Source: Thermococcus sp. (GTDB taxonomy: Archaea > Methanobacteriota_B > Thermococci > Thermococcales > Thermococcaceae). Taken from it: a stretch of DNA of 64,000 bases. Location: the NCBI RefSeq assembly GCF_027063845.1, contig NZ_JAMOQU010000101.1:1-64000 (forward strand), written 5' to 3'. This document shows, in pieces, positions 1 through 64,000 of this stretch. The position numbers and the translations under genes are program-made. The first letter of the stretch is position 1. The number at the start of each line of letters is the position of its first letter. The notes under the pieces were generated by a model. It was not told the DNA's origin and ran no database searches. It saw only the letters and a program-made list of their open reading frames with translations.

Positions 1-850
1 CGACGGCCTCCTTGACGGTTCCCATGAGGGAGCCCATGCCCATGAAGACGAAGTCGGCATCGTCAACGTAGCCCTTCTCAATCATCTCGCTGTAGTCCCT
101 GCCGAAGCGCTCGCCGAACTCCTTACCGACGTCCTTGATGACCTTCTTCGCATCTTCCATCGCCTTCGCGAGCTTGTAGCGGAACTCGTAGTAGTCATTG
201 GGAGTTGCAAGTGCACCGACCGAGATTGCCTGGCTGAAGTCGGCCAGGTCGTAGAGGGGCTTCCTCGGCGGGAGGAACTCGTCAACGAGCTCCTGCGGAA
301 TCATCTCGACGACGTCGTAGGTGTGGCTCAGTATGAAGGCGCTCTCGATGACCATTATCGGGACGTTGACGGTCTCGGCTACCTTGAAGGCCATCAGAAC
401 GCCGTCATAAACCTCCTGGTTGTTCTCAGCGTAAAACTGCATCCAACCCGTGTCTCTCTGAGCCAGGCTGTCTGTCTGGTCGTCCCAGACGCTCCACGGG
501 GGAGCCATAGCACGGTTAACGTCCACCATAACTATCGGCAGTCTCGCACCGCTCGCCCAGTGAAGCATCTCGTGCATAAGAGCGAGACCCTGAGCGGCGG
601 TCGCGGTAAAGGCTCTCGCCCCAGCGGCGGAAGCACCTATGGTCGCGGCCATGGCCGAGTGCTCGCTCTCGACGGGGACGTACTGAATATCGGCCTCCCC
701 GTTCGCTATGAACTCGGCTATCTTCTCGATGATGCTCGTCTGAGGGGTGATTGGGTAAGCGGCGACGACCTGAACGCGCGCGTGCTTCACCGCGTAAGCA
801 GCCGCGTAGTTTCCGCTCACAACCTTCCTAATAGGCTTGTACTCGGCCAT
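1..850 (-). CDS. vorA: 2-oxoacid:ferredoxin oxidoreductase alpha subunit, probably 2-ketoisovalerate type (truncated at window start)
   Basis: Reverse-strand reading frame from ATG at 850 (MAEYKPIRKVVSGNYAAAYAVKHARVQVVAAYPITPQTS...) open to the window edge; YPITPQTS motif of POR/VOR alpha; order porG-delta-alpha. Confidence 0.85.
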   Translation of the reverse strand, partial: MAEYKPIRKVVSGNYAAAYAVKHARVQVVAAYPITPQTSIIEKIAEFIANGEADIQYVPVESEHSAMAATIGASAAGARAFTATAAQGLALMHEMLHWASGARLPIVMVDVNRAMAPPWSVWDDQTDSLAQRDTGWMQFYAENNQEVYDGVLMAFKVAETVNVPIMVIESAFILSHTYDVVEMIPQELVDEFLPPRKPLYDLADFSQAISVGALATPNDYYEFRYKLAKAMEDAKKVIKDVGKEFGERFGRDYSEMIEKGYVDDADFVFMGMGSLMGTVKEAV

Positions 851-851
851 A

Positions 852-1181
852 TCACTTCTCCTCCTTCTCCATCGTTATGGCGTTGGTCGGGCACTCGTTC
901 GCGCAGATTCCACAACCCTTACAGTAGTCGTAGTCTATGCCAACGTAGCCGTCCTCACGGATGTAGATTGCAGGCTCGGGGCAGAACTTCCAGCAGATGT
1001 AGCACTTGACGCACTTGTCGTCGTCCACAACAGGAATGAAAGTTCTCCAGTCGCCGGTGAAGTTGCTGAGGGTAGTCCCGAGAGTTATAGGCGCCTCGGG
1101 GTACTGCTCAACGCTCGTGAAGACGAGTTTCTCAGCCTGAGCTTTCTTTTCTCCAAACAAGGTGTTCAACTTTACCACCAC
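852..1181 (-). CDS. vorD: 2-ketoisovalerate ferredoxin oxidoreductase delta subunit (2x[4Fe-4S])
   Basis: Two CxxCxxCxxxCP ferredoxin motifs; N-terminus LNTLFGEKKAQAEK...LGTTLSNFTGDWR resembles VorD rather than PorD. Confidence 0.85.
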   Translation of the reverse strand: MVVKLNTLFGEKKAQAEKLVFTSVEQYPEAPITLGTTLSNFTGDWRTFIPVVDDDKCVKCYICWKFCPEPAIYIREDGYVGIDYDYCKGCGICANECPTNAITMEKEEK

Positions 1182-1210
1182 CCGCCTCGGTTAAGGAAGG
1201 GAAGAGAAGA

Positions 1211-1768
1211 TTAGAGCTCGTAGACAACGGTCTTGTTGAAGGCCTCTTCGGCAGCCTTGGCGTTCTTCTCGCCGAGGGTTCCTGAGAAGGTCTCCTTAAT
1301 GGCCTCCTGGACGTACTTGAGCTCGACGACGCCAGTGGCTTTGGCAACGGCACCGAGGATTGCAGTGTTGGTAATCGGAAGGCCGAGTATGTCGAGGGCG
1401 ATGGTGGTGGCGTCAACGAGGGCCAGCTTGGCCGGCTTCTTCTTGAGCTTCTCAAGAACCTCCTCCTTGCTCTTCTCAGTGTTGACGATGACGGTTCCAC
1501 CGTCCTTGAGACCGGCGGTGACGTCAACGGTCTCGAGAAGGCTCGGGTCGAGGACAACGACGATGTCGGGCTCGTAAATCTGGGTCTTAATCCTTATCGG
1601 CTTGTCATCAATTCTGGTGAAGGCGGTAACCGGTGCTCCACGCCTCTCAACACCGAAGAAGGGGAACGCCTGGACGTACTTTCCCTGCTTGAAGGCAGCT
1701 GAGGCTAAAATGTTTGCGGCCGTAACGGCACCCTGTCCACCCCTACCGTGAAAACGTATCTCAATCAT
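1211..1768 (-). CDS. porG: Pyruvate/2-ketoisovalerate ferredoxin oxidoreductase shared gamma subunit
   Basis: [22 protein letters not shown]... typical gamma subunit; ORF extends to 1795 but the [11 protein letters not shown] start is the likely one. Confidence 0.88.
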
Positions 1769-1965
1769 CTTCCCTGCCTCCTGTGGGTTTTTCACCCTCA
1801 GTTAGTCCGAAAGGTTTATTTAGGTTTCGGTATCGAGTTAAGGAACCCTAAACGGGATTTTTTGGGTAAAGGTGAACTTTCAGTTCCTCCGATGGTTTTT
1901 TTCGCTCATCGTTTCCCGAAAACTTTTTTAATTAACTATATAGACTATATAGCCAGTGATGGGCA

Positions 1966-2928
1966 ATGGATGGACTAGCGGTGGCAATAACTGCGGTTGC
2001 ATTTTACATAGCCTGGAATATAGGCTCAAACGATTCGGCGAACGCCATGGGGACGGCGGTCGGGTCGGGAATACTGAGCTTCCGCCAGGCGACGCTCACG
2101 ATAGCGATATTCGTCCTCCTGGGAGCGTACCTGAAGGGCTACAAGGTTATGAAGACCGTGGGAGAAGGCATAGTCCCCAAGGGTTCCCTCACGATGGAGA
2201 TGGCGCTCATAGCACTACTTTCAGCGGGAATATGGGTGACAATAGCAACGGTTAAAGGCCTGCCAGTCTCAACCACCCAGGCGATAGTCGGTGGAGTCAT
2301 AGGTGTTGGCCTGGCGATGAACGTCCCCGTCAACTTTTTCACCTTGGGTAAAATAGCTGCCGCGTGGGTCGTCTCACCGGTACTCTCAGGAATCCTCGCG
2401 ATGGTTCTCTACAAGTTCTACTCCAAAGTGATTTCTGGAATAAAGAGCGTCTCGACGATTGAGGCCCTCTACAAGGCCCTTGCGATTTTGGGCGGTTCCT
2501 ACATGGCATTCAACTTTGGAACCAACGAGGTCGCGAACGCCTCGGGCCCGATAGTTGGCGCTGGCTTCATGGAGCCCAAAACCGCTGGAATCCTCGTCGC
2601 GATAAGTCTCGCAGTTGGTTCCTTAACCTTCAGCTACGCCGTCATGCACACCGTCGGCAGGAAGATTACCGCCCTCGGCCCGATTTCAGCCTTCGCAGCC
2701 CAGTTCGGCTCGGCCATAGCGGTGAGCCTGGCCAACTTCTTCGGCCTTCCGGTGAGTTCAAGCCAGTCAATAGTAGGTGGCGTCGTCGGAGTTGGGCTTC
2801 TCGTTGGTGAGGGGGTTGACAGGAAGGTTGTCGTTGACATACTCTTCGGCTGGGTGGCAACGCCGCTAACGGCGATAGGGATATCTTTCGCGCTAGTTAA
2901 GCTCTTCAGCTTCGCCGGCATGCTTTAG
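1966..2928 (+). CDS. pitA: Inorganic phosphate transporter, PiT family
   Basis: Repeated NDxANA-type signatures (GSNDSANAMGTAVGSG, GTNEVANASGPIVGAG), multi-TM. Confidence 0.88.
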   Translation: MDGLAVAITAVAFYIAWNIGSNDSANAMGTAVGSGILSFRQATLTIAIFVLLGAYLKGYKVMKTVGEGIVPKGSLTMEMALIALLSAGIWVTIATVKGLPVSTTQAIVGGVIGVGLAMNVPVNFFTLGKIAAAWVVSPVLSGILAMVLYKFYSKVISGIKSVSTIEALYKALAILGGSYMAFNFGTNEVANASGPIVGAGFMEPKTAGILVAISLAVGSLTFSYAVMHTVGRKITALGPISAFAAQFGSAIAVSLANFFGLPVSSSQSIVGGVVGVGLLVGEGVDRKVVVDILFGWVATPLTAIGISFALVKLFSFAGML

Positions 2929-4194
2929 CCTCTCTATCCTTACCCCCATTCTCGTGAGCTCCTTCAGCATGCCCGTCTGAACGTAGGCCCTAATCCTCGT
3001 TACGTCGCCGTACTCAACCGACAGAACCTCACCAACCGAGCTCAGGAAGGCCATCACCGCCGGAACCCTTGAGGGGTCTTCAACCACTATCTCAAAGGCC
3101 CCGTACTTGGGAAGCTTGAGGAGAACCCGTTCGAGGAGCGAGTATAGCTCATCAAGCTGTCTCTCCTTGGCCGAAACTTTCGCCACCCCTTCAATCGAGA
3201 CCCCGAGGTTCTCGCTCAGCTCAGTCAAAAGCCTCGCCTTCTCCTCGGCATCTTCCCTCTCAATCAGGTCGACCTTGTTGAGGACAACGACCAGGGGCTT
3301 GTCGAGGGCCTTGAGCTCGCGGAGAACGTTTACCGACGCCCGGAACTTCCTCGCTATCTCGCGCCAAGGCTCGCTCGAATCGAGGACGAGGAGAACTATG
3401 TCGGCCTTGACAATCTCCTCCAGCGTCGAGTGGAAGGCTTCAACTATGAATGGGGGAAGGCCATCTATGAAGCCGACGGTATCAGTGATTAGAACCCTCT
3501 TGCTCCCGAGCTTGAAGCGCCTCGTCGTCGTGTCGAGGGTCGTAAACATCTGATTCCTCGCATCGACACTCTCTCCGGCCAAGGCGTTGAGGAGCGTTGA
3601 CTTTCCTGCGTTCGTGTAGCCAGCTAAGGAGACGAGGATAAAGCCGACCTCCTCGCGCTTCTTCCTCCTGACCTCGCGCTCGGCCTTGACCCTCTCAAGT
3701 TCCTTCCTTATCTTGCCCATTCTGTACCTTATGTGCTTGAGGTACTGTTGTGTCTGATACTCACCCATTCCCTTGAAACCGGCCCTGTCGCCGAGCTTTA
3801 TCCGCCGTATGGCTTCCTTCACGAGCGGGACCTCGTACTGGAGGCTCGCAAGCTCAACCTGAAGTTTGGCCTCCTTTGAGTGGGCCCGCTTTTCGAAAAT
3901 CTCAAGGACGAGCTGCCAGCGGTCGATGACCTCAACGCGAAGCTCTTTCCAGAGGTTGTAGGCCTGAGAAGGCGTTAAGCGGTTCGCAAAAACCACCTTG
4001 TCGGGTTTGAGCTCTTTGACGAGCTCCTTGAGCTCCTCCAGCTTTCCCTTTCCAATGTTGTAGCGCGGGTGTTCCTCCCTGTTCTGCTCGAGAACGGCCA
4101 GAACTTCATAACCAGCGCTCCTCAAGAGCTCCTCGAACTCCTCCCTGCTGAGCCTCTCCCTTCGCGAGTACCTTATGACACCTACTGCCCTCAT
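2893..4194 (-). CDS. hflX: GTPase HflX
   Basis: GYTNAGKSTLLNALAG P-loop, DTVGFIDGLPPFIVEAFHSTLEE, NKVD; HflX N-terminal domain (YNIGKGKLEELKELV). Confidence 0.92.
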   Translation of the reverse strand: MRAVGVIRYSRRERLSREEFEELLRSAGYEVLAVLEQNREEHPRYNIGKGKLEELKELVKELKPDKVVFANRLTPSQAYNLWKELRVEVIDRWQLVLEIFEKRAHSKEAKLQVELASLQYEVPLVKEAIRRIKLGDRAGFKGMGEYQTQQYLKHIRYRMGKIRKELERVKAEREVRRKKREEVGFILVSLAGYTNAGKSTLLNALAGESVDARNQMFTTLDTTTRRFKLGSKRVLITDTVGFIDGLPPFIVEAFHSTLEEIVKADIVLLVLDSSEPWREIARKFRASVNVLRELKALDKPLVVVLNKVDLIEREDAEEKARLLTELSENLGVSIEGVAKVSAKERQLDELYSLLERVLLKLPKYGAFEIVVEDPSRVPAVMAFLSSVGEVLSVEYGDVTRIRAYVQTGMLKELTRMGVRIERLKHAGEAEELN

Positions 4195-4263
4195 CGTCCA
4201 CCCATCGGAGGGACCCTTAATAACCTTTGGGCTAAGCTTAAATTCTAACGCACCGTAATACTG

Positions 4264-5817
4264 TTGGGGAAGACTATGCTGGGTTTGACGCTTCTCGCCG
4301 TGCTAAAGGGTGGCGATATCATAGTTGACAAGGAGGGCCTTAGAAAAGATTTGCTCGCCTGGCGCATCAAAGAAGTTCGCGCATTGGCAGAGGAGTACGA
4401 CAAGGTCTTCAAGGTTTTGCTCGAACTGCTAAACGACGAGAACCCCCACGTGCGCGCCAACGTGGTTCAAGTGCTTATAGACATGCTCTCAGAGGGGAAG
4501 CTTGAGGGCGAGAGAAAGAAGCTCGCGCTGGACGCGGTCCTTGAGCTCGTGAAGGACGATGATGAGCGGGTGGCGCTGAAGGCGCTGGAGTTCATAAACG
4601 CACTCCTCGAAACCGGTGAGCTCACCGATAAGGAGTACGAAAAGGTCACCGAAGCCCTGAAGGACGTGGTAAAGTCCGGAATGCCTGTCCTCGGCGAGTA
4701 CGCGGCGGAGGGACTTGGGAAGCTCGGCGCAAAGGTCGCGAAGATAGCATACAAGATTATCCACTGGCTGTTCTCGCTCATAGGGTCGAGCAAGAAGAGG
4801 GAAGTTCAGGGCGCGGCGATAACAGCCCTTACTGAGATGGCGATGAAGACAGACGACAGAAAGGTCCTGAACGAAGTTTTCGACGGAATAGCCGATTTAC
4901 TTGCCCACCCCGACCCATACGTCGTTGAGAGAGCGCTGTACTCCATCGAGAGGATGCTCTCCCGTGAGAGGGAGATAAGCACGAGGAACAAGCTGAAGGC
5001 AATAACGAGGATAAAGGAGCTTAAGGGAGACGTCAAGCTCGGCGTCAAGGCGTCGCAGGTCCTTGAGAAGCTCGAAAAAAGCGCGGTAACGAGCGAAGAA
5101 CTCGTGAGCGAAATCGAAGCCAAGAAAAAGCTTGAAATAGCCCAATACAGCATAGACGACATCGAGAGGCTCTTGGATGCCGGAAAAACGGAGATAGTGG
5201 CGGAGATGGCGAAGCTCGACCCAGAGGTCATGGACAGGGTTCTCGGCATGCTGGAGAGCGACGACTACAGCAGGAGAATGGACGCGCTCTGGATTGTGGC
5301 GAGGGTGGCGAGTCACCTGACACCGAGCGACGCCTACAGGATTCTCCCGGTCCTCGGAGACTTCCTGAAGAGCAAGAACCCATGGGCAAGGGAAACCGCC
5401 GCGAGGGTTTTAGCGGACATCTACGCCCTCTACCCAGGAACGTCCAAGTTCTTCAGCAGTTTACTAGATACGCTCCTCAAGTCTGGTAAGGAGAGGGACG
5501 TTGAAGGTGCCCTTGAGCTCGTGGCTCGCCTAACCGATAGGATACCATCGAGGGAAATGCTTTCCGGTATGCTCAAGCTCGTTCTAAAACTGCTCGACGA
5601 CGACAGAACCAGGGGAGTCACGCTCCGCGTTCTCGCGAGGGAAGCCCAGAAGCTCCTTGACCTCGACACCGAAGACCTCTTCGCGCTGGAGGACAAGCTG
5701 AAGGAAATCTACGGAAAGGACGGGGGCAAGTACGACCAGATAATAGCCGGGCTAATAGACGTTATAGACGACATCCTGAAGATGCGCAGGCAGGGGATAG
5801 TTCCAACGAGTGGTTGA
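4264..5817 (+). CDS. HEAT-repeat protein
   Basis: 517-aa ORF rich in helical repeats (NPHVRANVVQVLIDML, PDPYVVERALYSIERML, NPWARETAARVLADI). Start may be ATG at 4276. Confidence 0.7.
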   Translation: MGKTMLGLTLLAVLKGGDIIVDKEGLRKDLLAWRIKEVRALAEEYDKVFKVLLELLNDENPHVRANVVQVLIDMLSEGKLEGERKKLALDAVLELVKDDDERVALKALEFINALLETGELTDKEYEKVTEALKDVVKSGMPVLGEYAAEGLGKLGAKVAKIAYKIIHWLFSLIGSSKKREVQGAAITALTEMAMKTDDRKVLNEVFDGIADLLAHPDPYVVERALYSIERMLSREREISTRNKLKAITRIKELKGDVKLGVKASQVLEKLEKSAVTSEELVSEIEAKKKLEIAQYSIDDIERLLDAGKTEIVAEMAKLDPEVMDRVLGMLESDDYSRRMDALWIVARVASHLTPSDAYRILPVLGDFLKSKNPWARETAARVLADIYALYPGTSKFFSSLLDTLLKSGKERDVEGALELVARLTDRIPSREMLSGMLKLVLKLLDDDRTRGVTLRVLAREAQKLLDLDTEDLFALEDKLKEIYGKDGGKYDQIIAGLIDVIDDILKMRRQGIVPTSG

Positions 5818-5868
5818 GAACGTTTCGTTCAGGAAAGCCTTAAGATTCTTTTTCCCCAACTTATCACG

Positions 5869-6225
5869 GTGGTTTCGATGGAAAACGGGGATGTGGAAGT
5901 TAAGCTTAAGGAGATTGAGGAGCTCCTCGACAGGCTCGGAAAGGAGCACCCGAAGGAGATTGCCGCCTTCTCAAGGTTCCTCCGCGAGACCCTCGATACC
6001 AAGGCCCTTACAACGAGGGAAAAGGAGCTCATAGCGCTCGCCCTCGGAATAGCCGCAGGCTGTGAATGGTGCATCTACCTCCACACCCAGAAGGCTTTAG
6101 ATGCTGGAGCGAAGCCGGAGGAACTCATAGAGGCCGGTCTGGTTGCCGTGCTGATGGCAGGAGGCCCGGCGTTAATGCACCTCATACCGCTCATGAAGGC
6201 AATAGAGAAGTTCAAGAAGGAGTAA
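5869..6225 (+). CDS. Carboxymuconolactone decarboxylase / AhpD-like family protein
   Basis: LTTREKELIALALGIAAGCEWCIYLHTQKALDAGAKPEELIEA; CxxC...H motif of CMD family. Confidence 0.82.
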   Translation: MVSMENGDVEVKLKEIEELLDRLGKEHPKEIAAFSRFLRETLDTKALTTREKELIALALGIAAGCEWCIYLHTQKALDAGAKPEELIEAGLVAVLMAGGPALMHLIPLMKAIEKFKKE

Positions 6226-6570
6226 TCACTCCCCGCTCAGCTTGAGGATTGCCTCCGCTATGTCCCCTTTCGTTTCTTTCAACGCTTTAAGCGCGGTTTC
6301 CCGGTCAACGCCGGCCTGCTCCATGACGAGCTCGATGTCCTCTTCGGGAATCTCAATTACCTCCCTTACCTCCTCGCTCCCGGGGACAATCTGGTAGGTC
6401 TTCTCGCCCTGGACGACCATAACCGTGACAACGGGGTTCTTGAGGACTATTTCCTTGCCCTCAAGCTTAAGAACGACCTCATTAACGCCTTCTAACTCTT
6501 CCATCTTTATGCCGAGCTGGCGCATGAGCTTCTTCATCTGTCTCGGGTTCATTCCCATCATCCTGACCAC
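6226..6570 (-). CDS. nac: Nascent polypeptide-associated complex protein
   Basis: [24 protein letters not shown]-terminus, NAC domain and C-terminal UBA domain. Confidence 0.92.
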
Positions 6571-6649
6571 CTAAAGGGAATTCCTACGCGATTTTAAAAA
6601 GGTTGGCAAAGTTTTTAGTCCCCTCGACGAATCCCGGGTGGTGGTGTAG

Positions 6650-6832
6650 ATGGCCTCATTTCCCAGGAGCGTTCCCACGGACTCACAGCTCCTGTTGGGC
6701 ATCTTAGGCTTGGCTCTTCTGCTGTTCCTTAACTGGATGTTCTTCAACTGGATGGAACACTATGCGGAGAAAAAAGAGAAGGAAATCGAAGGGGAGCTGA
6801 AGGAGCTCGAGGACACTGGGGACGTGTTTTAG
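6650..6832 (+). CDS. Small single-TM membrane protein, unknown function
   Basis: 60-aa ORF with one hydrophobic segment (LLGILGLALLLFLNWMFF) and a charged tail. Confidence 0.5.
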   Translation: MASFPRSVPTDSQLLLGILGLALLLFLNWMFFNWMEHYAEKKEKEIEGELKELEDTGDVF

Positions 6833-6904
6833 TCCTCTTTAAAGGCCAGCTTCAGGAGCGGTGGTGTAACGAGGGTACCAAAAGAGTAAGGAAAGTCAAC
6901 CCCT

Positions 6905-7924
6905 TTAATTCTCAGGGAATTGTGAGGTCTCCTCGTTGGCCTTAAGGATTCTCTGCCTGTACTCCTCGTACTTCCTCCGCGCCTCTTCGGCCTTCTCCTT
7001 CTCGCCGAGGTACTCGTAGGCCTCAGCCACGTGCTTCCACCACATCGGGTCATTTTCAGCTTCCTTGAGGCAGTACTCGAGGAACTTCTGGTAGGCCTCT
7101 CTCGCGAGCTCTTCCCTTCCGAGCTTCCTCGCTATGTTGCCGACGTCCTCCCAGAAGACGCCCTCCTCCTGGGCCTCCTTGGTGTAGTACTCAAGGGCCT
7201 TCTCCCAGGCTTCCCTGGCCTTCTCCTCGTTTCCGAGCTCCTCGTAGAGCTTCGCCACGTCCTCCCAGAACCAGGGCTCCTCCTCGGCGTACTTTTCAAG
7301 CGCCTTGGCGGCCCTCTCCATGTTTCCAGCTTTCTTCCAGTACTCATGGGCCTCCTTCAGGTAGTAGGTGTCATTCTCCTTCTCGTAGAGCTGTTCATAG
7401 AGCTCAGCGGCCTTCTCGTACTTTCCAGCTTTCTCGTAGGCCCACGCCGCGCTCTCAAGCCAGCCGAGCTTCAGGTACATCTCAGCCGCCTTCTCATAGT
7501 TTCCAGCTTTCTCGTACTTTCTTGCCGCCTGCTTGTAGCGTCCCATCCTCTCAAGCTTTTCAGCCGAGCGGAAGCGGTCCGCTATGCTCAAATCGGGCTC
7601 GCTTATGTACCATATTCCGAAGGCCAGCAGGAGGACGAAGAACGCTATGATTCCCCCGACGATTTCGAGCTTCTGCCAGGTGAGCACGAGGTAGGAGCCG
7701 TAGCCCGCTATCGCGGTGAGGACTGCCAGAATGGCCCCGTACTTCCAGCTCTCGGCGTAGAGTGTCAGCGCCGTAAAGAAGAGCAGCGCGAGCGTGAAAC
7801 CGACGAAGCCTATCGCGAGGACAACCTGCACCAGCTTCCAGAAGCCCCAGTTGTAAACTATGAAACCGGCCACCGCAAGGAGGACAACGAGGAAGCCGAT
7901 TATATAGGCTTTCAGCTTGTCCAT
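6905..7924 (-). CDS. Membrane protein with TPR repeats
   Basis: N-terminal TM helices, then repeated A..YEKAGKYEKAAELY-type TPR units. Confidence 0.82.
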   Translation of the reverse strand: MDKLKAYIIGFLVVLLAVAGFIVYNWGFWKLVQVVLAIGFVGFTLALLFFTALTLYAESWKYGAILAVLTAIAGYGSYLVLTWQKLEIVGGIIAFFVLLLAFGIWYISEPDLSIADRFRSAEKLERMGRYKQAARKYEKAGNYEKAAEMYLKLGWLESAAWAYEKAGKYEKAAELYEQLYEKENDTYYLKEAHEYWKKAGNMERAAKALEKYAEEEPWFWEDVAKLYEELGNEEKAREAWEKALEYYTKEAQEEGVFWEDVGNIARKLGREELAREAYQKFLEYCLKEAENDPMWWKHVAEAYEYLGEKEKAEEARRKYEEYRQRILKANEETSQFPEN

Positions 7925-8436
7925 TCCTTCACCCCCTCAAGTTCGAGCAGGAACTTCTTTTCTTCAATCCCAAGGTTATAGTGGCCTATGCCGTCATTCG
8001 CCACAACCCTGTGGCAGGGGACGATTATTGGATACGGATTCCTCTTCATCGCCCCGCCGACCGCTCTCGGCGACGTTTCAAGGGCCTTTGCAAGGCTACC
8101 GTAGGTTATAACAGCCCCTCTTTTAACGTTTTTCGTGAGCCATTCGTAAACGCGCCTCTCAAAGGGTGTTACACCCTCGAAGGAGAGCTCGGAAAGGGCT
8201 TTCTCGTTGTCGAGCTCCCCAACCATAACGCGATAAACGAGCTCGGTGTAGTTGCTCGGCTGGACGTCGAGGGAAACGGCAACGTTTCTCCTCCGCAGGA
8301 ATTCGGCGAGGTTTCTGATTCTCTCCAAAAGCTCGCCCCTCGTGAAGGCGAAGCTTACACCCTGAATCCTCCCGTGAAAGATTACCCCAATCCAGACGTC
8401 TCTCCCGTTGACCCTAAACCTCTCCACCGCGAGCAT
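7912..8436 (-). CDS. ogt: Methylated-DNA--protein-cysteine methyltransferase
   Basis: Active-site motif NPYPIIVPCHRVVANDGIGHYNLGIEEKKFLLELEG. Confidence 0.93.
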   Translation of the reverse strand: MLAVERFRVNGRDVWIGVIFHGRIQGVSFAFTRGELLERIRNLAEFLRRRNVAVSLDVQPSNYTELVYRVMVGELDNEKALSELSFEGVTPFERRVYEWLTKNVKRGAVITYGSLAKALETSPRAVGGAMKRNPYPIIVPCHRVVANDGIGHYNLGIEEKKFLLELEGVKEWTS

Positions 8437-9138
8437 TCAGCATTCCTCCAGCCTCTTAACGGCCCTTCTCAGCGGGCCCATGAGGGTGTGAACCTCCCGA
8501 CCATAGAGGAAGGCCTTACCGACTGCCTTCCGGAAGACCTTAACGAAAACCTCTCGCCTCTCCTCGTCCTTGGGGTAGTTGAGAGCGTTTAAAAGCTCGG
8601 CCCACACCCTAACGAGCGCCTCCTTTTCATCTCTCGTCGCAGGTTTTAGGGCTTCGACAGAGGGTTCGGGTTTAGCCTTCGAGAGCTCATAGAGTATAAC
8701 CGCAACCGCCTGAGCTAAATTCATGACGGGATAATCCTCGCTCGTCGGAATCGTGACGATTATGTCGAGCCTCTCAAGCTCCTCGTTCTTAAGCCCTATG
8801 CTCTCTCTGCCGAAGAACAGACCGACCTCACCGGTGTAGCCTTTCAGGGTTTCCCTCAGCTCCCAGGGGTAGAGCGGTGTGCGGTAGGGTATGAACCTCC
8901 TCCCGGGCTTTCCGGTGGTTCCAACGGTCAAATCGAATAGCTTCAAAGCTTCATCAAAGGTGTCCACGATGGTTGCGTTCTTGAGAACATCCCTTGCGTG
9001 GACCGCGTAGCTGTAACTCTCCGCCGTCAGGTTCGGGTTCACGAGGACTAATCTGGAGAAGCCGAAGTTCTTCATCGTCCGCGCCACCATGCCTATGTTC
9101 GCCGGCCCCTCAGGTTCGACGAGAACGACCGAGAGCAT
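8437..9138 (-). CDS. SPOUT/TrmH-family RNA methyltransferase (TrmJ-like)
   Basis: VVLVEPEGPANIGMVARTMKNFG...GLFFGRESIGLKNEEL...IPTSEDYPVMNLAQAVAVILYEL. Confidence 0.85.
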   Translation of the reverse strand: MLSVVLVEPEGPANIGMVARTMKNFGFSRLVLVNPNLTAESYSYAVHARDVLKNATIVDTFDEALKLFDLTVGTTGKPGRRFIPYRTPLYPWELRETLKGYTGEVGLFFGRESIGLKNEELERLDIIVTIPTSEDYPVMNLAQAVAVILYELSKAKPEPSVEALKPATRDEKEALVRVWAELLNALNYPKDEERREVFVKVFRKAVGKAFLYGREVHTLMGPLRRAVKRLEEC

Positions 9139-9183
9139 CGGTATGCATTTAAGGAGGACTCTTTAAACGCTTGCGGTGGGAGC

Positions 9184-9648
9184 ATGGAGGGGATTCCTTA
9201 CCTATACCTTCCGCTCATCGTTCCGGCGGTAAAGAAAAAGGCCAGACCCTTCTCGGCCGGCGCAGTTCTCGCCTTTGCGCTGACTTACCCGCTCGGGGAA
9301 GAAGAGAGGTACGCGCTAATAGCGCTCTCGGCCCTCCTCCTGGCACTCGGTTATCCCTACGAGAATCAGCCGGTAAAGTTCTGGGAGCGCTTCGTCAACG
9401 CGGTAATCGGGGGGACGGGTCTTGCCATAGCGCTTGGCCTCTACAACCTCGGGGGCACCAGGGCGGTTCTCGGGGTTGCCATTCCATTCCTCCTCCTAAG
9501 GAACAGGGTTCTCTCTTCCTTCGGACTCCTCCCGGCGTCGGCGCTCTACCTAATCGGAGCTTATCAGGTTCCCGAGAGGGTTAAGCTGGCCCTCTTCGCG
9601 CTGGTTTACGTTTACTCGCTCAACCACCTGAGAAAACTCCTGAGGTGA
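9184..9648 (+). CDS. Predicted multi-TM membrane protein, unknown function
   Basis: 154-aa hydrophobic ORF with good archaeal codon usage; start preceded by GGTGGGAGC. Confidence 0.6.
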
Positions 9649-9652
9649 GAGG

Positions 9653-10567
9653 ATGAGGATTTACGTGCTCGGAGCTGGAAGCATAGGCTCCCTCTTAGGC
9701 GCGCTCCTGGCGAGGGCCGGAAACGACGTCCTGCTCATAGGACGAGAGGAGCAGGTTAAGGCGGTAAACGAGAAAGGACTGAAGGTTATCGGAATAGAGG
9801 AGTTCGAGGTAAAGGCCAAGGCTTCCCCCCACGCTCCGGACGAGCCACCTGAGCTTCTCCTCCTGACCACGAAGTCCTACTCAACGAAGACCGCCTTAGA
9901 GTGCGCGAGGAACTGCATAGGGCCGGAAACGTGGGTTCTGAGCGTCCAGAACGGCCTCGGAAACGAGGAGCTGGCGCTGAAGGTTACACCCAACGTCATC
10001 GGGGGGATAACCACCAATGGCGCGATGCTCGTGGAGTGGGGTGTCGTCAAGTGGACGGGGAAGGGGATAACCGTCATCGGGAAGTATCCAACGGGAAAAG
10101 CTGAGTTCGTCGAGGAAGTCGCGAGGGCCTTCAACGAGGCAGGAATAGAGACGAAGGTCACGGAGAACGCGGTCGGCTGGAAGTGGGCGAAGGCGATAGT
10201 AAATTCCGTCATAAACGGACTTGGAACGGTCTTAGAAGTCAAGAACGGGGCCCTGCGTGACATCCCAGAGCTGGAGGGAATCTCGATAGAGATAGCGCGG
10301 GAAGGGTGTATGGTTGCTCAGCAGCTTGGCATAGAGTTCGAGGTTCACCCCCTCGAACTGCTCTGGGACACGATAGAGAGAACGCGGGAGAACTACAACT
10401 CGACGCTCCAGGACATAATGCGCGGAAGAAGGACGGAGGTGGACTACATTCACGGCAAAATCGTTGAATATGCCAACTCCGTTGGTTTGGAAGCCCCAAG
10501 GAACGAACTCCTGTGGGCACTCATCAAGGCGAAGGAAAACCTAAATAGGGGTTCAACCCATCTTTAG
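9653..10567 (+). CDS. panE: 2-dehydropantoate 2-reductase
   Basis: [55 protein letters not shown] family. Confidence 0.88.
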
Positions 10568-10574
10568 ACGGGGT

Positions 10575-11228
10575 GTGAAAATGCCACTCTTTGGGGGTAA
10601 GGAAAGCAACGTTTTTGACGCCATAGACAGGCACCTCAACGTCGTTTACGAAACCGTTAAGGCCTTTGAAAGGCTCATCGAGGCGTACCTGAACGGAGAT
10701 TTTGATGGCGCGAAGGAGCTTGAGGAAGAGGTAACAAGACTTGAGAGCGAGGCCGACAAGCTGAGAAGGAGCATCGAGCTCATGCTCTACGAGGGAGCCT
10801 TTCTGCCCGCCAGCAGGGGGGACTACGTAAGGCTGAGCGAGCTCATAGACCAGGTGGCGGACGCGGCCGAGAGCGCGGCCCACACTCTGATTCTCGCCAA
10901 GCCGAGGGTCCCCGAGGAGCTCAAAGACGAGATAATGACCCTCGTGAGGGAGGCGGTAAAAACCTACGAGAAGCTCATGGAGGCAGTAAAGGCCCTCAAC
11001 GAGGACGTTGACAGGGCTTTGGAGCTCGCAAAGGAGACAGAAGACCTCGAGGAGAACGCTGACAAGGTCGAGTACAAGCTCAAGGCGATGGTGTTTGAGA
11101 GCGAGACGATAACAACTTACGCAAAGCTAATATGGAACCAGGCAATCACGAAGGTCGGCGACATAGCCGACCGCGCGGAAGACGCTTCAGACCAAGTAAT
11201 GCTGATGGCAATAAAACGGAGGGGGTGA
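10575..11228 (+). CDS. DUF47 family (PhoU-like) protein
   Basis: ELEEEVTRLESEADKLRRSIELMLYEGAFLPASRGDYVRLSELIDQVADAAE is the DUF47/TIGR00153 signature. Confidence 0.85.
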   Translation: MKMPLFGGKESNVFDAIDRHLNVVYETVKAFERLIEAYLNGDFDGAKELEEEVTRLESEADKLRRSIELMLYEGAFLPASRGDYVRLSELIDQVADAAESAAHTLILAKPRVPEELKDEIMTLVREAVKTYEKLMEAVKALNEDVDRALELAKETEDLEENADKVEYKLKAMVFESETITTYAKLIWNQAITKVGDIADRAEDASDQVMLMAIKRRG

Positions 11229-11232
11229 AAGC

Positions 11233-12147
11233 ATGAAGGTTCTCGTTGCGGCGCCACTGCACGAGAAAGCTTTGGAGGTTTTGAGGGAAGCAGGTTTTGA
11301 GGTTCTTTACGAGGAGTACCCGGACGAGGAGAGATTAGTAGAGCTTGTCCGTGATGTTGACGCGATTATCGTCAGGAGCAAGCCAAAGGTGACGAGAAAG
11401 GTCATCGAAAACGCTCCCAAGCTCAAGGTCATCGGAAGGGCAGGCGTCGGCCTGGACAACATAGACCTTGAGGCCGCGAAGGAGAGGGGCATTAAGGTCG
11501 TCAACAGCCCTGGGGCAAGCTCAAGGAGCGTTGCGGAGCTCGTCTTCGGCCTGCTCTTTGCAGTTGCCAGAAAGGTGGCCTTCGCCGACAGGAAGATGAG
11601 GGAAGGCGTCTGGGCCAAGAAGCAGTGCATGGGAATCGAGCTCGAGGGCAAGACGATAGGTATAATCGGCTTCGGAAGGATAGGCTACGAAGTGGCGAAG
11701 ATAGCGAACGCCTTTGGAATGAACGTCCTCCTCTACGACCCCAAGCCAAACGAGGAGCGCGCTAAAGAGGTCGATGGAAAGTTCGTCGAGCTTGAGGAGC
11801 TCCTCAGGGAGAGCGACGTCGTAACGCTCCACGTCCCGCTCATTGATGCCACCTACCACCTCATAAACGAGGAGCGCCTTAAGCTCATGAAGAAGACCGC
11901 GATACTCATAAACGCCGCCCGCGGGGCCGTCGTTGACACCAACGCCCTCGTCAAGGCACTTCAGGAGGGCTGGATTTACGGAGCGGGCCTCGACGTCTTC
12001 GAGGAGGAGCCGCTCCCCGCTGACCACCCACTAACTAAGCTCGACAACGTGGTCCTAACGCCCCACATCGGAGCATCCACCGAGGAGGCCCAGATGCGCG
12101 CTGGAGTCCAGGTCGCGGAGCAGATAGTCGAGATTCTGAAGGGCTGA
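11233..12147 (+). CDS. serA: D-3-phosphoglycerate dehydrogenase
   Basis: GRAGVGLDNIDLEAAKERGIKVVNSP, GFGRIGYEVAKIANAFGMNVLLYDP, NAARGAVVDTNALVKAL; D-2-hydroxyacid dehydrogenase family. Confidence 0.88.
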   Translation: MKVLVAAPLHEKALEVLREAGFEVLYEEYPDEERLVELVRDVDAIIVRSKPKVTRKVIENAPKLKVIGRAGVGLDNIDLEAAKERGIKVVNSPGASSRSVAELVFGLLFAVARKVAFADRKMREGVWAKKQCMGIELEGKTIGIIGFGRIGYEVAKIANAFGMNVLLYDPKPNEERAKEVDGKFVELEELLRESDVVTLHVPLIDATYHLINEERLKLMKKTAILINAARGAVVDTNALVKALQEGWIYGAGLDVFEEEPLPADHPLTKLDNVVLTPHIGASTEEAQMRAGVQVAEQIVEILKG

Positions 12148-12216
12148 GGCCCTTTCCCTTCTTACTTCCCAATTCTGGCGCCCGCTGAAGCAGGTTCGAT
12201 GCCCTGGAGCAGAAGC

Positions 12217-12318
12217 TACCAGTATAGTGTAACAGTCTGGGCGAAATGTTTACCAGTATGGTGGTAGAGTTTTGGCTGAAAGTTTACCAGCATAGTGGTG
12301 AACTTTGGGGAGTTCTTA
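12217..12318. repeat. Three degenerate tandem units, 34-bp period, centred on imperfect palindrome TACCAgTATrGTGGTA
   Basis: TACCAGTATAGTG at 12217, TACCAGTATGGTGGTA at 12251, TACCAGCATAGTGGTG at 12285; exact 34-nt spacing between starts. Confidence 0.75.
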
Positions 12319-12378
12319 TGGCATTCTCACGTCAATATTTTTAACTCCCACGTCCGGCCTTAAACAGGTGAGTGCCTA

Positions 12379-13230
12379 TTGATAGAGGCAATCGTCGAGG
12401 CGATAAGGCTCGCGGTGACAAGGATTCCAGATGACGTCGTTTCCGCTCTAAGAGAGGCTTACGAGCGTGAGGAAAACGGGGTGGCGCGTTTCAACCTCGG
12501 GAACATCCTGAGGGCGATAGAGATTGGCAGAACCGAGTCCATACCCGTCTGTCAGGACACGGGGACGCTTATGTTCTTCGTGAAGGCGGGCTTAAGGAGT
12601 CCGTTTCTGGGGGAAATCGAGAGGGCAATCGTGGAAGCCACGAGGCTCGCGACTGAAAAAGTCCCGCTTCGGCCCAACGCTGTCGATGTTCTCACGGGAA
12701 AGAACTTGGGCGACAACACGGGCAGAGGCGTTCCGATAATCCACTGGGAGCTTGTTGGAGGCAATGAAATCGAGATGGCAGTTCTGCCCAAGGGAGGTGG
12801 AAGCGAGAACTGCTCCGCCTTGGCAATGCTCACCCCAGGCGAGGGCTGGGAGGGCGTTAAGCGCTTCGTGGTCGAGAAGGTTAAGGCCTGCGGTGGAAAA
12901 CCCTGTCCACCGGTTGTCCTGGGCATAGGCGTCGGCGGTGGCGCCGATTACTCCCTCCTGCTGGCGAAGAAGGCCCTCCTCAGGCGGGTCGGCGAGAGGA
13001 ACCCTGATGAAAGGATTGCAGAAATCGAGGGGGAGCTTCTGGAGGAAGTAAACGCCCTCGGAATAGGTCCAATGGGGATGGGCGGGAAAACGACCGCTCT
13101 GGACGTGAAGATAGAGGTCGCCCACAGGCATCCTGCGAGCTTCCCCGTTGGTCTAATAGTCCAGTGCTGGGCCAACAGGCGGGCCTTCGTGAGGATAAAA
13201 CCCGACGGGAGGGTCGAGGTGTGGCAGTGA
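12379..13230 (+). CDS. fumA: Fumarate hydratase, class I, alpha subunit
   Basis: [65 protein letters not shown] start. Confidence 0.9.
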
Positions 13231-13736
13231 GGCTGAGAACCCCGCTGAGCACGGAGGATGTCCTTAGACTGAAGGCGGGGGACGTCGTTTACCTGTCGGG
13301 AGAAATCGTTACCGCGAGGGACTCGGCCCACAGGCGAATTCTGAGCCTTCCAAAGGAGAAACTGCCCTTCAACCCTGAGGGGGCCGTAATCTACCACTGC
13401 GGGCCCGTCGTGAGGAAAACCCACGGGAGCTACGAGATAGTCTCGGCAGGGCCGACGACGAGCGCGAGAATGAACCGCTACCTCGACGGGGTTCTTGACC
13501 TGGGTATCAGGGGGATAATAGGGAAGGGAGGAATGAAAGCTGAGCCGTTCAGGGGCAGAGCGGTTTACTTCGCCTTTACTGGAGGGGCCGGCTCACTCGC
13601 CGCCAAAAGCGTAAAGCGGGTCAGGGCCGTCCACTGGCTTGACCTTGGAATACCTGAGGCCCTCTGGGTCCTTGAGGTGGAGGACTTCCCCCTGCTGGTT
13701 GCAATCGACGCGCACGGGAACTCGCTCTACCGGTAG
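13221..13736 (+). CDS. fumB: Fumarate hydratase, class I, beta subunit
   Basis: [37 protein letters not shown]...HCGPVV...[12 protein letters not shown] start overlapping the alpha-subunit stop; the longer ORF (13164) is not required. Confidence 0.88.
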
Positions 13737-15013
13737 GCCTTACGCTCATCATTCATGGGGACTATGAACCTGGAGTAGAACTCCCTCCACTTCCTTAGCC
13801 TCTCCGCGACCTCCTCTGGATTAACGCGAACCCTTGCAACGCCTTCCTTCATGGCTTCCTCAGCGACAGCCTTCGCCACAGTGGGGTGAACGTCGGGATG
13901 GAAGGGTGAGGGGATTATCTCCTCCTCGCTCGGCTCTATCACGGAGGCCATGGCCTTTGAGGCTTCGATTATCATGCCGTCCGTTATCGTCCTGGCCCTA
14001 ACGTCCAAAGCACCCCTGAAAATCGCTGGAAAGCCGAGTAGGTTGTTAATCTGGTTCGGGTAGTCGCTCCTCCCCGTTGCCACAATCCTCGCGCCGGCCT
14101 TTTTGGCCTCCTCCGGAAGAATCTCCGGAACGGGATTGGCGAGGGGAAAGACTATCGCGTCGTCGGCCATGTTCCTTATCCACTCGGGCTTTATAACGCC
14201 CGGTCCCGGCCTCGTGAAGGAGATGAGAACGTCAGCTCCCGTGAGCGCCTCTGCCGGGCCTCCCTCAATCCCATCGCCGTTGGTCCTCGCGAGGAGTTGG
14301 CCTCTGTAGGGGAAGAGCTCCTCAAGGGGCAAATCCGGCGTTATAATCCTCGGCTCCCCGTTCACGAGCTCGACGACGCGGACGTTTTCCGGCTTGACGC
14401 CTGCCCTGACGATTAATCTGAGCGTCGCGAAGCCGGCCGCCCCTGCCCCGAAGAGCGCGACGCTTATCTCGTCAAGTTTCTTACCAACTACCTTTAGAGC
14501 ATTGATTAAGCCCGCTAAAACGACGCTCGCCGTGCCCTGCTGGTCGTCGTGGAAGACAGGAACGTCGAGTTCCTCCCTCAGCCTGTCGAGTACGTAGAAG
14601 CACTTGGGCGAGGCTATGTCTTCGAGGTTTATCCCGCCGAAGGACGGGGAGACGGCTTTAACGACATCTATGAACCTTTCAGGGTCCTTCTCTGCTAAAA
14701 CGAGCGGGAACGCGTCAACGCCACCGAAGGCCTTGAAGAGCAGGGCCTTGCCCTCCATCACAGGTAAAGCTCCAAGGGGGCCTATATCCCCGAGACCCAG
14801 CACGCGGGTTCCGTCGCTGACTACTGCTATCGTGTTGCCCCTGTTGGTGTATTCGAAGGCCTTCTCGGGCTCTTCAGCTATCTCGCGCGAGACCTCGGCG
14901 ACGCCTGGGGTGTAAGCTAATGGAAGAGTTTTCCTCGTTAGCGGAACCTTTGGAATGACCTCTATCTTGCCGTTGCCTATGAAGTTGCCCCGGTGAAAAT
15001 CTCTCGCGTCCAT
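13727..15013 (-). CDS. Malic enzyme / malate dehydrogenase (oxaloacetate-decarboxylating)
   Basis: [79 protein letters not shown]. Confidence 0.92.
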
Positions 15014-15130
15014 TCGACCACCGGAGGGGTTGGCATGAGAAAGTTAAAATGCCTTTCGATGGGAAGAAAAATTGACAAAAAGCGGTCAGGGGCCGATTAG
15101 CTCATCACGGCTCAGTTACCTACCCTCACA

Positions 15131-15628
15131 TCATCCCAGGCCGAGGGCGTTGCGAATCCAGAGCGGGATGAGGCCTATCTTCGGGAATACGAACTCGGCC
15201 TTGGCCTCGACAGCGTATGTCGGCACGCATCCGGCTATGTAACCGTCGGGGAGCTGAACCTCCAGCAGGCCGTCCGAAGTTGGGTACGGCGGGTCTGGAA
15301 CGGGGTTGTTGTCACCCCAGGTCACGAAGCACTTCTCGGGCTTCCCGTTGATTTTAACAGTGTAAATGTAGCGAACGCGGTGAATTATCGGGTACTCATA
15401 GCCGGGACGCTTGTAAACTATCACGTCACCGACCTTTATCTGGTCGGGATTGGTAACCCCATTAAGGAGGACGACGTCCCCCCTGTAAAAGACGGGCTCC
15501 ATAGAGCCACTCACCACTATAACGAGGGGCGAGTCCGTGTGAAGGGCCACCCTGAGGCCCGCTTGAATTCCGAAAACGACAACGATTGCCACCAAAAACC
15601 ACGCTACTTCCTTCTTCCACTCCTCCAT
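15131..15628 (-). CDS. Signal peptidase I
   Basis: VVSGSMEPVFYRGDVVLLNG; KVGDVIVYKRPG; WGDNNPVPDPP; archaeal SPase I (Sec11-like). Confidence 0.9.
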   Translation of the reverse strand: MEEWKKEVAWFLVAIVVVFGIQAGLRVALHTDSPLVIVVSGSMEPVFYRGDVVLLNGVTNPDQIKVGDVIVYKRPGYEYPIIHRVRYIYTVKINGKPEKCFVTWGDNNPVPDPPYPTSDGLLEVQLPDGYIAGCVPTYAVEAKAEFVFPKIGLIPLWIRNALGLG

Positions 15629-16158
15629 TTCAAGGCCTCCATATAGGTGGCGATTCTGACGGCTATCGCACCTATGGCAGTGCAGGTTTCGAGGCTGACC
15701 CTCTTTCCCGTGACGTCCATATGGTGGCGCGCCAACTTAAAGGTTTCCTTTGGGAGGCCGTGCCTTCCGAGCCCTATGAGGAGGAGAAAACGCTCGCCGT
15801 TGAGGGCCCTCTCAGCAAGTTCAAGGGGCGTGAGTTCTTTTTCCTCCGAGGGCTTTCTCGTTGTGGCAACGGGAATGCCAAACTGCGGAGGGAATCCCTT
15901 CTTCGGAAACTCAAGGAGGTGAAAGCGGTTTCCCCTGGCGAGTTCAACGAGGTATTTGCCACCCTCCCCTATCGTCGTGTGCTCGCTAACCTCCTCGGCA
16001 ACGTCGAGGGGCTTTCCATCGAGAGGGAAGCCGATTAGGGCCAGATGGAAGCCGTAGGCGTACGCTATCGGGGCGGAGCGGGCTATTGCGCGCAGGTGGG
16101 CCTCGTGGAGCCTTCTGGCATCGTAGGTGTTGTAGAGGGCCAAAGTTAGCATCGGCAT
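15604..16158 (-). CDS. DUF531 family protein (SPOUT-like)
   Basis: LIGLGRHGLPKETFKLARHHMDVTGKRVSLETCTAIGAIAVRI resembles DUF531. Confidence 0.7.
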   Translation of the reverse strand: MPMLTLALYNTYDARRLHEAHLRAIARSAPIAYAYGFHLALIGFPLDGKPLDVAEEVSEHTTIGEGGKYLVELARGNRFHLLEFPKKGFPPQFGIPVATTRKPSEEKELTPLELAERALNGERFLLLIGLGRHGLPKETFKLARHHMDVTGKRVSLETCTAIGAIAVRIATYMEALKWRSGRRK

Positions 16159-16214
16159 GGTTGTATGACGTCCGAGAAGGTTTATAAGGATTTGGAAGTT
16201 AATTAAAAGTTGCC

Positions 16215-17291
16215 ATGACCGACCTCGAAGAGATTAGGGCTTTGGCAGAGAGGGGACAGTTCGAGGACGCGCTTGAGAGGGTGTGGGAGCTAGGTGATGA
16301 GCTCGACCAGATTGAGGCCCTCATCAACGTTGCCTTGGCTATAAGACAGAAAGGCGGCCCCGAGGACTGGATTCCCGGAATCCTCGAGGACGCTGAATAC
16401 ATCGCCGAGCACTCAAAAGACCCGTACACGAGGGCGGTGGGATACGGCATAATCGCCTTTGCCTTTCATGCCCTCGGATACTACAAAGAGGCTACCGAGA
16501 CCTTCAACACCGCCATAGAGGAGGCCGGTAAGATAAAGGACCCACTGCTGAAGGGGGAAGCTCTGGCAACGGTAGCCTACTACGTTGCCACGACCGGCGA
16601 CGCCGAAACCGCTATGGAACTCTTCGATGTTGCTTTCGACGTTATAGCCAGGGCGGAGGTAGAATACCGGGCTAAAGTTGACGGCCTTCTCAAAATAGCT
16701 GAACTCATGGAGAACGCCGGTGATGAGCTGTTCTCTAAAAACGCAATAGGCTTCTACCGGACTGCATTTGACATCTTCGACAAGCTCCACGTGAACCAGA
16801 GGGCCGGCGTCACAGAAAAGAAGCTCCAGCTCGCCGAGATAATGAGCGAGACTGGGTTGCCGGAGATAAGGCGCGCCCTGCTTGAGGGACGCTACCACTA
16901 CGCTCTGGCCCTGATAAGGAGGAAGTTCAAGGGTGCGTCGAAGCTCATTGGGGAACTCGAAGCGGCCCTTTGGATGAAGCGCGTAAACGAACCGACTTAC
17001 GTAGAGGTTATTGAAGAGGCACTCCGCGAGGCCGGCAACGTTGAGCTCTCACCGGCGAGCGCCCAGAGGATGGCGATGCTCCTGACCCAGCTTGGAAGCC
17101 TCAGGGACGCGCTGACCTTCGCGGGGATGATAGAAGACCCGGGAAGGAAGAGCAGCGCCCTCAGGGGAATAGCGATTGCCCTCGCCGAGAGGGAGGAGTA
17201 CGACGAGGCCAAAAAGGTGGCCGAGTCAATACCCCTGCCAGAGGTCAGGGCGGAAACCTTAAGGGACGTCGAGACGATGACCCTTGGGTGA
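16215..17291 (+). CDS. TPR/helical repeat protein
   Basis: Repeated helix-turn-helix units (LAERGQFEDALERVWELGDELDQIEALINVALA; ALGYYKEATETFNTAIEEAGKIKDPLLKGEALATVAY). Confidence 0.7.
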   Translation: MTDLEEIRALAERGQFEDALERVWELGDELDQIEALINVALAIRQKGGPEDWIPGILEDAEYIAEHSKDPYTRAVGYGIIAFAFHALGYYKEATETFNTAIEEAGKIKDPLLKGEALATVAYYVATTGDAETAMELFDVAFDVIARAEVEYRAKVDGLLKIAELMENAGDELFSKNAIGFYRTAFDIFDKLHVNQRAGVTEKKLQLAEIMSETGLPEIRRALLEGRYHYALALIRRKFKGASKLIGELEAALWMKRVNEPTYVEVIEEALREAGNVELSPASAQRMAMLLTQLGSLRDALTFAGMIEDPGRKSSALRGIAIALAEREEYDEAKKVAESIPLPEVRAETLRDVETMTLG

Positions 17292-17295
17292 GCCC

Positions 17296-18225
17296 ATGAT
17301 TTTCGACGCACACTCGGATTTGCCCACCTTCATCTACGACGAGAGGAAGGCAGGGAAAACGCGCGTCCTCGAAGGGAACTGGCACTTCTTCAACGGCTGG
17401 GTTAGTTCTAGGGTCATGGCGATATGGACGAGGCCGGACAGGCGAAAGGACGCAACCGTTTACGGCTTCGAGGTTTTGAACGCCTTTCTCAAGGACATCG
17501 AGGAGAGCGAGCGCTTCGAGCTCGTGAGGAACGTTGAGGAGATGCGGAAAACGATAAAAGCCGGAAGGGTCGCGCTCTGGCTCGGCCTCGAAGGGGGAGA
17601 GCCAATAGGCGAGAGTTTAGAGCTCCTCGAGGTCTTTCACCGCCTAGGGCTCCGCGTTCTGACGCTCACCTGGAGCCTGAGGAACGCGATAGGCGACGGA
17701 GTCTTCGAGAGAACGAACGGAGGCCTCACCAACTTCGGCGTGGAGGTCGTTGGAAAGGCCGAGGAGCTTGGAATAGTGATAGACCTCAGCCACATAAACG
17801 AGGCAGGCTTCTGGGACGCCCTTGATGTCACATCCTTCCCGGTCATAGCATCACACTCCAACGCGAGAAAGCTCTGCGACCACCCAAGGAACCTGACCGA
17901 CGAGCAGTTGAAGGCGATAGCCGAGAGGGACGGCGTTGTTGGTGCCGTCGCTATACCGGGCTTCGTGGATAAGGAGAAGCCGACACTGGAAAAGTACGTC
18001 GAGCACATAACTTACATGGCCGACCTCATAGGCTACAAACACGTAGGCCTCGGCTTCGACTTCGTCTACTACCTGAGCGGATGGAGTGGGAGGAACGTCG
18101 AGGGCTTTGAAAACGAGTCAAAGATTCCTGCGCTCATTGAAAAGCTGAGAGAAAACTTCAGCGAGAAAGAGGTGGAGGCGATAGCCTTTAAGAACTTTGA
18201 AAGGGTGTTTGAGAGAATAACCTAA
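17296..18225 (+). CDS. Membrane dipeptidase (renal dipeptidase family M19)
   Basis: MIFDAHSDLP; GLEGGEPIGESLELLEVFHRLGLRVLTLTW; DLSHINEAGFWD; IASHSNARKLCDHPRNLTDEQLKAI. Confidence 0.92.
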   Translation: MIFDAHSDLPTFIYDERKAGKTRVLEGNWHFFNGWVSSRVMAIWTRPDRRKDATVYGFEVLNAFLKDIEESERFELVRNVEEMRKTIKAGRVALWLGLEGGEPIGESLELLEVFHRLGLRVLTLTWSLRNAIGDGVFERTNGGLTNFGVEVVGKAEELGIVIDLSHINEAGFWDALDVTSFPVIASHSNARKLCDHPRNLTDEQLKAIAERDGVVGAVAIPGFVDKEKPTLEKYVEHITYMADLIGYKHVGLGFDFVYYLSGWSGRNVEGFENESKIPALIEKLRENFSEKEVEAIAFKNFERVFERIT

Positions 18226-18662
18226 GGCCTCCTGAGAAAAGAGGGTATCCCCAGATGCCCCCTGCTGTTGGAAAAGCGCACGAAGCCGAGGAACCTCGCT
18301 TCACCAGTAAGCCGGACGGAGAGCATGCCCAGAATCCTTGAGCGCTCAACGACCGAGCGAACTGACTCCGCACTGAGCTCCGCCTCAAGAACGGGAGGCC
18401 TGTAAACTCCAAGCATGACGTCAAGCTCCCTGTCCGAGGCACCCTCAGTTCTTCCTTTTCTGAAGGAGTCGAGGGCCGGGCCGAGGACGTTCCTCGCCTC
18501 CGCCTCCCGAAGGACGCGCTCCTTAAGCTCCCTCGACCAGCCACTCCAAGCCAAGTGGCCAGAATAGCCCAGAAAGTAGCCGAGCAAATAGGCCTTTCGA
18601 ACAGGACTTTCCTCTGAGAGTATTTCTGCTATTGTCACGGGTTTTTTTCGAAACCTTCTCAT
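18222..18662 (-). CDS. Hypothetical protein
   Basis: 146-aa ORF overlapping the neighbour by 4 bp (ATGA-type coupling). Confidence 0.55.
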   Translation of the reverse strand: MRRFRKKPVTIAEILSEESPVRKAYLLGYFLGYSGHLAWSGWSRELKERVLREAEARNVLGPALDSFRKGRTEGASDRELDVMLGVYRPPVLEAELSAESVRSVVERSRILGMLSVRLTGEARFLGFVRFSNSRGHLGIPSFLRRP

Positions 18663-19354
18663 ATGAGTGGCCCCCTGACGGAGAGTCCGCGGGAACCAAA
18701 CTCAACGCGGTACATCCTCGTCTCGTGGTTCGTCCTGCGCATCTTGAGAACCTGAACGGCGCGAACCATCTTGACGCCGTCGAGGTAGTAGTGGAGCATT
18801 ATGACACCATCAACGAGGTAGTGCTCCTCTGTGTAGCGGTCGAGCTCGGTCAGCTCGGCAACGAGTATAGTTGTTATGCCGAGGTCTTCAATCGTCCTCA
18901 AGAAGGTTGCGAGTTCAGCTCTCTTCTCGGCGGGGTCTGTTGTGGGGAAGTCTACGGCGGTAAGCGGGTCTATGACAAGGCGCGAAATCTTCGCCTCCCT
19001 CGCTAGGTCTTTGATGCGGAACATAACGCTGCTCCACTGGGGAGGTTTGGCAGTGGAGCCCCAGAGTTCCCGTCCAAGGTCGTAGAGGATTAGGTTCCCG
19101 TGGGCGATGTGGTCTCTAACCTCCGGGTCGAAGCGCTCAAAGTCTTTGATGACCTCCTCGGGATTGTGGACGAGTGATATGTACGCAACCCTCTCGCCGT
19201 TTCTCGCACCCTCCACGAGGAACTGCATGGCAAAGGTGGTCTTACCGCTCCCGGGAGGACCTGTGACCAGGTAGGCCTTTCCAGGAACGAAGCCACCCTC
19301 GATAAGCTCGTCAAAGCCAGGGATTCCGGTGCGAACCCTCTCGCCGGCCCTCAT
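18659..19354 (-). CDS. KaiC/RadA-like ATPase (RecA superfamily)
   Basis: MRAGERVRTGIPGFDELIEGGFVPGKAYLVTGPPGSGKTTFAMQFLVEGARNGERVAYISL; ORF extends to 19483 but MRAGERVRTG is the expected start. Confidence 0.88.
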   Translation of the reverse strand: MRAGERVRTGIPGFDELIEGGFVPGKAYLVTGPPGSGKTTFAMQFLVEGARNGERVAYISLVHNPEEVIKDFERFDPEVRDHIAHGNLILYDLGRELWGSTAKPPQWSSVMFRIKDLAREAKISRLVIDPLTAVDFPTTDPAEKRAELATFLRTIEDLGITTILVAELTELDRYTEEHYLVDGVIMLHYYLDGVKMVRAVQVLKMRRTNHETRMYRVEFGSRGLSVRGPLI

Positions 19355-19431
19355 CCTATCAGCCTCCCGCTTATTAATAAGTGAGGTAAAACTATATAAA
19401 AAGGTGTCCCATCCTGGAAGAGGGAAAGGCC

Positions 19432-20289
19432 ATGAACGCTTACTTTTTAACTGCTCGGGACGCGAGAAGGATGCTCCTCTCACGAGGGGCGGTCAGGCTC
19501 AACCTCGACCTCAGGAAGACCAACAGGACGTGGGAGGTAACGCGGGAAGGTGATGAGTTCATCTTCCCCGACGGAACGCGAGTTTCGAGAGACGTCATCG
19601 AGAGGATAGCAAGGGACGAGGGTAGCGTTTACTTCGTTAAAGAGGGGGGAGTTTACAAGGCCGCCATCGCTGGAGAGGGCTTCTACAAGCTCGTCCCGAC
19701 GATTCCGCCGACGATTGAGATAAACGGCATCAGGATGCACAGGACGAAGGGAGTAAACCCGCTCCAGGACACAAGGAACAAGGTTAACACGGTAAAACCA
19801 AAGGAAGGCGAGACGGTCTTAGATACCTGCATGGGACTCGGTTACACCGCCATAGAGGCCTCAAAGAGGGGGGCCTACGTCATAACAATCGAGAAGGATA
19901 AAAACGTCATCGAGCTCGCGAAGATAAACCCCTGGAGCCGGGAGCTCTTCACGGGCGGTAAAATACAGGTGATTCACGGCGACGCCTTTGAGGTGGTGAA
20001 GAAGTTCAACGAGGAGAGCTTCGACGTGGTAATACACGACCCCCCGCGCTTTTCTTTAGCAGGACAGCTCTACTCGGAGGAGTTCTACCGCGAGCTTTTC
20101 AGGGTTTTGAAGCCCGGCGGAAGGCTCTTCCACTACGTTGGCAACCCCGGAAAGAAATACCGCAGAAAGGACCTCCAGAAGGGTGTTATGGAGCGGTTGA
20201 GGAGGGCCGGCTTCGTCGGCGTTAAGCGCGTTGAAGAGGCGCTTGGTGTCGTCGCGAGAAAACCTGGGGAGAGAAAAGGGAAGAACTAA
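19432..20289 (+). CDS. SAM-dependent methyltransferase
   Basis: GETVLDTCMGLGYTAIEASKRGAYVITIEKD; DVVIHDPPRF (motif IV); RVLKPGGRLFHYVG. Confidence 0.82.
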   Translation: MNAYFLTARDARRMLLSRGAVRLNLDLRKTNRTWEVTREGDEFIFPDGTRVSRDVIERIARDEGSVYFVKEGGVYKAAIAGEGFYKLVPTIPPTIEINGIRMHRTKGVNPLQDTRNKVNTVKPKEGETVLDTCMGLGYTAIEASKRGAYVITIEKDKNVIELAKINPWSRELFTGGKIQVIHGDAFEVVKKFNEESFDVVIHDPPRFSLAGQLYSEEFYRELFRVLKPGGRLFHYVGNPGKKYRRKDLQKGVMERLRRAGFVGVKRVEEALGVVARKPGERKGKN

Positions 20290-21686
20290 ATCCCCCCGAC
20301 CTCCTCCAGCTCCTCGAAGGCTTCTAAGTTCGTGTAGTAGTCCATGAGCTCCGAGATTTCCTTTCTGAGCTTGAAGCTCCTGACTATTGCTATCCCGAAG
20401 CCAATTATGGACGGCCATATCAGGTAGAGAAGCAACTTTGCGTCGCTTATCGGTATGGGCCTTGGCTCAGTGAAGCGATTGAAGTTCCATATCATGAAGG
20501 CTATCATGAGCCAGGCGGTGGAGAAGTTGGTGAGCCCGCTACCACTCTCACCGAGCTTGAAGCCAGGGATGACGTCCTTGGTTATCGGTGGGAGCAGGTT
20601 GCTTCCCATGAAGCCGAGCTGGTCCTCGAAGACGTGGAGCCACTGACCTATCATTGAAGCGAGTGCCAACTCCGTCGCGTGCTCGTAGCCTATCAGCTTG
20701 AAGAAGGCAAAGACGACGAGGCCTATTATAATGCCCATCGTGAGGGAGTGGCTGAAGCCGTGGTGCCAGGGCAGGAACCTGTCCTTGACGACGGTCTTGC
20801 CCCTGAACTCGGCCTTTCTGAAGGCTATCTCAGGGCCCGAGAAGGAGTCTATCCTCGTGGGCTTGGGGTAGGTCTTGATGAAGGGCACGCTGACCTTCGC
20901 TATGCCGTACTTCCTGTACTCGGGAACGTCGCCGCCTATGGCGACCCCTCCGGGCGTTACTATCGGCCCCATCTCAACCCTGACCTCCCTCCTGGGCGGG
21001 TCGAGGTGGACCCAGAAGCGCCTGTAAACGTCTCCAGGTAGGCGAATGTTGTGTATCTTGACTATCCTCTCGCCCTCGCGGTAGGCTTCCTCGATGGCCC
21101 TCGCTATGGTGTCAGCTATGCCCTGCGGGTGCGGTGCGTCGCTGACGACGAGCTTGAGCGAACCGTCCTCCTCAACGTCCACGTAGCCGAAGACGAGCAT
21201 CTCCTTGCCTTCCTCGATTTTTCCGAACTCCTCCTCGAAGAACTCGTAGTCATCTCCGAAGGCCTCGACGGTTATCTTCCCTGTTCCGTCGTTGAGCGTG
21301 AAGACTATGCTGTTGTAGTTTTCGGTCACCGTCTCCTCGCTCCCGTCCTCGCGGAGCACCTTGTACGTAACCTTTCCCGAACCCCTGACGAGTATCTCTT
21401 CTACCGTTCCCTCGACGGCAAAGAACTGGTAGCGGTTCTTCTCGCTCAGCTCGCTAATTTTGACGAGCTTTGGAGCGTAGTGCTTCTTCTCGTCCCAGGG
21501 GGCAGGGTCTATCTCGTAATCCCTCCTCGCAAGGAACTTCCCGAACTTGAAGTCCACGAAGTCGGGGAAGTAAGCGGCTGCCGCCGCTATGACGGGAATG
21601 AGTATGCCGAGCCTCAAATCACCGACGAGTGCCGCGAAGAAGGTTGCGGCCGCGAGGCCCGAGATGTAGTGGGTGAACCCTCTCAT
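20286..21686 (-). CDS. Membrane-bound metal-dependent hydrolase (DUF457/YdjM-like) with an inserted OB-like domain
   Basis: MRGFTHYISGLAAATFF..., HHGFSHSLTMGIIIGL, internal OB-like segment (VEGTVEEILVRG...FTLNDGTGKITVEAFGDD...GYVDVEEDGSLKLVV). Confidence 0.7.
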   Translation of the reverse strand: MRGFTHYISGLAAATFFAALVGDLRLGILIPVIAAAAAYFPDFVDFKFGKFLARRDYEIDPAPWDEKKHYAPKLVKISELSEKNRYQFFAVEGTVEEILVRGSGKVTYKVLREDGSEETVTENYNSIVFTLNDGTGKITVEAFGDDYEFFEEEFGKIEEGKEMLVFGYVDVEEDGSLKLVVSDAPHPQGIADTIARAIEEAYREGERIVKIHNIRLPGDVYRRFWVHLDPPRREVRVEMGPIVTPGGVAIGGDVPEYRKYGIAKVSVPFIKTYPKPTRIDSFSGPEIAFRKAEFRGKTVVKDRFLPWHHGFSHSLTMGIIIGLVVFAFFKLIGYEHATELALASMIGQWLHVFEDQLGFMGSNLLPPITKDVIPGFKLGESGSGLTNFSTAWLMIAFMIWNFNRFTEPRPIPISDAKLLLYLIWPSIIGFGIAIVRSFKLRKEISELMDYYTNLEAFEELEEVGGI

Positions 21687-21692
21687 CTTCCA

Positions 21693-23024
21693 TCACCCCA
21701 GTCCGAGCAGGTGCATGAAGTAGCCCGTGTGGCCCGTCATGCTGATGAGCACGGGCAGTATGAGCCCACCGAGGCAGTAACTCCTCCTGGTGTTGAACGC
21801 TGCCGCCATCATTCCTATAGCCGTTGAGACGAGGAGCACGGCAATGCCCATGGGGCCCGTGAGGAGGTAGCTTATCACCACAAGCGTCACTGCAACCACG
21901 TAGGAGAGCTTCTTGATGTGGACGACGTTGAAGCTCTTAGCTATGAACTTGGAGAGGTAGTAGGTGAAGAGGAAGCTTATCCCCGCGCTGAGAAGTATAA
22001 CGCCTATCGCGGCCAGATACTCCGCGTAGCTCTTGGGGGTGTAGATTGAGCTGACGAGCCACGCCGCCGCTCCCCTCGTGAGCCTCAGCTGGGGCAGGAA
22101 GAGGAGCGTGAAGGCCCCGACGTAGTAGATGACCCTGTTCACGCCCTGGCTTATGATGAAGGCGTCGTCACCGCGCTGGCTGGTCATGTGGCCCGCAACG
22201 AGGGCACCCATTCCACCCGTGATTATCGGGTAGACCGCCGCTATGGTTCCTCCCAGAGCGCCACCGAAGGTGGCCTTGAGGGTGTTGTAGACGCTGCTCT
22301 CAACTTTGTCGTCGGGAACCTGCTCGAGCATCGGCGGGTTGGAGAGTATGTTGAGTATCACCCAAGACATTCCGAAGAAGCCGATGAACATCGGTGTGAG
22401 CCTCGTGTAGGCGCTCGTCGTCGGCAGGAGGTTGGTGTTCATGACGATGAAGCCCAGTATTCCCGATAGGAAGAACACCAGGATTCCGCCGAGTATCTGC
22501 CTCCAGGCCAGCCAGAGCCTCTCCGCAGGTGTCCTTCCGCGGTCTCCTTCCTTGGGCCACTCGCTCATGAACATGAAGACCACTATGGCGACGAGGAAGT
22601 AGGTTATGTACGGACTGGTCGCCTGGTAGATTGGGGGCAGAACCCTCGGGAAGATGAAGAGGGCGCCGAGGACCAGTACTAGGGTTCCCGCGACTGCCCC
22701 GATGAGGTAGAGGAGAACTGCTTCATGTCCTCTGCCGAGGAGGAGGTAGCGCTGGGTCGGGAAGAGGAGGAACACCGCGCTCTCGTCGGCGACGCTGAAG
22801 TAGACGCTCGATATTGCACTCACGTATGCGTAGGCCACTATTGCCCCGATGGCGAAGAATGGAAAGGCCTGGACGGGCATCAGCTCACCGACACCGAAGA
22901 CAGCCACCAGTAGGGCCATTATGTTGAATATGTGGAAGCCAGGAATCCAGGAGATGAGGGAGCCGAAGAGCACCCCCGCAAGGGACCAGATTAAAAGTTC
23001 GGAGAGGGGAATCATGGCCATCAC
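21693..23024 (-). CDS. TctA-like (DUF112-type) multi-TM membrane protein
   Basis: ~12 hydrophobic segments; SLISWIPGFHIFNIMALL, GALGGTIAAVYPIITGGMGALVAGH TctA-like glycine-rich signature. Confidence 0.7.
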   Translation of the reverse strand: MMAMIPLSELLIWSLAGVLFGSLISWIPGFHIFNIMALLVAVFGVGELMPVQAFPFFAIGAIVAYAYVSAISSVYFSVADESAVFLLFPTQRYLLLGRGHEAVLLYLIGAVAGTLVLVLGALFIFPRVLPPIYQATSPYITYFLVAIVVFMFMSEWPKEGDRGRTPAERLWLAWRQILGGILVFFLSGILGFIVMNTNLLPTTSAYTRLTPMFIGFFGMSWVILNILSNPPMLEQVPDDKVESSVYNTLKATFGGALGGTIAAVYPIITGGMGALVAGHMTSQRGDDAFIISQGVNRVIYYVGAFTLLFLPQLRLTRGAAAWLVSSIYTPKSYAEYLAAIGVILLSAGISFLFTYYLSKFIAKSFNVVHIKKLSYVVAVTLVVISYLLTGPMGIAVLLVSTAIGMMAAAFNTRRSYCLGGLILPVLISMTGHTGYFMHLLGLG

Positions 23025-25996
23025 CTCACCTCGATGCAGTCGCCCCTGTAGGGGATGACCTCGACGGTTCCCTTGTACTCGGCGACGTAGCCCGCTATTC
23101 TGACCGTCTGGCCCTTTTCAAAGCTCATGTCTCCTGCAACGCTCTTCGGGATGAATATCACCAGTTCCCCGCTTCCGTCGTCGATGGTCAGCTTGACGAA
23201 GCTCCTGCCCGTGTAAACGTCCTGGATTGTTCCCTCAACAATCACGGTCTGTCCGAGCAACTCAAGGGTAACCTCGCCCGTGCCAAGCTTCTCGGCTGGA
23301 ACCGCTTCGATAACGGTCAATGAGACAACCTCGGATTTGTCGGCGTCGTAGGTTATCCTGAGCGTGCTTCCCGTTCCCGCTTCCCTCGGGTCGGGAAGGA
23401 GCTCCCTAGCCACCTTGAGCTTCGTGCTTCCAGTGTCGTCGTGGACGGCCAAGTAGTAGGCACCGTTCTCGTAGCTCAGCCCGTCCCAGACGACGGTGAG
23501 GTTGACCCTGCCCGATGCGTTGGAGAGCTCGGAAACGGTTATCTCCTCCACCCCACCGGAGGGCTTCTCCTGGACTATGATGGCATCGAGGGTGTAGACC
23601 ACAATCTCGGCCTTTTTGTCGTACTCATCCACGTAGCCAGCCAAATAGACGCCCTGACCTTTCTCAATGCTCAGGTTCGCACCGCCGGGTACGAAGACCG
23701 CTATTCCACCGCTTCCGTCGTCTACCGTCAGCTTGAGGTTCTTACCGATGACCGCAACGTCCACCGCGGTTCCGTTGACCGCTATCGTCTTTCCTTTCAT
23801 TTCAAGGCTTACTGAACCCGTCTTGACGAGCTTCGCCGGGATGGCCTTCGAGACGTTGAGGGCGATTATCGAGCCGCTCAGCGGGTCGGCGACGACCTTA
23901 AGTTCGCTTCCCGTTCCAGCGTTTAGGGGGTTCGGGAGGAGCAAGCGGTCGATTGTGAGGGTTGCACTTCCAGTGGAGTCGTGCACCGTCATGAGGTAGT
24001 CGGGCTTCTGGTAGCCGAGGGCGTCCCAGGTGACGGTCAATAGGAGTGGCTCTGTGGCAGTCTTGAGCTCAGCGACGGTCCCCTCCACAGGTCCAGATTC
24101 CTGAAGCTTCTCAATCGCCTCAGGATTGAAGAGCACGACTTCGGGACTGTCCCGGTACAGCTCAACGTATCCCCCGACCTGAACAAGGTCGCCCTCCTCG
24201 GGAACGTATGCAAGCTCGTTGGCAGTTGAGCGCGGGACGAAGACCGGGAGGTTGCCGATGACTATCTTGAGGTTGCCACTGAGGTTCGCCACGTCGGTGA
24301 CCTTGCCAACGACAATGACGAGCTGTCCCTCCATCTCCGCGGTGACCTCGTCGGGCCTGAGCGGAATCGGCGCTATCGGAACCTCAACGGTGAGGTTCTC
24401 CCCCTTTACAAGGCCTGGGCTCTCCACCAGACCTCTAATGACAACCTGACTGCCCGTTCCCGCATCGAGCGGGTTGAGGTTGAGCAGTACCTCCCTCGGA
24501 AGAGAGGCCCTAACGCCGTCCACCGTGAGGTAGTAGGTGCCGTTGGCGTACGTTACGCCCTCTATGGAACCAACGAAGTCCACAAGCTGGCCCTCGTAGT
24601 CAGCGAGCTGAGCCGCGGTGACCCTCGGGAGCTCTATGCTCTGGGGTGGAAGTGGCTCGCCAAGGGCCCTTATTCCCTCTCCCGTGTAAACCACGACTTC
24701 GAGCTTCCCGCGGTACTCCTCAAGGTAACCCGCAACCTCGACGCCGAGGCCCTCCTTCAAACCATCCTTCGTCTCGTTGGAAAGTTCCGCCAAAGTGGCC
24801 GAGGGTATGAAGACGTCCATCTTACCCGTTCCGTCGTCAATGACGAGCTTAAGGTTCGAGCCGATTCTGGCGACGTCCTCTATGTTGCCCTTCACGGCAA
24901 CTATTGAGCCACGCATGTCGAGGGTTAGGGTTCCGATTGGCTTGAACTCGGTTTTAACTGGCCTAACGACCTCCAGGTAGGCCGCGACGAGCCTGCCGTC
25001 GTCGCCCATTCTTCCCGCAACCTTGACGGTGCTCTCACTCGACGCGTTGAAGGGGTTGAGGTTGGCGAGAACTTCGCGCGGGACGAGGGCTTCGAGGTAG
25101 TTCTGGCCGTCGGTAAGCGTTAGAACGTAGCGACCGTTCTCGTACGTTATTCCGGCTATGGAGCCCTCCACTGCCATGACCATTCCCGGATAGCCATGAG
25201 CCTCGCCTATCGGAACGACCGGGGCTTCCTCAATGGGCGTGACGGACAGCTGTGAGAGGTTCCTGACGACTATCTCCGGTGAGGTGCCCTTGTAGAGGTA
25301 GACTATTCCCGGGGCGTAGAGCGTGTCGCCGACCTTGACAGAGAGGTTGTTGAAGACGAGAAGAACCCTCGGGACGAGCACGGAAACGAGGGACTCACCG
25401 GTGTCGACGGTCATCAGGTAGCCGGAGCTGACGTTGGAGAACTCGGTGACGATGCCCTCAACCGCCACGTAAGTGTTGCTCATGTTGGCGTTGAGGGACT
25501 TTACAAGGGGTGGCCTGTCGGAATAGAGCTTCGAGCGGAAGTGGAGACCTTCAAGATACTGAAGCATCGAGTACGTGTAAGTTTCCCTCACGCGGAGCTG
25601 AACTTCAGCCGTCACCTCGTCGCCGGGGAACGGGACGAGTCCCTTCTTTATCATCTCGTCGGCGAGGGGAGAGTAGACGCGAACGTCCATCTGTCCCGTT
25701 CCATCGTCCACAGTGAATGTGATGCTCAGCTTTCCGCCGGTCTGGGAGACGTAGGGGACTGTGGTGACTGTTCCGTTTATCCTGACGACCGCGTAGTTCA
25801 TGAGGTAGTTACCGTAGACGTCACTCACCTTCACAAGCGGGGCCTGGGCGCCCTGGGCCGCGACAAGTAGAACCGCAACCCCTATTATCGAGAGCAGAAG
25901 GGAGAAGTACTTGAGCCTCGAAACGTCGAGCTTCTTCTGTTCCTTCAGCCCATGATAGTAGAGCTTCTTCTCACCTTTCTTCTCGGTCATGACCAT
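23021..25996 (-). CDS. Large OB-fold repeat protein with N-terminal signal/TM anchor
   Basis: 991 aa; N-terminal hydrophobic helix (FSLLLSIIGVAVLLVAAQGA), then ~10 OB-like units such as GKTIAVNGTAVDVAVIGKNLKLTVDDGSGGIAVFVP / GQTVIVEGTIQDVYTGRSFVKLTIDDGSGELVIFIP. Confidence 0.8.
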   Translation of the reverse strand: MVMTEKKGEKKLYYHGLKEQKKLDVSRLKYFSLLLSIIGVAVLLVAAQGAQAPLVKVSDVYGNYLMNYAVVRINGTVTTVPYVSQTGGKLSITFTVDDGTGQMDVRVYSPLADEMIKKGLVPFPGDEVTAEVQLRVRETYTYSMLQYLEGLHFRSKLYSDRPPLVKSLNANMSNTYVAVEGIVTEFSNVSSGYLMTVDTGESLVSVLVPRVLLVFNNLSVKVGDTLYAPGIVYLYKGTSPEIVVRNLSQLSVTPIEEAPVVPIGEAHGYPGMVMAVEGSIAGITYENGRYVLTLTDGQNYLEALVPREVLANLNPFNASSESTVKVAGRMGDDGRLVAAYLEVVRPVKTEFKPIGTLTLDMRGSIVAVKGNIEDVARIGSNLKLVIDDGTGKMDVFIPSATLAELSNETKDGLKEGLGVEVAGYLEEYRGKLEVVVYTGEGIRALGEPLPPQSIELPRVTAAQLADYEGQLVDFVGSIEGVTYANGTYYLTVDGVRASLPREVLLNLNPLDAGTGSQVVIRGLVESPGLVKGENLTVEVPIAPIPLRPDEVTAEMEGQLVIVVGKVTDVANLSGNLKIVIGNLPVFVPRSTANELAYVPEEGDLVQVGGYVELYRDSPEVVLFNPEAIEKLQESGPVEGTVAELKTATEPLLLTVTWDALGYQKPDYLMTVHDSTGSATLTIDRLLLPNPLNAGTGSELKVVADPLSGSIIALNVSKAIPAKLVKTGSVSLEMKGKTIAVNGTAVDVAVIGKNLKLTVDDGSGGIAVFVPGGANLSIEKGQGVYLAGYVDEYDKKAEIVVYTLDAIIVQEKPSGGVEEITVSELSNASGRVNLTVVWDGLSYENGAYYLAVHDDTGSTKLKVARELLPDPREAGTGSTLRITYDADKSEVVSLTVIEAVPAEKLGTGEVTLELLGQTVIVEGTIQDVYTGRSFVKLTIDDGSGELVIFIPKSVAGDMSFEKGQTVRIAGYVAEYKGTVEVIPYRGDCIEVR

Positions 25997-26145
25997 ACCT
26001 CCGGATTATTTGACGTAGCAACCCAGTTGATGGACTTCCCTTTTAACACTTTCGTGTCAAAATAATGCAGGGTTGGGCAGGTTTGAATAAGAGAGAACTT
26101 TACGTGGTGGGAAAATAACTTAAACTCCAACGAGACCGTGAAGAT

Positions 26146-26847
26146 ATGAGGGTCATAGTGGTTACAGACAGGAAAAGGTACGTCCTTCACCCGGTACTCG
26201 TCGCCAGGGCAAGCAGGGCTTTAGTTGACGGGAACAGATGGGAGTTCGAGGCCGTTCTAAGGGAATTCGAGAGGAACTACTTCATGGAGGGGCTGGTGAA
26301 GTACAAAGGCGAGTCCTTCCTCGAACTCCTGGGCAAGTACCTCTTCTTGGGTACCGTGGCGGGGTTTAACAGGGCAGAAGAGCTCATCGAGGAGGCAAGG
26401 AAGGGGCTCCGCATCGTTGAAGTTGGGGACCCCTACGTCCCGTTTTATCTGGCTGGCATCATGTACCTTGAGGGAAAACCCGTCCCGAAGGAGATTCTGA
26501 GAAAGCTTCCCAACCCCGTTTACGACTTAGATGACGACGATTACATTGCCTTTCTCCTGAGGCTGTTTGAGCACAACCACCACTTTGGAGTAATAAGCTG
26601 TGCCCTCGAGTTCTGGACCCTGAGACAGGCGCTTTATGCCGGACTGCTTAGGCCAGAGAAGCCAGAAATCTGGCGGGACAAAGGCTGTTCCGTTGGGATA
26701 GCTCGGCTGAAGGGAGACATCGACGACGTGGAGGGAGAGTTCAAAATCGCCTGCAGAAACGGGTGGTGCGTCTTCTACTTCAGGGGGAGCAAAAGAATAC
26801 TGGAAGAAAAACTGAGGGAGCTGGGAATCAGCCCTCCCCGCCCTTGA
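26146..26847 (+). CDS. Hypothetical protein
   Basis: 233-aa ORF with normal coding composition; divergent from the OB-fold gene; no family recognised. Confidence 0.6.
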   Translation: MRVIVVTDRKRYVLHPVLVARASRALVDGNRWEFEAVLREFERNYFMEGLVKYKGESFLELLGKYLFLGTVAGFNRAEELIEEARKGLRIVEVGDPYVPFYLAGIMYLEGKPVPKEILRKLPNPVYDLDDDDYIAFLLRLFEHNHHFGVISCALEFWTLRQALYAGLLRPEKPEIWRDKGCSVGIARLKGDIDDVEGEFKIACRNGWCVFYFRGSKRILEEKLRELGISPPRP

Positions 26848-28699
26848 GAACCTTCTCAACGTCAAAGCCCTCTTCATACTTCCTGAGCTTCCTCTCGAAG
26901 AACTCGATGAAGAGCCTGTAGCGCTTCGCCCTGTGCTTCGGGCTTCCCCTGATGCTGTGGCCGTGCGGGCCCCTCTTGAAAACGGCTATATAAGCTTCCT
27001 TGCCAAGGTCCTTCAGAACGTTGTAGAACATCAGGCTCTGGTCGAGCGGACAGCGGTAGTCCTCCAGCGAGTGTATCAGCAGAATCGGGGCCTTCACGTT
27101 CTTTGCGTAGAACAGGGGGCTTAGCTTCCTGAAGTTCTCGTTCTCCAGCGGGTTTGGCCCGATGACCTCGACGTCGAACCAGAGGCCAATGTCCGAGAAG
27201 GCATAGCTCGTCAGCCAGTAGCTTATGCCGTTCTCGCTGATTCCAGCCTTGAAGAGGTCGCTCTGCGTTAACGCCCAGTTGGTCATGAAGCCGCCGTAGC
27301 TTATGCCGGTTATTCCAACGCGCTCCCTGTCGGCTTGCGGTTCGAGCTTGAAGAACTCCTCTATGCCGGCCATTATGTCCTCGAAGTCCTCCAGGCCAGT
27401 CCTCTCAAGGACGCGAAGGGCGAAGTCCTCGTCGTAACCGTCGCTGCCGCGCGGATTGACGTAGACCACGTAATAACCTTTGTTCGCCATCAGCTGCATC
27501 TCGTAGACGAAGCGGTGTCCGTACATTCCCTTCGGCCCGCCGTGGACGAAGACTATCACAGGGGCCTTCTCGTCCTCCTTGAGCTCGGGCTTCAGATACC
27601 AGCCGTCTATCTCCAGGTCTTTGCTTCTAAAGCGGAAGTGCCTCGGCTCGAAGGTTTTCAGTTTGGCGAATATCGGACCGTTGTAGTCGGTGACCTGCTT
27701 GAGCTCGCCGTCGTACAGGTAGAGCTCGCCTATCCTCGTGGCGGTCATTATGAGGAGTAGGGCCTTTCCGTTGCTGGCATCCAGGCCGTAAATCCAGTGG
27801 TCGCCAGCTACTACGCGCTCGGCTTTACCATCCCAGAGCCAGAGGTTCACCCTGCCCGAATCTGGAGTGAGGAAGTAGACCTTGCCCCCGGTGAGCTTCG
27901 CGCCCCAGACGTCGAGCGGGCCCTCGTAGACGGGCTTGAGCTCGCCGTCCCACAGATATAGCCAGTCGTGCTCGCTGATGAACTTCTTCTCCATCTTGCC
28001 CCTGAGGAGAATGGCTTTTCCATCCGAATCAACCGCCTCAAAGGAAACGCGCTCGAAGAGCTTCTCCTCGTTTCCGTCCTTCCAGAGGTAGATGTCGTAG
28101 AACTTGAAGAGGGCTAGCTTGCCGTTTTCCCTGTGTGGGACGTTGATTACAATCGAATCGCCGTGCCAGAGGCCCGAGCTGAAGCGGGGCTTCTCAAACT
28201 CCTCTATGATTTCTTCGCTCTCCGTGTCGAGGACCCAGAAGGTCGTCTTCTCGCCGTCGAGGAAGCCCATGCCGTCGAACCAGAAAGGAACGTCGTCGTC
28301 GAAGACGAAGTCGTCATCGTCGTGCCTCTTGAAGCCGACCACCAAAAGCCTCCTCGAGTCGTCGTTCCACTGGAGGGAGCGGATGTTTTTGGCGGAGAGA
28401 ACCTTCTTGGCGCTCATCGTTTCGAGCTCGGCAACCCAGACCTCTGTTTCCTTCTTCTCCTCGTTGGGCCTCGTGAAGGCAATCTTTCTGCCATCGGGCG
28501 AGAGCCTCGGCATTGAGGCGTTCTCTATGAAGCGCTTTGAGCCGGTCTCAAGGTCCTCAACGACCACCGTGCTCTCGTACTTATTGTCCTTCATGTTGAC
28601 CTTGGTTAGGGTGTATGCTATTCTCGAGCCTTCAATCCTCGGGTCGTTCACGTAGGCGAACCGAGAAAAGGTCTTCTCGTTCCATTCGATACCGCTCAT
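26828..28699 (-). CDS. Acylaminoacyl-peptidase / prolyl oligopeptidase family S9
   Basis: GITGISYGGFMTNWALTQS nucleophile motif, PVIVFVHGGPKGMYGHRF, beta-propeller WD-like N-terminal region. Confidence 0.9.
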   Translation of the reverse strand: MSGIEWNEKTFSRFAYVNDPRIEGSRIAYTLTKVNMKDNKYESTVVVEDLETGSKRFIENASMPRLSPDGRKIAFTRPNEEKKETEVWVAELETMSAKKVLSAKNIRSLQWNDDSRRLLVVGFKRHDDDDFVFDDDVPFWFDGMGFLDGEKTTFWVLDTESEEIIEEFEKPRFSSGLWHGDSIVINVPHRENGKLALFKFYDIYLWKDGNEEKLFERVSFEAVDSDGKAILLRGKMEKKFISEHDWLYLWDGELKPVYEGPLDVWGAKLTGGKVYFLTPDSGRVNLWLWDGKAERVVAGDHWIYGLDASNGKALLLIMTATRIGELYLYDGELKQVTDYNGPIFAKLKTFEPRHFRFRSKDLEIDGWYLKPELKEDEKAPVIVFVHGGPKGMYGHRFVYEMQLMANKGYYVVYVNPRGSDGYDEDFALRVLERTGLEDFEDIMAGIEEFFKLEPQADRERVGITGISYGGFMTNWALTQSDLFKAGISENGISYWLTSYAFSDIGLWFDVEVIGPNPLENENFRKLSPLFYAKNVKAPILLIHSLEDYRCPLDQSLMFYNVLKDLGKEAYIAVFKRGPHGHSIRGSPKHRAKRYRLFIEFFERKLRKYEEGFDVEKVLKGGEG

Positions 28700-28816
28700 A
28701 ACGCTATCACCCGGTTATGATAGGCGCCGAGGTATAAAAGCTTAACTCCAATGGACATCAATGAACACGGGAACCTTTAAAAGGAGCCCGCCGATAGTGC
28801 CGGGACAGGTGAGAGA

Positions 28817-29143
28817 ATGAAGGAAACGAGCGCCATAGCGATAATCCTAGCCGTGGGAATAGTCGTTTCATTGGTCCTGAAGAACTACATCGGGATAGCC
28901 ATAGCGGCCTTTGGAATACCGGCGTACCTCGCCTACACCGCCCGCGAACAGAACATCCTCGCGAAGTCGAGGCTCTACGACAGGGACCTGTTCCTCATGA
29001 TTGGCATCTCGATAGTGGTAATCCTCGTCTTCAACTACTTCCTCGACCCGAGGATTGGGCTCATAGTCCTTGCCATCGTCGTTCCGCTCTTGGCCCTCTA
29101 CGCCGACCGGCTAAAGGCCGGAAAGAAGGTCCAGAAGGCGTGA
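28817..29143 (+). CDS. Multi-TM membrane protein, unknown function
   Basis: 108-aa hydrophobic ORF preceded by GGTGAGAG. Confidence 0.6.
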   Translation: MKETSAIAIILAVGIVVSLVLKNYIGIAIAAFGIPAYLAYTAREQNILAKSRLYDRDLFLMIGISIVVILVFNYFLDPRIGLIVLAIVVPLLALYADRLKAGKKVQKA

Positions 29144-29761
29144 AAGCTTTCCGGTCTTCTTGTACTCTCTCAGCGCTTCTTTTACCTCCTCTCTGAAACC
29201 CTCGTCGAGACCGAACTTTATGTAGAGCCTTTCAGAAATCGCGTTCCTGCCGACGAAGAGCATCGAAAAGGCCGAGGTCAGGTTGTTCGGCTTCCTCCAG
29301 TTAGCTTTCTCGAAGTCTATGATGTAAACGCCCTCGCCGACGATGATGTGCTTGCCCCCCTGAATCTGGCCGTGGTCGAGGTAAAGCCTGTCGAGCAGGG
29401 CCGTTTTCTCGGCTATCCCGAAGAGGTGGCGCTTTTCGAGGTCGGCGTAGAGAACGGGCTCACCATCGGCGAACTCCCTGACGAGGTAGGGCAGGCCCTC
29501 AAAGACCCCCGTGAAGAGGAGCGGGGGCGTTATTCCGAAGGGCTCTATCACCTTCAGTATTCTTGCCTCCTTTTCGAAGTTGTTCCTCGGCGAATCCGGC
29601 CTCTGGAGCTTCACGACGGCCTTTCTCCCCTTAAACTCGCCGAGGAAGACGAGGCTCGTGGTTCCTTTGGAGAACGGCCTGACCTCACTTAACCCGAGAA
29701 CCTCAAGGTGGTTCAGAAACCGCTCCAGTTTCTTACGACAGATGATGTTTTCAAACGTCAT
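29111..29761 (-). CDS. Atypical protein-kinase-fold protein
   Basis: FSKGTTSLVFLGEFKGRKAVVKLQRPD (ATP loop + Lys), YLDHGQIQGGKHIIVGEGVYIIDFEKA (catalytic/metal loop). Start inferred at MTFENIICRK. Confidence 0.7.
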   Translation of the reverse strand: MTFENIICRKKLERFLNHLEVLGLSEVRPFSKGTTSLVFLGEFKGRKAVVKLQRPDSPRNNFEKEARILKVIEPFGITPPLLFTGVFEGLPYLVREFADGEPVLYADLEKRHLFGIAEKTALLDRLYLDHGQIQGGKHIIVGEGVYIIDFEKANWRKPNNLTSAFSMLFVGRNAISERLYIKFGLDEGFREEVKEALREYKKTGKLSRLLDLLSGL

Positions 29762-29810
29762 CTCGATAAGCTTAAATAGGTCGCGGGTTAAATATTTTTG
29801 GTGATAGCCC

Positions 29811-30038
29811 ATGGTGACGGCTTTTATTTTGATGGTTACGGCTGCTGGAAAGGAAAGGGAAGTCATGGAGAAGCTTCTCGCCATGCCAGAAGTTAAGGAG
29901 GCCTACGTCGTTTACGGCGAGTACGACCTCGTTGTCAAAGTTGAGACGGACACGCTCAAAGACCTCGACCAGTTCATAACCGAGAAGATAAGGCGCATGC
30001 CGGAAATCCAGATGACCTCGACGATGATAGCCATCTGA
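29811..30038 (+). CDS. Stand-alone Lrp/AsnC ligand-binding (RAM) domain protein
   Basis: AFILMVTAAGKEREVMEKLLAMPEVKEAYVVYGEYDLVVKVETDTL; no HTH. Confidence 0.88.
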   Translation: MVTAFILMVTAAGKEREVMEKLLAMPEVKEAYVVYGEYDLVVKVETDTLKDLDQFITEKIRRMPEIQMTSTMIAI

Positions 30039-30109
30039 TTCTCTCGTTCTTCTCTCGCATTATTCTCCGCAAAGCCTTCTCAGAATGAAAAGAGGAAACA
30101 GTGGGGATT

Positions 30110-30784
30110 TTACTTGTTCATCATCAGCCTTATCCTCTCGGCGGCGTCCTTTGCCTTGTCCGAGATGTTGCTTACCGTTCTCGCTATGTTCAGGATGCAG
30201 AAGCCCGTGCCCCAGTCGAGCCTGTCCGAGTTCTCGAAGACTAGCCTCATCAGCTTCGTGTCCAGGTCGTCAATAACCTTCTCTACGTCCTCTATGGCGT
30301 GAATCAGCTCATACTCCCTCGCTATCTCCTTCTCGGAAAAACCGCTCTCTATAACCCTGTCCATCTGCACTATCGCCTCATAGACGAGCTTGGCAGCCTT
30401 TATGCTCTCCCTCCCCATCTGTAGAATCACGTCCTTTATCTCCGCTGGAACGTCCACGGACTTCTTGACGAGGAGCCACTTGGCGGTGTCCTCGGCCGAA
30501 TCGGCAACCTTGTCCTGCATGTGGAGGTATATGAGAACGTCCTCGCGAGAGACCGCCATCATGAGCTTCGAGCTGAGCGAGTCACGGATTTCCTCCTTTA
30601 TCCTGTCGGCGACGTCCTCAAGCCTGTCAACCTCGATGGCAAGCCTCTCCATCTCCTCCGTGTTTCCATCATGCCAGGCCTGGAGGGCCTTCTCAAGGGT
30701 TTCAACCGTCTGGATGACCACTTCCGCGTGCTTTATCAGGGGCTTGAAGGGGCTCTTCGCGAAGAGCTTTGTCCAAACCTGCAT
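30110..30784 (-). CDS. DUF47 family (PhoU-like) protein, paired with PiT permease
   Basis: AIEVDRLEDVADRIKEEIRDSLSSKLMMAVSREDVLIYLHMQDKVADSAEDTAKWL. Confidence 0.87.
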   Translation of the reverse strand: MQVWTKLFAKSPFKPLIKHAEVVIQTVETLEKALQAWHDGNTEEMERLAIEVDRLEDVADRIKEEIRDSLSSKLMMAVSREDVLIYLHMQDKVADSAEDTAKWLLVKKSVDVPAEIKDVILQMGRESIKAAKLVYEAIVQMDRVIESGFSEKEIAREYELIHAIEDVEKVIDDLDTKLMRLVFENSDRLDWGTGFCILNIARTVSNISDKAKDAAERIRLMMNK

Positions 30785-30788
30785 GGTA

Positions 30789-32009
30789 TCACCCCACGAG
30801 CATTAAGACCTTGAATATGACGGCGCTGATTAGGCCTGCGACCGGAACGGTAACGAACCATGAGATTACTATGTCCTTCAGGATTGAAGTGTTTATCGCC
30901 TTGATTCCCCTCGCCAGGCCGATGCCAACGACGGCACCAACTACTGTGTGCGTCGTCGAAATCGGCATTCCGAGCCAGCTCGCGAAGAGGACGACAGTTG
31001 CCGCCGAAAAGTCTATCGTGAAGCCGCGCGTGTTCGTCAGCTCGGTTATCTTCTTCCCAACTGTCTCCATGACGCGGTAGCCGTAGGTGGCGACGCCGAC
31101 CGCTATGCCGAGACCTCCGAGGGCCAAAATCCACCTCGGCACGGGAACCTTCATGCCCGCCATTCCCATGCTCGCGACGGCATAGACTACAGCGACGGGA
31201 CCAATGGCGTTCGCGACGTCGTTGGCACCGTGCGCTAAAGCCACGTAGCCAGATGTGACGACCTGAACGCGCCGGAATATGCTCTCAACACCGATGTAGG
31301 GGTCGTTTATGGGGAACCTGAGCCGTATCAGAGCGTAGGTAATTAGGAAAACGAAGAAACCGGCAGGAATTCCATAGAAGAGAACGCCCGCCTTCAGGTC
31401 TTTGCCGTGGAGAACCTTGATGTAGAACATAGTCCCTATGACCACGAAGGCGAGCCCAATCCAGAACGGCGACCACACACGGGCGCTTTTGACGGGGTTT
31501 CTGCTCATAAAAATGCTCCGCGTGAGGGCCTTAAAGACGATGTAGGCCATTATCGCGCCGACGATTGGGGAGAGAATCCAGCTGAGGACCACCTGGGCCA
31601 TCTTGCCCCAGTTAACGATACTCATCCCGGCGTAAACGATGCCGTAGCCAGCTATTCCGCCGATTATTGAGTGAGTAGTTGAAACAGGCAGTCCAAACTT
31701 GGTCGCTATTATCAGCCAAATCGTCGCGGCTAAAAGGGCCGCTATCGAGCCGTAAATGAGGACGTTGGGGTCGGTGATTCCGCTCGGGTCAAGGATTCCC
31801 TTCCTTATCGTCTCGGTAACGCTCTTTCCAAAGAAGTAAGCACCCGTGAACTCAAGCACTCCGGCTATGACCACCGCCTGCTTTGGCGTTATCGCCTTCG
31901 CTCCCACTGCCGTGCTCATCGAATTGGCGGCGTCGTTGGCACCTATCGCCCAAGCCATGGCAAAACCCAGGAGGATTGTGATTAGCAACCAGGGGTCCAT
32001 CAACACCAC
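30789..32009 (-). CDS. pit: Inorganic phosphate transporter, PiT family
   Basis: GANDAANSMSTAVGAKAITPKQAVVIAGVLEFTGA and GANDVANAIGPVAVVYAV repeats. Confidence 0.92.
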   Translation of the reverse strand: MVLMDPWLLITILLGFAMAWAIGANDAANSMSTAVGAKAITPKQAVVIAGVLEFTGAYFFGKSVTETIRKGILDPSGITDPNVLIYGSIAALLAATIWLIIATKFGLPVSTTHSIIGGIAGYGIVYAGMSIVNWGKMAQVVLSWILSPIVGAIMAYIVFKALTRSIFMSRNPVKSARVWSPFWIGLAFVVIGTMFYIKVLHGKDLKAGVLFYGIPAGFFVFLITYALIRLRFPINDPYIGVESIFRRVQVVTSGYVALAHGANDVANAIGPVAVVYAVASMGMAGMKVPVPRWILALGGLGIAVGVATYGYRVMETVGKKITELTNTRGFTIDFSAATVVLFASWLGMPISTTHTVVGAVVGIGLARGIKAINTSILKDIVISWFVTVPVAGLISAVIFKVLMLVG

Positions 32010-32107
32010 CTGGCGGAACTAAATAGCACAAAATAAATACCTTGTCGCAATAAAATATAGCCCGCTAAAGGTCTCTATATAGACACAAATAGAATAAAGA
32101 GAAAAGC

Positions 32108-33751
32108 TCAGGTGGAGACTTTAACCACCTTAACGTCAATTTCCTTGCTGGGCCGCATGGTGAGGACAACGTAGTGGTAGAAGCCACCCTCATCGGGCTT
32201 CGCGTAGAGGGGCGCGCCCCCTCCGCCGGTTATGATAAAGGGAACTCCCTCGTAAGTCCCGTTCCAGTATATGTGGATGTGGCTGAAGATTCCGAAGGCG
32301 TTGTACTCCTTCATGAGCCTTAGGAGTTCCTTCGCGCTCTCCTCGCTCATCGCGTGGTCGTCTCCGCCGGGCCTCGGGTCGTAGGGCGGTGCGTGCATAA
32401 CGACGACCGGCCTCTCACCGCGCTCCTTGGCTATTTCAAACTGCTTCTTGAGCCAGGCGACCTGCTCGTCGGTCAGGCTGTAGCCGTTGCTTATGTCGTT
32501 GGCGAAGATGTAGCGATAGTTTCCAAGGCTGAAGGCGTAATCAGTCGGGCCGAAGTAGTAGTGGAATATGCTAACTCCCTCGCCCTGGTACTCGTGGTTT
32601 CCGACCGCTATGAAGATGGGCTTGTTCCAGTGCCAGACCTTCATGAGCTCAGCCCACTGGTAGATTGTGCCGGAGTAAACGAGGTCGCCACCGTCTATGA
32701 CAAAGGCCCCGCTCTCGTTGTTGACGTCAGCCATTATCTTGAGGAAGACCTTGGGTGGCTTGTCACCGCTCGCCGGCCTGTGGTCGCCGAAAGCGAGGAC
32801 GCGGTATTCGCTGACGTTCTTTGCCACTATCGACAAGCTCGGCTCACTCGTGGTGACTTCTATCGTGGTGTTGTCAAGGACTTTGGCCCCCTCGGGGAGA
32901 ACCATGAGTTCCGGGTTGACATTCTCGATGACGTATGTCAGCTGGACGTTCTTCGGGTTCTCAACCTTCACGGTGACGTTGAAGCCGAGGGCTCTTATGT
33001 AGACCGTCGTGCCGTTGACGAGCCTTATGAAGCCGCCGCTGACGGTGACGTTCTCGCCTTTCACGACCCTCCAGTAGTAGTTGAAGGGCTCATCGTAGAG
33101 GAGCTGGTAGAGCTCGTAGTGCTCATCGCTATCTGGGATTCCGTTGAAGTTAACGTCGCCGAACTCCTTGAGGAGAATTCCCTCAAAGGAACCTGAGCGA
33201 ACGACAGCGTTGGGGTCAACGGAAAGCTTTCCGTCCTTGAGTCCCTTAAGGAAGTAGAGCGAAGCACCGACGCCGGCCCTGCTCGTTCCAGTAACGACCA
33301 TGAGGGGGCCCTTATCGGAGTTGAGAACTGCTATTGCGCCGAGCCAGGGGCCCGGAAGGTGTGTCCCCTGCTTGTAGGCTATGTAGCCGAAGGGCTCAAG
33401 TCTCTGAACCTGGACGGGTTTTCCGAAGAGTATCCTAGACTTAACCTCGTCCCCGGGCGAGAGAACGACTATCCCGCTTCCCTTGAACTGGGAGAAGGGC
33501 TCGACCTTTGCGTTCGGGAAGTAGTGCTTAACCAGACCCTCGTAGCCGTCGCTGACGTAGAACGTCTCGTTGAAGAGCTCCCACCAGCTTCCGATGACCC
33601 TCCCGGTGGGATACTTGGCGAAGTTAATCCCGCTCGACTGGGGAGTTTGAGTCGTTGAGCCGTTGTCAGGGTTTGAGCCTATGCAACCACTAACTAGAAC
33701 AACGAGAACCAAGGCAAGTGCAATCAAACGCCTCATGCAACCACCCGTCAA
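32108..33751 (-). CDS. Secreted lipoprotein-like calcineurin-type metallophosphoesterase
   Basis: LVVLVSGCIGS lipobox; AFGDHRP, IDGGDLVYSG, VGNHEYQGEG, VVMHAPPYDPRPGG, FSHIHIYWNG metallophosphoesterase motifs. Confidence 0.88.
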   Translation of the reverse strand: MTGGCMRRLIALALVLVVLVSGCIGSNPDNGSTTQTPQSSGINFAKYPTGRVIGSWWELFNETFYVSDGYEGLVKHYFPNAKVEPFSQFKGSGIVVLSPGDEVKSRILFGKPVQVQRLEPFGYIAYKQGTHLPGPWLGAIAVLNSDKGPLMVVTGTSRAGVGASLYFLKGLKDGKLSVDPNAVVRSGSFEGILLKEFGDVNFNGIPDSDEHYELYQLLYDEPFNYYWRVVKGENVTVSGGFIRLVNGTTVYIRALGFNVTVKVENPKNVQLTYVIENVNPELMVLPEGAKVLDNTTIEVTTSEPSLSIVAKNVSEYRVLAFGDHRPASGDKPPKVFLKIMADVNNESGAFVIDGGDLVYSGTIYQWAELMKVWHWNKPIFIAVGNHEYQGEGVSIFHYYFGPTDYAFSLGNYRYIFANDISNGYSLTDEQVAWLKKQFEIAKERGERPVVVMHAPPYDPRPGGDDHAMSEESAKELLRLMKEYNAFGIFSHIHIYWNGTYEGVPFIITGGGGAPLYAKPDEGGFYHYVVLTMRPSKEIDVKVVKVST

Positions 33752-33819
33752 AACTCTGTGTTAGCCTTAAAAGCGTGAAGGTTTAAATACAAAACCGCCC
33801 GAAGGCAATTGGTGGTATT

Positions 33820-34176
33820 ATGTTCGTCGGACACTACAAGGAGGTCCCCGAGAAGGACACCGGTTTTGAGGGTGTGACGATAAGGTGGCTCGTTTCTCCG
33901 AAGCTCGGAGCGAAGAACTTCGCGATGCGCTATTTCGTTCTCAAGAAGGGCGCCGAAATTCCGATACACCAGCACGACTGGGAGCACGAGATTTTCATAA
34001 TGAAGGGCGAGGGGATAATAACCAACGGAAAGGAAGAGTACCACGTCAAGGCCGGGAACTTCCTCTACGTCCCGCCCAACGAGCCCCACGGCTACAAAGC
34101 CCTAACTGACACCTTCGAGTTCCTCTGCCTCATTCCGGCCAAGAAAGAGGCCATCCCCGAGGAGGAGTGGGCTTAA
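33820..34176 (+). CDS. Cupin domain protein
   Basis: IPIHQHDWEHEIFIMKGEGIITNG...VPPNEPHGYKAL. Confidence 0.9.
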   Translation: MFVGHYKEVPEKDTGFEGVTIRWLVSPKLGAKNFAMRYFVLKKGAEIPIHQHDWEHEIFIMKGEGIITNGKEEYHVKAGNFLYVPPNEPHGYKALTDTFEFLCLIPAKKEAIPEEEWA

Positions 34177-34736
34177 CGGCGGTAGTACCTCTTCAGCTTT
34201 TTCCTTTTGACTGCGAGCAGTGAAGGTTTGGCCCACTTGGGCCTCGGAGGCTCTTCTTCGAGGAGTATGAGGGCAATCTCGTAGGCTAGGCTACCGACGA
34301 TGAACAGGAAGATAAGGAGGACTATTAGAGGAGTGTAGTACCAGACCATGCCAACCTTCGGAATCACGAGAACAACCTTGCCTATCACCTGCTCAGGATA
34401 AACGCGCCAGGGGTCGGTGTACCTTCGGTTGTCACCCTTTGTCACGAAGTAGATTCGGCCAGAATCGTCACGTTTGACTGCCACTATCCTGTGGGTTATC
34501 CTGTAAGTGGCGTTTCCGAGGTGAATCTCGTAGAGTATCACGTCGCCGACGTGAAGCTCGGAGGGAGGAACCGGCCTGGTGACGACTAGGTCTCCGGGGT
34601 TTATGTGGGGCTTCATTGAGTCGGTCAGTATAACGACGTACTGGAAGCCGAAGACGAAGTGGAGGACTAACACGACCGCGACAAAAATTGCAAGCGCGTA
34701 TGAAAGCAGGGAATACCAGTCCACGCGCTTCTTCAT
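34173..34736 (-). CDS. Signal peptidase I
   Basis: VILTDSMKPHINPGDLVVTRP; GDVILYEIH; RITHRIVAV; VTKGDNRRYTDPWRV; two TM segments. Confidence 0.88.
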   Translation of the reverse strand: MKKRVDWYSLLSYALAIFVAVVLVLHFVFGFQYVVILTDSMKPHINPGDLVVTRPVPPSELHVGDVILYEIHLGNATYRITHRIVAVKRDDSGRIYFVTKGDNRRYTDPWRVYPEQVIGKVVLVIPKVGMVWYYTPLIVLLIFLFIVGSLAYEIALILLEEEPPRPKWAKPSLLAVKRKKLKRYYRR

Positions 34737-34804
34737 TTTACCACCCTAATTTGAGCACCAAATATTCGCAGGCTGGAAAAAAGAAGGGGGTTGGGGCAGG
34801 TAAA

Positions 34805-35236
34805 TCAGCTGGTTATCTCCTGGCCCTGATAGGTGACCTTAACCGAGCTAAGTTCCTCAACTGAGACACTAATGCCTGTAATTTCAACGTAGAGATTTCC
34901 ACTGGTATCCTGCTGTATCTGATCATTTCCAGACCAAAGAACGGTGGTACCATCTGAACCAATGAGCTGAACATAAACAGTGTCGCCTACCTGGACATTG
35001 ACATTCGGATCATTGTCAACAATATACACTTTAACGCCAGTAACAGTAGAACCATCGTTGCTGAGATAGAAGTTAACAGCGGCGGTTATGTCATACTGGC
35101 TCGGATATGACTCTTGACCCTGGCCAAGGGGCTGGAGCTTGACGCTAATCTGCGGGACAGCCAAAGCCGCACCGACGACGGTAAGCACAAGGGCAAAAAC
35201 AAGCGGGAGCAACCTCTTCCTGGCGTTCCTCCTCAT
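34805..35236 (-). CDS. Secreted protein, unknown function, possible dedicated substrate of the adjacent signal peptidase
   Basis: N-terminal signal (RRNARKRLLPLVFALVLTVVGAALAVPQISVKLQP) and a beta-rich mature region; adjacent, co-directional with signal peptidase. Confidence 0.65.
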   Translation of the reverse strand: MRRNARKRLLPLVFALVLTVVGAALAVPQISVKLQPLGQGQESYPSQYDITAAVNFYLSNDGSTVTGVKVYIVDNDPNVNVQVGDTVYVQLIGSDGTTVLWSGNDQIQQDTSGNLYVEITGISVSVEELSSVKVTYQGQEITS

Positions 35237-35388
35237 TCAAGCCACCTCCGTTTGAGCTTCTCTTCTCACTTGGAGGCTGTGGTATAAATAGTTTTCTAAA
35301 ATGAACCCTAATGGTTCGATTTCTGCATTAGATTGAACACAATTAAAACCAGCAGTTTTTGAAAAATCTCCAACAAGAAAACCCCAAT

Positions 35389-36669
35389 CTAATCCTCCAC
35401 AGGAACGCCCCTTAGGTAAGTGGAGCCGGCCCAAGTGACCTTGACCTCAATGAACTCCCCGGCACTGCCCGAGTCGAGGATTACCTCCTTGTAGTTGAAG
35501 GTTCTTCCTTCGACTCCACCTTTCTTGCCCGGCCCGTGGACGAGAACCTCCACGGTTCTTCCGATGTAGGCCCTGTTCATCTCGTAGGCTATCTGGAGCC
35601 TCAGGCGGTGCAAAAGCCTCGAGCGCTCCTTGACGAGCCAGCCCGGCAACTGCTTCCACCTTGCCGCTATCGTTCCCGGCCTTGCCGAGTAGCGGGAGAC
35701 GTTAATCTTGTCGGGCCTAACTCTTTTCACAAGCTCGACCGTGTTCATGAATGCCTCATCAGTCTCCCCCGGGAAGCCAACGATGATGTCGGTGTTGAGG
35801 TTCAAGTCCGGAATCTCCTTCCTGAAGGCACGAACTATCTCCTCGAACTCCTCAGCGGTGTAGGTTCTCCCCATCCTCCTGAGAACCTCGTTGTCACCGC
35901 TCTGGACGGGCAGGTGAAGAAAGCGGTAAACCTTCTCGTCCCGATAGGCGTCAATCAGCTCGTCGAGGAACTTGAGGACGTGGTTGGGATTCATCATGCC
36001 GACCCTAACTCTAAACTCCCCCTCTATGGAGGTTATCTCGTCAAGGAGCTTGGCTAAGTTCGTCCCAATGTCGAAGCCGTAGCAACCGGTGTCCTCGCTC
36101 GACAGGATAATTTCCCTGTAGCCCCTCGCTATGGCTTCCTTCACCCATTTTACGACGAGTTCGGGTTTGTAGCTCTTCAAAACGCCCCTCGCGAAGCGCG
36201 TCGCGCAGTAAGTGCAGGCGTTCAGACAGCCTTCGCTTATCGGGACGACAAAGGAAACGCCGGGCTTCCACAACCGGGGAAGTTCGAGCTTGTCAGGGTT
36301 CCTCTCGCGCCAGCCTTCCACACTGACGAGCTTTCCACCGCGCTCCGCCGTTTCAATCGCCTCGGCGATTCTGTCTATGCTCTTAACGCCTAAAATCCCC
36401 GAGACGCGCGGGTCTATTGCACCGGGGTTAACGTGGACGAGACATCCAGTAACAATTACTTTCTTTCCAGAATCGAGGAGCTCCCTAATCCTCTTCGCCA
36501 TCTTGAGCTCGGTCGGGTCTTTAACCGCACAGGTGTTGACGACGACGTAATCAGCCTGCTCCGGAGTCTCGACTAACTCGTGGCCCGCTTTCAGAAGAAG
36601 GGCCTCCATTATTTCGCCGTCTGCCTTGTTCCTTGAGCAACCGTAGCTCTCGACGTGAACTTTAACCAT
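35389..36669 (-). CDS. tRNA (N6-threonylcarbamoyladenosine(37)-C2)-methylthiotransferase (MtaB/CDKAL1-like)
   Basis: VHVESYGCSRNKADGEIM; SEGCLNACTYCATRFARG radical-SAM motif; C-terminal TRAM-like domain. Confidence 0.9.
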   Translation of the reverse strand: MVKVHVESYGCSRNKADGEIMEALLLKAGHELVETPEQADYVVVNTCAVKDPTELKMAKRIRELLDSGKKVIVTGCLVHVNPGAIDPRVSGILGVKSIDRIAEAIETAERGGKLVSVEGWRERNPDKLELPRLWKPGVSFVVPISEGCLNACTYCATRFARGVLKSYKPELVVKWVKEAIARGYREIILSSEDTGCYGFDIGTNLAKLLDEITSIEGEFRVRVGMMNPNHVLKFLDELIDAYRDEKVYRFLHLPVQSGDNEVLRRMGRTYTAEEFEEIVRAFRKEIPDLNLNTDIIVGFPGETDEAFMNTVELVKRVRPDKINVSRYSARPGTIAARWKQLPGWLVKERSRLLHRLRLQIAYEMNRAYIGRTVEVLVHGPGKKGGVEGRTFNYKEVILDSGSAGEFIEVKVTWAGSTYLRGVPVED

Positions 36670-36744
36670 CGGTGGGCGCTCCAGGGAGGGCCTTAAAAAA
36701 TATATGGTTCAGAACTGGGAATAAGATTAGGAAAGGGAAAAGAA

Positions 36745-36975
36745 TCACTCGATGACCGAGGCGAAGGCGAACTTCCTCTTGACGGAGTTAATCACAATCT
36801 CAACCTCGTCTCCGACCTGGGTGTTCGGGACGAATATCACGAAGCCCTGAATCTTGGCGATTCCATCGCCGCCCTTACCAAGGCTCTCAATCTTGACGGT
36901 GTAGCGCTCTCCAACCTTAACAGGGGCCTCGTTTCCGTAGTCCCTTCCATATCCACCAAACCTGTCTCCGTACAT
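36745..36975 (-). CDS. TRAM domain RNA-binding protein
   Basis: [59 protein letters not shown]. Confidence 0.9.
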
Positions 36976-37129
36976 ACACAACACAACCTACACATTTCTG
37001 GAACCTTCCCGAAAGACTCCGAGAAGAGTCCCGTTGGGAAGTAGGTTCGAGGGTATATAAAGGTTTGCATCGTTCATTCGCTTAACAAAAAATCTCAAAG
37101 AATAACCTTACCAGTCCATTCCAACACCA

Positions 37130-38202
37130 TTAGTTCATCACGGCCAGTATCTTAACGTGCCCCTCCCTGTTCTTCGCAAGCTCCTCAAAGCCCCTCTCGA
37201 TTATCTCCTCAAGCCCAACTCTTGAGGTTATCATGGGCCCAACGTCAACCCTCCCGGATGCAATGAGGGAAATTCCCCTGCAGAAGTCATCCGCGCTGTG
37301 GGAAACCGAGCCCACTATACTCTTCTCCCCAACGACGAGGCCTTTTGCGTTGAAGGACGTCAGGCACTTGAAAACCCCCAGGATAACGGCCCTCCCGCCT
37401 TTCCTTATGCTCTCGACGGCCGTCTTGAAAGTTTCGTTGAGCCCAACGCACTCGAAGCTGACGTCGGCTCCGAGTTCAGTTTCGCCCACTATCTCATCAA
37501 CGACTTCCTCCGTGCTCCTGCCGCTCGGGTCGATTGCAATATCAGCACCAAGCTCGAGGGCCTTTTCCGTCTCACCTTTGAGGGCTCCACGACGATTACC
37601 TTTCCCGCCCCGGAGGCCCTCGCAACGAGGAGCACGCTGAGGCCTATCGGACCCGCTCCTATTATCACCACGCTGTCCCCCGGTAACAGGCCGGCCTTTT
37701 TGACCGCCCTCAGCCCGACTGAGAGAGGCTCGACCAACGCGGCCTCCTCGAACGAAACGCTTTCGGGGATTTTGTAGGCCTGATATGGTCTGACCAGGGC
37801 GTACTCGGCAAAACCCCCGTCCTCGCTGAGGCCCGTAACTCCAAAGTTCACGCAGAGGTTCTCCATTCCCCTCCTGCAGAAGTAGCACTCACCGCAGTGG
37901 ATTACCGGAAAGATAGCAACTCTGTCCCCGACTTCAAAGCCCTTAACGCCTTCACCAATCTCAACGACTTCCCCAGCGAACTCGTGCCCTATCGTTACTG
38001 GAGCGGTTCTGCCGGTGAGAGGGTGGGGCCCCTCTGTGGGTATGAAAATCGGTCCGTTGAGGTACTCGTTCAGGTCGGTTCCGCATATTCCACAGGCCTT
38101 CACTTTGATTTTGATGAAACCCGGCTTAAGCTGGGGCTCGGGGATGTCCTCAAGCCTCAGGTCCCTCCTTCCGTGCCATCTGACCGCGAGCATTTCATGC
38201 AC
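37130..38202 (-). pseudogene. Zinc-dependent alcohol/threonine-type dehydrogenase, interrupted by a frameshift near 37565-37572
   Basis: N-terminal half in ORF 37489-38202 (CGICGTDLNEYLNGP..GHEFAGEVVEIGEG..GAGPIGLSVLLVARASGAGKVIVVEPSKVRR) and C-terminal half in another frame of ORF 37130-37888 (EKALELGADIAIDPSGRSTEEVVDEIVGETELGADVSFECVG). Confidence 0.85.
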
Positions 38203-38247
38203 CTCAGGTGCGTGACAAGGGATGCATTGACTTAATTCCTTTTCTCC

Positions 38248-38264
38248 AACGCTTCGTTGGACAC
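38248..38264 (-). promoter_or_regulatory. Near-consensus SurR-type site (8/9), AACgcttcGTTggaCAC
   Basis: Reverse complement of GTTn3AACn5GTT with one mismatch, followed by promoter-like GTTCAAAAAACGCTTTTTAA (38284-38303). Confidence 0.55.
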
Positions 38265-38351
38265 CTTTGGTTCAGTAAAAGCGGTTCAAAAAACGCTTTT
38301 TAACCCCGATAATGGAAATTTCAGTGTACAGAAAACGAATCCAACAAAAAT

Positions 38352-38780
38352 ATGGGCATAAAAGCACTGAAAAGTTCAATATGGGCCAGAGAGGGGATAA
38401 ACGTGCTGAAGGTTGAGAAGTGCATAGGATGTGGGCTCTGTGCCGAAGCATGCCCCTTCAATGCAATAACAATCGTAAACGACAGCACTCGCAGGATAAC
38501 CTTTGAGCCCGAGAGGTGCGGTAGCTGTGGGTTTGAGTGCAACGAAGCGTGCCCCCTGGGGGCCATAAGGGGCATTCCAGATGGGGTGACGCTCACCTTT
38601 GAGTTCGCCCGCTGTCGGGCCTGCGGCAGGAAACTTCCGTACACCGTCAAAGAGGCCGGATACATGGCCTCAAAGCTCAGGGAAGCCGGTGAGGATGATA
38701 CGCTCGTCTACCTTTGCGATGATTGCAAGAGGAAGCGGATATTTGACGTGGCCCGAAGTTATGAAGCCTACGTGAGGTGA
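38352..38780 (+). CDS. 4Fe-4S ferredoxin-type protein
   Basis: CIGCGLCAEACPFNAI and CGSCGFECNEACPLGAI cluster motifs; GTG at 38403 has a better RBS (GAGGGG) and may be the true start. Confidence 0.82.
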   Translation: MGIKALKSSIWAREGINVLKVEKCIGCGLCAEACPFNAITIVNDSTRRITFEPERCGSCGFECNEACPLGAIRGIPDGVTLTFEFARCRACGRKLPYTVKEAGYMASKLREAGEDDTLVYLCDDCKRKRIFDVARSYEAYVR

Positions 38781-39847
38781 TGAAGATGAAAGGTATGAAC
38801 TTCGCCTTCCTGTGCCGGGAGAAACCCGAGCCTACTGGAAAGAATGTCGCAATAATCGGTGCCGGACCGGCCGGCCTCGCCGCGGCTGGCTACCTCGTCT
38901 GCCAGGGGCACGAGGTTCACGTCTACGACAAGCTCCCAGAGCCAGGGGGGCTGATGCTCTTCGGCATTCCAGAGTTCAGGATTCCGATTTACAGGGTAAG
39001 GGACGGCTGTGAGAGGCTGGAAAACGCCTTCGGGGTAAAGTTCTTCCCGAGGACAAAGGTGTGCTTCGGCAATCCACACGAGAACGGCGACGACTTCGTG
39101 GAGAGGAGGATAGAGTTCGAGGACATTGTGAAGAACTACGACGCGGTTCTGATAGCGACGGGAACGTGGAACGCCTACGTGCCAACCATACCGGGTTCCG
39201 ACCTCGAGGGGGTCTTCCCAGCCCTCGAATACCTGTTCAAAATCAAGAGCGCCAAGCTCGGGCACATGGACTGGGACAAGGTGCCCCCCGTGGAGGGAAA
39301 GAGAGTCATCGTCATAGGGGCGGGACACACGGCCGTTGACGCTGCCCTGGAGAGCGTCAACCTTGGGGCCGAGAAGGTCTACCTCAGCTACCGCAGGACC
39401 ATTCGCGAGGCCCCAGCTGGAGCCTACGAGATAAACCTCCTCCAGCAGAGAGGCGTGAAGTGGCTCGAGAGGACGATGCCCGTGAGGATAATCGGCGAGA
39501 ACGGGAAGGTCAGGGCCATAGAGCTCGTCAAGACGAAGCTGAGCGAGCCCGACGAGACGGGAAGGAGAAGGCCAATACCCATCGAGGGCTCGAACTTCCA
39601 GATTGAGGTTGACTACGTGGTCTGTGCAGTTGGCCAGATGCCAACTCCTCCCTTTGCCAAGGACACGGGGATAGCCCTCGATAGGAAGGGGAGGATAGTC
39701 GTTGACAGCAGGCACATGACGAGCAGGGAAGGCGTCTTCGCGGCCGGCGATGTTGTGCTCGGGCCCTCGAAGGTTGGAAGGGCCGTGAAGGACGGCCTGT
39801 ACGCGGCCGAGAGCCTCCACTACTGGCTTATGGAGGTGAGAGAATGA
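38780..39847 (+). CDS. FAD-dependent pyridine nucleotide-disulfide oxidoreductase, glutamate synthase small-subunit (GltD)-like
   Basis: NVAIIGAGPAGLAAAGYLVCQGHEVHVYDKLPEPGGLMLFGIPEFR; RVIVIGAGHTAVDAALE; FAAGDVVLGPSKVGRAVKDGLYAAESL. Confidence 0.87.
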   Translation: MKMKGMNFAFLCREKPEPTGKNVAIIGAGPAGLAAAGYLVCQGHEVHVYDKLPEPGGLMLFGIPEFRIPIYRVRDGCERLENAFGVKFFPRTKVCFGNPHENGDDFVERRIEFEDIVKNYDAVLIATGTWNAYVPTIPGSDLEGVFPALEYLFKIKSAKLGHMDWDKVPPVEGKRVIVIGAGHTAVDAALESVNLGAEKVYLSYRRTIREAPAGAYEINLLQQRGVKWLERTMPVRIIGENGKVRAIELVKTKLSEPDETGRRRPIPIEGSNFQIEVDYVVCAVGQMPTPPFAKDTGIALDRKGRIVVDSRHMTSREGVFAAGDVVLGPSKVGRAVKDGLYAAESLHYWLMEVRE

Positions 39848-40347
39848 GGAGGATTCTCCACGTGGATTACAGCCTCTGCATCGGTTGTGAAACCTGTGAG
39901 GGAGTGTGCGAGTTCATCCATCACGGAAAGCCCAACATAAGGGTCTACTACACGGTAACGGGCATTCCGATTCCAATAACCTGCAGACATTGCGAAAAGG
40001 CCCCCTGTATGGACGTCTGTCCCTCTGGAGCGATATTCAAGGACTACGACGGGGCGGTTATAATAGACCCGGACAAGTGCATAGGCTGTATGATGTGCCT
40101 GGCCGTCTGCCCCTTTGGCGTCCCAACCTTTGACGTGAAGCTCAAGGTCATGACCAAGTGCGACATGTGCGCCGACAGGAGAAAGCTCGGAATGGCCCCC
40201 GCGTGCAGTGAGATGTGTCCTGCCGAGGCAATATTCTTTGGAAAGCCCGAGGAAATCGAGGACGAAATAAGGCGCAGGACGGCCGAAAAGATAGCGAGGG
40301 AGAGGATGTCAACAATACCGCTCGAGGGGGTTGGGAGGCTACCCTGA
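39844..40347 (+). CDS. 4Fe-4S electron-transfer protein (HydN/CooF-like)
   Basis: Four CxxCxxCxxxC-type motifs (CIGCETCEGVCEF, CRHCEKAPCMDVCP, CIGCMMCLAVCPFG, CDMCADRR..CSEMCP). Confidence 0.87.
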   Translation: MRRILHVDYSLCIGCETCEGVCEFIHHGKPNIRVYYTVTGIPIPITCRHCEKAPCMDVCPSGAIFKDYDGAVIIDPDKCIGCMMCLAVCPFGVPTFDVKLKVMTKCDMCADRRKLGMAPACSEMCPAEAIFFGKPEEIEDEIRRRTAEKIARERMSTIPLEGVGRLP

Positions 40348-40441
40348 AAGCCTTTAGATAACCATTTCTCTTTTTTAATGCATTAACGTTGGTGAATCCA
40401 GTGATTCATAGCCTAAACTCTCCCCGTCTTGAAAAATTAGA

Positions 40442-40458
40442 GTTCTAAACCTTTAGTT
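40442..40458 (+). promoter_or_regulatory. Perfect SurR-type site GTTctaAACctttaGTT
   Basis: Exact match to GTTn3AACn5GTT, directly upstream of a TATA-like CGCTTTTAT and the frhA-like gene. Confidence 0.75.
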
Positions 40459-40520
40459 CAAAAAACGCTTTTATCGTGCGTTTTGAATCTAAAAATGAGG
40501 CGAAAGTGGAGGTGAAAACT

Positions 40521-41693
40521 TTGGGCGAGGTAACCTTTGACAAAGTGTGCAGGATTGCGGGTGAGGCCAAGCTCATCCTGTACGAGGAAGACGAAGTTGT
40601 TCAGGATGCCCTCTTCATAGCGACCGCCCCCGTTAGGGGCTTCGAGAAGATGGTCGTCGGAAAGAACCCCCTCTTTGCGGTCGAGGCCGTCATGAGGATA
40701 TGCGGCCTCTGCCACGCCTCCCACGGCATAGCGGCGAGTGAAGCCATAGAGCACGCCATAGGGGTCACTCCCCCGAGGAACGGCAGGCTCATGCGGGAAG
40801 CCCTCGGCCTGATAAACAGGGCCCAGAGCCACGCTCTGCTCTTCCTCATGGTCGCGGGCGACCTGATTAAGGAGGAAAAGAGGAACGACGTGCTCTTCAA
40901 GCTCATGGACTTCCACGCAAAAATAAGCGACTACCTGCTCAAGCTCGGTGGTGCTGCTACCCACCCACCGAACCTGACTATAGGGGGAATGCTCTCAGTC
41001 CCGAAGTGGAGCGTCTTCAACAACCTGAAGGCGAGGTTCAAAGACCTCACTGCAAGCTGGGAGGCCACCGAGGAGCTTCTAATCGACGAGGACATCCAGA
41101 CCGAGATTGCGGATGAGCTTAGGGGGGCCAAAAGGCCCTTCAAATACCTCGCGAGCGGCTTCTTCTACGGGGACAGGTACAACATCGAGTGGGATAAGGT
41201 CTCAAGCGTTCCCTACTACGAATTCAGGAAGGAGGAGGCTGCGAGGGAATCAACGACGCTCGTCTCGTTCTACAACGGCGAGAAGGTCGAGACGGGACCG
41301 AGGGCGAGGATGATTACGTACCGCGAGTTCAGGGACGAATCCCTCTACGGTTTACACCTCGCGAGAATAGAGGACACGAGGCTGGCCATCCAGAGGCTCG
41401 GCGAAATCCTTGACGAGATTAGAATGGAGGAGCCCTTTAGGGCTGGGGACATAACTTTCAGGCCGGGGAAGGGTGTTGGCGTTTACGAAGCTCCAAGGGG
41501 AACGCTCATCCACTACGTCGAGCTCGGGGAGGAGGGAAGGGTTCTGAAGTCAAGGATAGTAGTTCCAACCATGTTCAACATCCCGGTCATGGAGGAGATG
41601 GCGAAGGGTCTGAGCGTTAAAGCCGCAGAGGCCGTTATGAGGCTCTACGACCCGTGTATACCCTGCACGACCCACGTCGTGAGGTTGAGGTGA
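40521..41693 (+). CDS. frhA: FrhA-like [NiFe]-hydrogenase large (alpha) subunit
   Basis: RICGLCHASHG N-terminal and DPCIPCTTH C-terminal Ni ligands; ORF opens at 40476 but TTG at 40521 follows RBS GGAGGTG and lies downstream of the predicted TSS. Confidence 0.87.
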   Translation: MGEVTFDKVCRIAGEAKLILYEEDEVVQDALFIATAPVRGFEKMVVGKNPLFAVEAVMRICGLCHASHGIAASEAIEHAIGVTPPRNGRLMREALGLINRAQSHALLFLMVAGDLIKEEKRNDVLFKLMDFHAKISDYLLKLGGAATHPPNLTIGGMLSVPKWSVFNNLKARFKDLTASWEATEELLIDEDIQTEIADELRGAKRPFKYLASGFFYGDRYNIEWDKVSSVPYYEFRKEEAARESTTLVSFYNGEKVETGPRARMITYREFRDESLYGLHLARIEDTRLAIQRLGEILDEIRMEEPFRAGDITFRPGKGVGVYEAPRGTLIHYVELGEEGRVLKSRIVVPTMFNIPVMEEMAKGLSVKAAEAVMRLYDPCIPCTTHVVRLR

Positions 41694-42379
41694 TGCTCAT
41701 GGAGAAGCTCAAGGTTCTCCACGTGGATTTTGCCGGGTGTGAGGGATGCAACGTCAGCATAATCAGAGCTTATCCCAAGCTGATGAACGAGATAGAGCTC
41801 GACATCTCCTACCTCCGCGACGGCCCTCCCAAGTACGACGAATACGACGTTGCCTTAATAACGGGCGGGGCCTGCATGAACGAACCGAGAATCCTCGAGG
41901 AGCTGAGGGAGATAAGGGAAAAGGCCAAGGTCATTGTCGCCTTCGGCTCTTGCGCGTCGCTCGGCGGAATACTGCGCTTCGCCCGAGGGGGCCAAGAGCC
42001 GAGGCCAGACCACAGGAACTTCCAGCCGATAAACAGCGTAATACCAGTTGACTACTCCATCCCAGGCTGTCCCCCAACGCCACAGATGCTCCAGTCGTTC
42101 TTCAAGTTCTTCATGGCGGGGAACGAGTCGAGGCTCAGGCTGTTCAAGGTGACCGCTGGCCTGAAGAAGCTGAGCGGATTCGACCTCATCGACGACATAG
42201 TTCTCACGGGCCTGTGCATAGGCTGTGGCGCCTGCGAGCTGTCCTGCCCGACCGGCGCGATAAGGCTCGTGGAGAAGAGGCCAACCATAATCCAGGAGAG
42301 GTGCATAAGGTGTGGAACCTGCTACATCCGCTGTCCGCGCGCGTCCCAGTTAATATGCCTTGGAGGTGAAAAGCCATGA
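41693..42379 (+). CDS. frhG: FrhG-like [NiFe]-hydrogenase small (gamma) subunit with ferredoxin domain
   Basis: VDFAGCEGCNVSIIRAYP, AFGSCASLGG, PGCPPTPQML, C-terminal CIGCGACELSCPTGAI / CIRCGTCYIRCP. Confidence 0.87.
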   Translation: MLMEKLKVLHVDFAGCEGCNVSIIRAYPKLMNEIELDISYLRDGPPKYDEYDVALITGGACMNEPRILEELREIREKAKVIVAFGSCASLGGILRFARGGQEPRPDHRNFQPINSVIPVDYSIPGCPPTPQMLQSFFKFFMAGNESRLRLFKVTAGLKKLSGFDLIDDIVLTGLCIGCGACELSCPTGAIRLVEKRPTIIQERCIRCGTCYIRCPRASQLICLGGEKP

Positions 42380-43206
42380 TGCCAATCGGTGAAAACCTCC
42401 TCGGACAGTTTCGCGGTGTTTATCTTGCCCGGGCGAAGGACGAGGAGATACTCAAGAGGAAGGTCGCGAGCGGTGGGGCGGTAACGGCGCTCCTCTGCTA
42501 CGCCCTCGATAAGGGACTCGTCGATGGAGTCGTGACCTCAAAGAGGGTGAAGGGGTTCGAGGGCAAAGCCGTTGTCGCGCGCAACAAGGAGGAACTGCTT
42601 GAGGCAGCTGGCAACAGCTGGAGCATAGTTCCATTCGCGGCCAGGATAAAGGCGAAGATCGAGGAGGAAGACCTCAAGGAGGTCGCGATAGTCTGCCTGC
42701 CCTGCCAGGCCCAGTTCTTCGGCCAGATGAGGGACTTCCCGATACTCGAGACGGACTTCGGCAACAGGATTAAGTACATAATCAGCCTGTTCTGCATGGG
42801 CACCTTCGCGTTCGAGGCCTTCCTGAACTACCTCCGCGTCCGCTATGGCGTCAGGGCGGAGAACATAAAGAACATCCGCCTGGGAAGGGAGTTCCTGGAG
42901 GTTCACCACAACGGCACGGTTCTCGCGATACCGCTGAAGGAGGCTTTCTCCTACCTCCAGACTGGCTGTCTGGTGTGCACCGACTACACAGGACTGTGGA
43001 GCGACGTCTCGGCTGGATTCGTCGAGAGCGAGCCAGGATGGACGGTACTTATAACGAGAAACGCCCGCGGAGAGGAGCTTGTGAAAGGGGCGGAAAAAGA
43101 GGGCTACATAGAGCTCCGCGACGGTTCCCATGTCCTCGGGGACATTCTGAAGAGGGCGAGGGAAAAGGTTGCCAGGGCGCAGAGGAACATGGCACAGCTA
43201 TTCTGA
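42376..43206 (+). CDS. frhB: FrhB-like hydrogenase beta subunit (coenzyme F420 hydrogenase beta family)
   Basis: KVASGGAVTALLCYALDKGLVDGVV; CLPCQAQFFGQMRD; LFCMGTFAFEAFLNYL; CLVCTDYTGLWSDVSAGF. Confidence 0.85.
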   Translation: MMPIGENLLGQFRGVYLARAKDEEILKRKVASGGAVTALLCYALDKGLVDGVVTSKRVKGFEGKAVVARNKEELLEAAGNSWSIVPFAARIKAKIEEEDLKEVAIVCLPCQAQFFGQMRDFPILETDFGNRIKYIISLFCMGTFAFEAFLNYLRVRYGVRAENIKNIRLGREFLEVHHNGTVLAIPLKEAFSYLQTGCLVCTDYTGLWSDVSAGFVESEPGWTVLITRNARGEELVKGAEKEGYIELRDGSHVLGDILKRAREKVARAQRNMAQLF

Positions 43207-43334
43207 CCCTTTTCTCTTTGATGATTTTACACCCCTCTTGTTGTTAATCTATATTGTTTGCCTCCTACTTGGAAGAATACAAAAGAGTAAAACGGAGAAA
43301 ATTGGGCCTTATTTTAACTGTTCTCCCATATCTA

Positions 43335-43351
43335 AACCTTTGGTTGGAAAC
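43335..43351 (-). promoter_or_regulatory. Perfect SurR-type site, reverse orientation: AACctttgGTTggaAAC
   Basis: Exact reverse complement of GTTn3AACn5GTT, 18 bp before a TATA-like ACCGTTTTAAGC (43367-43377). Confidence 0.72.
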
Positions 43352-43470
43352 TAAGCTGTTAAAAAACCGTTTTAAGCAAAAACACGAAGCTGATTCTGAA
43401 GGAAAACATGGACATCTAGGTAATAGATGAGCATTGATGACTATAAAAATACATAAAGGGGGTGTTCCCG

Positions 43471-45603
43471 TTGGAAGAAAAGCTCGTACCGGTCGTTTGT
43501 CCGTACTGCGGGGTTGGGTGCAGGCTGTACATAAAAAGCCTTGACGGCTACCCGCGGGGAATCGAGTACGCAAAGGACATACCGGGCATCTCAAACGAGA
43601 ACGGAAAGCTCTGTCCGAAGGGCAACGCCGTTCTCGAGTACCTCCTGGCGAAGGACAGGCTCAAGAAGCCTCTGAAGGCAACGGAGCAGGGCAAGTTCGT
43701 CGAGATAAGCTGGAGCGAGGCCATAAAGGAGGTCGCCGAGAGGCTTAGGGCCTACTCCAAGGACGACCCCAACGCGATGATGTTCTTCGGTTCCGCGAGA
43801 ACCTTCAACGAGCCCAACTACCTCATCCAGAAGCTGGCCAGAATGCTCGGAACGAACAACGTTGACCACTGTGCTCGCTTGTGCCACTCCTCAACGGTCT
43901 CCGGCCTGAAGGCCGTCTTTGGCGCTGGGGCGATGACCAACACCTACAAGGACATCGAGGAGGCGAACGTAATCTTCATCATAGGCCACAACTACGCCGA
44001 GACCCACCCGGTTGGCTTCCGCTACGTTCTAAAGGCCAAGGAGAGGGGCGCAAAGGTCATCGTCGCCGACCCGAGGTTCACGAGGACGGCGTGGTTCGCG
44101 GACATATTCCTCCAGCACTATCCAGGAACCGACATAGCGCTTCTCAACGGCATGATGCACGTCATCATCAAGGAGAACCTCTACGACGAGGACTTCGTGA
44201 TGAGAAGGTGCGTCGGCTTCGACGAGCTGGCAAGAACCGTCGAGAAGTTCACACCAGAATACGTTGAGAAGATAACCGGCGTTCCGGCCGAGCTCATAGT
44301 CCAGGCCGCGAGAACCTTCGCAACCGCTGGAAAGGGTGTCATAACCTGGGCGATGGGCCTGACCCAGCACACCCACGGCCACGACAACGTCAGGTTGGCC
44401 GCAACGCTCTCGGCAATATGTGGCTACCAGGGGAAGGAGGGCTGTGGAGTCTCGCCGATGCGCGGTCAGAACAACGTCCAGGGCGCGTGCGACCTCGGAG
44501 TCCTCCCGAACGTCTTCCCCGGTTACCAGGCAGTTACCGACCCCGAGAAGAGGAAGTTCTTTGAGGAGTTCTGGGGCGTCGAGCTGAGCGGTGAAGTCGG
44601 CCTCACCGTCATCGAAGCGGCCCACGCCATAGAGAAGGGCAAGGTGAAGGCCTACTACATCATGGGCGAGAACCCGGTCATAAGCGACGCCAACACGAAC
44701 CACGTTCTCAAAGCCCTCCAGAAGCTTGAGTTCATGGTCGTCCAGGACATAGTGCCAACTCCAACGATGGAGTTCGCCGACATAGTCCTGCCAGCGGCCG
44801 CGATGCTTGAGAACGAGGGTTCCCTCACCAACACGGAAAGGAGGGTGCAGTGGAGCTTCCAGGCGCTGAACCCGCCAGGTGAAGCTAGGCCCGACTGGTG
44901 GATAGTGAGCGAAATCGGAAAGGCCGCAGGGTTCTCCGGAGACGGGGCGAGAGGATTCAGGTACACCTCCCCTGAGGACATTCTCAGGGAAATCAACGCG
45001 TGCACGCCTCAGTACGGGGGCATAACGCCCGAGAGGCTCAAGAGCAACCTGGCCGGAATCCACTGGCCGTGTCCGAGCGAAGACCATCCTGGAACGAGGG
45101 TTCTCTACAAGGAGAGGTTCCTGACTCCAGACGGAAAAGCCCACCTCGCGGCGGTTGACTACAGGGGGCCAGCTGAGGTGCCGGACGAGGAGTACCCGTT
45201 CCTGCTCACCACGGTAAGGTACGTCGGCCACTACCACACGCTCACGATGACGGGAAGGAGCAAGGCCCTTGTCAAGCGCTGGCCAGAGCCCTTGGCCGAG
45301 ATACACCCAGAGGACGCCGAAAGGCTCGGCATAAAGACCGGCGACTGGATAAAGATAGAGACGAAGAGAGGTGCTTACCCGGTCAGGGCCAAGGTCACCA
45401 GGACCGTCAAGAAGGGGGTAATAGCGGTTCCCTGGCACTGGGGGGCAAACGTCCTCACCAACGACGCCCTCGACCCGGTCTCAAAGATACCCGAAACCAA
45501 GGCCTGCGCCTGCAGAATAGCGAAGATAAGCGAAGAGGAAGCGAGGGAGCTGATGAAGGCCGTTCCAAAGGTTATACCCGAGTTTGAGGTCGTGAAGGGG
45601 TGA
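43471..45603 (+). CDS. fdhA: Formate dehydrogenase alpha subunit, molybdopterin/tungstopterin oxidoreductase (cysteine form)
   Basis: CPYCGVGCRLYI 4Fe-4S motif; NNVDHCARLCHSSTVSGL with Cys at the active-site position; GMGLTQHTHG..; MRGQNNVQGACDLG. TTG start after AAAGGGGGTG; ORF opens at 43462. Confidence 0.92.
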   Translation: MEEKLVPVVCPYCGVGCRLYIKSLDGYPRGIEYAKDIPGISNENGKLCPKGNAVLEYLLAKDRLKKPLKATEQGKFVEISWSEAIKEVAERLRAYSKDDPNAMMFFGSARTFNEPNYLIQKLARMLGTNNVDHCARLCHSSTVSGLKAVFGAGAMTNTYKDIEEANVIFIIGHNYAETHPVGFRYVLKAKERGAKVIVADPRFTRTAWFADIFLQHYPGTDIALLNGMMHVIIKENLYDEDFVMRRCVGFDELARTVEKFTPEYVEKITGVPAELIVQAARTFATAGKGVITWAMGLTQHTHGHDNVRLAATLSAICGYQGKEGCGVSPMRGQNNVQGACDLGVLPNVFPGYQAVTDPEKRKFFEEFWGVELSGEVGLTVIEAAHAIEKGKVKAYYIMGENPVISDANTNHVLKALQKLEFMVVQDIVPTPTMEFADIVLPAAAMLENEGSLTNTERRVQWSFQALNPPGEARPDWWIVSEIGKAAGFSGDGARGFRYTSPEDILREINACTPQYGGITPERLKSNLAGIHWPCPSEDHPGTRVLYKERFLTPDGKAHLAAVDYRGPAEVPDEEYPFLLTTVRYVGHYHTLTMTGRSKALVKRWPEPLAEIHPEDAERLGIKTGDWIKIETKRGAYPVRAKVTRTVKKGVIAVPWHWGANVLTNDALDPVSKIPETKACACRIAKISEEEARELMKAVPKVIPEFEVVKG

Positions 45604-45608
45604 TTTGA

Positions 45609-46109
45609 ATGGCCAGGAAGACCATCTTTATCGATTTTTCAAAGTGCATTGAGTGCCGCGCCTGTGAGGTCGCCTGTGAGAGAGAGCACAACGGCAGGTC
45701 GTTCATCAACGTCTTCGAGTGGCAGGAAATGGCCGCTATGGCCCTCAACTGCCGCCACTGTGAGAAGGCCCCGTGTGTCGAGGTCTGTCCCACCAACGCC
45801 CTCTACCGCGACGAGGATGGAGCAGTCCTGCTCGCTCCGCAGAAGTGTATCGGCTGTCTCATGTGTGGCATAGTCTGCCCCTTCGGAATCCCAGAGCTCG
45901 ACGTACTCGACAAGATAATGATGAAGTGCGACCTCTGCTCCCACAGGAGGGCCGAAGGAAAGCTCCCGGCCTGTGTAGAGACCTGCCCGACCGACGCGCT
46001 CCTCTTCGGGGACTTCAACGATATACAGCGGATGAGGAGAAGGGAATTCACGGAGAAAGCGATAGAGATAGCCAAGAAGGGGGAGAGAATCTCCCTGAGA
46101 GCCCTCTGA
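45609..46109 (+). CDS. 4Fe-4S electron-transfer protein (HydN/HycB-like)
   Basis: CIECRACEVACERE, CRHCEKAPCVEVCPTNAL, CIGCLMCGIVCPFG, CDLCSHRR..CVETCPTDAL. Confidence 0.88.
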   Translation: MARKTIFIDFSKCIECRACEVACEREHNGRSFINVFEWQEMAAMALNCRHCEKAPCVEVCPTNALYRDEDGAVLLAPQKCIGCLMCGIVCPFGIPELDVLDKIMMKCDLCSHRRAEGKLPACVETCPTDALLFGDFNDIQRMRRREFTEKAIEIAKKGERISLRAL

Positions 46110-46119
46110 GGTGGTGGGC

Positions 46120-47562
46120 ATGGAAGAACTTTTCCTTCTTTCCTTCTCAATTCCTCTCGCCGCGGGGCTTATGCTGTTCAAACTCGATGGTAAGCGGGCG
46201 GATTATTTCATGCTCATCACTGTCATCATCACAACCCTCCTCAACGTCCTCGGGGTTTACGAGTTCTGCTCCTCTGGAATGAAAACCATCCATAAGGCCC
46301 TGCTGACCTCAAAAAGCCTGGGCGAGGTTTACGGCGTTTTGATAGACCCGATGAGCGTTGCGGTCGGCCTTGTGGTATCAACGGCGGGCTTGCTCTTCAT
46401 GCTGTACGCGGTTGATTACATGAGCCCGAACAACAGGGAACATCCCGTTTACGAGGGTAAGGGACGCTTTTACGCCTGGATGGTGCTCTTCATAGGCGCG
46501 ACCCTTGCCTTCGTGTACTCGTCGTCGGTTCTCCAGTTGCTGATATTCTTCGAGATAATGAGCCTCGCCTGCTGGGGTGTCGTGAGCTACTACGGAAGCA
46601 AGGAGGCCAAGCGGTCCGCTTACAAGGCCTTCATCGTCACTAACTTCGGCGCGATGATAGGTCTCTACACTGCCGTTGGCGTTGGAATTACACACCTCCA
46701 CAATCTGAGCCTCTTCGCCTACTCCTCCCTCGAGAGCCATTTGAAGCTGATTGTGTTCCTGGCCGTTGTTATAGCGGCCTTCACGAAGAGCGCCCAGTTC
46801 CCCTTCTACTCATGGCTACCTGATGCGATGGTTGCCCCAACACCAGCGAGCGCCTTCCTTCACGGCGCGGCGATGGTCGAGATGGGTGTCTTCCTCCTCG
46901 CGAGATTCATCCAGTTCATGCAACCGATTCCGAGGGAAGGCTTCTACGTCATGGCGGGCCTGATAATAGCCACCCAGCTAATCTGCATCCTCATGTATCC
47001 CTTCCAGAGGGATGCGAAAAGGCTCTTGGCCTATTCAACGATAGCCGAATCTGGCTTGATGTACGTCGCCCTCGCAACGGCCGTCCTCGGCATGGAGAGC
47101 GGTCTTCAGGCCTCGGTCTTCCAGCTCTTCAACCACGCCTACATCAAGGGCTTAGCATTCCTCACCGCTGGAACCTTCAGCTACGCCCTCGGAACCCTTG
47201 AGATGGACAGGATAAGGGGACTAATCAAATCCCCGGTGGTCGGCTACGGCTGGACCTTTGCGCTCCTCGGTTTGGCTGGCGTCCCGCCTTTCGGCGTGTT
47301 CTTTGGAAAGCTCGGCATACTCAGCAACGCGAACGCAATGAGGGAGAGCATGCTCGTCCTGGCTATGTTCGCCCTCCTCCTGCTGGACTCGGCGGTGTTT
47401 CTCATGGTGTCGCTGAAGAGGGTGCACTCGATGGTCTTCAGCGAAGGCAACGAGAGAGTCGAGATAACGCCACTGATGAAGGTCGTGATGGTAATCCTGC
47501 TGATACTGGCGATAATAGCCCCGTACATAGCCTACCCGCTGGTCGCTAAGGTGGGGTGGTGA
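46120..47562 (+). CDS. Formate hydrogenlyase membrane subunit, Mrp-D/NuoN-type
   Basis: 14+ TM; SAQFPFYSWLPDAMVAPTPASAFLHGAAMVEMGVF; KRLLAYSTIAESGLMYVAL proton-translocating subunit signature. Confidence 0.85.
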   Translation: MEELFLLSFSIPLAAGLMLFKLDGKRADYFMLITVIITTLLNVLGVYEFCSSGMKTIHKALLTSKSLGEVYGVLIDPMSVAVGLVVSTAGLLFMLYAVDYMSPNNREHPVYEGKGRFYAWMVLFIGATLAFVYSSSVLQLLIFFEIMSLACWGVVSYYGSKEAKRSAYKAFIVTNFGAMIGLYTAVGVGITHLHNLSLFAYSSLESHLKLIVFLAVVIAAFTKSAQFPFYSWLPDAMVAPTPASAFLHGAAMVEMGVFLLARFIQFMQPIPREGFYVMAGLIIATQLICILMYPFQRDAKRLLAYSTIAESGLMYVALATAVLGMESGLQASVFQLFNHAYIKGLAFLTAGTFSYALGTLEMDRIRGLIKSPVVGYGWTFALLGLAGVPPFGVFFGKLGILSNANAMRESMLVLAMFALLLLDSAVFLMVSLKRVHSMVFSEGNERVEITPLMKVVMVILLILAIIAPYIAYPLVAKVGW

Positions 47563-47564
47563 GG

Positions 47565-48779
47565 ATGTTCGAGGTGACGCTTACCTTCTCACTCGACAGG
47601 ATTTCAGTCCTCTTCGCGCTGAACGTCGCGATACTCGGAATAGCGGCGCTGATAGGGTCGTTGAAGTACATGGGAATCTACCGCTTCAAGCCGAAGATAC
47701 CCTACTACCCGACCCTGTTCATCTTCATAGCCGCAATGCTACTCATCCCGATGGTTCAGGACTGGCTGAGCTTCCTCTTCCTCTGGGAGATAATGACGCT
47801 CGCCTCGTACTTCCTCATAATCTACGACTGGCCCGAGGAGAACGTCAAGAGGGCAGGATGGAAGTACTTCGTAACGATGCACCTCTTCGACACCTCACCG
47901 CTCATGCTCGCGGTCACGCTCTACTACGCCGGCCAGGGCACCTTCAACTTCGGCCCGATAAGCGAGTACAAAACTGCCATAGTTGCCCTCTTCCTCTTCG
48001 GATTCGCAGCCAAGGCAGGCCTCTTCCCGCTCCACTTCTGGCTACCTGACGCCCACCCGGCCGCCCCAAGTCCCGTCTCAGCTTTGATGAGCGGTGCGAT
48101 GGTAGAGCTCGGCATCTACGGGAGCATAAGAGTCCTGGATGCGGTGAACTGGAGCGTTCCTGGCTGGATAGCCTGGCTCGTCGGAGCGATGGCGGTCTTG
48201 AGCATGCTTTCAGCAATAATAACCTACCCGCACCAGACGGACGTTAAGAGGCTCTTCGCCTGGTCTACGATAGACAACATCGGCTGGATGTACGCATTCC
48301 TCCTCGCCGGATTACTCGGAGTTGCGGGAATCGAGAAGGGGGTGAGCTACTACGTTCTGGCTCACGGCCTTGCCAAGGGGGCCGCTTTCCTGACGACTGG
48401 TGCACTACTCTACGTCTTCGGCACGAGGAACCTGGACGAGATGAAAGGCATGATAAACTCCGACCAGACGACGGCAGGGCTCTTGATAGCTTCAATCTTT
48501 GCCCTCGAAGGCGTTCCACCGTTCAACCTGTTCCTCAACAAGGTCGAGGCCATTAAAACGCTCTTCCAAGTCAACGGATGGCTGGCGCTCTTCGTGGGGC
48601 TCGAATGGGTTATAGCGTTCATCATTTTCCTGAGAACAATCCACGTCTACGTGATAAGCGACGGAAAGCCCGAAGTCAAGCGCAAACTGCCGGTTAGCAT
48701 AGCCATAGCCGTGATAATCCTCCTGATTCTCTCGCTCGCGAGCCAGTTCGTGTGCAACCACGTGTGGACGGGGTGGTGA
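47565..48779 (+). CDS. Formate hydrogenlyase membrane subunit, Mrp-D/NuoM-type
   Basis: KAGLFPLHFWLPDAHPAAPSPVSALMSGAMVELGIYG; KRLFAWSTIDNIGWMYAFL. Confidence 0.85.
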   Translation: MFEVTLTFSLDRISVLFALNVAILGIAALIGSLKYMGIYRFKPKIPYYPTLFIFIAAMLLIPMVQDWLSFLFLWEIMTLASYFLIIYDWPEENVKRAGWKYFVTMHLFDTSPLMLAVTLYYAGQGTFNFGPISEYKTAIVALFLFGFAAKAGLFPLHFWLPDAHPAAPSPVSALMSGAMVELGIYGSIRVLDAVNWSVPGWIAWLVGAMAVLSMLSAIITYPHQTDVKRLFAWSTIDNIGWMYAFLLAGLLGVAGIEKGVSYYVLAHGLAKGAAFLTTGALLYVFGTRNLDEMKGMINSDQTTAGLLIASIFALEGVPPFNLFLNKVEAIKTLFQVNGWLALFVGLEWVIAFIIFLRTIHVYVISDGKPEVKRKLPVSIAIAVIILLILSLASQFVCNHVWTGW

Positions 48780-48781
48780 AA

Positions 48782-50860
48782 ATGAAGGAGCTCTTCACCC
48801 TGACCGTAATCCTGTATCTCCTCTCAATCCTCGCGGTACTCCCGCTAAGGAAGAACTACAGGGCGTCAATAACAGTGGGCCACGTCTTCACTGGGTTAGC
48901 CTCAATCTCGCTCTTGGCCTTCACTGCGATGAGCCTCCCAGAGGCCCTGAAAGGAAAGGCCATCGAGTTCACCTACAACCTCGGGGTTGCAGAAATACCG
49001 TTCCACGTGGACGGTCTCTCGCTCGTCCTCTGCCTCGTCCTCGGAAGCCTTGGGTTAGCGACCTCCATATACTCGCCGAAGTACATGGAGTTCTACGAGC
49101 GCTTCGGAAGGGGCTGGCTCTACGTGGTTCTCTACTCAACCTTCGTCCTTTCGATGGTGCTCATAGTGACGACCTCGAACTTCCTGTGGTTCGTGTTCTT
49201 CTGGGAGGTCATGACCTTCACCTCTTACCTCCTCATGGTCTGGGAGAACGACGAGGAGTACGTCAGAAAAGCTGGATGGAAGTACTTCGTCACCATGCAC
49301 GTCGCGAGCACGCTACCGCTTATAGTGGCCCTCGCCCTGCTCTACGCCAAGGCAGGCTCAATCGAAGGCCTCAACTTCAACAACCTATCAAAACTCCACC
49401 TCGGCCCAATCTACTACCTCCTCTTCCTCCTCGGCTTCGGTAGCAAGGCCGGTGTCGTTCCGCTCCACTTCTGGCTTCCGGATGCACACCCAGCCGCTCC
49501 GAGCAACGTCTCGGCCCTGCTGAGCGGTGCCATGATTAAGGTAGCCGTCTACGGCCTCATCAGGACGACCTGCTTCATACTCGGGCTAAATGAAACCTTC
49601 GGCTACATCGTGGCGATACTCGGAACGGTGACCCTGACGGTCGGAACGCTCTACGCCCTCAAGCAAACCGACGCGAAGAGGCTCTTAGCATACCACTCGG
49701 TGGGTCAGATGGGTTACATCTGGCTTGGAGTCGGAGCGGGCATAGCCCTCATGGCCAAAGGAGGTTCCTATGCCGCCTTCGGAGCGATAGCAATGGCCGC
49801 TGGACTTTACCACCTCGTCAACCACGCGATATTCAAGGGACTCCTCTTCCTTTCAGCGGGTTCAGTCCTCTACAGGACGCACACGAGGGAGCTCAACGTC
49901 CTTGGCGGGCTGGCGAAGCTCATGCCACTGACGGCTCTCTTCACCTTCATAGCGGCCATGTCCATAGCGGGAGAGCCGCCCTTCAACGGCTTCATGAGCA
50001 AGTGGATGATTTACCAGGGGACTTTCCTCTCGGGCGACGGACTGCTCGTCTTCTGCGGTGTGATGGCCCTCTTCATCAGCGCGGCGACGTTGGCCTCTTT
50101 CGTCAAGTTCTACACCACAGCCTTCGGAGGGGTGCCCACCAGGGTAACTGAGAACGCGGAGGAAGTTCCCCCCTCAATGCTCGTCGGAAAGGGCTTCCTC
50201 GCGGCCCTCTGCCTGCTCTTCGGACTCATACCGTCGTCTATAATACCTCTCCTCCTCGCGCCTGGAAAGGTGCTTACCGGTGCTGACCTCTCGGGCTGGA
50301 TATCCACCAAGTACTGGCTCGTGACGATAAAAGCTCCCGGAATGCCGAGCGGTGGCGAGACGTACTTCAACCCCTGGCTCCTCGTCGGCGTGCTCGGCGT
50401 TTTAGCTGGAGCCATGCTCGTCTCTTACCCGAACAGGCCGAAGAAAGTCGTCAAGGTCTGGACGACGGGCGAGCCGGTCAAGATGGAGCACTACAAGCTC
50501 AAAGCAATGCACTACTACGGACCCTTCGAGGAGTACATTCACGGCCTCTACCACAGCGGGGATGTTCTGAGCGAGTGGGGTTCCGGAGTGTGCTCCGCAG
50601 TCGCGGGGGGCTACCTTGCCCTTGGTAAGACACTGCTCAGGTGGGCCGACAAGGTTGGAAGAGGCATCACGAGCGCGGGCAGGTGGTACGTGGAGAATGG
50701 GAAGGAAGTTTACCTCGACGAGGCCGTTGCGTCGCCCTTCGTCCAGCTGGTCAAGGGACTGGCAATAGGACTGGAGGAACTCTCGCTCAACTACAACCTC
50801 CTGCTGGCCGTTGCGGTTGCCGTGCTGGGTCTAATCCTCCTAATCCTCGCGGGGTGGTGA
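48782..50860 (+). CDS. Formate hydrogenlyase membrane subunit, Mrp-D/NuoL (HyfB)-type
   Basis: KAGVVPLHFWLPDAHPAAPSNVSALLSGAMIKVAVYGLIR; long hydrophobic C-terminus. Confidence 0.85.
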   Translation: MKELFTLTVILYLLSILAVLPLRKNYRASITVGHVFTGLASISLLAFTAMSLPEALKGKAIEFTYNLGVAEIPFHVDGLSLVLCLVLGSLGLATSIYSPKYMEFYERFGRGWLYVVLYSTFVLSMVLIVTTSNFLWFVFFWEVMTFTSYLLMVWENDEEYVRKAGWKYFVTMHVASTLPLIVALALLYAKAGSIEGLNFNNLSKLHLGPIYYLLFLLGFGSKAGVVPLHFWLPDAHPAAPSNVSALLSGAMIKVAVYGLIRTTCFILGLNETFGYIVAILGTVTLTVGTLYALKQTDAKRLLAYHSVGQMGYIWLGVGAGIALMAKGGSYAAFGAIAMAAGLYHLVNHAIFKGLLFLSAGSVLYRTHTRELNVLGGLAKLMPLTALFTFIAAMSIAGEPPFNGFMSKWMIYQGTFLSGDGLLVFCGVMALFISAATLASFVKFYTTAFGGVPTRVTENAEEVPPSMLVGKGFLAALCLLFGLIPSSIIPLLLAPGKVLTGADLSGWISTKYWLVTIKAPGMPSGGETYFNPWLLVGVLGVLAGAMLVSYPNRPKKVVKVWTTGEPVKMEHYKLKAMHYYGPFEEYIHGLYHSGDVLSEWGSGVCSAVAGGYLALGKTLLRWADKVGRGITSAGRWYVENGKEVYLDEAVASPFVQLVKGLAIGLEELSLNYNLLLAVAVAVLGLILLILAGW

Positions 50861-50862
50861 AG

Positions 50863-51783
50863 ATGAGCGGTTACGAGAGGATAGCCTTCAGTTTCATCGC
50901 GGTCTGTCTCATACTGTTCCTCCCCCCACTGCTCGACGGGGTAGCGAGAAAAATTAAGGCCAAGATTCAGCTCAGGCAGGGAGCGCCGATACTCCAGACC
51001 TACTATGACCTCGTGACCTTCCTCTCGATGGAGCCGGTTTACCCGACCGAAAGGCTCGCCTTTAGGTTGGCTCCCTATATAGCCTTCGCCTCCGCGGTCT
51101 CAGCTGCGCTCGTGCTCCCCTACGGAAGGGTCATACCGGTAAGCTTCACCGGCGACATCTTCGTATTCCTCTACGTCCTGGCGATGGTCTCGATAGCCTA
51201 CATGATAGCGGGCTTCAGCCTCAACAACACCTACACCAACACCGGAGCCAACAGGGAAATGATGATAATGTTGAGCATAGAGCCCGTCCTCGGCCTCGCG
51301 ATAGGAACCTTAGCCCTAAACGCCCACACCCTCAGGATTGGGGCCATACCGTTCGCAGTAACCTTTACGCTCTCGGTTCTCCTCGCGTACGGCCTGCTGG
51401 CTTACTCGGTTTACGTCGAGGGAGGCTTCATACCCTTTGACGTGGCAGAGGCGGAGCAGGAGATACTCGAGGGTGTTTTCTCGGAGTACAGCGGTTACTT
51501 GCTCGGGATATTCAAGTGGGCGCTCATGATAAAGCGCTTCGCCCTGCTGTGGCTCCTCAGCAGTTTCATCTCGATACCTCTCGTGAGGAACATCGCGAGT
51601 GGTGCTCTCGGCGGGGCCTTAATCCTCGTCATCCAGCTGATGGTTCTCTTCCTGCTCTACACAAGCATAGCGGTGATTGAATCCATGAACGCGAGGCTCA
51701 GGATAGAGCAAATCATCAGGCAGAACGCGGGGGTGTTCGTCTGCTCCATAGCGGTCCTCGTCCTCGCGGCTCTGGGGTGGTGA
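50863..51783 (+). CDS. Formate hydrogenlyase subunit, NuoH/HyfC-like
   Basis: LLDGVARKIKAKIQLRQGAPILQTYYDLVTFL; EGGFIPFDVAEAEQEILEGVFSEYSGY; start MSGYERIAFS after GGGTGGTGAAG. Confidence 0.87.
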   Translation: MSGYERIAFSFIAVCLILFLPPLLDGVARKIKAKIQLRQGAPILQTYYDLVTFLSMEPVYPTERLAFRLAPYIAFASAVSAALVLPYGRVIPVSFTGDIFVFLYVLAMVSIAYMIAGFSLNNTYTNTGANREMMIMLSIEPVLGLAIGTLALNAHTLRIGAIPFAVTFTLSVLLAYGLLAYSVYVEGGFIPFDVAEAEQEILEGVFSEYSGYLLGIFKWALMIKRFALLWLLSSFISIPLVRNIASGALGGALILVIQLMVLFLLYTSIAVIESMNARLRIEQIIRQNAGVFVCSIAVLVLAALGW

Positions 51784-51785
51784 AG

Positions 51786-53516
51786 ATGAAGGAATGGGCG
51801 CGTAAGATTACCGATGAGAAGGTTCGGGAGAGGTACGTTAACGAGGTCATCGAGAGGTTCAGGGATAAGATTATCCGCGTCGAGAGGAACGCTGACAACC
51901 AGTGGATGATCGAGATTCGGAAGGAAGACCTTCCTGAGGTCATAGGCTACATAATAAACCACCCTGAGTGGAAGGAGACCCAGCTGTCCACGATGGTCGG
52001 GGCCGACGAGAGACCCCTGAGGGGCAAGTTCAGCCTGATCTACTGGATATCGATAAACGGAGCAAGCGGGGACGTGTTCTTCGGCATAAAGACCTACATC
52101 TCGGAGGACGATCCGAAGTTCCCCTCGGTCACACCGATTCACCCGGGCGCTAACTGGTACGAGAGAGAAGTAAAAGACCTGCTCGGCCTCATCCCGGAGG
52201 GCCATCCTGACCCGAGGCGCTTGGTTCTCCCGGATGACTGGCCAGAAGGGGTCTATCCCCTCAGGAAGGACTTCCACTACACCGACAGCCCGAAGAGAGA
52301 GTTCACCGACGAGACCAAGTATCCCTATAGGGAGCCACCCAAGGGAACCGCCGTCTTCCCGCTCGGGCCGTACCACGTTGCGCTCGACGAGCCGGGCCAC
52401 TTCAGGCTCTACGTCAAGGGAGAGGAGATAGTTGACGTTGACTACAGGCTGTTCTACCAGCACAGGGGAATAGAGAAGATAGGCGAGAACAGGCTGACCT
52501 ACGACCAGGTCAACTTCATAGCCGAGAGAATATGCGGAATCTGCGGCACGGCCCATGCCCTCGCCTACGCTCAGGCTGTTGAAGCGGCGGGGGGTGTGGA
52601 AGTCCCCGAGAGGGCCGAGTACATCAGGACAGTCATGGCGGAGATAGAGAGGCTCCACAGCCACCTCCTCAACCTCGGTTTGGCCTGCCACGACGTCGGC
52701 TTCGACAAGGGCTTCATGGATGCGTTCAGGCTGAGGGAGCACGTGATGTGGCTGGCCGAGAGGCTCACGGGGAACAGGAAGACCTACGGAATGGTCGTCA
52801 TCGGTGGCGTCAGAAGGGACTTCCTCGAATACAGGAGGAGCATGATCGAGAAGGTCATCAGGGAGCTCAGGGAGGGCTTCCAGAAGTGGGCCGACCAGAC
52901 GCTATCAACCAAAACTTTCGTGAAGCGCTGTGAGGGCGTTGGAGTTCTCTCCTACAAGGACGCGAAGAGGTGGAGCTCGGTCGGGCCCTGGGCGAGGGGC
53001 TCGGGAAGGGACCTCGACGCGAGAAGGGACCACCCGTTTGCGGCCTACAAGTACCTCGACTTCAAGGTTCCGGTTTACAAGGAGGGAGACGTTCTGGCGA
53101 GATGTTTAGTAAGGGCGGAGGAGATTCTTGAGTCCATCTGGATAATAGAGCAGGCCCTCGACGAGATGCCGGGAGGGGACATCCTCGCGGAGTGGAAGGA
53201 GATACCTCCTTACCAGGAAGCGGTAGGCTTCACCGAGGCGCCGAGGGGAGAAGACGTCCACTACGTCATGACGGGTGAGGGTAACAGGCTCTACCGCTGG
53301 AGGATAAGGGCGTCAACATACAATAACTTCCCCGCTTTGCCAGACGCTATGAGGGGTAACAGCGTGGCCGATGCCGTTCTGATAATAGCCTCCATGGACC
53401 CGTGCTACTCCTGTACCGAGAGGGTTCAGGTCGTTGACGCGAGGAGCGGTAAGGTGAGGGTTCTCACGGAGAAAGAGCTCACCGAACTGTCAAGAAAGGC
53501 CAGCAGGGGGGTCTGA
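51786..53516 (+). CDS. Formate hydrogenlyase large-subunit fusion (NuoC-NuoD/HycE-like)
   Basis: N-terminal NuoC-like domain (EREVKDLLGLIPEGHPDPRRLVLPDDWPEGVYPLRKDF), then RICGICGTAHALAYAQAVE and DPCYSCTER. Confidence 0.9.
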   Translation: MKEWARKITDEKVRERYVNEVIERFRDKIIRVERNADNQWMIEIRKEDLPEVIGYIINHPEWKETQLSTMVGADERPLRGKFSLIYWISINGASGDVFFGIKTYISEDDPKFPSVTPIHPGANWYEREVKDLLGLIPEGHPDPRRLVLPDDWPEGVYPLRKDFHYTDSPKREFTDETKYPYREPPKGTAVFPLGPYHVALDEPGHFRLYVKGEEIVDVDYRLFYQHRGIEKIGENRLTYDQVNFIAERICGICGTAHALAYAQAVEAAGGVEVPERAEYIRTVMAEIERLHSHLLNLGLACHDVGFDKGFMDAFRLREHVMWLAERLTGNRKTYGMVVIGGVRRDFLEYRRSMIEKVIRELREGFQKWADQTLSTKTFVKRCEGVGVLSYKDAKRWSSVGPWARGSGRDLDARRDHPFAAYKYLDFKVPVYKEGDVLARCLVRAEEILESIWIIEQALDEMPGGDILAEWKEIPPYQEAVGFTEAPRGEDVHYVMTGEGNRLYRWRIRASTYNNFPALPDAMRGNSVADAVLIIASMDPCYSCTERVQVVDARSGKVRVLTEKELTELSRKASRGV

Positions 53517-53517
53517 A

Positions 53518-54015
53518 ATGGCCGTCACGCTGAAGTACCCCTTCGTGAAGATTGAGGCCCCTCCCGAGTACAGGGGAGTTCCGCACATAAACCCGAGGCT
53601 CTGCATAGGCTGTGGCGCCTGCGTTAACGCCTGTCCCGCCGATGCGCTGCTGAGGATAGACGATTACGAAAAAGGAACGAGGAAAATCGTCCTCGACGTT
53701 GGCAGGTGCATACGCTGTGCCCGCTGTGACGAGGCCTGCCCGACGGGAGCGATAAGGATGACGAGGAACTTCGAGGTGGCAACCCTTGACAGGAAAGACC
53801 ACGTCGAGGTCGTTGAGCTAAGGCTCCACAGGTGTCCCAACTGCGGAAGCTACACGGACTACACCGAGAGGGCCCTCGAAAAGGCCCTCCAGATACTCCC
53901 AGAGGGGCTCTTTGACGGGGATGAAATCAGAAAACGCGCAATCCTCTGCAGGAACTGCCGGAGGAAGCTCACCGTTGATGATGCCGTAGAGGCGAGCAGG
54001 GAGGTGGTAGAATGA
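53518..54015 (+). CDS. NuoI/HycF-like 2x[4Fe-4S] ferredoxin subunit
   Basis: CIGCGACVNACPADALL; CIRCARCDEACPTGAIRM; C-terminal extra CxxC pairs. Confidence 0.9.
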   Translation: MAVTLKYPFVKIEAPPEYRGVPHINPRLCIGCGACVNACPADALLRIDDYEKGTRKIVLDVGRCIRCARCDEACPTGAIRMTRNFEVATLDRKDHVEVVELRLHRCPNCGSYTDYTERALEKALQILPEGLFDGDEIRKRAILCRNCRRKLTVDDAVEASREVVE

Positions 54016-54863
54016 GGCTCCGCTCGCTTTATGTTTTCCACCTCGACACCGGAGCCTGCAACGGGTGCGAGATAGAGCTCTTCGACATTCTGACCCCGTA
54101 TTATGACGCTGAAAGGCTTGGCGTCAGGCTTGCCGCTTCACCGAGGCACGCCCACGCGATGGCCGCAACGGGCCCGCTCACGAGGCAGGCCTACTACGCG
54201 GCCAAAGAGGCAATAAAGGCGATGCCCCCGAAGCCGAGGATAATAGTGGCCATAGGAACGTGCGCATGCAGCGGGGGGATATTCTACAACGGCTATCCGA
54301 TATACAGACGTCCTGAGAGCGGCAGGGAGGGACAAGAATATCCTAGGAGGGGCGGAATATTCGAGCTGGTTCAGGACTTGAGGGACGAGGGAGAATACGT
54401 TGGCCCCGTTGTTTACATCCCCGGCTGTCCGCCGAGGCCCGAGGAAATACTGTATGGAGTAGCCTTGGCTCTAGGACTCGTCGAGAAGCAGGTTAAAGGG
54501 GAGTACTACACTGAAGAGGTCGGCTTCGAGCTTCCCGAGTACCCAATCGAGGAGAGGATACGCCTGAGCCTTAGGGAGAGGCTGAAGTACGTCGTTGGCT
54601 ACTTCGACAGGGAGAAGGTTCTCGAGGACTTCATGGGGCTCGTCGCGAAAGCCAAGAGCGCGGAGGAGCTACACGGACTCATTCAGGGCTACTGCCTGAA
54701 GAACCCTGACCCGAGGGTTTCACTCGCCATGAGGGTTCTCAAACGGGAGTTCCTCAGGCTGAAGGAGAAGTACGGATGGGAGGTGAAAGGGAGTGCCGAA
54801 GCTCTTCAAGGCGAGGTACGTGGGCTTCAGGTCTCCGCTGACGGCGATGCTGGACCACGTTGA
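54012..54863 (+). CDS. NuoB/HycG-like hydrogenase small subunit
   Basis: LDTGACNGCEIELFDILTPYYD; AIGTCACSGGIFYNGYP; PGCPPRPEEILYGVALALGL. Confidence 0.9.
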   Translation: MRLRSLYVFHLDTGACNGCEIELFDILTPYYDAERLGVRLAASPRHAHAMAATGPLTRQAYYAAKEAIKAMPPKPRIIVAIGTCACSGGIFYNGYPIYRRPESGREGQEYPRRGGIFELVQDLRDEGEYVGPVVYIPGCPPRPEEILYGVALALGLVEKQVKGEYYTEEVGFELPEYPIEERIRLSLRERLKYVVGYFDREKVLEDFMGLVAKAKSAEELHGLIQGYCLKNPDPRVSLAMRVLKREFLRLKEKYGWEVKGSAEALQGEVRGLQVSADGDAGPR

Positions 54864-55071
54864 CGCCGACTTCACCCTCTACGAGGAGGTCGGTGAGGTG
54901 TCGGTGGAGACGTGCAAACTGATACGGAAGGTCTTCGGACGTTCATACCTTACCTTAGATGACCTTCCGGGGGTCCTCAAGCTCAAACTCCCCGGAAGGG
55001 ACAGGGAAGTCCTGATGAGGGCCCTCAGCGGCCTGAAACCCGATGAAAAGCTCAAATTGGAAAGGGGGTGA
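54793..55071 (+). CDS. Small hypothetical protein between hydrogenase small subunit and formate channel
   Basis: 92-aa ORF from GTG at 54793 with an AGGTGA RBS, in typical operon spacing. Confidence 0.65.
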   Translation: MPKLFKARYVGFRSPLTAMLDHVDADFTLYEEVGEVSVETCKLIRKVFGRSYLTLDDLPGVLKLKLPGRDREVLMRALSGLKPDEKLKLERG

Positions 55072-55077
55072 GCAAAG

Positions 55078-56112
55078 ATGGTGGATGCAAAGGAGAAAAT
55101 ACTGTACGGGGTGGATACGACCTTTGAGGGCATAGCCAAGAAGGCCACCCCGAAGTTTAAGACAACCCCTGGAAGGCTGCTCTTCGCCGGCTTTATGGCG
55201 GGTGCCTTCATAGCCTTCGGCTTCCTGCTGGCCGTCGTGGCCGGCTGTATCGCCAAGTACCCGCCGTTTGCAGTGGGTGACACCTTCAACAAGGCGCTCT
55301 TCAAGGTCCTGCTCGGTGCGGTCTTCCCGGTCGGCCTCATAGCGGTCGTCCTTGGAGGAGCGGACCTCTGGACAGGCAACGTCCAGTTCCTCAGCTCGGC
55401 CAAGGTCAAGGGCTACGCCGACTTCAAGTGCGTCCTCTACAACTGGTTCGGAAGCTACGGTGGAAACTTCATAGGCTCTATATTCCTAGCGCTCATGGCG
55501 GTTCCGCTCACGGGACTCTTCGGCCACGTCGGCGACCCGAACCTCTTCGGCAACACAGTCGTTGCAATAGCGCACGGCAAGGTCTCAAAGGACATACTGG
55601 CCCTGTTCTTCCTTGGAATAGGATGTAACTGGCTCGTCAACCTCGCCATCTGGCAGTCAGCCAGGGTGCAGGACGGGGCCGGCAAGATACTGGCCATATG
55701 GTTCCCGATATTCGCCTTCGTTGCCATAGGCTTCGAGCACGCGATAGCGAACATGTGGGCGATTCCGACGGGCATAATAGCCAGCAACTACGCCATAACC
55801 TGGAGCCAGTTCTTCCACAACGTAATCCCAGTGACCTTCGGCAACGCGGTTGGAGGCTTCCTCTTCGTGGCGTTCTACTACTGGTACCTCAGCCACCCCG
55901 AGCTGACGGCCGAGAGACTCGTCAAGGAAATCGTTGACTTCCTCGTCGTGTTCGCAGTGTTCTGGATTCTGGCCACGCTGATACCCGCTGGAATAGGCAT
56001 CGCCCTTGACAAGGCCATGGGAAGCGGTGCCATGTACGCCGTCCCGGTGGTGCTTTCAATCTACTACATAGTCGGCACCTTTGCGCTTGCCAAGGTTGCC
56101 AAGCCCGCCTGA
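55078..56112 (+). CDS. focA: Formate/nitrite (FNT) family transporter
   Basis: FMAGAFIAFGFLLAVV; DLWTGNVQFLSSAKVKG; NWFGSYGGNFIGS; FFLGIGCNWLVNLAIW; GFEHAIANMWAIPTG FNT signatures. Confidence 0.92.
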   Translation: MVDAKEKILYGVDTTFEGIAKKATPKFKTTPGRLLFAGFMAGAFIAFGFLLAVVAGCIAKYPPFAVGDTFNKALFKVLLGAVFPVGLIAVVLGGADLWTGNVQFLSSAKVKGYADFKCVLYNWFGSYGGNFIGSIFLALMAVPLTGLFGHVGDPNLFGNTVVAIAHGKVSKDILALFFLGIGCNWLVNLAIWQSARVQDGAGKILAIWFPIFAFVAIGFEHAIANMWAIPTGIIASNYAITWSQFFHNVIPVTFGNAVGGFLFVAFYYWYLSHPELTAERLVKEIVDFLVVFAVFWILATLIPAGIGIALDKAMGSGAMYAVPVVLSIYYIVGTFALAKVAKPA

Positions 56113-56151
56113 CGGCCCTTTCCTTTTTTCACAATTCGAGAGGTGAGACTG

Positions 56152-56430
56152 ATGTCGTCTGAGGTTGTTATGCTCATGAAAATCATCCTCCCACTCTACG
56201 TGACGGCCTTCCTCCTCTACACGGTCAGAGCCATCAAAGGCCCAACAATACCAGACATAATCCTCGCAGTAGACTGCATGAGCTTCGACATAGCCGCATT
56301 CATGGCAATCCTCGCGATCTACTTCAAAAGCGTGTATCTCATCAGTGGAGCCATAACCCTCGCACTCTGGGCCTACTTGCTCGACGTTTACATCGCAAAC
56401 CACCTCACAAAAAAGGAGGTGGGAGCGTGA
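56152..56430 (+). CDS. mnhF: Mrp-type Na+/H+ antiporter subunit MnhF
   Basis: RAIKGPTIPDIILAVDCMSFDIAAFMAILAIYF. Confidence 0.88.
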   Translation: MSSEVVMLMKIILPLYVTAFLLYTVRAIKGPTIPDIILAVDCMSFDIAAFMAILAIYFKSVYLISGAITLALWAYLLDVYIANHLTKKEVGA

Positions 56431-56774
56431 ACATACTTTTCCTCCTCGGCGCAATCCTAGTAACCATCGGCGGAATCTGCGACCTCTTTGGAGCAATCGG
56501 CCTTCTAAAATTCCCAAACTTCTACGTCAGACTACACGCGGCAACAATCGGAACAATAGGAGGAGCAGCAATCCCCCTCTTCGGAGTAGCACTACTAGCA
56601 CTCGGCACAAACATACCACACAAGCACGCAATAGCAGGAGCCAGCCTCATCACGGGGATAATCACCCTCCTCGCCGCACCAGCAGGAGCCACAGCATTAG
56701 CATACGCCGCCCACAAAACTAACGCTGTGGAGTGGAAACCCAAAATAGACCACCTAAAGGAGGCGAGAAAATGA
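56427..56774 (+). CDS. mnhG: Mrp-type Na+/H+ antiporter subunit MnhG
   Basis: LLGAILVTIGGICDLFGAIGLLKFPNFYVRLHAATIGTIGG. Confidence 0.9.
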   Translation: MNILFLLGAILVTIGGICDLFGAIGLLKFPNFYVRLHAATIGTIGGAAIPLFGVALLALGTNIPHKHAIAGASLITGIITLLAAPAGATALAYAAHKTNAVEWKPKIDHLKEARK

Positions 56775-57025
56775 TTGAGTTACACTTAACAATCCTCGCA
56801 ATAACCGCACTAATCGGATTAATCGCCTCCTACTTAGCAATAACGGAAAAAGACCTTCTCAAGGCTGTGGGCTACTCCGCAGTCCAGGCAATAGCCTATG
56901 CAATCGCATTCTACCTCCTAATGGCGCCCGACATCGTTCTGGCATACGTCGCAATCGCAGTGGGAATATACTCGGCACTCCTCATCTTCATCATCGGGAA
57001 AACCGAACGATACGAGGTGATGTAA
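56771..57025 (+). CDS. DUF4040-family Mrp antiporter subunit (MnhB N-terminal-like)
   Basis: SYLAITEKDLLKAVGYSAVQAIAYAIAFYLLMAPDIVLAYVAIAVGIYSALLIFIIGKTERYE. Confidence 0.85.
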   Translation: MIELHLTILAITALIGLIASYLAITEKDLLKAVGYSAVQAIAYAIAFYLLMAPDIVLAYVAIAVGIYSALLIFIIGKTERYEVM

Positions 57026-57784
57026 ATGAAACGCTTAACCGGCCTGCTTACAATCCTCATCATCACACTCGGAGTGGCAATTTACCTCGCCCAGAACATT
57101 ATCCCACCCGAAAACCTCCACCCGCTCGGAGAGTACTACCTCGAAAACAGCTACTTCGGAGAACACTCAGCAAAAAGCCCGGAGGTAGTAACCTCAATCC
57201 TCTGGGACTACCGTGGCGTTGACACGCTGTTCGAAACGGCCGTCTTCTTCCTCGCAATAATCGGAAGCCTCACCATCTTCAGACTGAACAGAGAGCAAAG
57301 CGAAGAAGCAAAACAAGGCGAGCCAAAACCACAGCTTCCAGAGCCTGTCGTAGTGGTCACAAAACTCACGGTTGCAATGATTTTAGCGGTCTCAGCCTCA
57401 ATAGCCCTTCACGGGCAATTAACGCCCGGCGGCGGCTTCCAGGGCGGTTCGGCCTTGGCGGTAGCACCCCTCCTCGTAATAGCCGCCTACACCAAATACG
57501 CCCTCGAGAAAAACGGTTTAGACAAGACGAGGGCAATAATAATCCGCTCCATTGGCTTACTCGGAATAGCACTCACCGCCCTAACACCACTCCTCGTCAG
57601 CGGTTATATCATGCAGAACCAGCCAATCTTTCCAGGAGAAGCCCTCGGAGTGCCCTTAGGAGGCTCACTCGTGCTGTACAACCTCTTCGAGTACCTCGCG
57701 GTAGGAGCGGGCTTCACGGCAGTCTTCCTGCTTCTCAGCATTCCAGAGGAGAAGTTCAAGAAATTCCTGGGGGTGAGGAGATGA
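57026..57784 (+). CDS. mnhB: Mrp antiporter MnhB-type subunit fused to an MbhE-like N-terminal domain
   Basis: N-terminal ...VVTSILWDYRGVDTLFETAVFFLAIIGS matches MbhE-type IVTDIVFDYRGYDTIGEATVLFTAIAGA; C-terminal HGQLTPGGGFQGGSALA is MnhB. Confidence 0.87.
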   Translation: MKRLTGLLTILIITLGVAIYLAQNIIPPENLHPLGEYYLENSYFGEHSAKSPEVVTSILWDYRGVDTLFETAVFFLAIIGSLTIFRLNREQSEEAKQGEPKPQLPEPVVVVTKLTVAMILAVSASIALHGQLTPGGGFQGGSALAVAPLLVIAAYTKYALEKNGLDKTRAIIIRSIGLLGIALTALTPLLVSGYIMQNQPIFPGEALGVPLGGSLVLYNLFEYLAVGAGFTAVFLLLSIPEEKFKKFLGVRR

Positions 57785-58185
57785 TATCACTCCTATGGAG
57801 CATTACGATAGTCTCACTCCTCGCGACGCTCATCATAAGCGTTTACGGGATTGTCGCGAAACCAAACCTCGTGAAAAAGCTCATTGCATTGACAATCTTC
57901 GGGGATACGGCAAACGTTCTCGTAGTCCTCCTCGGTTATAGAGTAATCTACCCCGTGAAGCCACCAATCTTGCCCGAACTCTCAAAGAGGGCCCTCGGCG
58001 AGTTCGTCAAAACGGCCGTTGACCCGCTTCCCCAAGCGTTAGTCATAACGGCGGTAGTCATTGGCATGGCGGTCAACATTCTCATTGCCTTCGCGGTAAT
58101 TCAAATTTACAGGATTTACGGGACGCTGGACGTTAGAGAAGTCGGGAAAACACTCCCCGAGTTACTGAGGAGGGAGGAAGCATGA
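57781..58185 (+). CDS. mnhC: Mrp-type Na+/H+ antiporter subunit MnhC
   Basis: NuoK-like: YGIVAKPNLVKKLIALTIFGDTANVLVVLLGYR...DPLPQALVITAVVIGMAVNILI. Confidence 0.88.
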   Translation: MISLLWSITIVSLLATLIISVYGIVAKPNLVKKLIALTIFGDTANVLVVLLGYRVIYPVKPPILPELSKRALGEFVKTAVDPLPQALVITAVVIGMAVNILIAFAVIQIYRIYGTLDVREVGKTLPELLRREEA

Positions 58186-58667
58186 GGGGGGTTGTAGCAA
58201 CGGCCTTACTCGCCTTCATCACGTACATCATCTTCACAGGCTCACTCACACCCTACGATTTGGTTACTGGCGTAATAGTTGGAGTAGCCATCGGCCTCCT
58301 CGTTGGAAGATTCCTCGTGGAGAACGATGCCAAAGCCCTCAATCCAGTTAGATGGGCCTGGGGCTTGGTTTACTTCCTCTGGTACTTCCTTGTCGCGGAA
58401 GTCAAGGCGCACGCGGACGTGATGAGGCGGATAATCACTGGTGACATTGAACCCGGCATAGTGAAGGTCCCATTGAAGGTGAAGAGCGAGTACGCGAGGA
58501 CTCTCGTCGCCAACTCGATTACGAACACTCCTGGGACAGTTGTCGTTGACGTGGACGAGGATTACCTGTACGTGAACTGGATTAACGTGACTACTGATGA
58601 GCCTGAAGAAGCCAAAAAAGAAATCTGTGAGGAGTTTGAGAAGTACGCGGAGAGGATATTCGAGTGA
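58182..58667 (+). CDS. mnhE: Mrp-type Na+/H+ antiporter subunit MnhE
   Basis: VVDVDEDYLYVNWINV, RIITGDIEPGIVKVPLKVKSEYARTLVANSITNTPGT. Confidence 0.9.
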   Translation: MRGVVATALLAFITYIIFTGSLTPYDLVTGVIVGVAIGLLVGRFLVENDAKALNPVRWAWGLVYFLWYFLVAEVKAHADVMRRIITGDIEPGIVKVPLKVKSEYARTLVANSITNTPGTVVVDVDEDYLYVNWINVTTDEPEEAKKEICEEFEKYAERIFE

Positions 58668-58677
58668 GGTGGTGAGG

Positions 58678-60246
58678 ATGAACGTGGTTGGCTTAACCCC
58701 AATAATCCCAATCCTCTTCGCCTTCGCATTACCGCTAACTTCAATCCTCGTCAAGGGCGACAGGAGGATTGTGCAGGCTTACGCTTTGACAGGCACGGGC
58801 TTGACTCTCCTAAGCGCCGTCAAACTCTTCCAGCTGGCGTACTCTTCAAAAGAACCATTGATTTACACTTTCGGCGGCTGGACTGCTCCAGTGGGCATAA
58901 TCTACGAGGCCGACAAGATGAGCGCTTTAATAGCCCTGGTAACTGCCACACTAATGTTCCTCATTGCAATCTACAGTTACCGCTATCTTGAGGGCGAAGC
59001 CGGCCTGGAGTGGTATTACACGCTTTACCTCGGGCTTGAGGCTGGCTTGCTCGGCGTCCTCTTAACGGGTGACGCCTTCAACCTCTTCGTCATGATTGAG
59101 GTTACGAGCATTGCGGCTTACGCTTTAGTCATGTACTACAGGGACAGGGGGGATTCAGTAGTTGCTGGATTAAAATACGCGCTGATTGGCGCGGTTGGGA
59201 CGACGATGTACTTTATAGCCCTGGGAGTCCTTTATTACGGCTTTGGAACGCTGAACTTCGCAAACTTAAGCGCGTTGGTTCACGGGATGAGCTTCCCGGT
59301 GGTTGGGAAGCCTTACGGGGATGTTGTCATTGCCTCTGGAGTTGCTTTGGCTTTAGCCACTTGGGCGTTCCTGATTAAGGCTGCCGTGTTTCCAAACCAC
59401 TTCTGGCTTCCGGAGGCTCATCCAGCGGCCCCGAGTCCAATTTCGGCAATCCTTTCAGGAGTGGTGGTTAACGTTGGCGTTTACGCTTTGGTCAGGTTCC
59501 TGTACACGGTTTACGGTGGAGCTTTAACTTCCAGCCTGTCCAGCGTGGTTCACGCGCTCAGCGTCGTCCTAATGCTCCTTGGGGCGGTTTCAGCCCTGTT
59601 CGGGGCGTTAATGATGCTTGTCCAAAAGGACGTGAAGAGGCTGATTGCTTACTCGACAATAATGCACATGGGTTACCTTGTAATGGCCGTAGGCATTGGC
59701 ACTCAGCTTGCCCTGAGCGCGGCAATCTTTCACATGGTGAATCATGCTATCGCCAAGGCTTTGCTCTTCCTCTCGGCTGGAGTCTTCATTCACGCCGCGG
59801 GCTCGAGGAACTTGGAGGATTTGGCGGGGCTTGGCAGGAAGATGCCAGTGGCGACGTTCAGTTTGGCGGTGGCTTCGCTGAGTCTCGTTGGTGTTCCACC
59901 GTTCAACGTGTTCTTCAGTAAGTTACTTCTCTTCGACGTGTTCTTGGATGAGAATCCAGTGCTGGCTTTGGTGCTTGTTGTTAGTTCAGTGACTGCCTTG
60001 GTGGCTTATGTGAGGGTGTTTTATGAGGTTTGGCTCGGGAAGCCCAGGAAGGAGGTTGAGGGCAGGGAATGCTGGAGCATGAGCGGTGTTTGCCTGGTCC
60101 TTGCCTTGGCATGCGTTGTTGTTGGCTTGGTTGCTCCGTATGTGGTCAGTCACTACGTTGACCCTGCGGCGGCTCAGGCTGTGGATTACAAGGTGTACAT
60201 CCAGAAGGCCTTGGAGTACGCGGCAAAAACCAAACTCGGCCTCTGA
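58678..60246 (+). CDS. mnhD: Mrp-type Na+/H+ antiporter subunit MnhD
   Basis: KAAVFPNHFWLPEAHPAAPSPISAILSGVVVNVGVYALVRFL; KRLIAYSTIMHMGYLVMAV; start MNVVGLTP after GAGGTGGTGAGG. Confidence 0.9.
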   Translation: MNVVGLTPIIPILFAFALPLTSILVKGDRRIVQAYALTGTGLTLLSAVKLFQLAYSSKEPLIYTFGGWTAPVGIIYEADKMSALIALVTATLMFLIAIYSYRYLEGEAGLEWYYTLYLGLEAGLLGVLLTGDAFNLFVMIEVTSIAAYALVMYYRDRGDSVVAGLKYALIGAVGTTMYFIALGVLYYGFGTLNFANLSALVHGMSFPVVGKPYGDVVIASGVALALATWAFLIKAAVFPNHFWLPEAHPAAPSPISAILSGVVVNVGVYALVRFLYTVYGGALTSSLSSVVHALSVVLMLLGAVSALFGALMMLVQKDVKRLIAYSTIMHMGYLVMAVGIGTQLALSAAIFHMVNHAIAKALLFLSAGVFIHAAGSRNLEDLAGLGRKMPVATFSLAVASLSLVGVPPFNVFFSKLLLFDVFLDENPVLALVLVVSSVTALVAYVRVFYEVWLGKPRKEVEGRECWSMSGVCLVLALACVVVGLVAPYVVSHYVDPAAAQAVDYKVYIQKALEYAAKTKLGL

Positions 60247-60264
60247 GCCCTTCTTTAACTTTTG

Positions 60265-60281
60265 GTTTACAACGAGGCGTT
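60265..60281 (+). promoter_or_regulatory. Perfect SurR-type site GTTtacAACgaggcGTT
   Basis: Exact GTTn3AACn5GTT upstream of AAAACCGTTTTAAGC promoter module (60313-60327) and the mbh-like operon. Confidence 0.78.
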
Positions 60282-60383
60282 TCTTACCTTTTTTTGACAA
60301 ACTGAGCTTTGGAAAACCGTTTTAAGCGGGAAAGAGAAGTCAAAATCGAGGGTAAACAAAAATGTTAATCCGGAGGTGGTAGC

Positions 60384-60887
60384 TTGCCCTTCATAGTCGC
60401 CTTCGTCTTCGCCTACATCCTCTGGCTCGTTCTAACGGCCGGAACCAACGGGCTACTCTGGAGCAGCCAAGAGCTCATAGCGGGCCTTATATTCGCCGGA
60501 ATAATCGGGTACGCGACGAAAGACATCGTCGGGGAGAAGTCGACCCGCTTCCTGAACCCGATAAGGTGGCTCGAGTGGATTGCCTACGCCCCTGTTCTCT
60601 TCTGGGGAATGGTCAAGGCCAACTTTCACGTTGCGTGGCTCGTCATAACAGGGAGGATAAGGCCAGGAATCGTCAGGGTTCCCGTTGACCTCGAGGAGGA
60701 CGCACAGTACACGATACTCGGCAACTCGATAACCCTCACGCCCGGAACGCTGACCATAGACGCTTGCCCAGAGGAAAAGGCCCTCTACGTCCACTGGATT
60801 GACATACCGAAGGGAATGGAGAAGCCTGAGAGCTCGGAGCCCGTTTCGGGACCCTTCGAAAAGTGGGCCAGGAGGTTGGGGAAATGA
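60384..60887 (+). CDS. mbhA: Membrane-bound hydrogenase MrpE-like subunit
   Basis: MrpE family: TGRIRPGIVRVPVDLEEDAQYTILGNSITLTPGTLTIDACPEEKALYVHWIDI; first gene after SurR-type promoter. Confidence 0.87.
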   Translation: MPFIVAFVFAYILWLVLTAGTNGLLWSSQELIAGLIFAGIIGYATKDIVGEKSTRFLNPIRWLEWIAYAPVLFWGMVKANFHVAWLVITGRIRPGIVRVPVDLEEDAQYTILGNSITLTPGTLTIDACPEEKALYVHWIDIPKGMEKPESSEPVSGPFEKWARRLGK

Positions 60888-61147
60888 TTGAGCCGGTCTT
60901 TTTTTACTCGGCACTGATAATCTCGTTTGCGGCGTTCCTGGCTATACTCAGGATTCTTCTCGGCCCCAGCGTTCCGGACAGGGTCGTGGGAGTTGATACG
61001 CTCAACACGCTCGTCGTCGCGGCGATGGTTCTCCTCGGAGCGGCCTACGACAGGACGATTTACATTGACATTGCAATCGTCTACGCGCTCCTGAGCTACA
61101 TCGGGACGCTCATAATCGCGAGGTACCTCCAGGGGGGATTGGAATGA
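60884..61147 (+). CDS. mbhB: Membrane-bound hydrogenase MrpF-like subunit
   Basis: LLGPSVPDRVVGVDTLNTLVVAAMVLLG. Confidence 0.87.
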   Translation: MIEPVFFYSALIISFAAFLAILRILLGPSVPDRVVGVDTLNTLVVAAMVLLGAAYDRTIYIDIAIVYALLSYIGTLIIARYLQGGLE

Positions 61148-61515
61148 GCTGGGTCAACTACCTGATTTACGCCTTCCTCGCGGTAAACATCACCTTCAAC
61201 CTCCTCGGGAGCATAGCCCTCCACCGCTTCCCGGACGTTTACACGAGACTCCACGGCGCGACCAAGTGCACTACCTTTGGAACGATATTCGCCGTTTTTG
61301 CGGTTGCGGCTCACGCCCTCTACCAGCTCCACGTCACGGGCGATGCGAAGTACCTCCAGATGACCCTTCACAGCTTCGTGGCCCTGATAGCGCTCCTCCT
61401 CACGAACCCGGTCGGAGCGCACGCAATAGCGAAAGCCGCGCACCTGAGCGGTTACAAGCCGGCTAAAGCTGTCATCGATGCATACGAGGAGAAGCTCGGG
61501 GGTGGAAAGGAATGA
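61144..61515 (+). CDS. mbhC: Membrane-bound hydrogenase MrpG-like subunit
   Basis: NLLGSIALHRFPDVYTRLHGATKCTTFGTIFAVFAV. Confidence 0.87.
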   Translation: MSWVNYLIYAFLAVNITFNLLGSIALHRFPDVYTRLHGATKCTTFGTIFAVFAVAAHALYQLHVTGDAKYLQMTLHSFVALIALLLTNPVGAHAIAKAAHLSGYKPAKAVIDAYEEKLGGGKE

Positions 61516-61775
61516 ACGCCCTCACCCTTGACATGGCAATTCAGGCAATAATACTCATCGGTGTTCTCATCACTGCCTACCTCACGATTCGCTTCAGGGA
61601 CCTTCTCGCGGCAACGCTTATGTCGGCCGCGATGAGCCTGCTCCTCAGCCTCGAGTTCTACATGCTACACGCGCCTGACGTCGCGATAGCCGAGGCAGCT
61701 GTGGGAGCTGGTGTCGTTACCGCCCTCGTGGTTTACGGCATAGCCAAGACCGAGAGATGGGAGGTGGAACGATGA
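61512..61775 (+). CDS. mbhD: Membrane-bound hydrogenase DUF4040-type subunit
   Basis: IRFRDLLAATLMSAAMSLLLSLEFYMLHAPDVAIAEAAVGAGVVTALVVYGIAKTERWE. Confidence 0.86.
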   Translation: MNALTLDMAIQAIILIGVLITAYLTIRFRDLLAATLMSAAMSLLLSLEFYMLHAPDVAIAEAAVGAGVVTALVVYGIAKTERWEVER

Positions 61776-62068
61776 AGAAGACGATAGCTTACCTCTCACT
61801 GCTCTTCATCCTCGGGGTGCTTCTCTACGTGGCCAATCCCAACTACGGCCTCAAGTTCGGCCCGGGCGGGGACGACTGGAAGAACCTCCGCTACACCGAC
61901 AACTACTACATCACGCACGGCGTTCAGGAAGTCGGCGGTACCAACATCGTCACGGACATAGTGTTCGACTACCGTGGCTACGATACGATTGGAGAGGCGA
62001 CCGTCCTTTTCACGGCGATAGCGGGAGCTGTGGCCCTTCTGAGGCCCTGGAGGGGGGATGAGGAATGA
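61772..62068 (+). CDS. mbhE: Membrane-bound hydrogenase MbhE-like subunit
   Basis: IVTDIVFDYRGYDTIGEATVLFTAIAGAVALLRPWRG. Confidence 0.85.
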   Translation: MKKTIAYLSLLFILGVLLYVANPNYGLKFGPGGDDWKNLRYTDNYYITHGVQEVGGTNIVTDIVFDYRGYDTIGEATVLFTAIAGAVALLRPWRGDEE

Positions 62069-62523
62069 GGCCGAGGTGCGGCACCGATATGGGGCTCATC
62101 GTCAAGACCTCAGCGAGGGCAATAATCCCGCTCATAGGCATCTTCGGAGCCTACATAGTGGCCCACGGTCACCTGACACCGGGAGGTGGCTTCCAGGGAG
62201 GAGCGACGATAGCCGGGGCTGGAATACTGTTCCTCGTGGCATTCGGCCTCAACGAGATGAGGAAGCACTACAACAAGCACCTCTACTCTGCCCTCGAAGG
62301 GCTCGGCGGTCTCGTCTTCCTCGGCGCGGCGATGCTCGGCATAGGCACGGCGTTCTTCTACAACACGCTCTGGCACAACGGGCCGATATTCAACGGAAAG
62401 CCCGGAACGCTCCTCTCGGCCGGATTCCTGCCCATAATGAACCTTGCCGTCGGCCTTAAGGTCTTCACGGGCCTTGTGAGCGCGCTCGTTGCCATAGCCA
62501 TGTACAGGAGGTGGAAGTCATGA
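62065..62523 (+). CDS. mbhF: Membrane-bound hydrogenase MrpB-like subunit
   Basis: IGIFGAYIVAHGHLTPGGGFQGGATIAGAGILFLVAFG. Confidence 0.87.
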   Translation: MRPRCGTDMGLIVKTSARAIIPLIGIFGAYIVAHGHLTPGGGFQGGATIAGAGILFLVAFGLNEMRKHYNKHLYSALEGLGGLVFLGAAMLGIGTAFFYNTLWHNGPIFNGKPGTLLSAGFLPIMNLAVGLKVFTGLVSALVAIAMYRRWKS

Positions 62524-62879
62524 TTCAGTTTCAATTCATAACGGCCTTCCTTCTCATAGTCCTCGGGATATACGCCTTCTTAGCCAAAAGAAACCTCATC
62601 AAGCTGATTTTAGCGCTCGACATCATAGATTCTGGCATTCATTTGCTCCTAATCAGCCTCGGCTACCGCATAGAGCTGAACGAGGTTCCGACGGCACCGA
62701 TTTATACCGGCTACGAGACCCTGAAGAGCCCGATGGTCGGGCCACTTCCGCAGGCCCTGGTTCTCACGAGCATAGTCATCGGCGTCTGCGTCCTCTCGCT
62801 GGCAATGGCCCTGACGATAAACGCCTACCGCCACTACGGAACCCTTGACGTGAGAGCTTTAAGGAGGTTGAGGGGATGA
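62520..62879 (+). CDS. mbhG: Membrane-bound hydrogenase MrpC-like subunit
   Basis: YAFLAKRNLIKLILALDIIDSGIHLLLISLGYR...GPLPQALVLTSIVIGVCVLSLAMALTINAYRHYGTLDVRALRRL. Confidence 0.87.
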   Translation: MIQFQFITAFLLIVLGIYAFLAKRNLIKLILALDIIDSGIHLLLISLGYRIELNEVPTAPIYTGYETLKSPMVGPLPQALVLTSIVIGVCVLSLAMALTINAYRHYGTLDVRALRRLRG

Positions 62880-64000
62880 ACGGGGAAGCCATACTCCCAT
62901 ACCTCATAATCATCCCGCTCTTCGGAGCGTTCTCGATGCCGATAGTGAGCCTCATCGGCAGAAAGGCGAGGGAGGCCTGGGCCGTAATAATCAGCGGTGC
63001 TACTTTGGCGGTCGCCTCGGCGCTCTTCTACTCTGTCTGGGAGGACAGGGGGATAATCGTCTACACCCTCGGAGCCAAGAGCCCGCTCGGCCAGGGCGTC
63101 AGCTTCCCGATAAGGATAGTCTGGGAGGTCGACCTCTTCGGCGCGATTATGGTGCTCATGGTGGCCCTCGTTAGCTTCCTCGCGGTGGTTTACTCGCTCG
63201 GCTACATGAAGCACGACACCGGCTTGGACAAGTACTACACCCTCATCATAGTCCTTGAGCTCGGAATGCTGGGCATAGCGATAACCGGCGACCTCTTCAA
63301 CTTCTACGTCTTCCTCGAAATCATGAGCATAGCCAGCTACGCGCTGGTCGCCTTTAGAAACGACACATGGGAGGGCATCGAGGCGGGCATAAAGTACATG
63401 TTCGTCGGCTCGATAGCGAGCTCGTTCATTTTACTCGGCATAGCGCTCCTCTACGGCCAGTACGGGACGCTGACGATGAGCTATCTCGCGGTTAAGCTCG
63501 CCCAGAACCCGACGGTCACTGCAAAGGTCGCGCTGGCCCTATTCATCGCGGGGCTCCTCTTCAAGAGCGGTGCTTCACCAGTTCACATGTGGCTGGCAGA
63601 TGCCCACCCAGCCGCGCCGAGCTCAATAAGCGCGATGCTCTCTGGACTGGTCATCAAAGTTGGAGGGGTCTACGCGCTCGCGAGGCTTCTATTCAGCATC
63701 TACAGCCCACTGGCATACAAAGCACTGAGAGCATATGGCTACCCCTACATTAACATGAACACCGTCGGCTGGGCCATCATAATCTTCGCCTGCCTGACTC
63801 TGATAATAGGCAACGCGATGGCGGTAATCCAGACAGACATGAAGAGACTCTTAGCTTACTCCTCAGTGGGACAGATAGGCTACATCCTCCTCGGCCTCGG
63901 AATCGGCTTAGCGGCCTACGGAAGCCACACTGGCGAGGTGGCCCTTGCAGGAGCGATTTACCACACCTTCAACCACGCACTCATGAAGGCGCTTCTCTTC
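62876..64000 (+). CDS. mbhH: Membrane-bound hydrogenase MrpD-like subunit (truncated by window end)
   Basis: ATG at 62876 overlapping mbhG stop; MNGEAILPYLIIIPLFGAFS..., KSGASPVHMWLADAHPAAPSSISAMLSGLVIKVGGVYALARLL; no stop before 64000. Confidence 0.86.
   Translation, partial: MNGEAILPYLIIIPLFGAFSMPIVSLIGRKAREAWAVIISGATLAVASALFYSVWEDRGIIVYTLGAKSPLGQGVSFPIRIVWEVDLFGAIMVLMVALVSFLAVVYSLGYMKHDTGLDKYYTLIIVLELGMLGIAITGDLFNFYVFLEIMSIASYALVAFRNDTWEGIEAGIKYMFVGSIASSFILLGIALLYGQYGTLTMSYLAVKLAQNPTVTAKVALALFIAGLLFKSGASPVHMWLADAHPAAPSSISAMLSGLVIKVGGVYALARLLFSIYSPLAYKALRAYGYPYINMNTVGWAIIIFACLTLIIGNAMAVIQTDMKRLLAYSSVGQIGYILLGLGIGLAAYGSHTGEVALAGAIYHTFNHALMKALLF

Follow-up and report, generated by a model that had tools for sequence, protein, structure and literature searches.

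Predicted SurR operators upstream of frh, fdh-mfh-mnh and mbh in a Thermococcus genome

Three transcription units in a 64,000-nucleotide stretch of Thermococcus DNA (hereafter the window), frhAGB, fdh-mfh-mnh and mbh, are preceded by similar short sites, which raises the question of whether all three answer to a single sulfur- and redox-responsive regulator. We consider it roughly 93% probable that SurR, the ArsR-type regulator with which Thermococcales respond to sulfur and redox state, has its operators at these sites; the estimate covers the whole explanation, including the redox switch, activation, and a ferredoxin/FAD operon and an AhpD-like gene as probable further targets. That one SurR regulon spans the three units had been proposed from the letters of the window only (the sequence-only reading), and is supported by a SurR gene in the genome, intergenic enrichment of the sites, their fixed placement in promoters and conservation in orthologues. 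Judged by synteny and the presence of a formate transporter, the window belongs to the Group 1 Thermococci (Holden and Sistu 2023).

The published SurR consensus, GTTn3AACn5GTT, served as the pattern for scanning both window and genome. Six exact matches are found in the window versus 0.33 expected from dinucleotide-shuffled windows (sd 0.57), an 18-fold excess, and none of the shuffled windows reached six. The matches that the sequence-only reading had listed at 40442-40458(+), 43335-43351(-) and 60265-60281(+) were all recovered. Further exact matches are located at 60257-60273(-), 5805-5821(-) and 5813-5829(+). The palindrome at 5805-5829 precedes an AhpD-like gene, so that exact matches do not, as had been claimed, occur solely before the hydrogen/formate operons. 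A one-mismatch site reported at 38248-38264 is likewise present, but such matches are common in the window (19 versus 8.5 expected, about twofold).

In the host genome, a 94% complete Thermococcus draft of 1.916 Mb in 134 contigs, there are 43 exact sites, compared to 6 for a control consisting of the same consensus read backwards. Across 61 Thermococcus genomes the corresponding numbers are 2147 and 556, and the SurR pattern outnumbers its reversed control in every one of the 61. About 9-11 of the 43 sites in the host genome (approximately one quarter) lie inside predicted genes; a simple gene call places 10 of 43 wholly within genes, with two weak calls and two nominally intergenic sites that read as coding. 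Since the window is 91% coding, yet only about a quarter of the sites are intragenic, intergenic placement is strongly enriched, and coding matches stay near the control level. The regulon reading thus survives the objection that many equally good matches might be present in coding DNA.

The genome also encodes the regulator. Pdo lies at 5584-6237 of contig C112, and the divergent gene adjacent to it is SurR (NCBIfam NF047699, 396 bits, cut-off 250); its N-terminal region contains LTCTECYF with the CxxC switch motif CTEC, and the genome scan places a consensus site between surR and pdo. Additional sites are found at an mbs-type antiporter operon, hypC, hypF and an Nfn-type FAD/NAD-binding subunit, which together with surR/pdo are known SurR targets, all of them with sites here, and also at a CoA-disulfide-reductase-family flavoprotein and a small ferredoxin (the ferredoxin being assigned by reading), which are in keeping with that regulon. 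Three further SurR sites belong to a second Fdh paralogue of the host genome (contig C115, 46100-56400, loci L234-L236), which has hypC/hypF and genes of antiporter type in its neighbourhood.

The promoters of frh, fdhA, mbh and the AhpD-like gene contain GTTn3AAC(n5GTT), and almost all orthologues with a promoter of their own have kept the site. All sites lie upstream of BRE/TATA, with a core-to-TATA distance of 26 nt for frh, fdhA and the AhpD-like gene, 40 nt for the ferredoxin/FAD operon and 54 nt for mbh. The predicted operator of frhAGB (40442..40458, + strand, GTTCTAAACCTTTAGTT) consists of the core and a downstream arm, followed by the TATA element CTTTTATC (40468..40475, +). Among orthologous frhA promoters, the core starts exactly 26 nt 5' of TATA in 24 of 24 and the downstream GTT arm is retained in all of them, with an exact core in 18. 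The frhA-frhG-frhB genes (F420-hydrogenase-like) occupy 40476..43206 (+). The frhA reading frame opens at 40476, directly adjoining the TATA element; because alignments with orthologues begin mostly at residues 14-16, the true start is likely the TTG at 40521, preceded by GGAGGTGA.

The fdhA-mfh-mnh operon (43462..60246, +) codes for a formate hydrogenlyase with antiporter subunits and includes a formate transporter at 55078-56112 (Form_Nir_trans at 55078-56109). Its predicted SurR operator (43335..43351, - strand) combines the palindromic core GTTGGAAAC (43343-43351) with the arm AACCTTTG, so that the additional half-site lies upstream of the core, unlike the downstream arm in frh; the TATA element GTTTTAAG follows at 43369..43376 (+). 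An exact core is situated 26 nt before TATA in 15 of 15 scored fdhA promoters of this Group-1-type synteny. Two more were left unscored, one with the core at the same distance and a variant TATA that the script missed (L212), the other with another gene directly 5' (L200). The reverse orientation emphasized by the sequence-only reading is an artefact of applying an asymmetric consensus to a palindromic core: GTTn3AAC reads the same on both strands, and the core stands 26 bp from TATA as in frh, so the orientation means little and a functional difference arising from it was ruled out. FdhA paralogues that do not share this synteny (L215, L217-L226) have promoters with no core, and for other groups a corresponding absence is described in PMC10025317. 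In-frame TGA codons seen in FdhA paralogues are most likely due to the alignment overrunning natural stops.

A standard mbh operon starts at 60384 (+) and continues past the window's end at 64000 to contig position 67976, with MbhL at 65898-67175 carrying CGIC and CLSC motifs. The match at 60257-60273(-) turns its predicted operator into a full palindrome, AACn5GTTn3AACn5GTT (60257..60281, AACTTTTGGTTTACAACGAGGCGTT), and both arms are present in the mbhA promoters of 28 of 30 genomes. The TATA element, again GTTTTAAG (60319..60326, +), lies 54 nt from the core, and across mbh promoters the distance is 54-55 nt where the main TATA was picked. The spacer between operator and TATA (60282..60318, +) is itself conserved across the genus and appears to continue the 14-bp half-site repeat in a degenerate form (agreement at 10 of 15 positions, P = 0.006 by shuffling). 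The figures for other mbh promoters, which are not independent, are 9-10 of 15 positions (P between 0.002 and 0.034). As the phase was noticed before it was tested, the array is a lead only. By the same test none of 13 other SurR sites has a significant 14-bp array, which gives no support to such an array as a general feature of SurR sites; a 40-bp spacing at gdhA was also considered as 26 + 14, and its spacer is free of half-sites by eye. The fdhA (43348-43376) and mbh (60294-60326) promoters share AAACTRAGCT next to TATA as well as a TATA-proximal AAAACCGTTTTAAGC, which suggests that the fdh promoter derives from an mbh promoter or that both descend from a common ancestor, or else a second common control element.

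The ferredoxin / GltD-like FAD oxidoreductase / Fe-S protein operon (38352..40347, +) is the weakest of the four units. Its promoter lacks an exact core and differs from the consensus by one mismatch; the degenerate SurR-like operator (38248..38286, +) has GTT at 38256, 38270 and 38284, a 14-bp period, with the core 40 nt before TATA. Taken by motif alone the match at 38248/38256 is weak; it gains support from the surrounding promoter, which is conserved in four orthologues (L241-L244), again without an exact core, and ACACCTTTGGTTCAGYAAAAGCGGTTCAAAAAACGCTTTTTAACC is nearly invariant in L240-L244. A 17-base stretch, GTTCAAAAAACGCTTTT, is identical in the ferredoxin/FAD and frh promoters. When tested as a 14-bp array, the spacer gives P = 0.057. 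The SurR site proposed here by the sequence-only reading stands as a one-mismatch site in a conserved promoter, and SurR control of the operon is plausible, though less well supported than for the other three units.

The AhpD-like gene (5869..6225, +; CMD family, CEWC motif) is a predicted SurR target that the first reading had missed. Its predicted operator, the full palindrome AACGAGTGGTTGAGAACGTTTCGTT (5805..5829), stands 26 nt before TATA. The core is found in the promoters of 17 of 18 Thermococcus orthologues, and in all 14 scored promoters it lies 26-27 nt from TATA.

Several other explanations of the sites have to be weighed. That promoter DNA contains these matches by chance, the motif being short and AT-rich, is hardly credible: one-mismatch matches are indeed frequent, and the quarter of genomic exact matches inside genes is little above the reversed-control number, yet the exact matches exceed the shuffles 18-fold and the genome-wide control 7-fold, an intergenic dinucleotide model predicts just 0.0115 exact sites per kb, and the core-to-TATA distance is kept across species while the flanks vary. 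Shuffles, reversed-pattern control and conservation together exclude a chance origin. It is very unlikely, if less so, that the conserved element belongs to the core promoter in a BRE-like role, or that it is bound by a regulator other than SurR whose palindrome is similar. The motif does touch the BRE region in frh, and the second conserved element AAACTRAGCT is common to the mbh and fdh promoters. However, a distance of 26-55 nt separates the core from TATA downstream of it. The core is also missing from paralogous fdhA promoters, fits the published SurR consensus exactly and recurs in this genome at targets already known for SurR.

A more serious alternative, though still improbable, is that the SurR operators are real but function only at mbh and frh, with fdh and the ferredoxin/FAD operon set mainly by formate or another signal. 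It would fit the single arm of the fdhA site, the degenerate ferredoxin/FAD core and the increase of fhl transcripts on formate described for T. paralvinellae in PMC10025317. Against this, 15 of 15 scored genomes have an exact fdhA core at equal distance from TATA, the Fdh2 and Mfh2 proteins of T. onnurineus were undetected on sulfur (PMC4463584), and later enzyme data are without a formate effect (PMC11959275). Because of the same T. paralvinellae transcripts, SurR need not be the sole control of fdh. Control of all three units by SurR has its own counterpoint in mbh, where the core stands 54-55 rather than 26 nt from TATA, so that a single contact geometry fails to fit all sites.

If these sites are SurR operators, reduced SurR (CxxC thiols) would bind the palindromic core GTTn3AAC when elemental sulfur is absent, with assistance from an outer half-site on one side or on both (AACn5, n5GTT). 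From its position upstream of BRE/TATA it would activate frhAGB, fdh-mfh-mnh and mbh; the AhpD-like gene and the ferredoxin/FAD operon would probably be activated too. Sulfur would oxidise the thiols to a disulfide, binding would be lost and the hydrogen genes would be switched off. The sites, their placement, conservation and enrichment and the regulator gene are observed; the redox switch, upstream activation and the sulfur response of orthologues are adopted from the literature, and we infer SurR binding and activation in this organism. A further extension, which we regard as tentative and rather unlikely to hold in full, is a fixed geometry with the core 26-27 bp before TATA and either half-site supporting. 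The mbh palindrome would then be displaced outward by 28 bp and linked to TATA by a 14-bp-phased array (26 + 2x14), possibly bound by a cooperative SurR oligomer, and the regulon would have a conserved, previously unreported member in the AhpD-like redox gene.

The general logic of SurR, active when reduced, lost on sulfur and activating from upstream sites, is described in PMC12162507. The P. furiosus regulator (Lipscomb 2009, 2017; Yang 2010, as cited there) shares family, CxxC switch, consensus and activation upstream of TATA with the system predicted here; its classical targets, unlike those here, are not known to include the formate and Frh units. For Group 1 Thermococci, section 8.2 of PMC10025317 assigns a motif upstream of BRE/TATA to each of frh, fhl, nfd and mbh. 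There, as in the window, frh, mbh and an fhl that includes a formate transporter are syntenic, and each has GTTn3AAC(n5GTT) just upstream of BRE/TATA; an analysis of TATA spacing and palindrome arms, given here, was not found in the available part of that account. In the proteome of T. onnurineus, Frh, Fdh2, Mfh2 and Mbh are lost or lowered on sulfur in cultures that also differ in carbon source (PMC4463584). The placement of fdh-mfh-mnh and Frh under SurR, which the sequence-only reading had offered as its own extension, is therefore supported in substance and had been anticipated by PMC8595942 (Table 2), section 8.2 of PMC10025317 and PMC4463584: SurR sites at hydrogen/formate genes are correct, conserved in the genus and already known for related species.

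The genus-wide footprints and controls confirm that a single sulfur/redox switch stands before the genes for hydrogen, for formate and for the Frh-type hydrogenase at once. Since Frh can reduce TrxR (Jung 2020, cited in PMC10025317), the sites would form the wiring for a proposed feedback from H2 to SurR. For the question of how an archaeal activator contacts TFB/TBP, the 26-bp spacing is of interest, as is the phased array at mbh; both, together with the AhpD-like target, are possibly new to the literature. A literature search, with the primary P. furiosus SurR target papers beyond its reach, found no link between SurR and an alkylhydroperoxidase in Thermococcales.

The closest published comparison is T. 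piezophilus (PMC8595942, Table 2), with a long motif at 127 for Mrp-Mbh, a short one at 123 for Fdh2-Mfh2-Mnh2 and a long one at 71 for the F420-reducing hydrogenase. The same units have sites at similar distances here, about 119 (mbh), 128 (fdh) and 79 (frh) nt before the likely starts, whereas the ferredoxin/FAD and AhpD-like units are missing from that table. In T. piezophilus, a further short site lies 21 nt before the mbh start; it is absent from the mbh promoter of the window and present in some relatives: in some Thermococcus mbh promoters (L157, L163, L168 and L169) an extra SurR core is located immediately 5' of the start codon and 3' of TATA.
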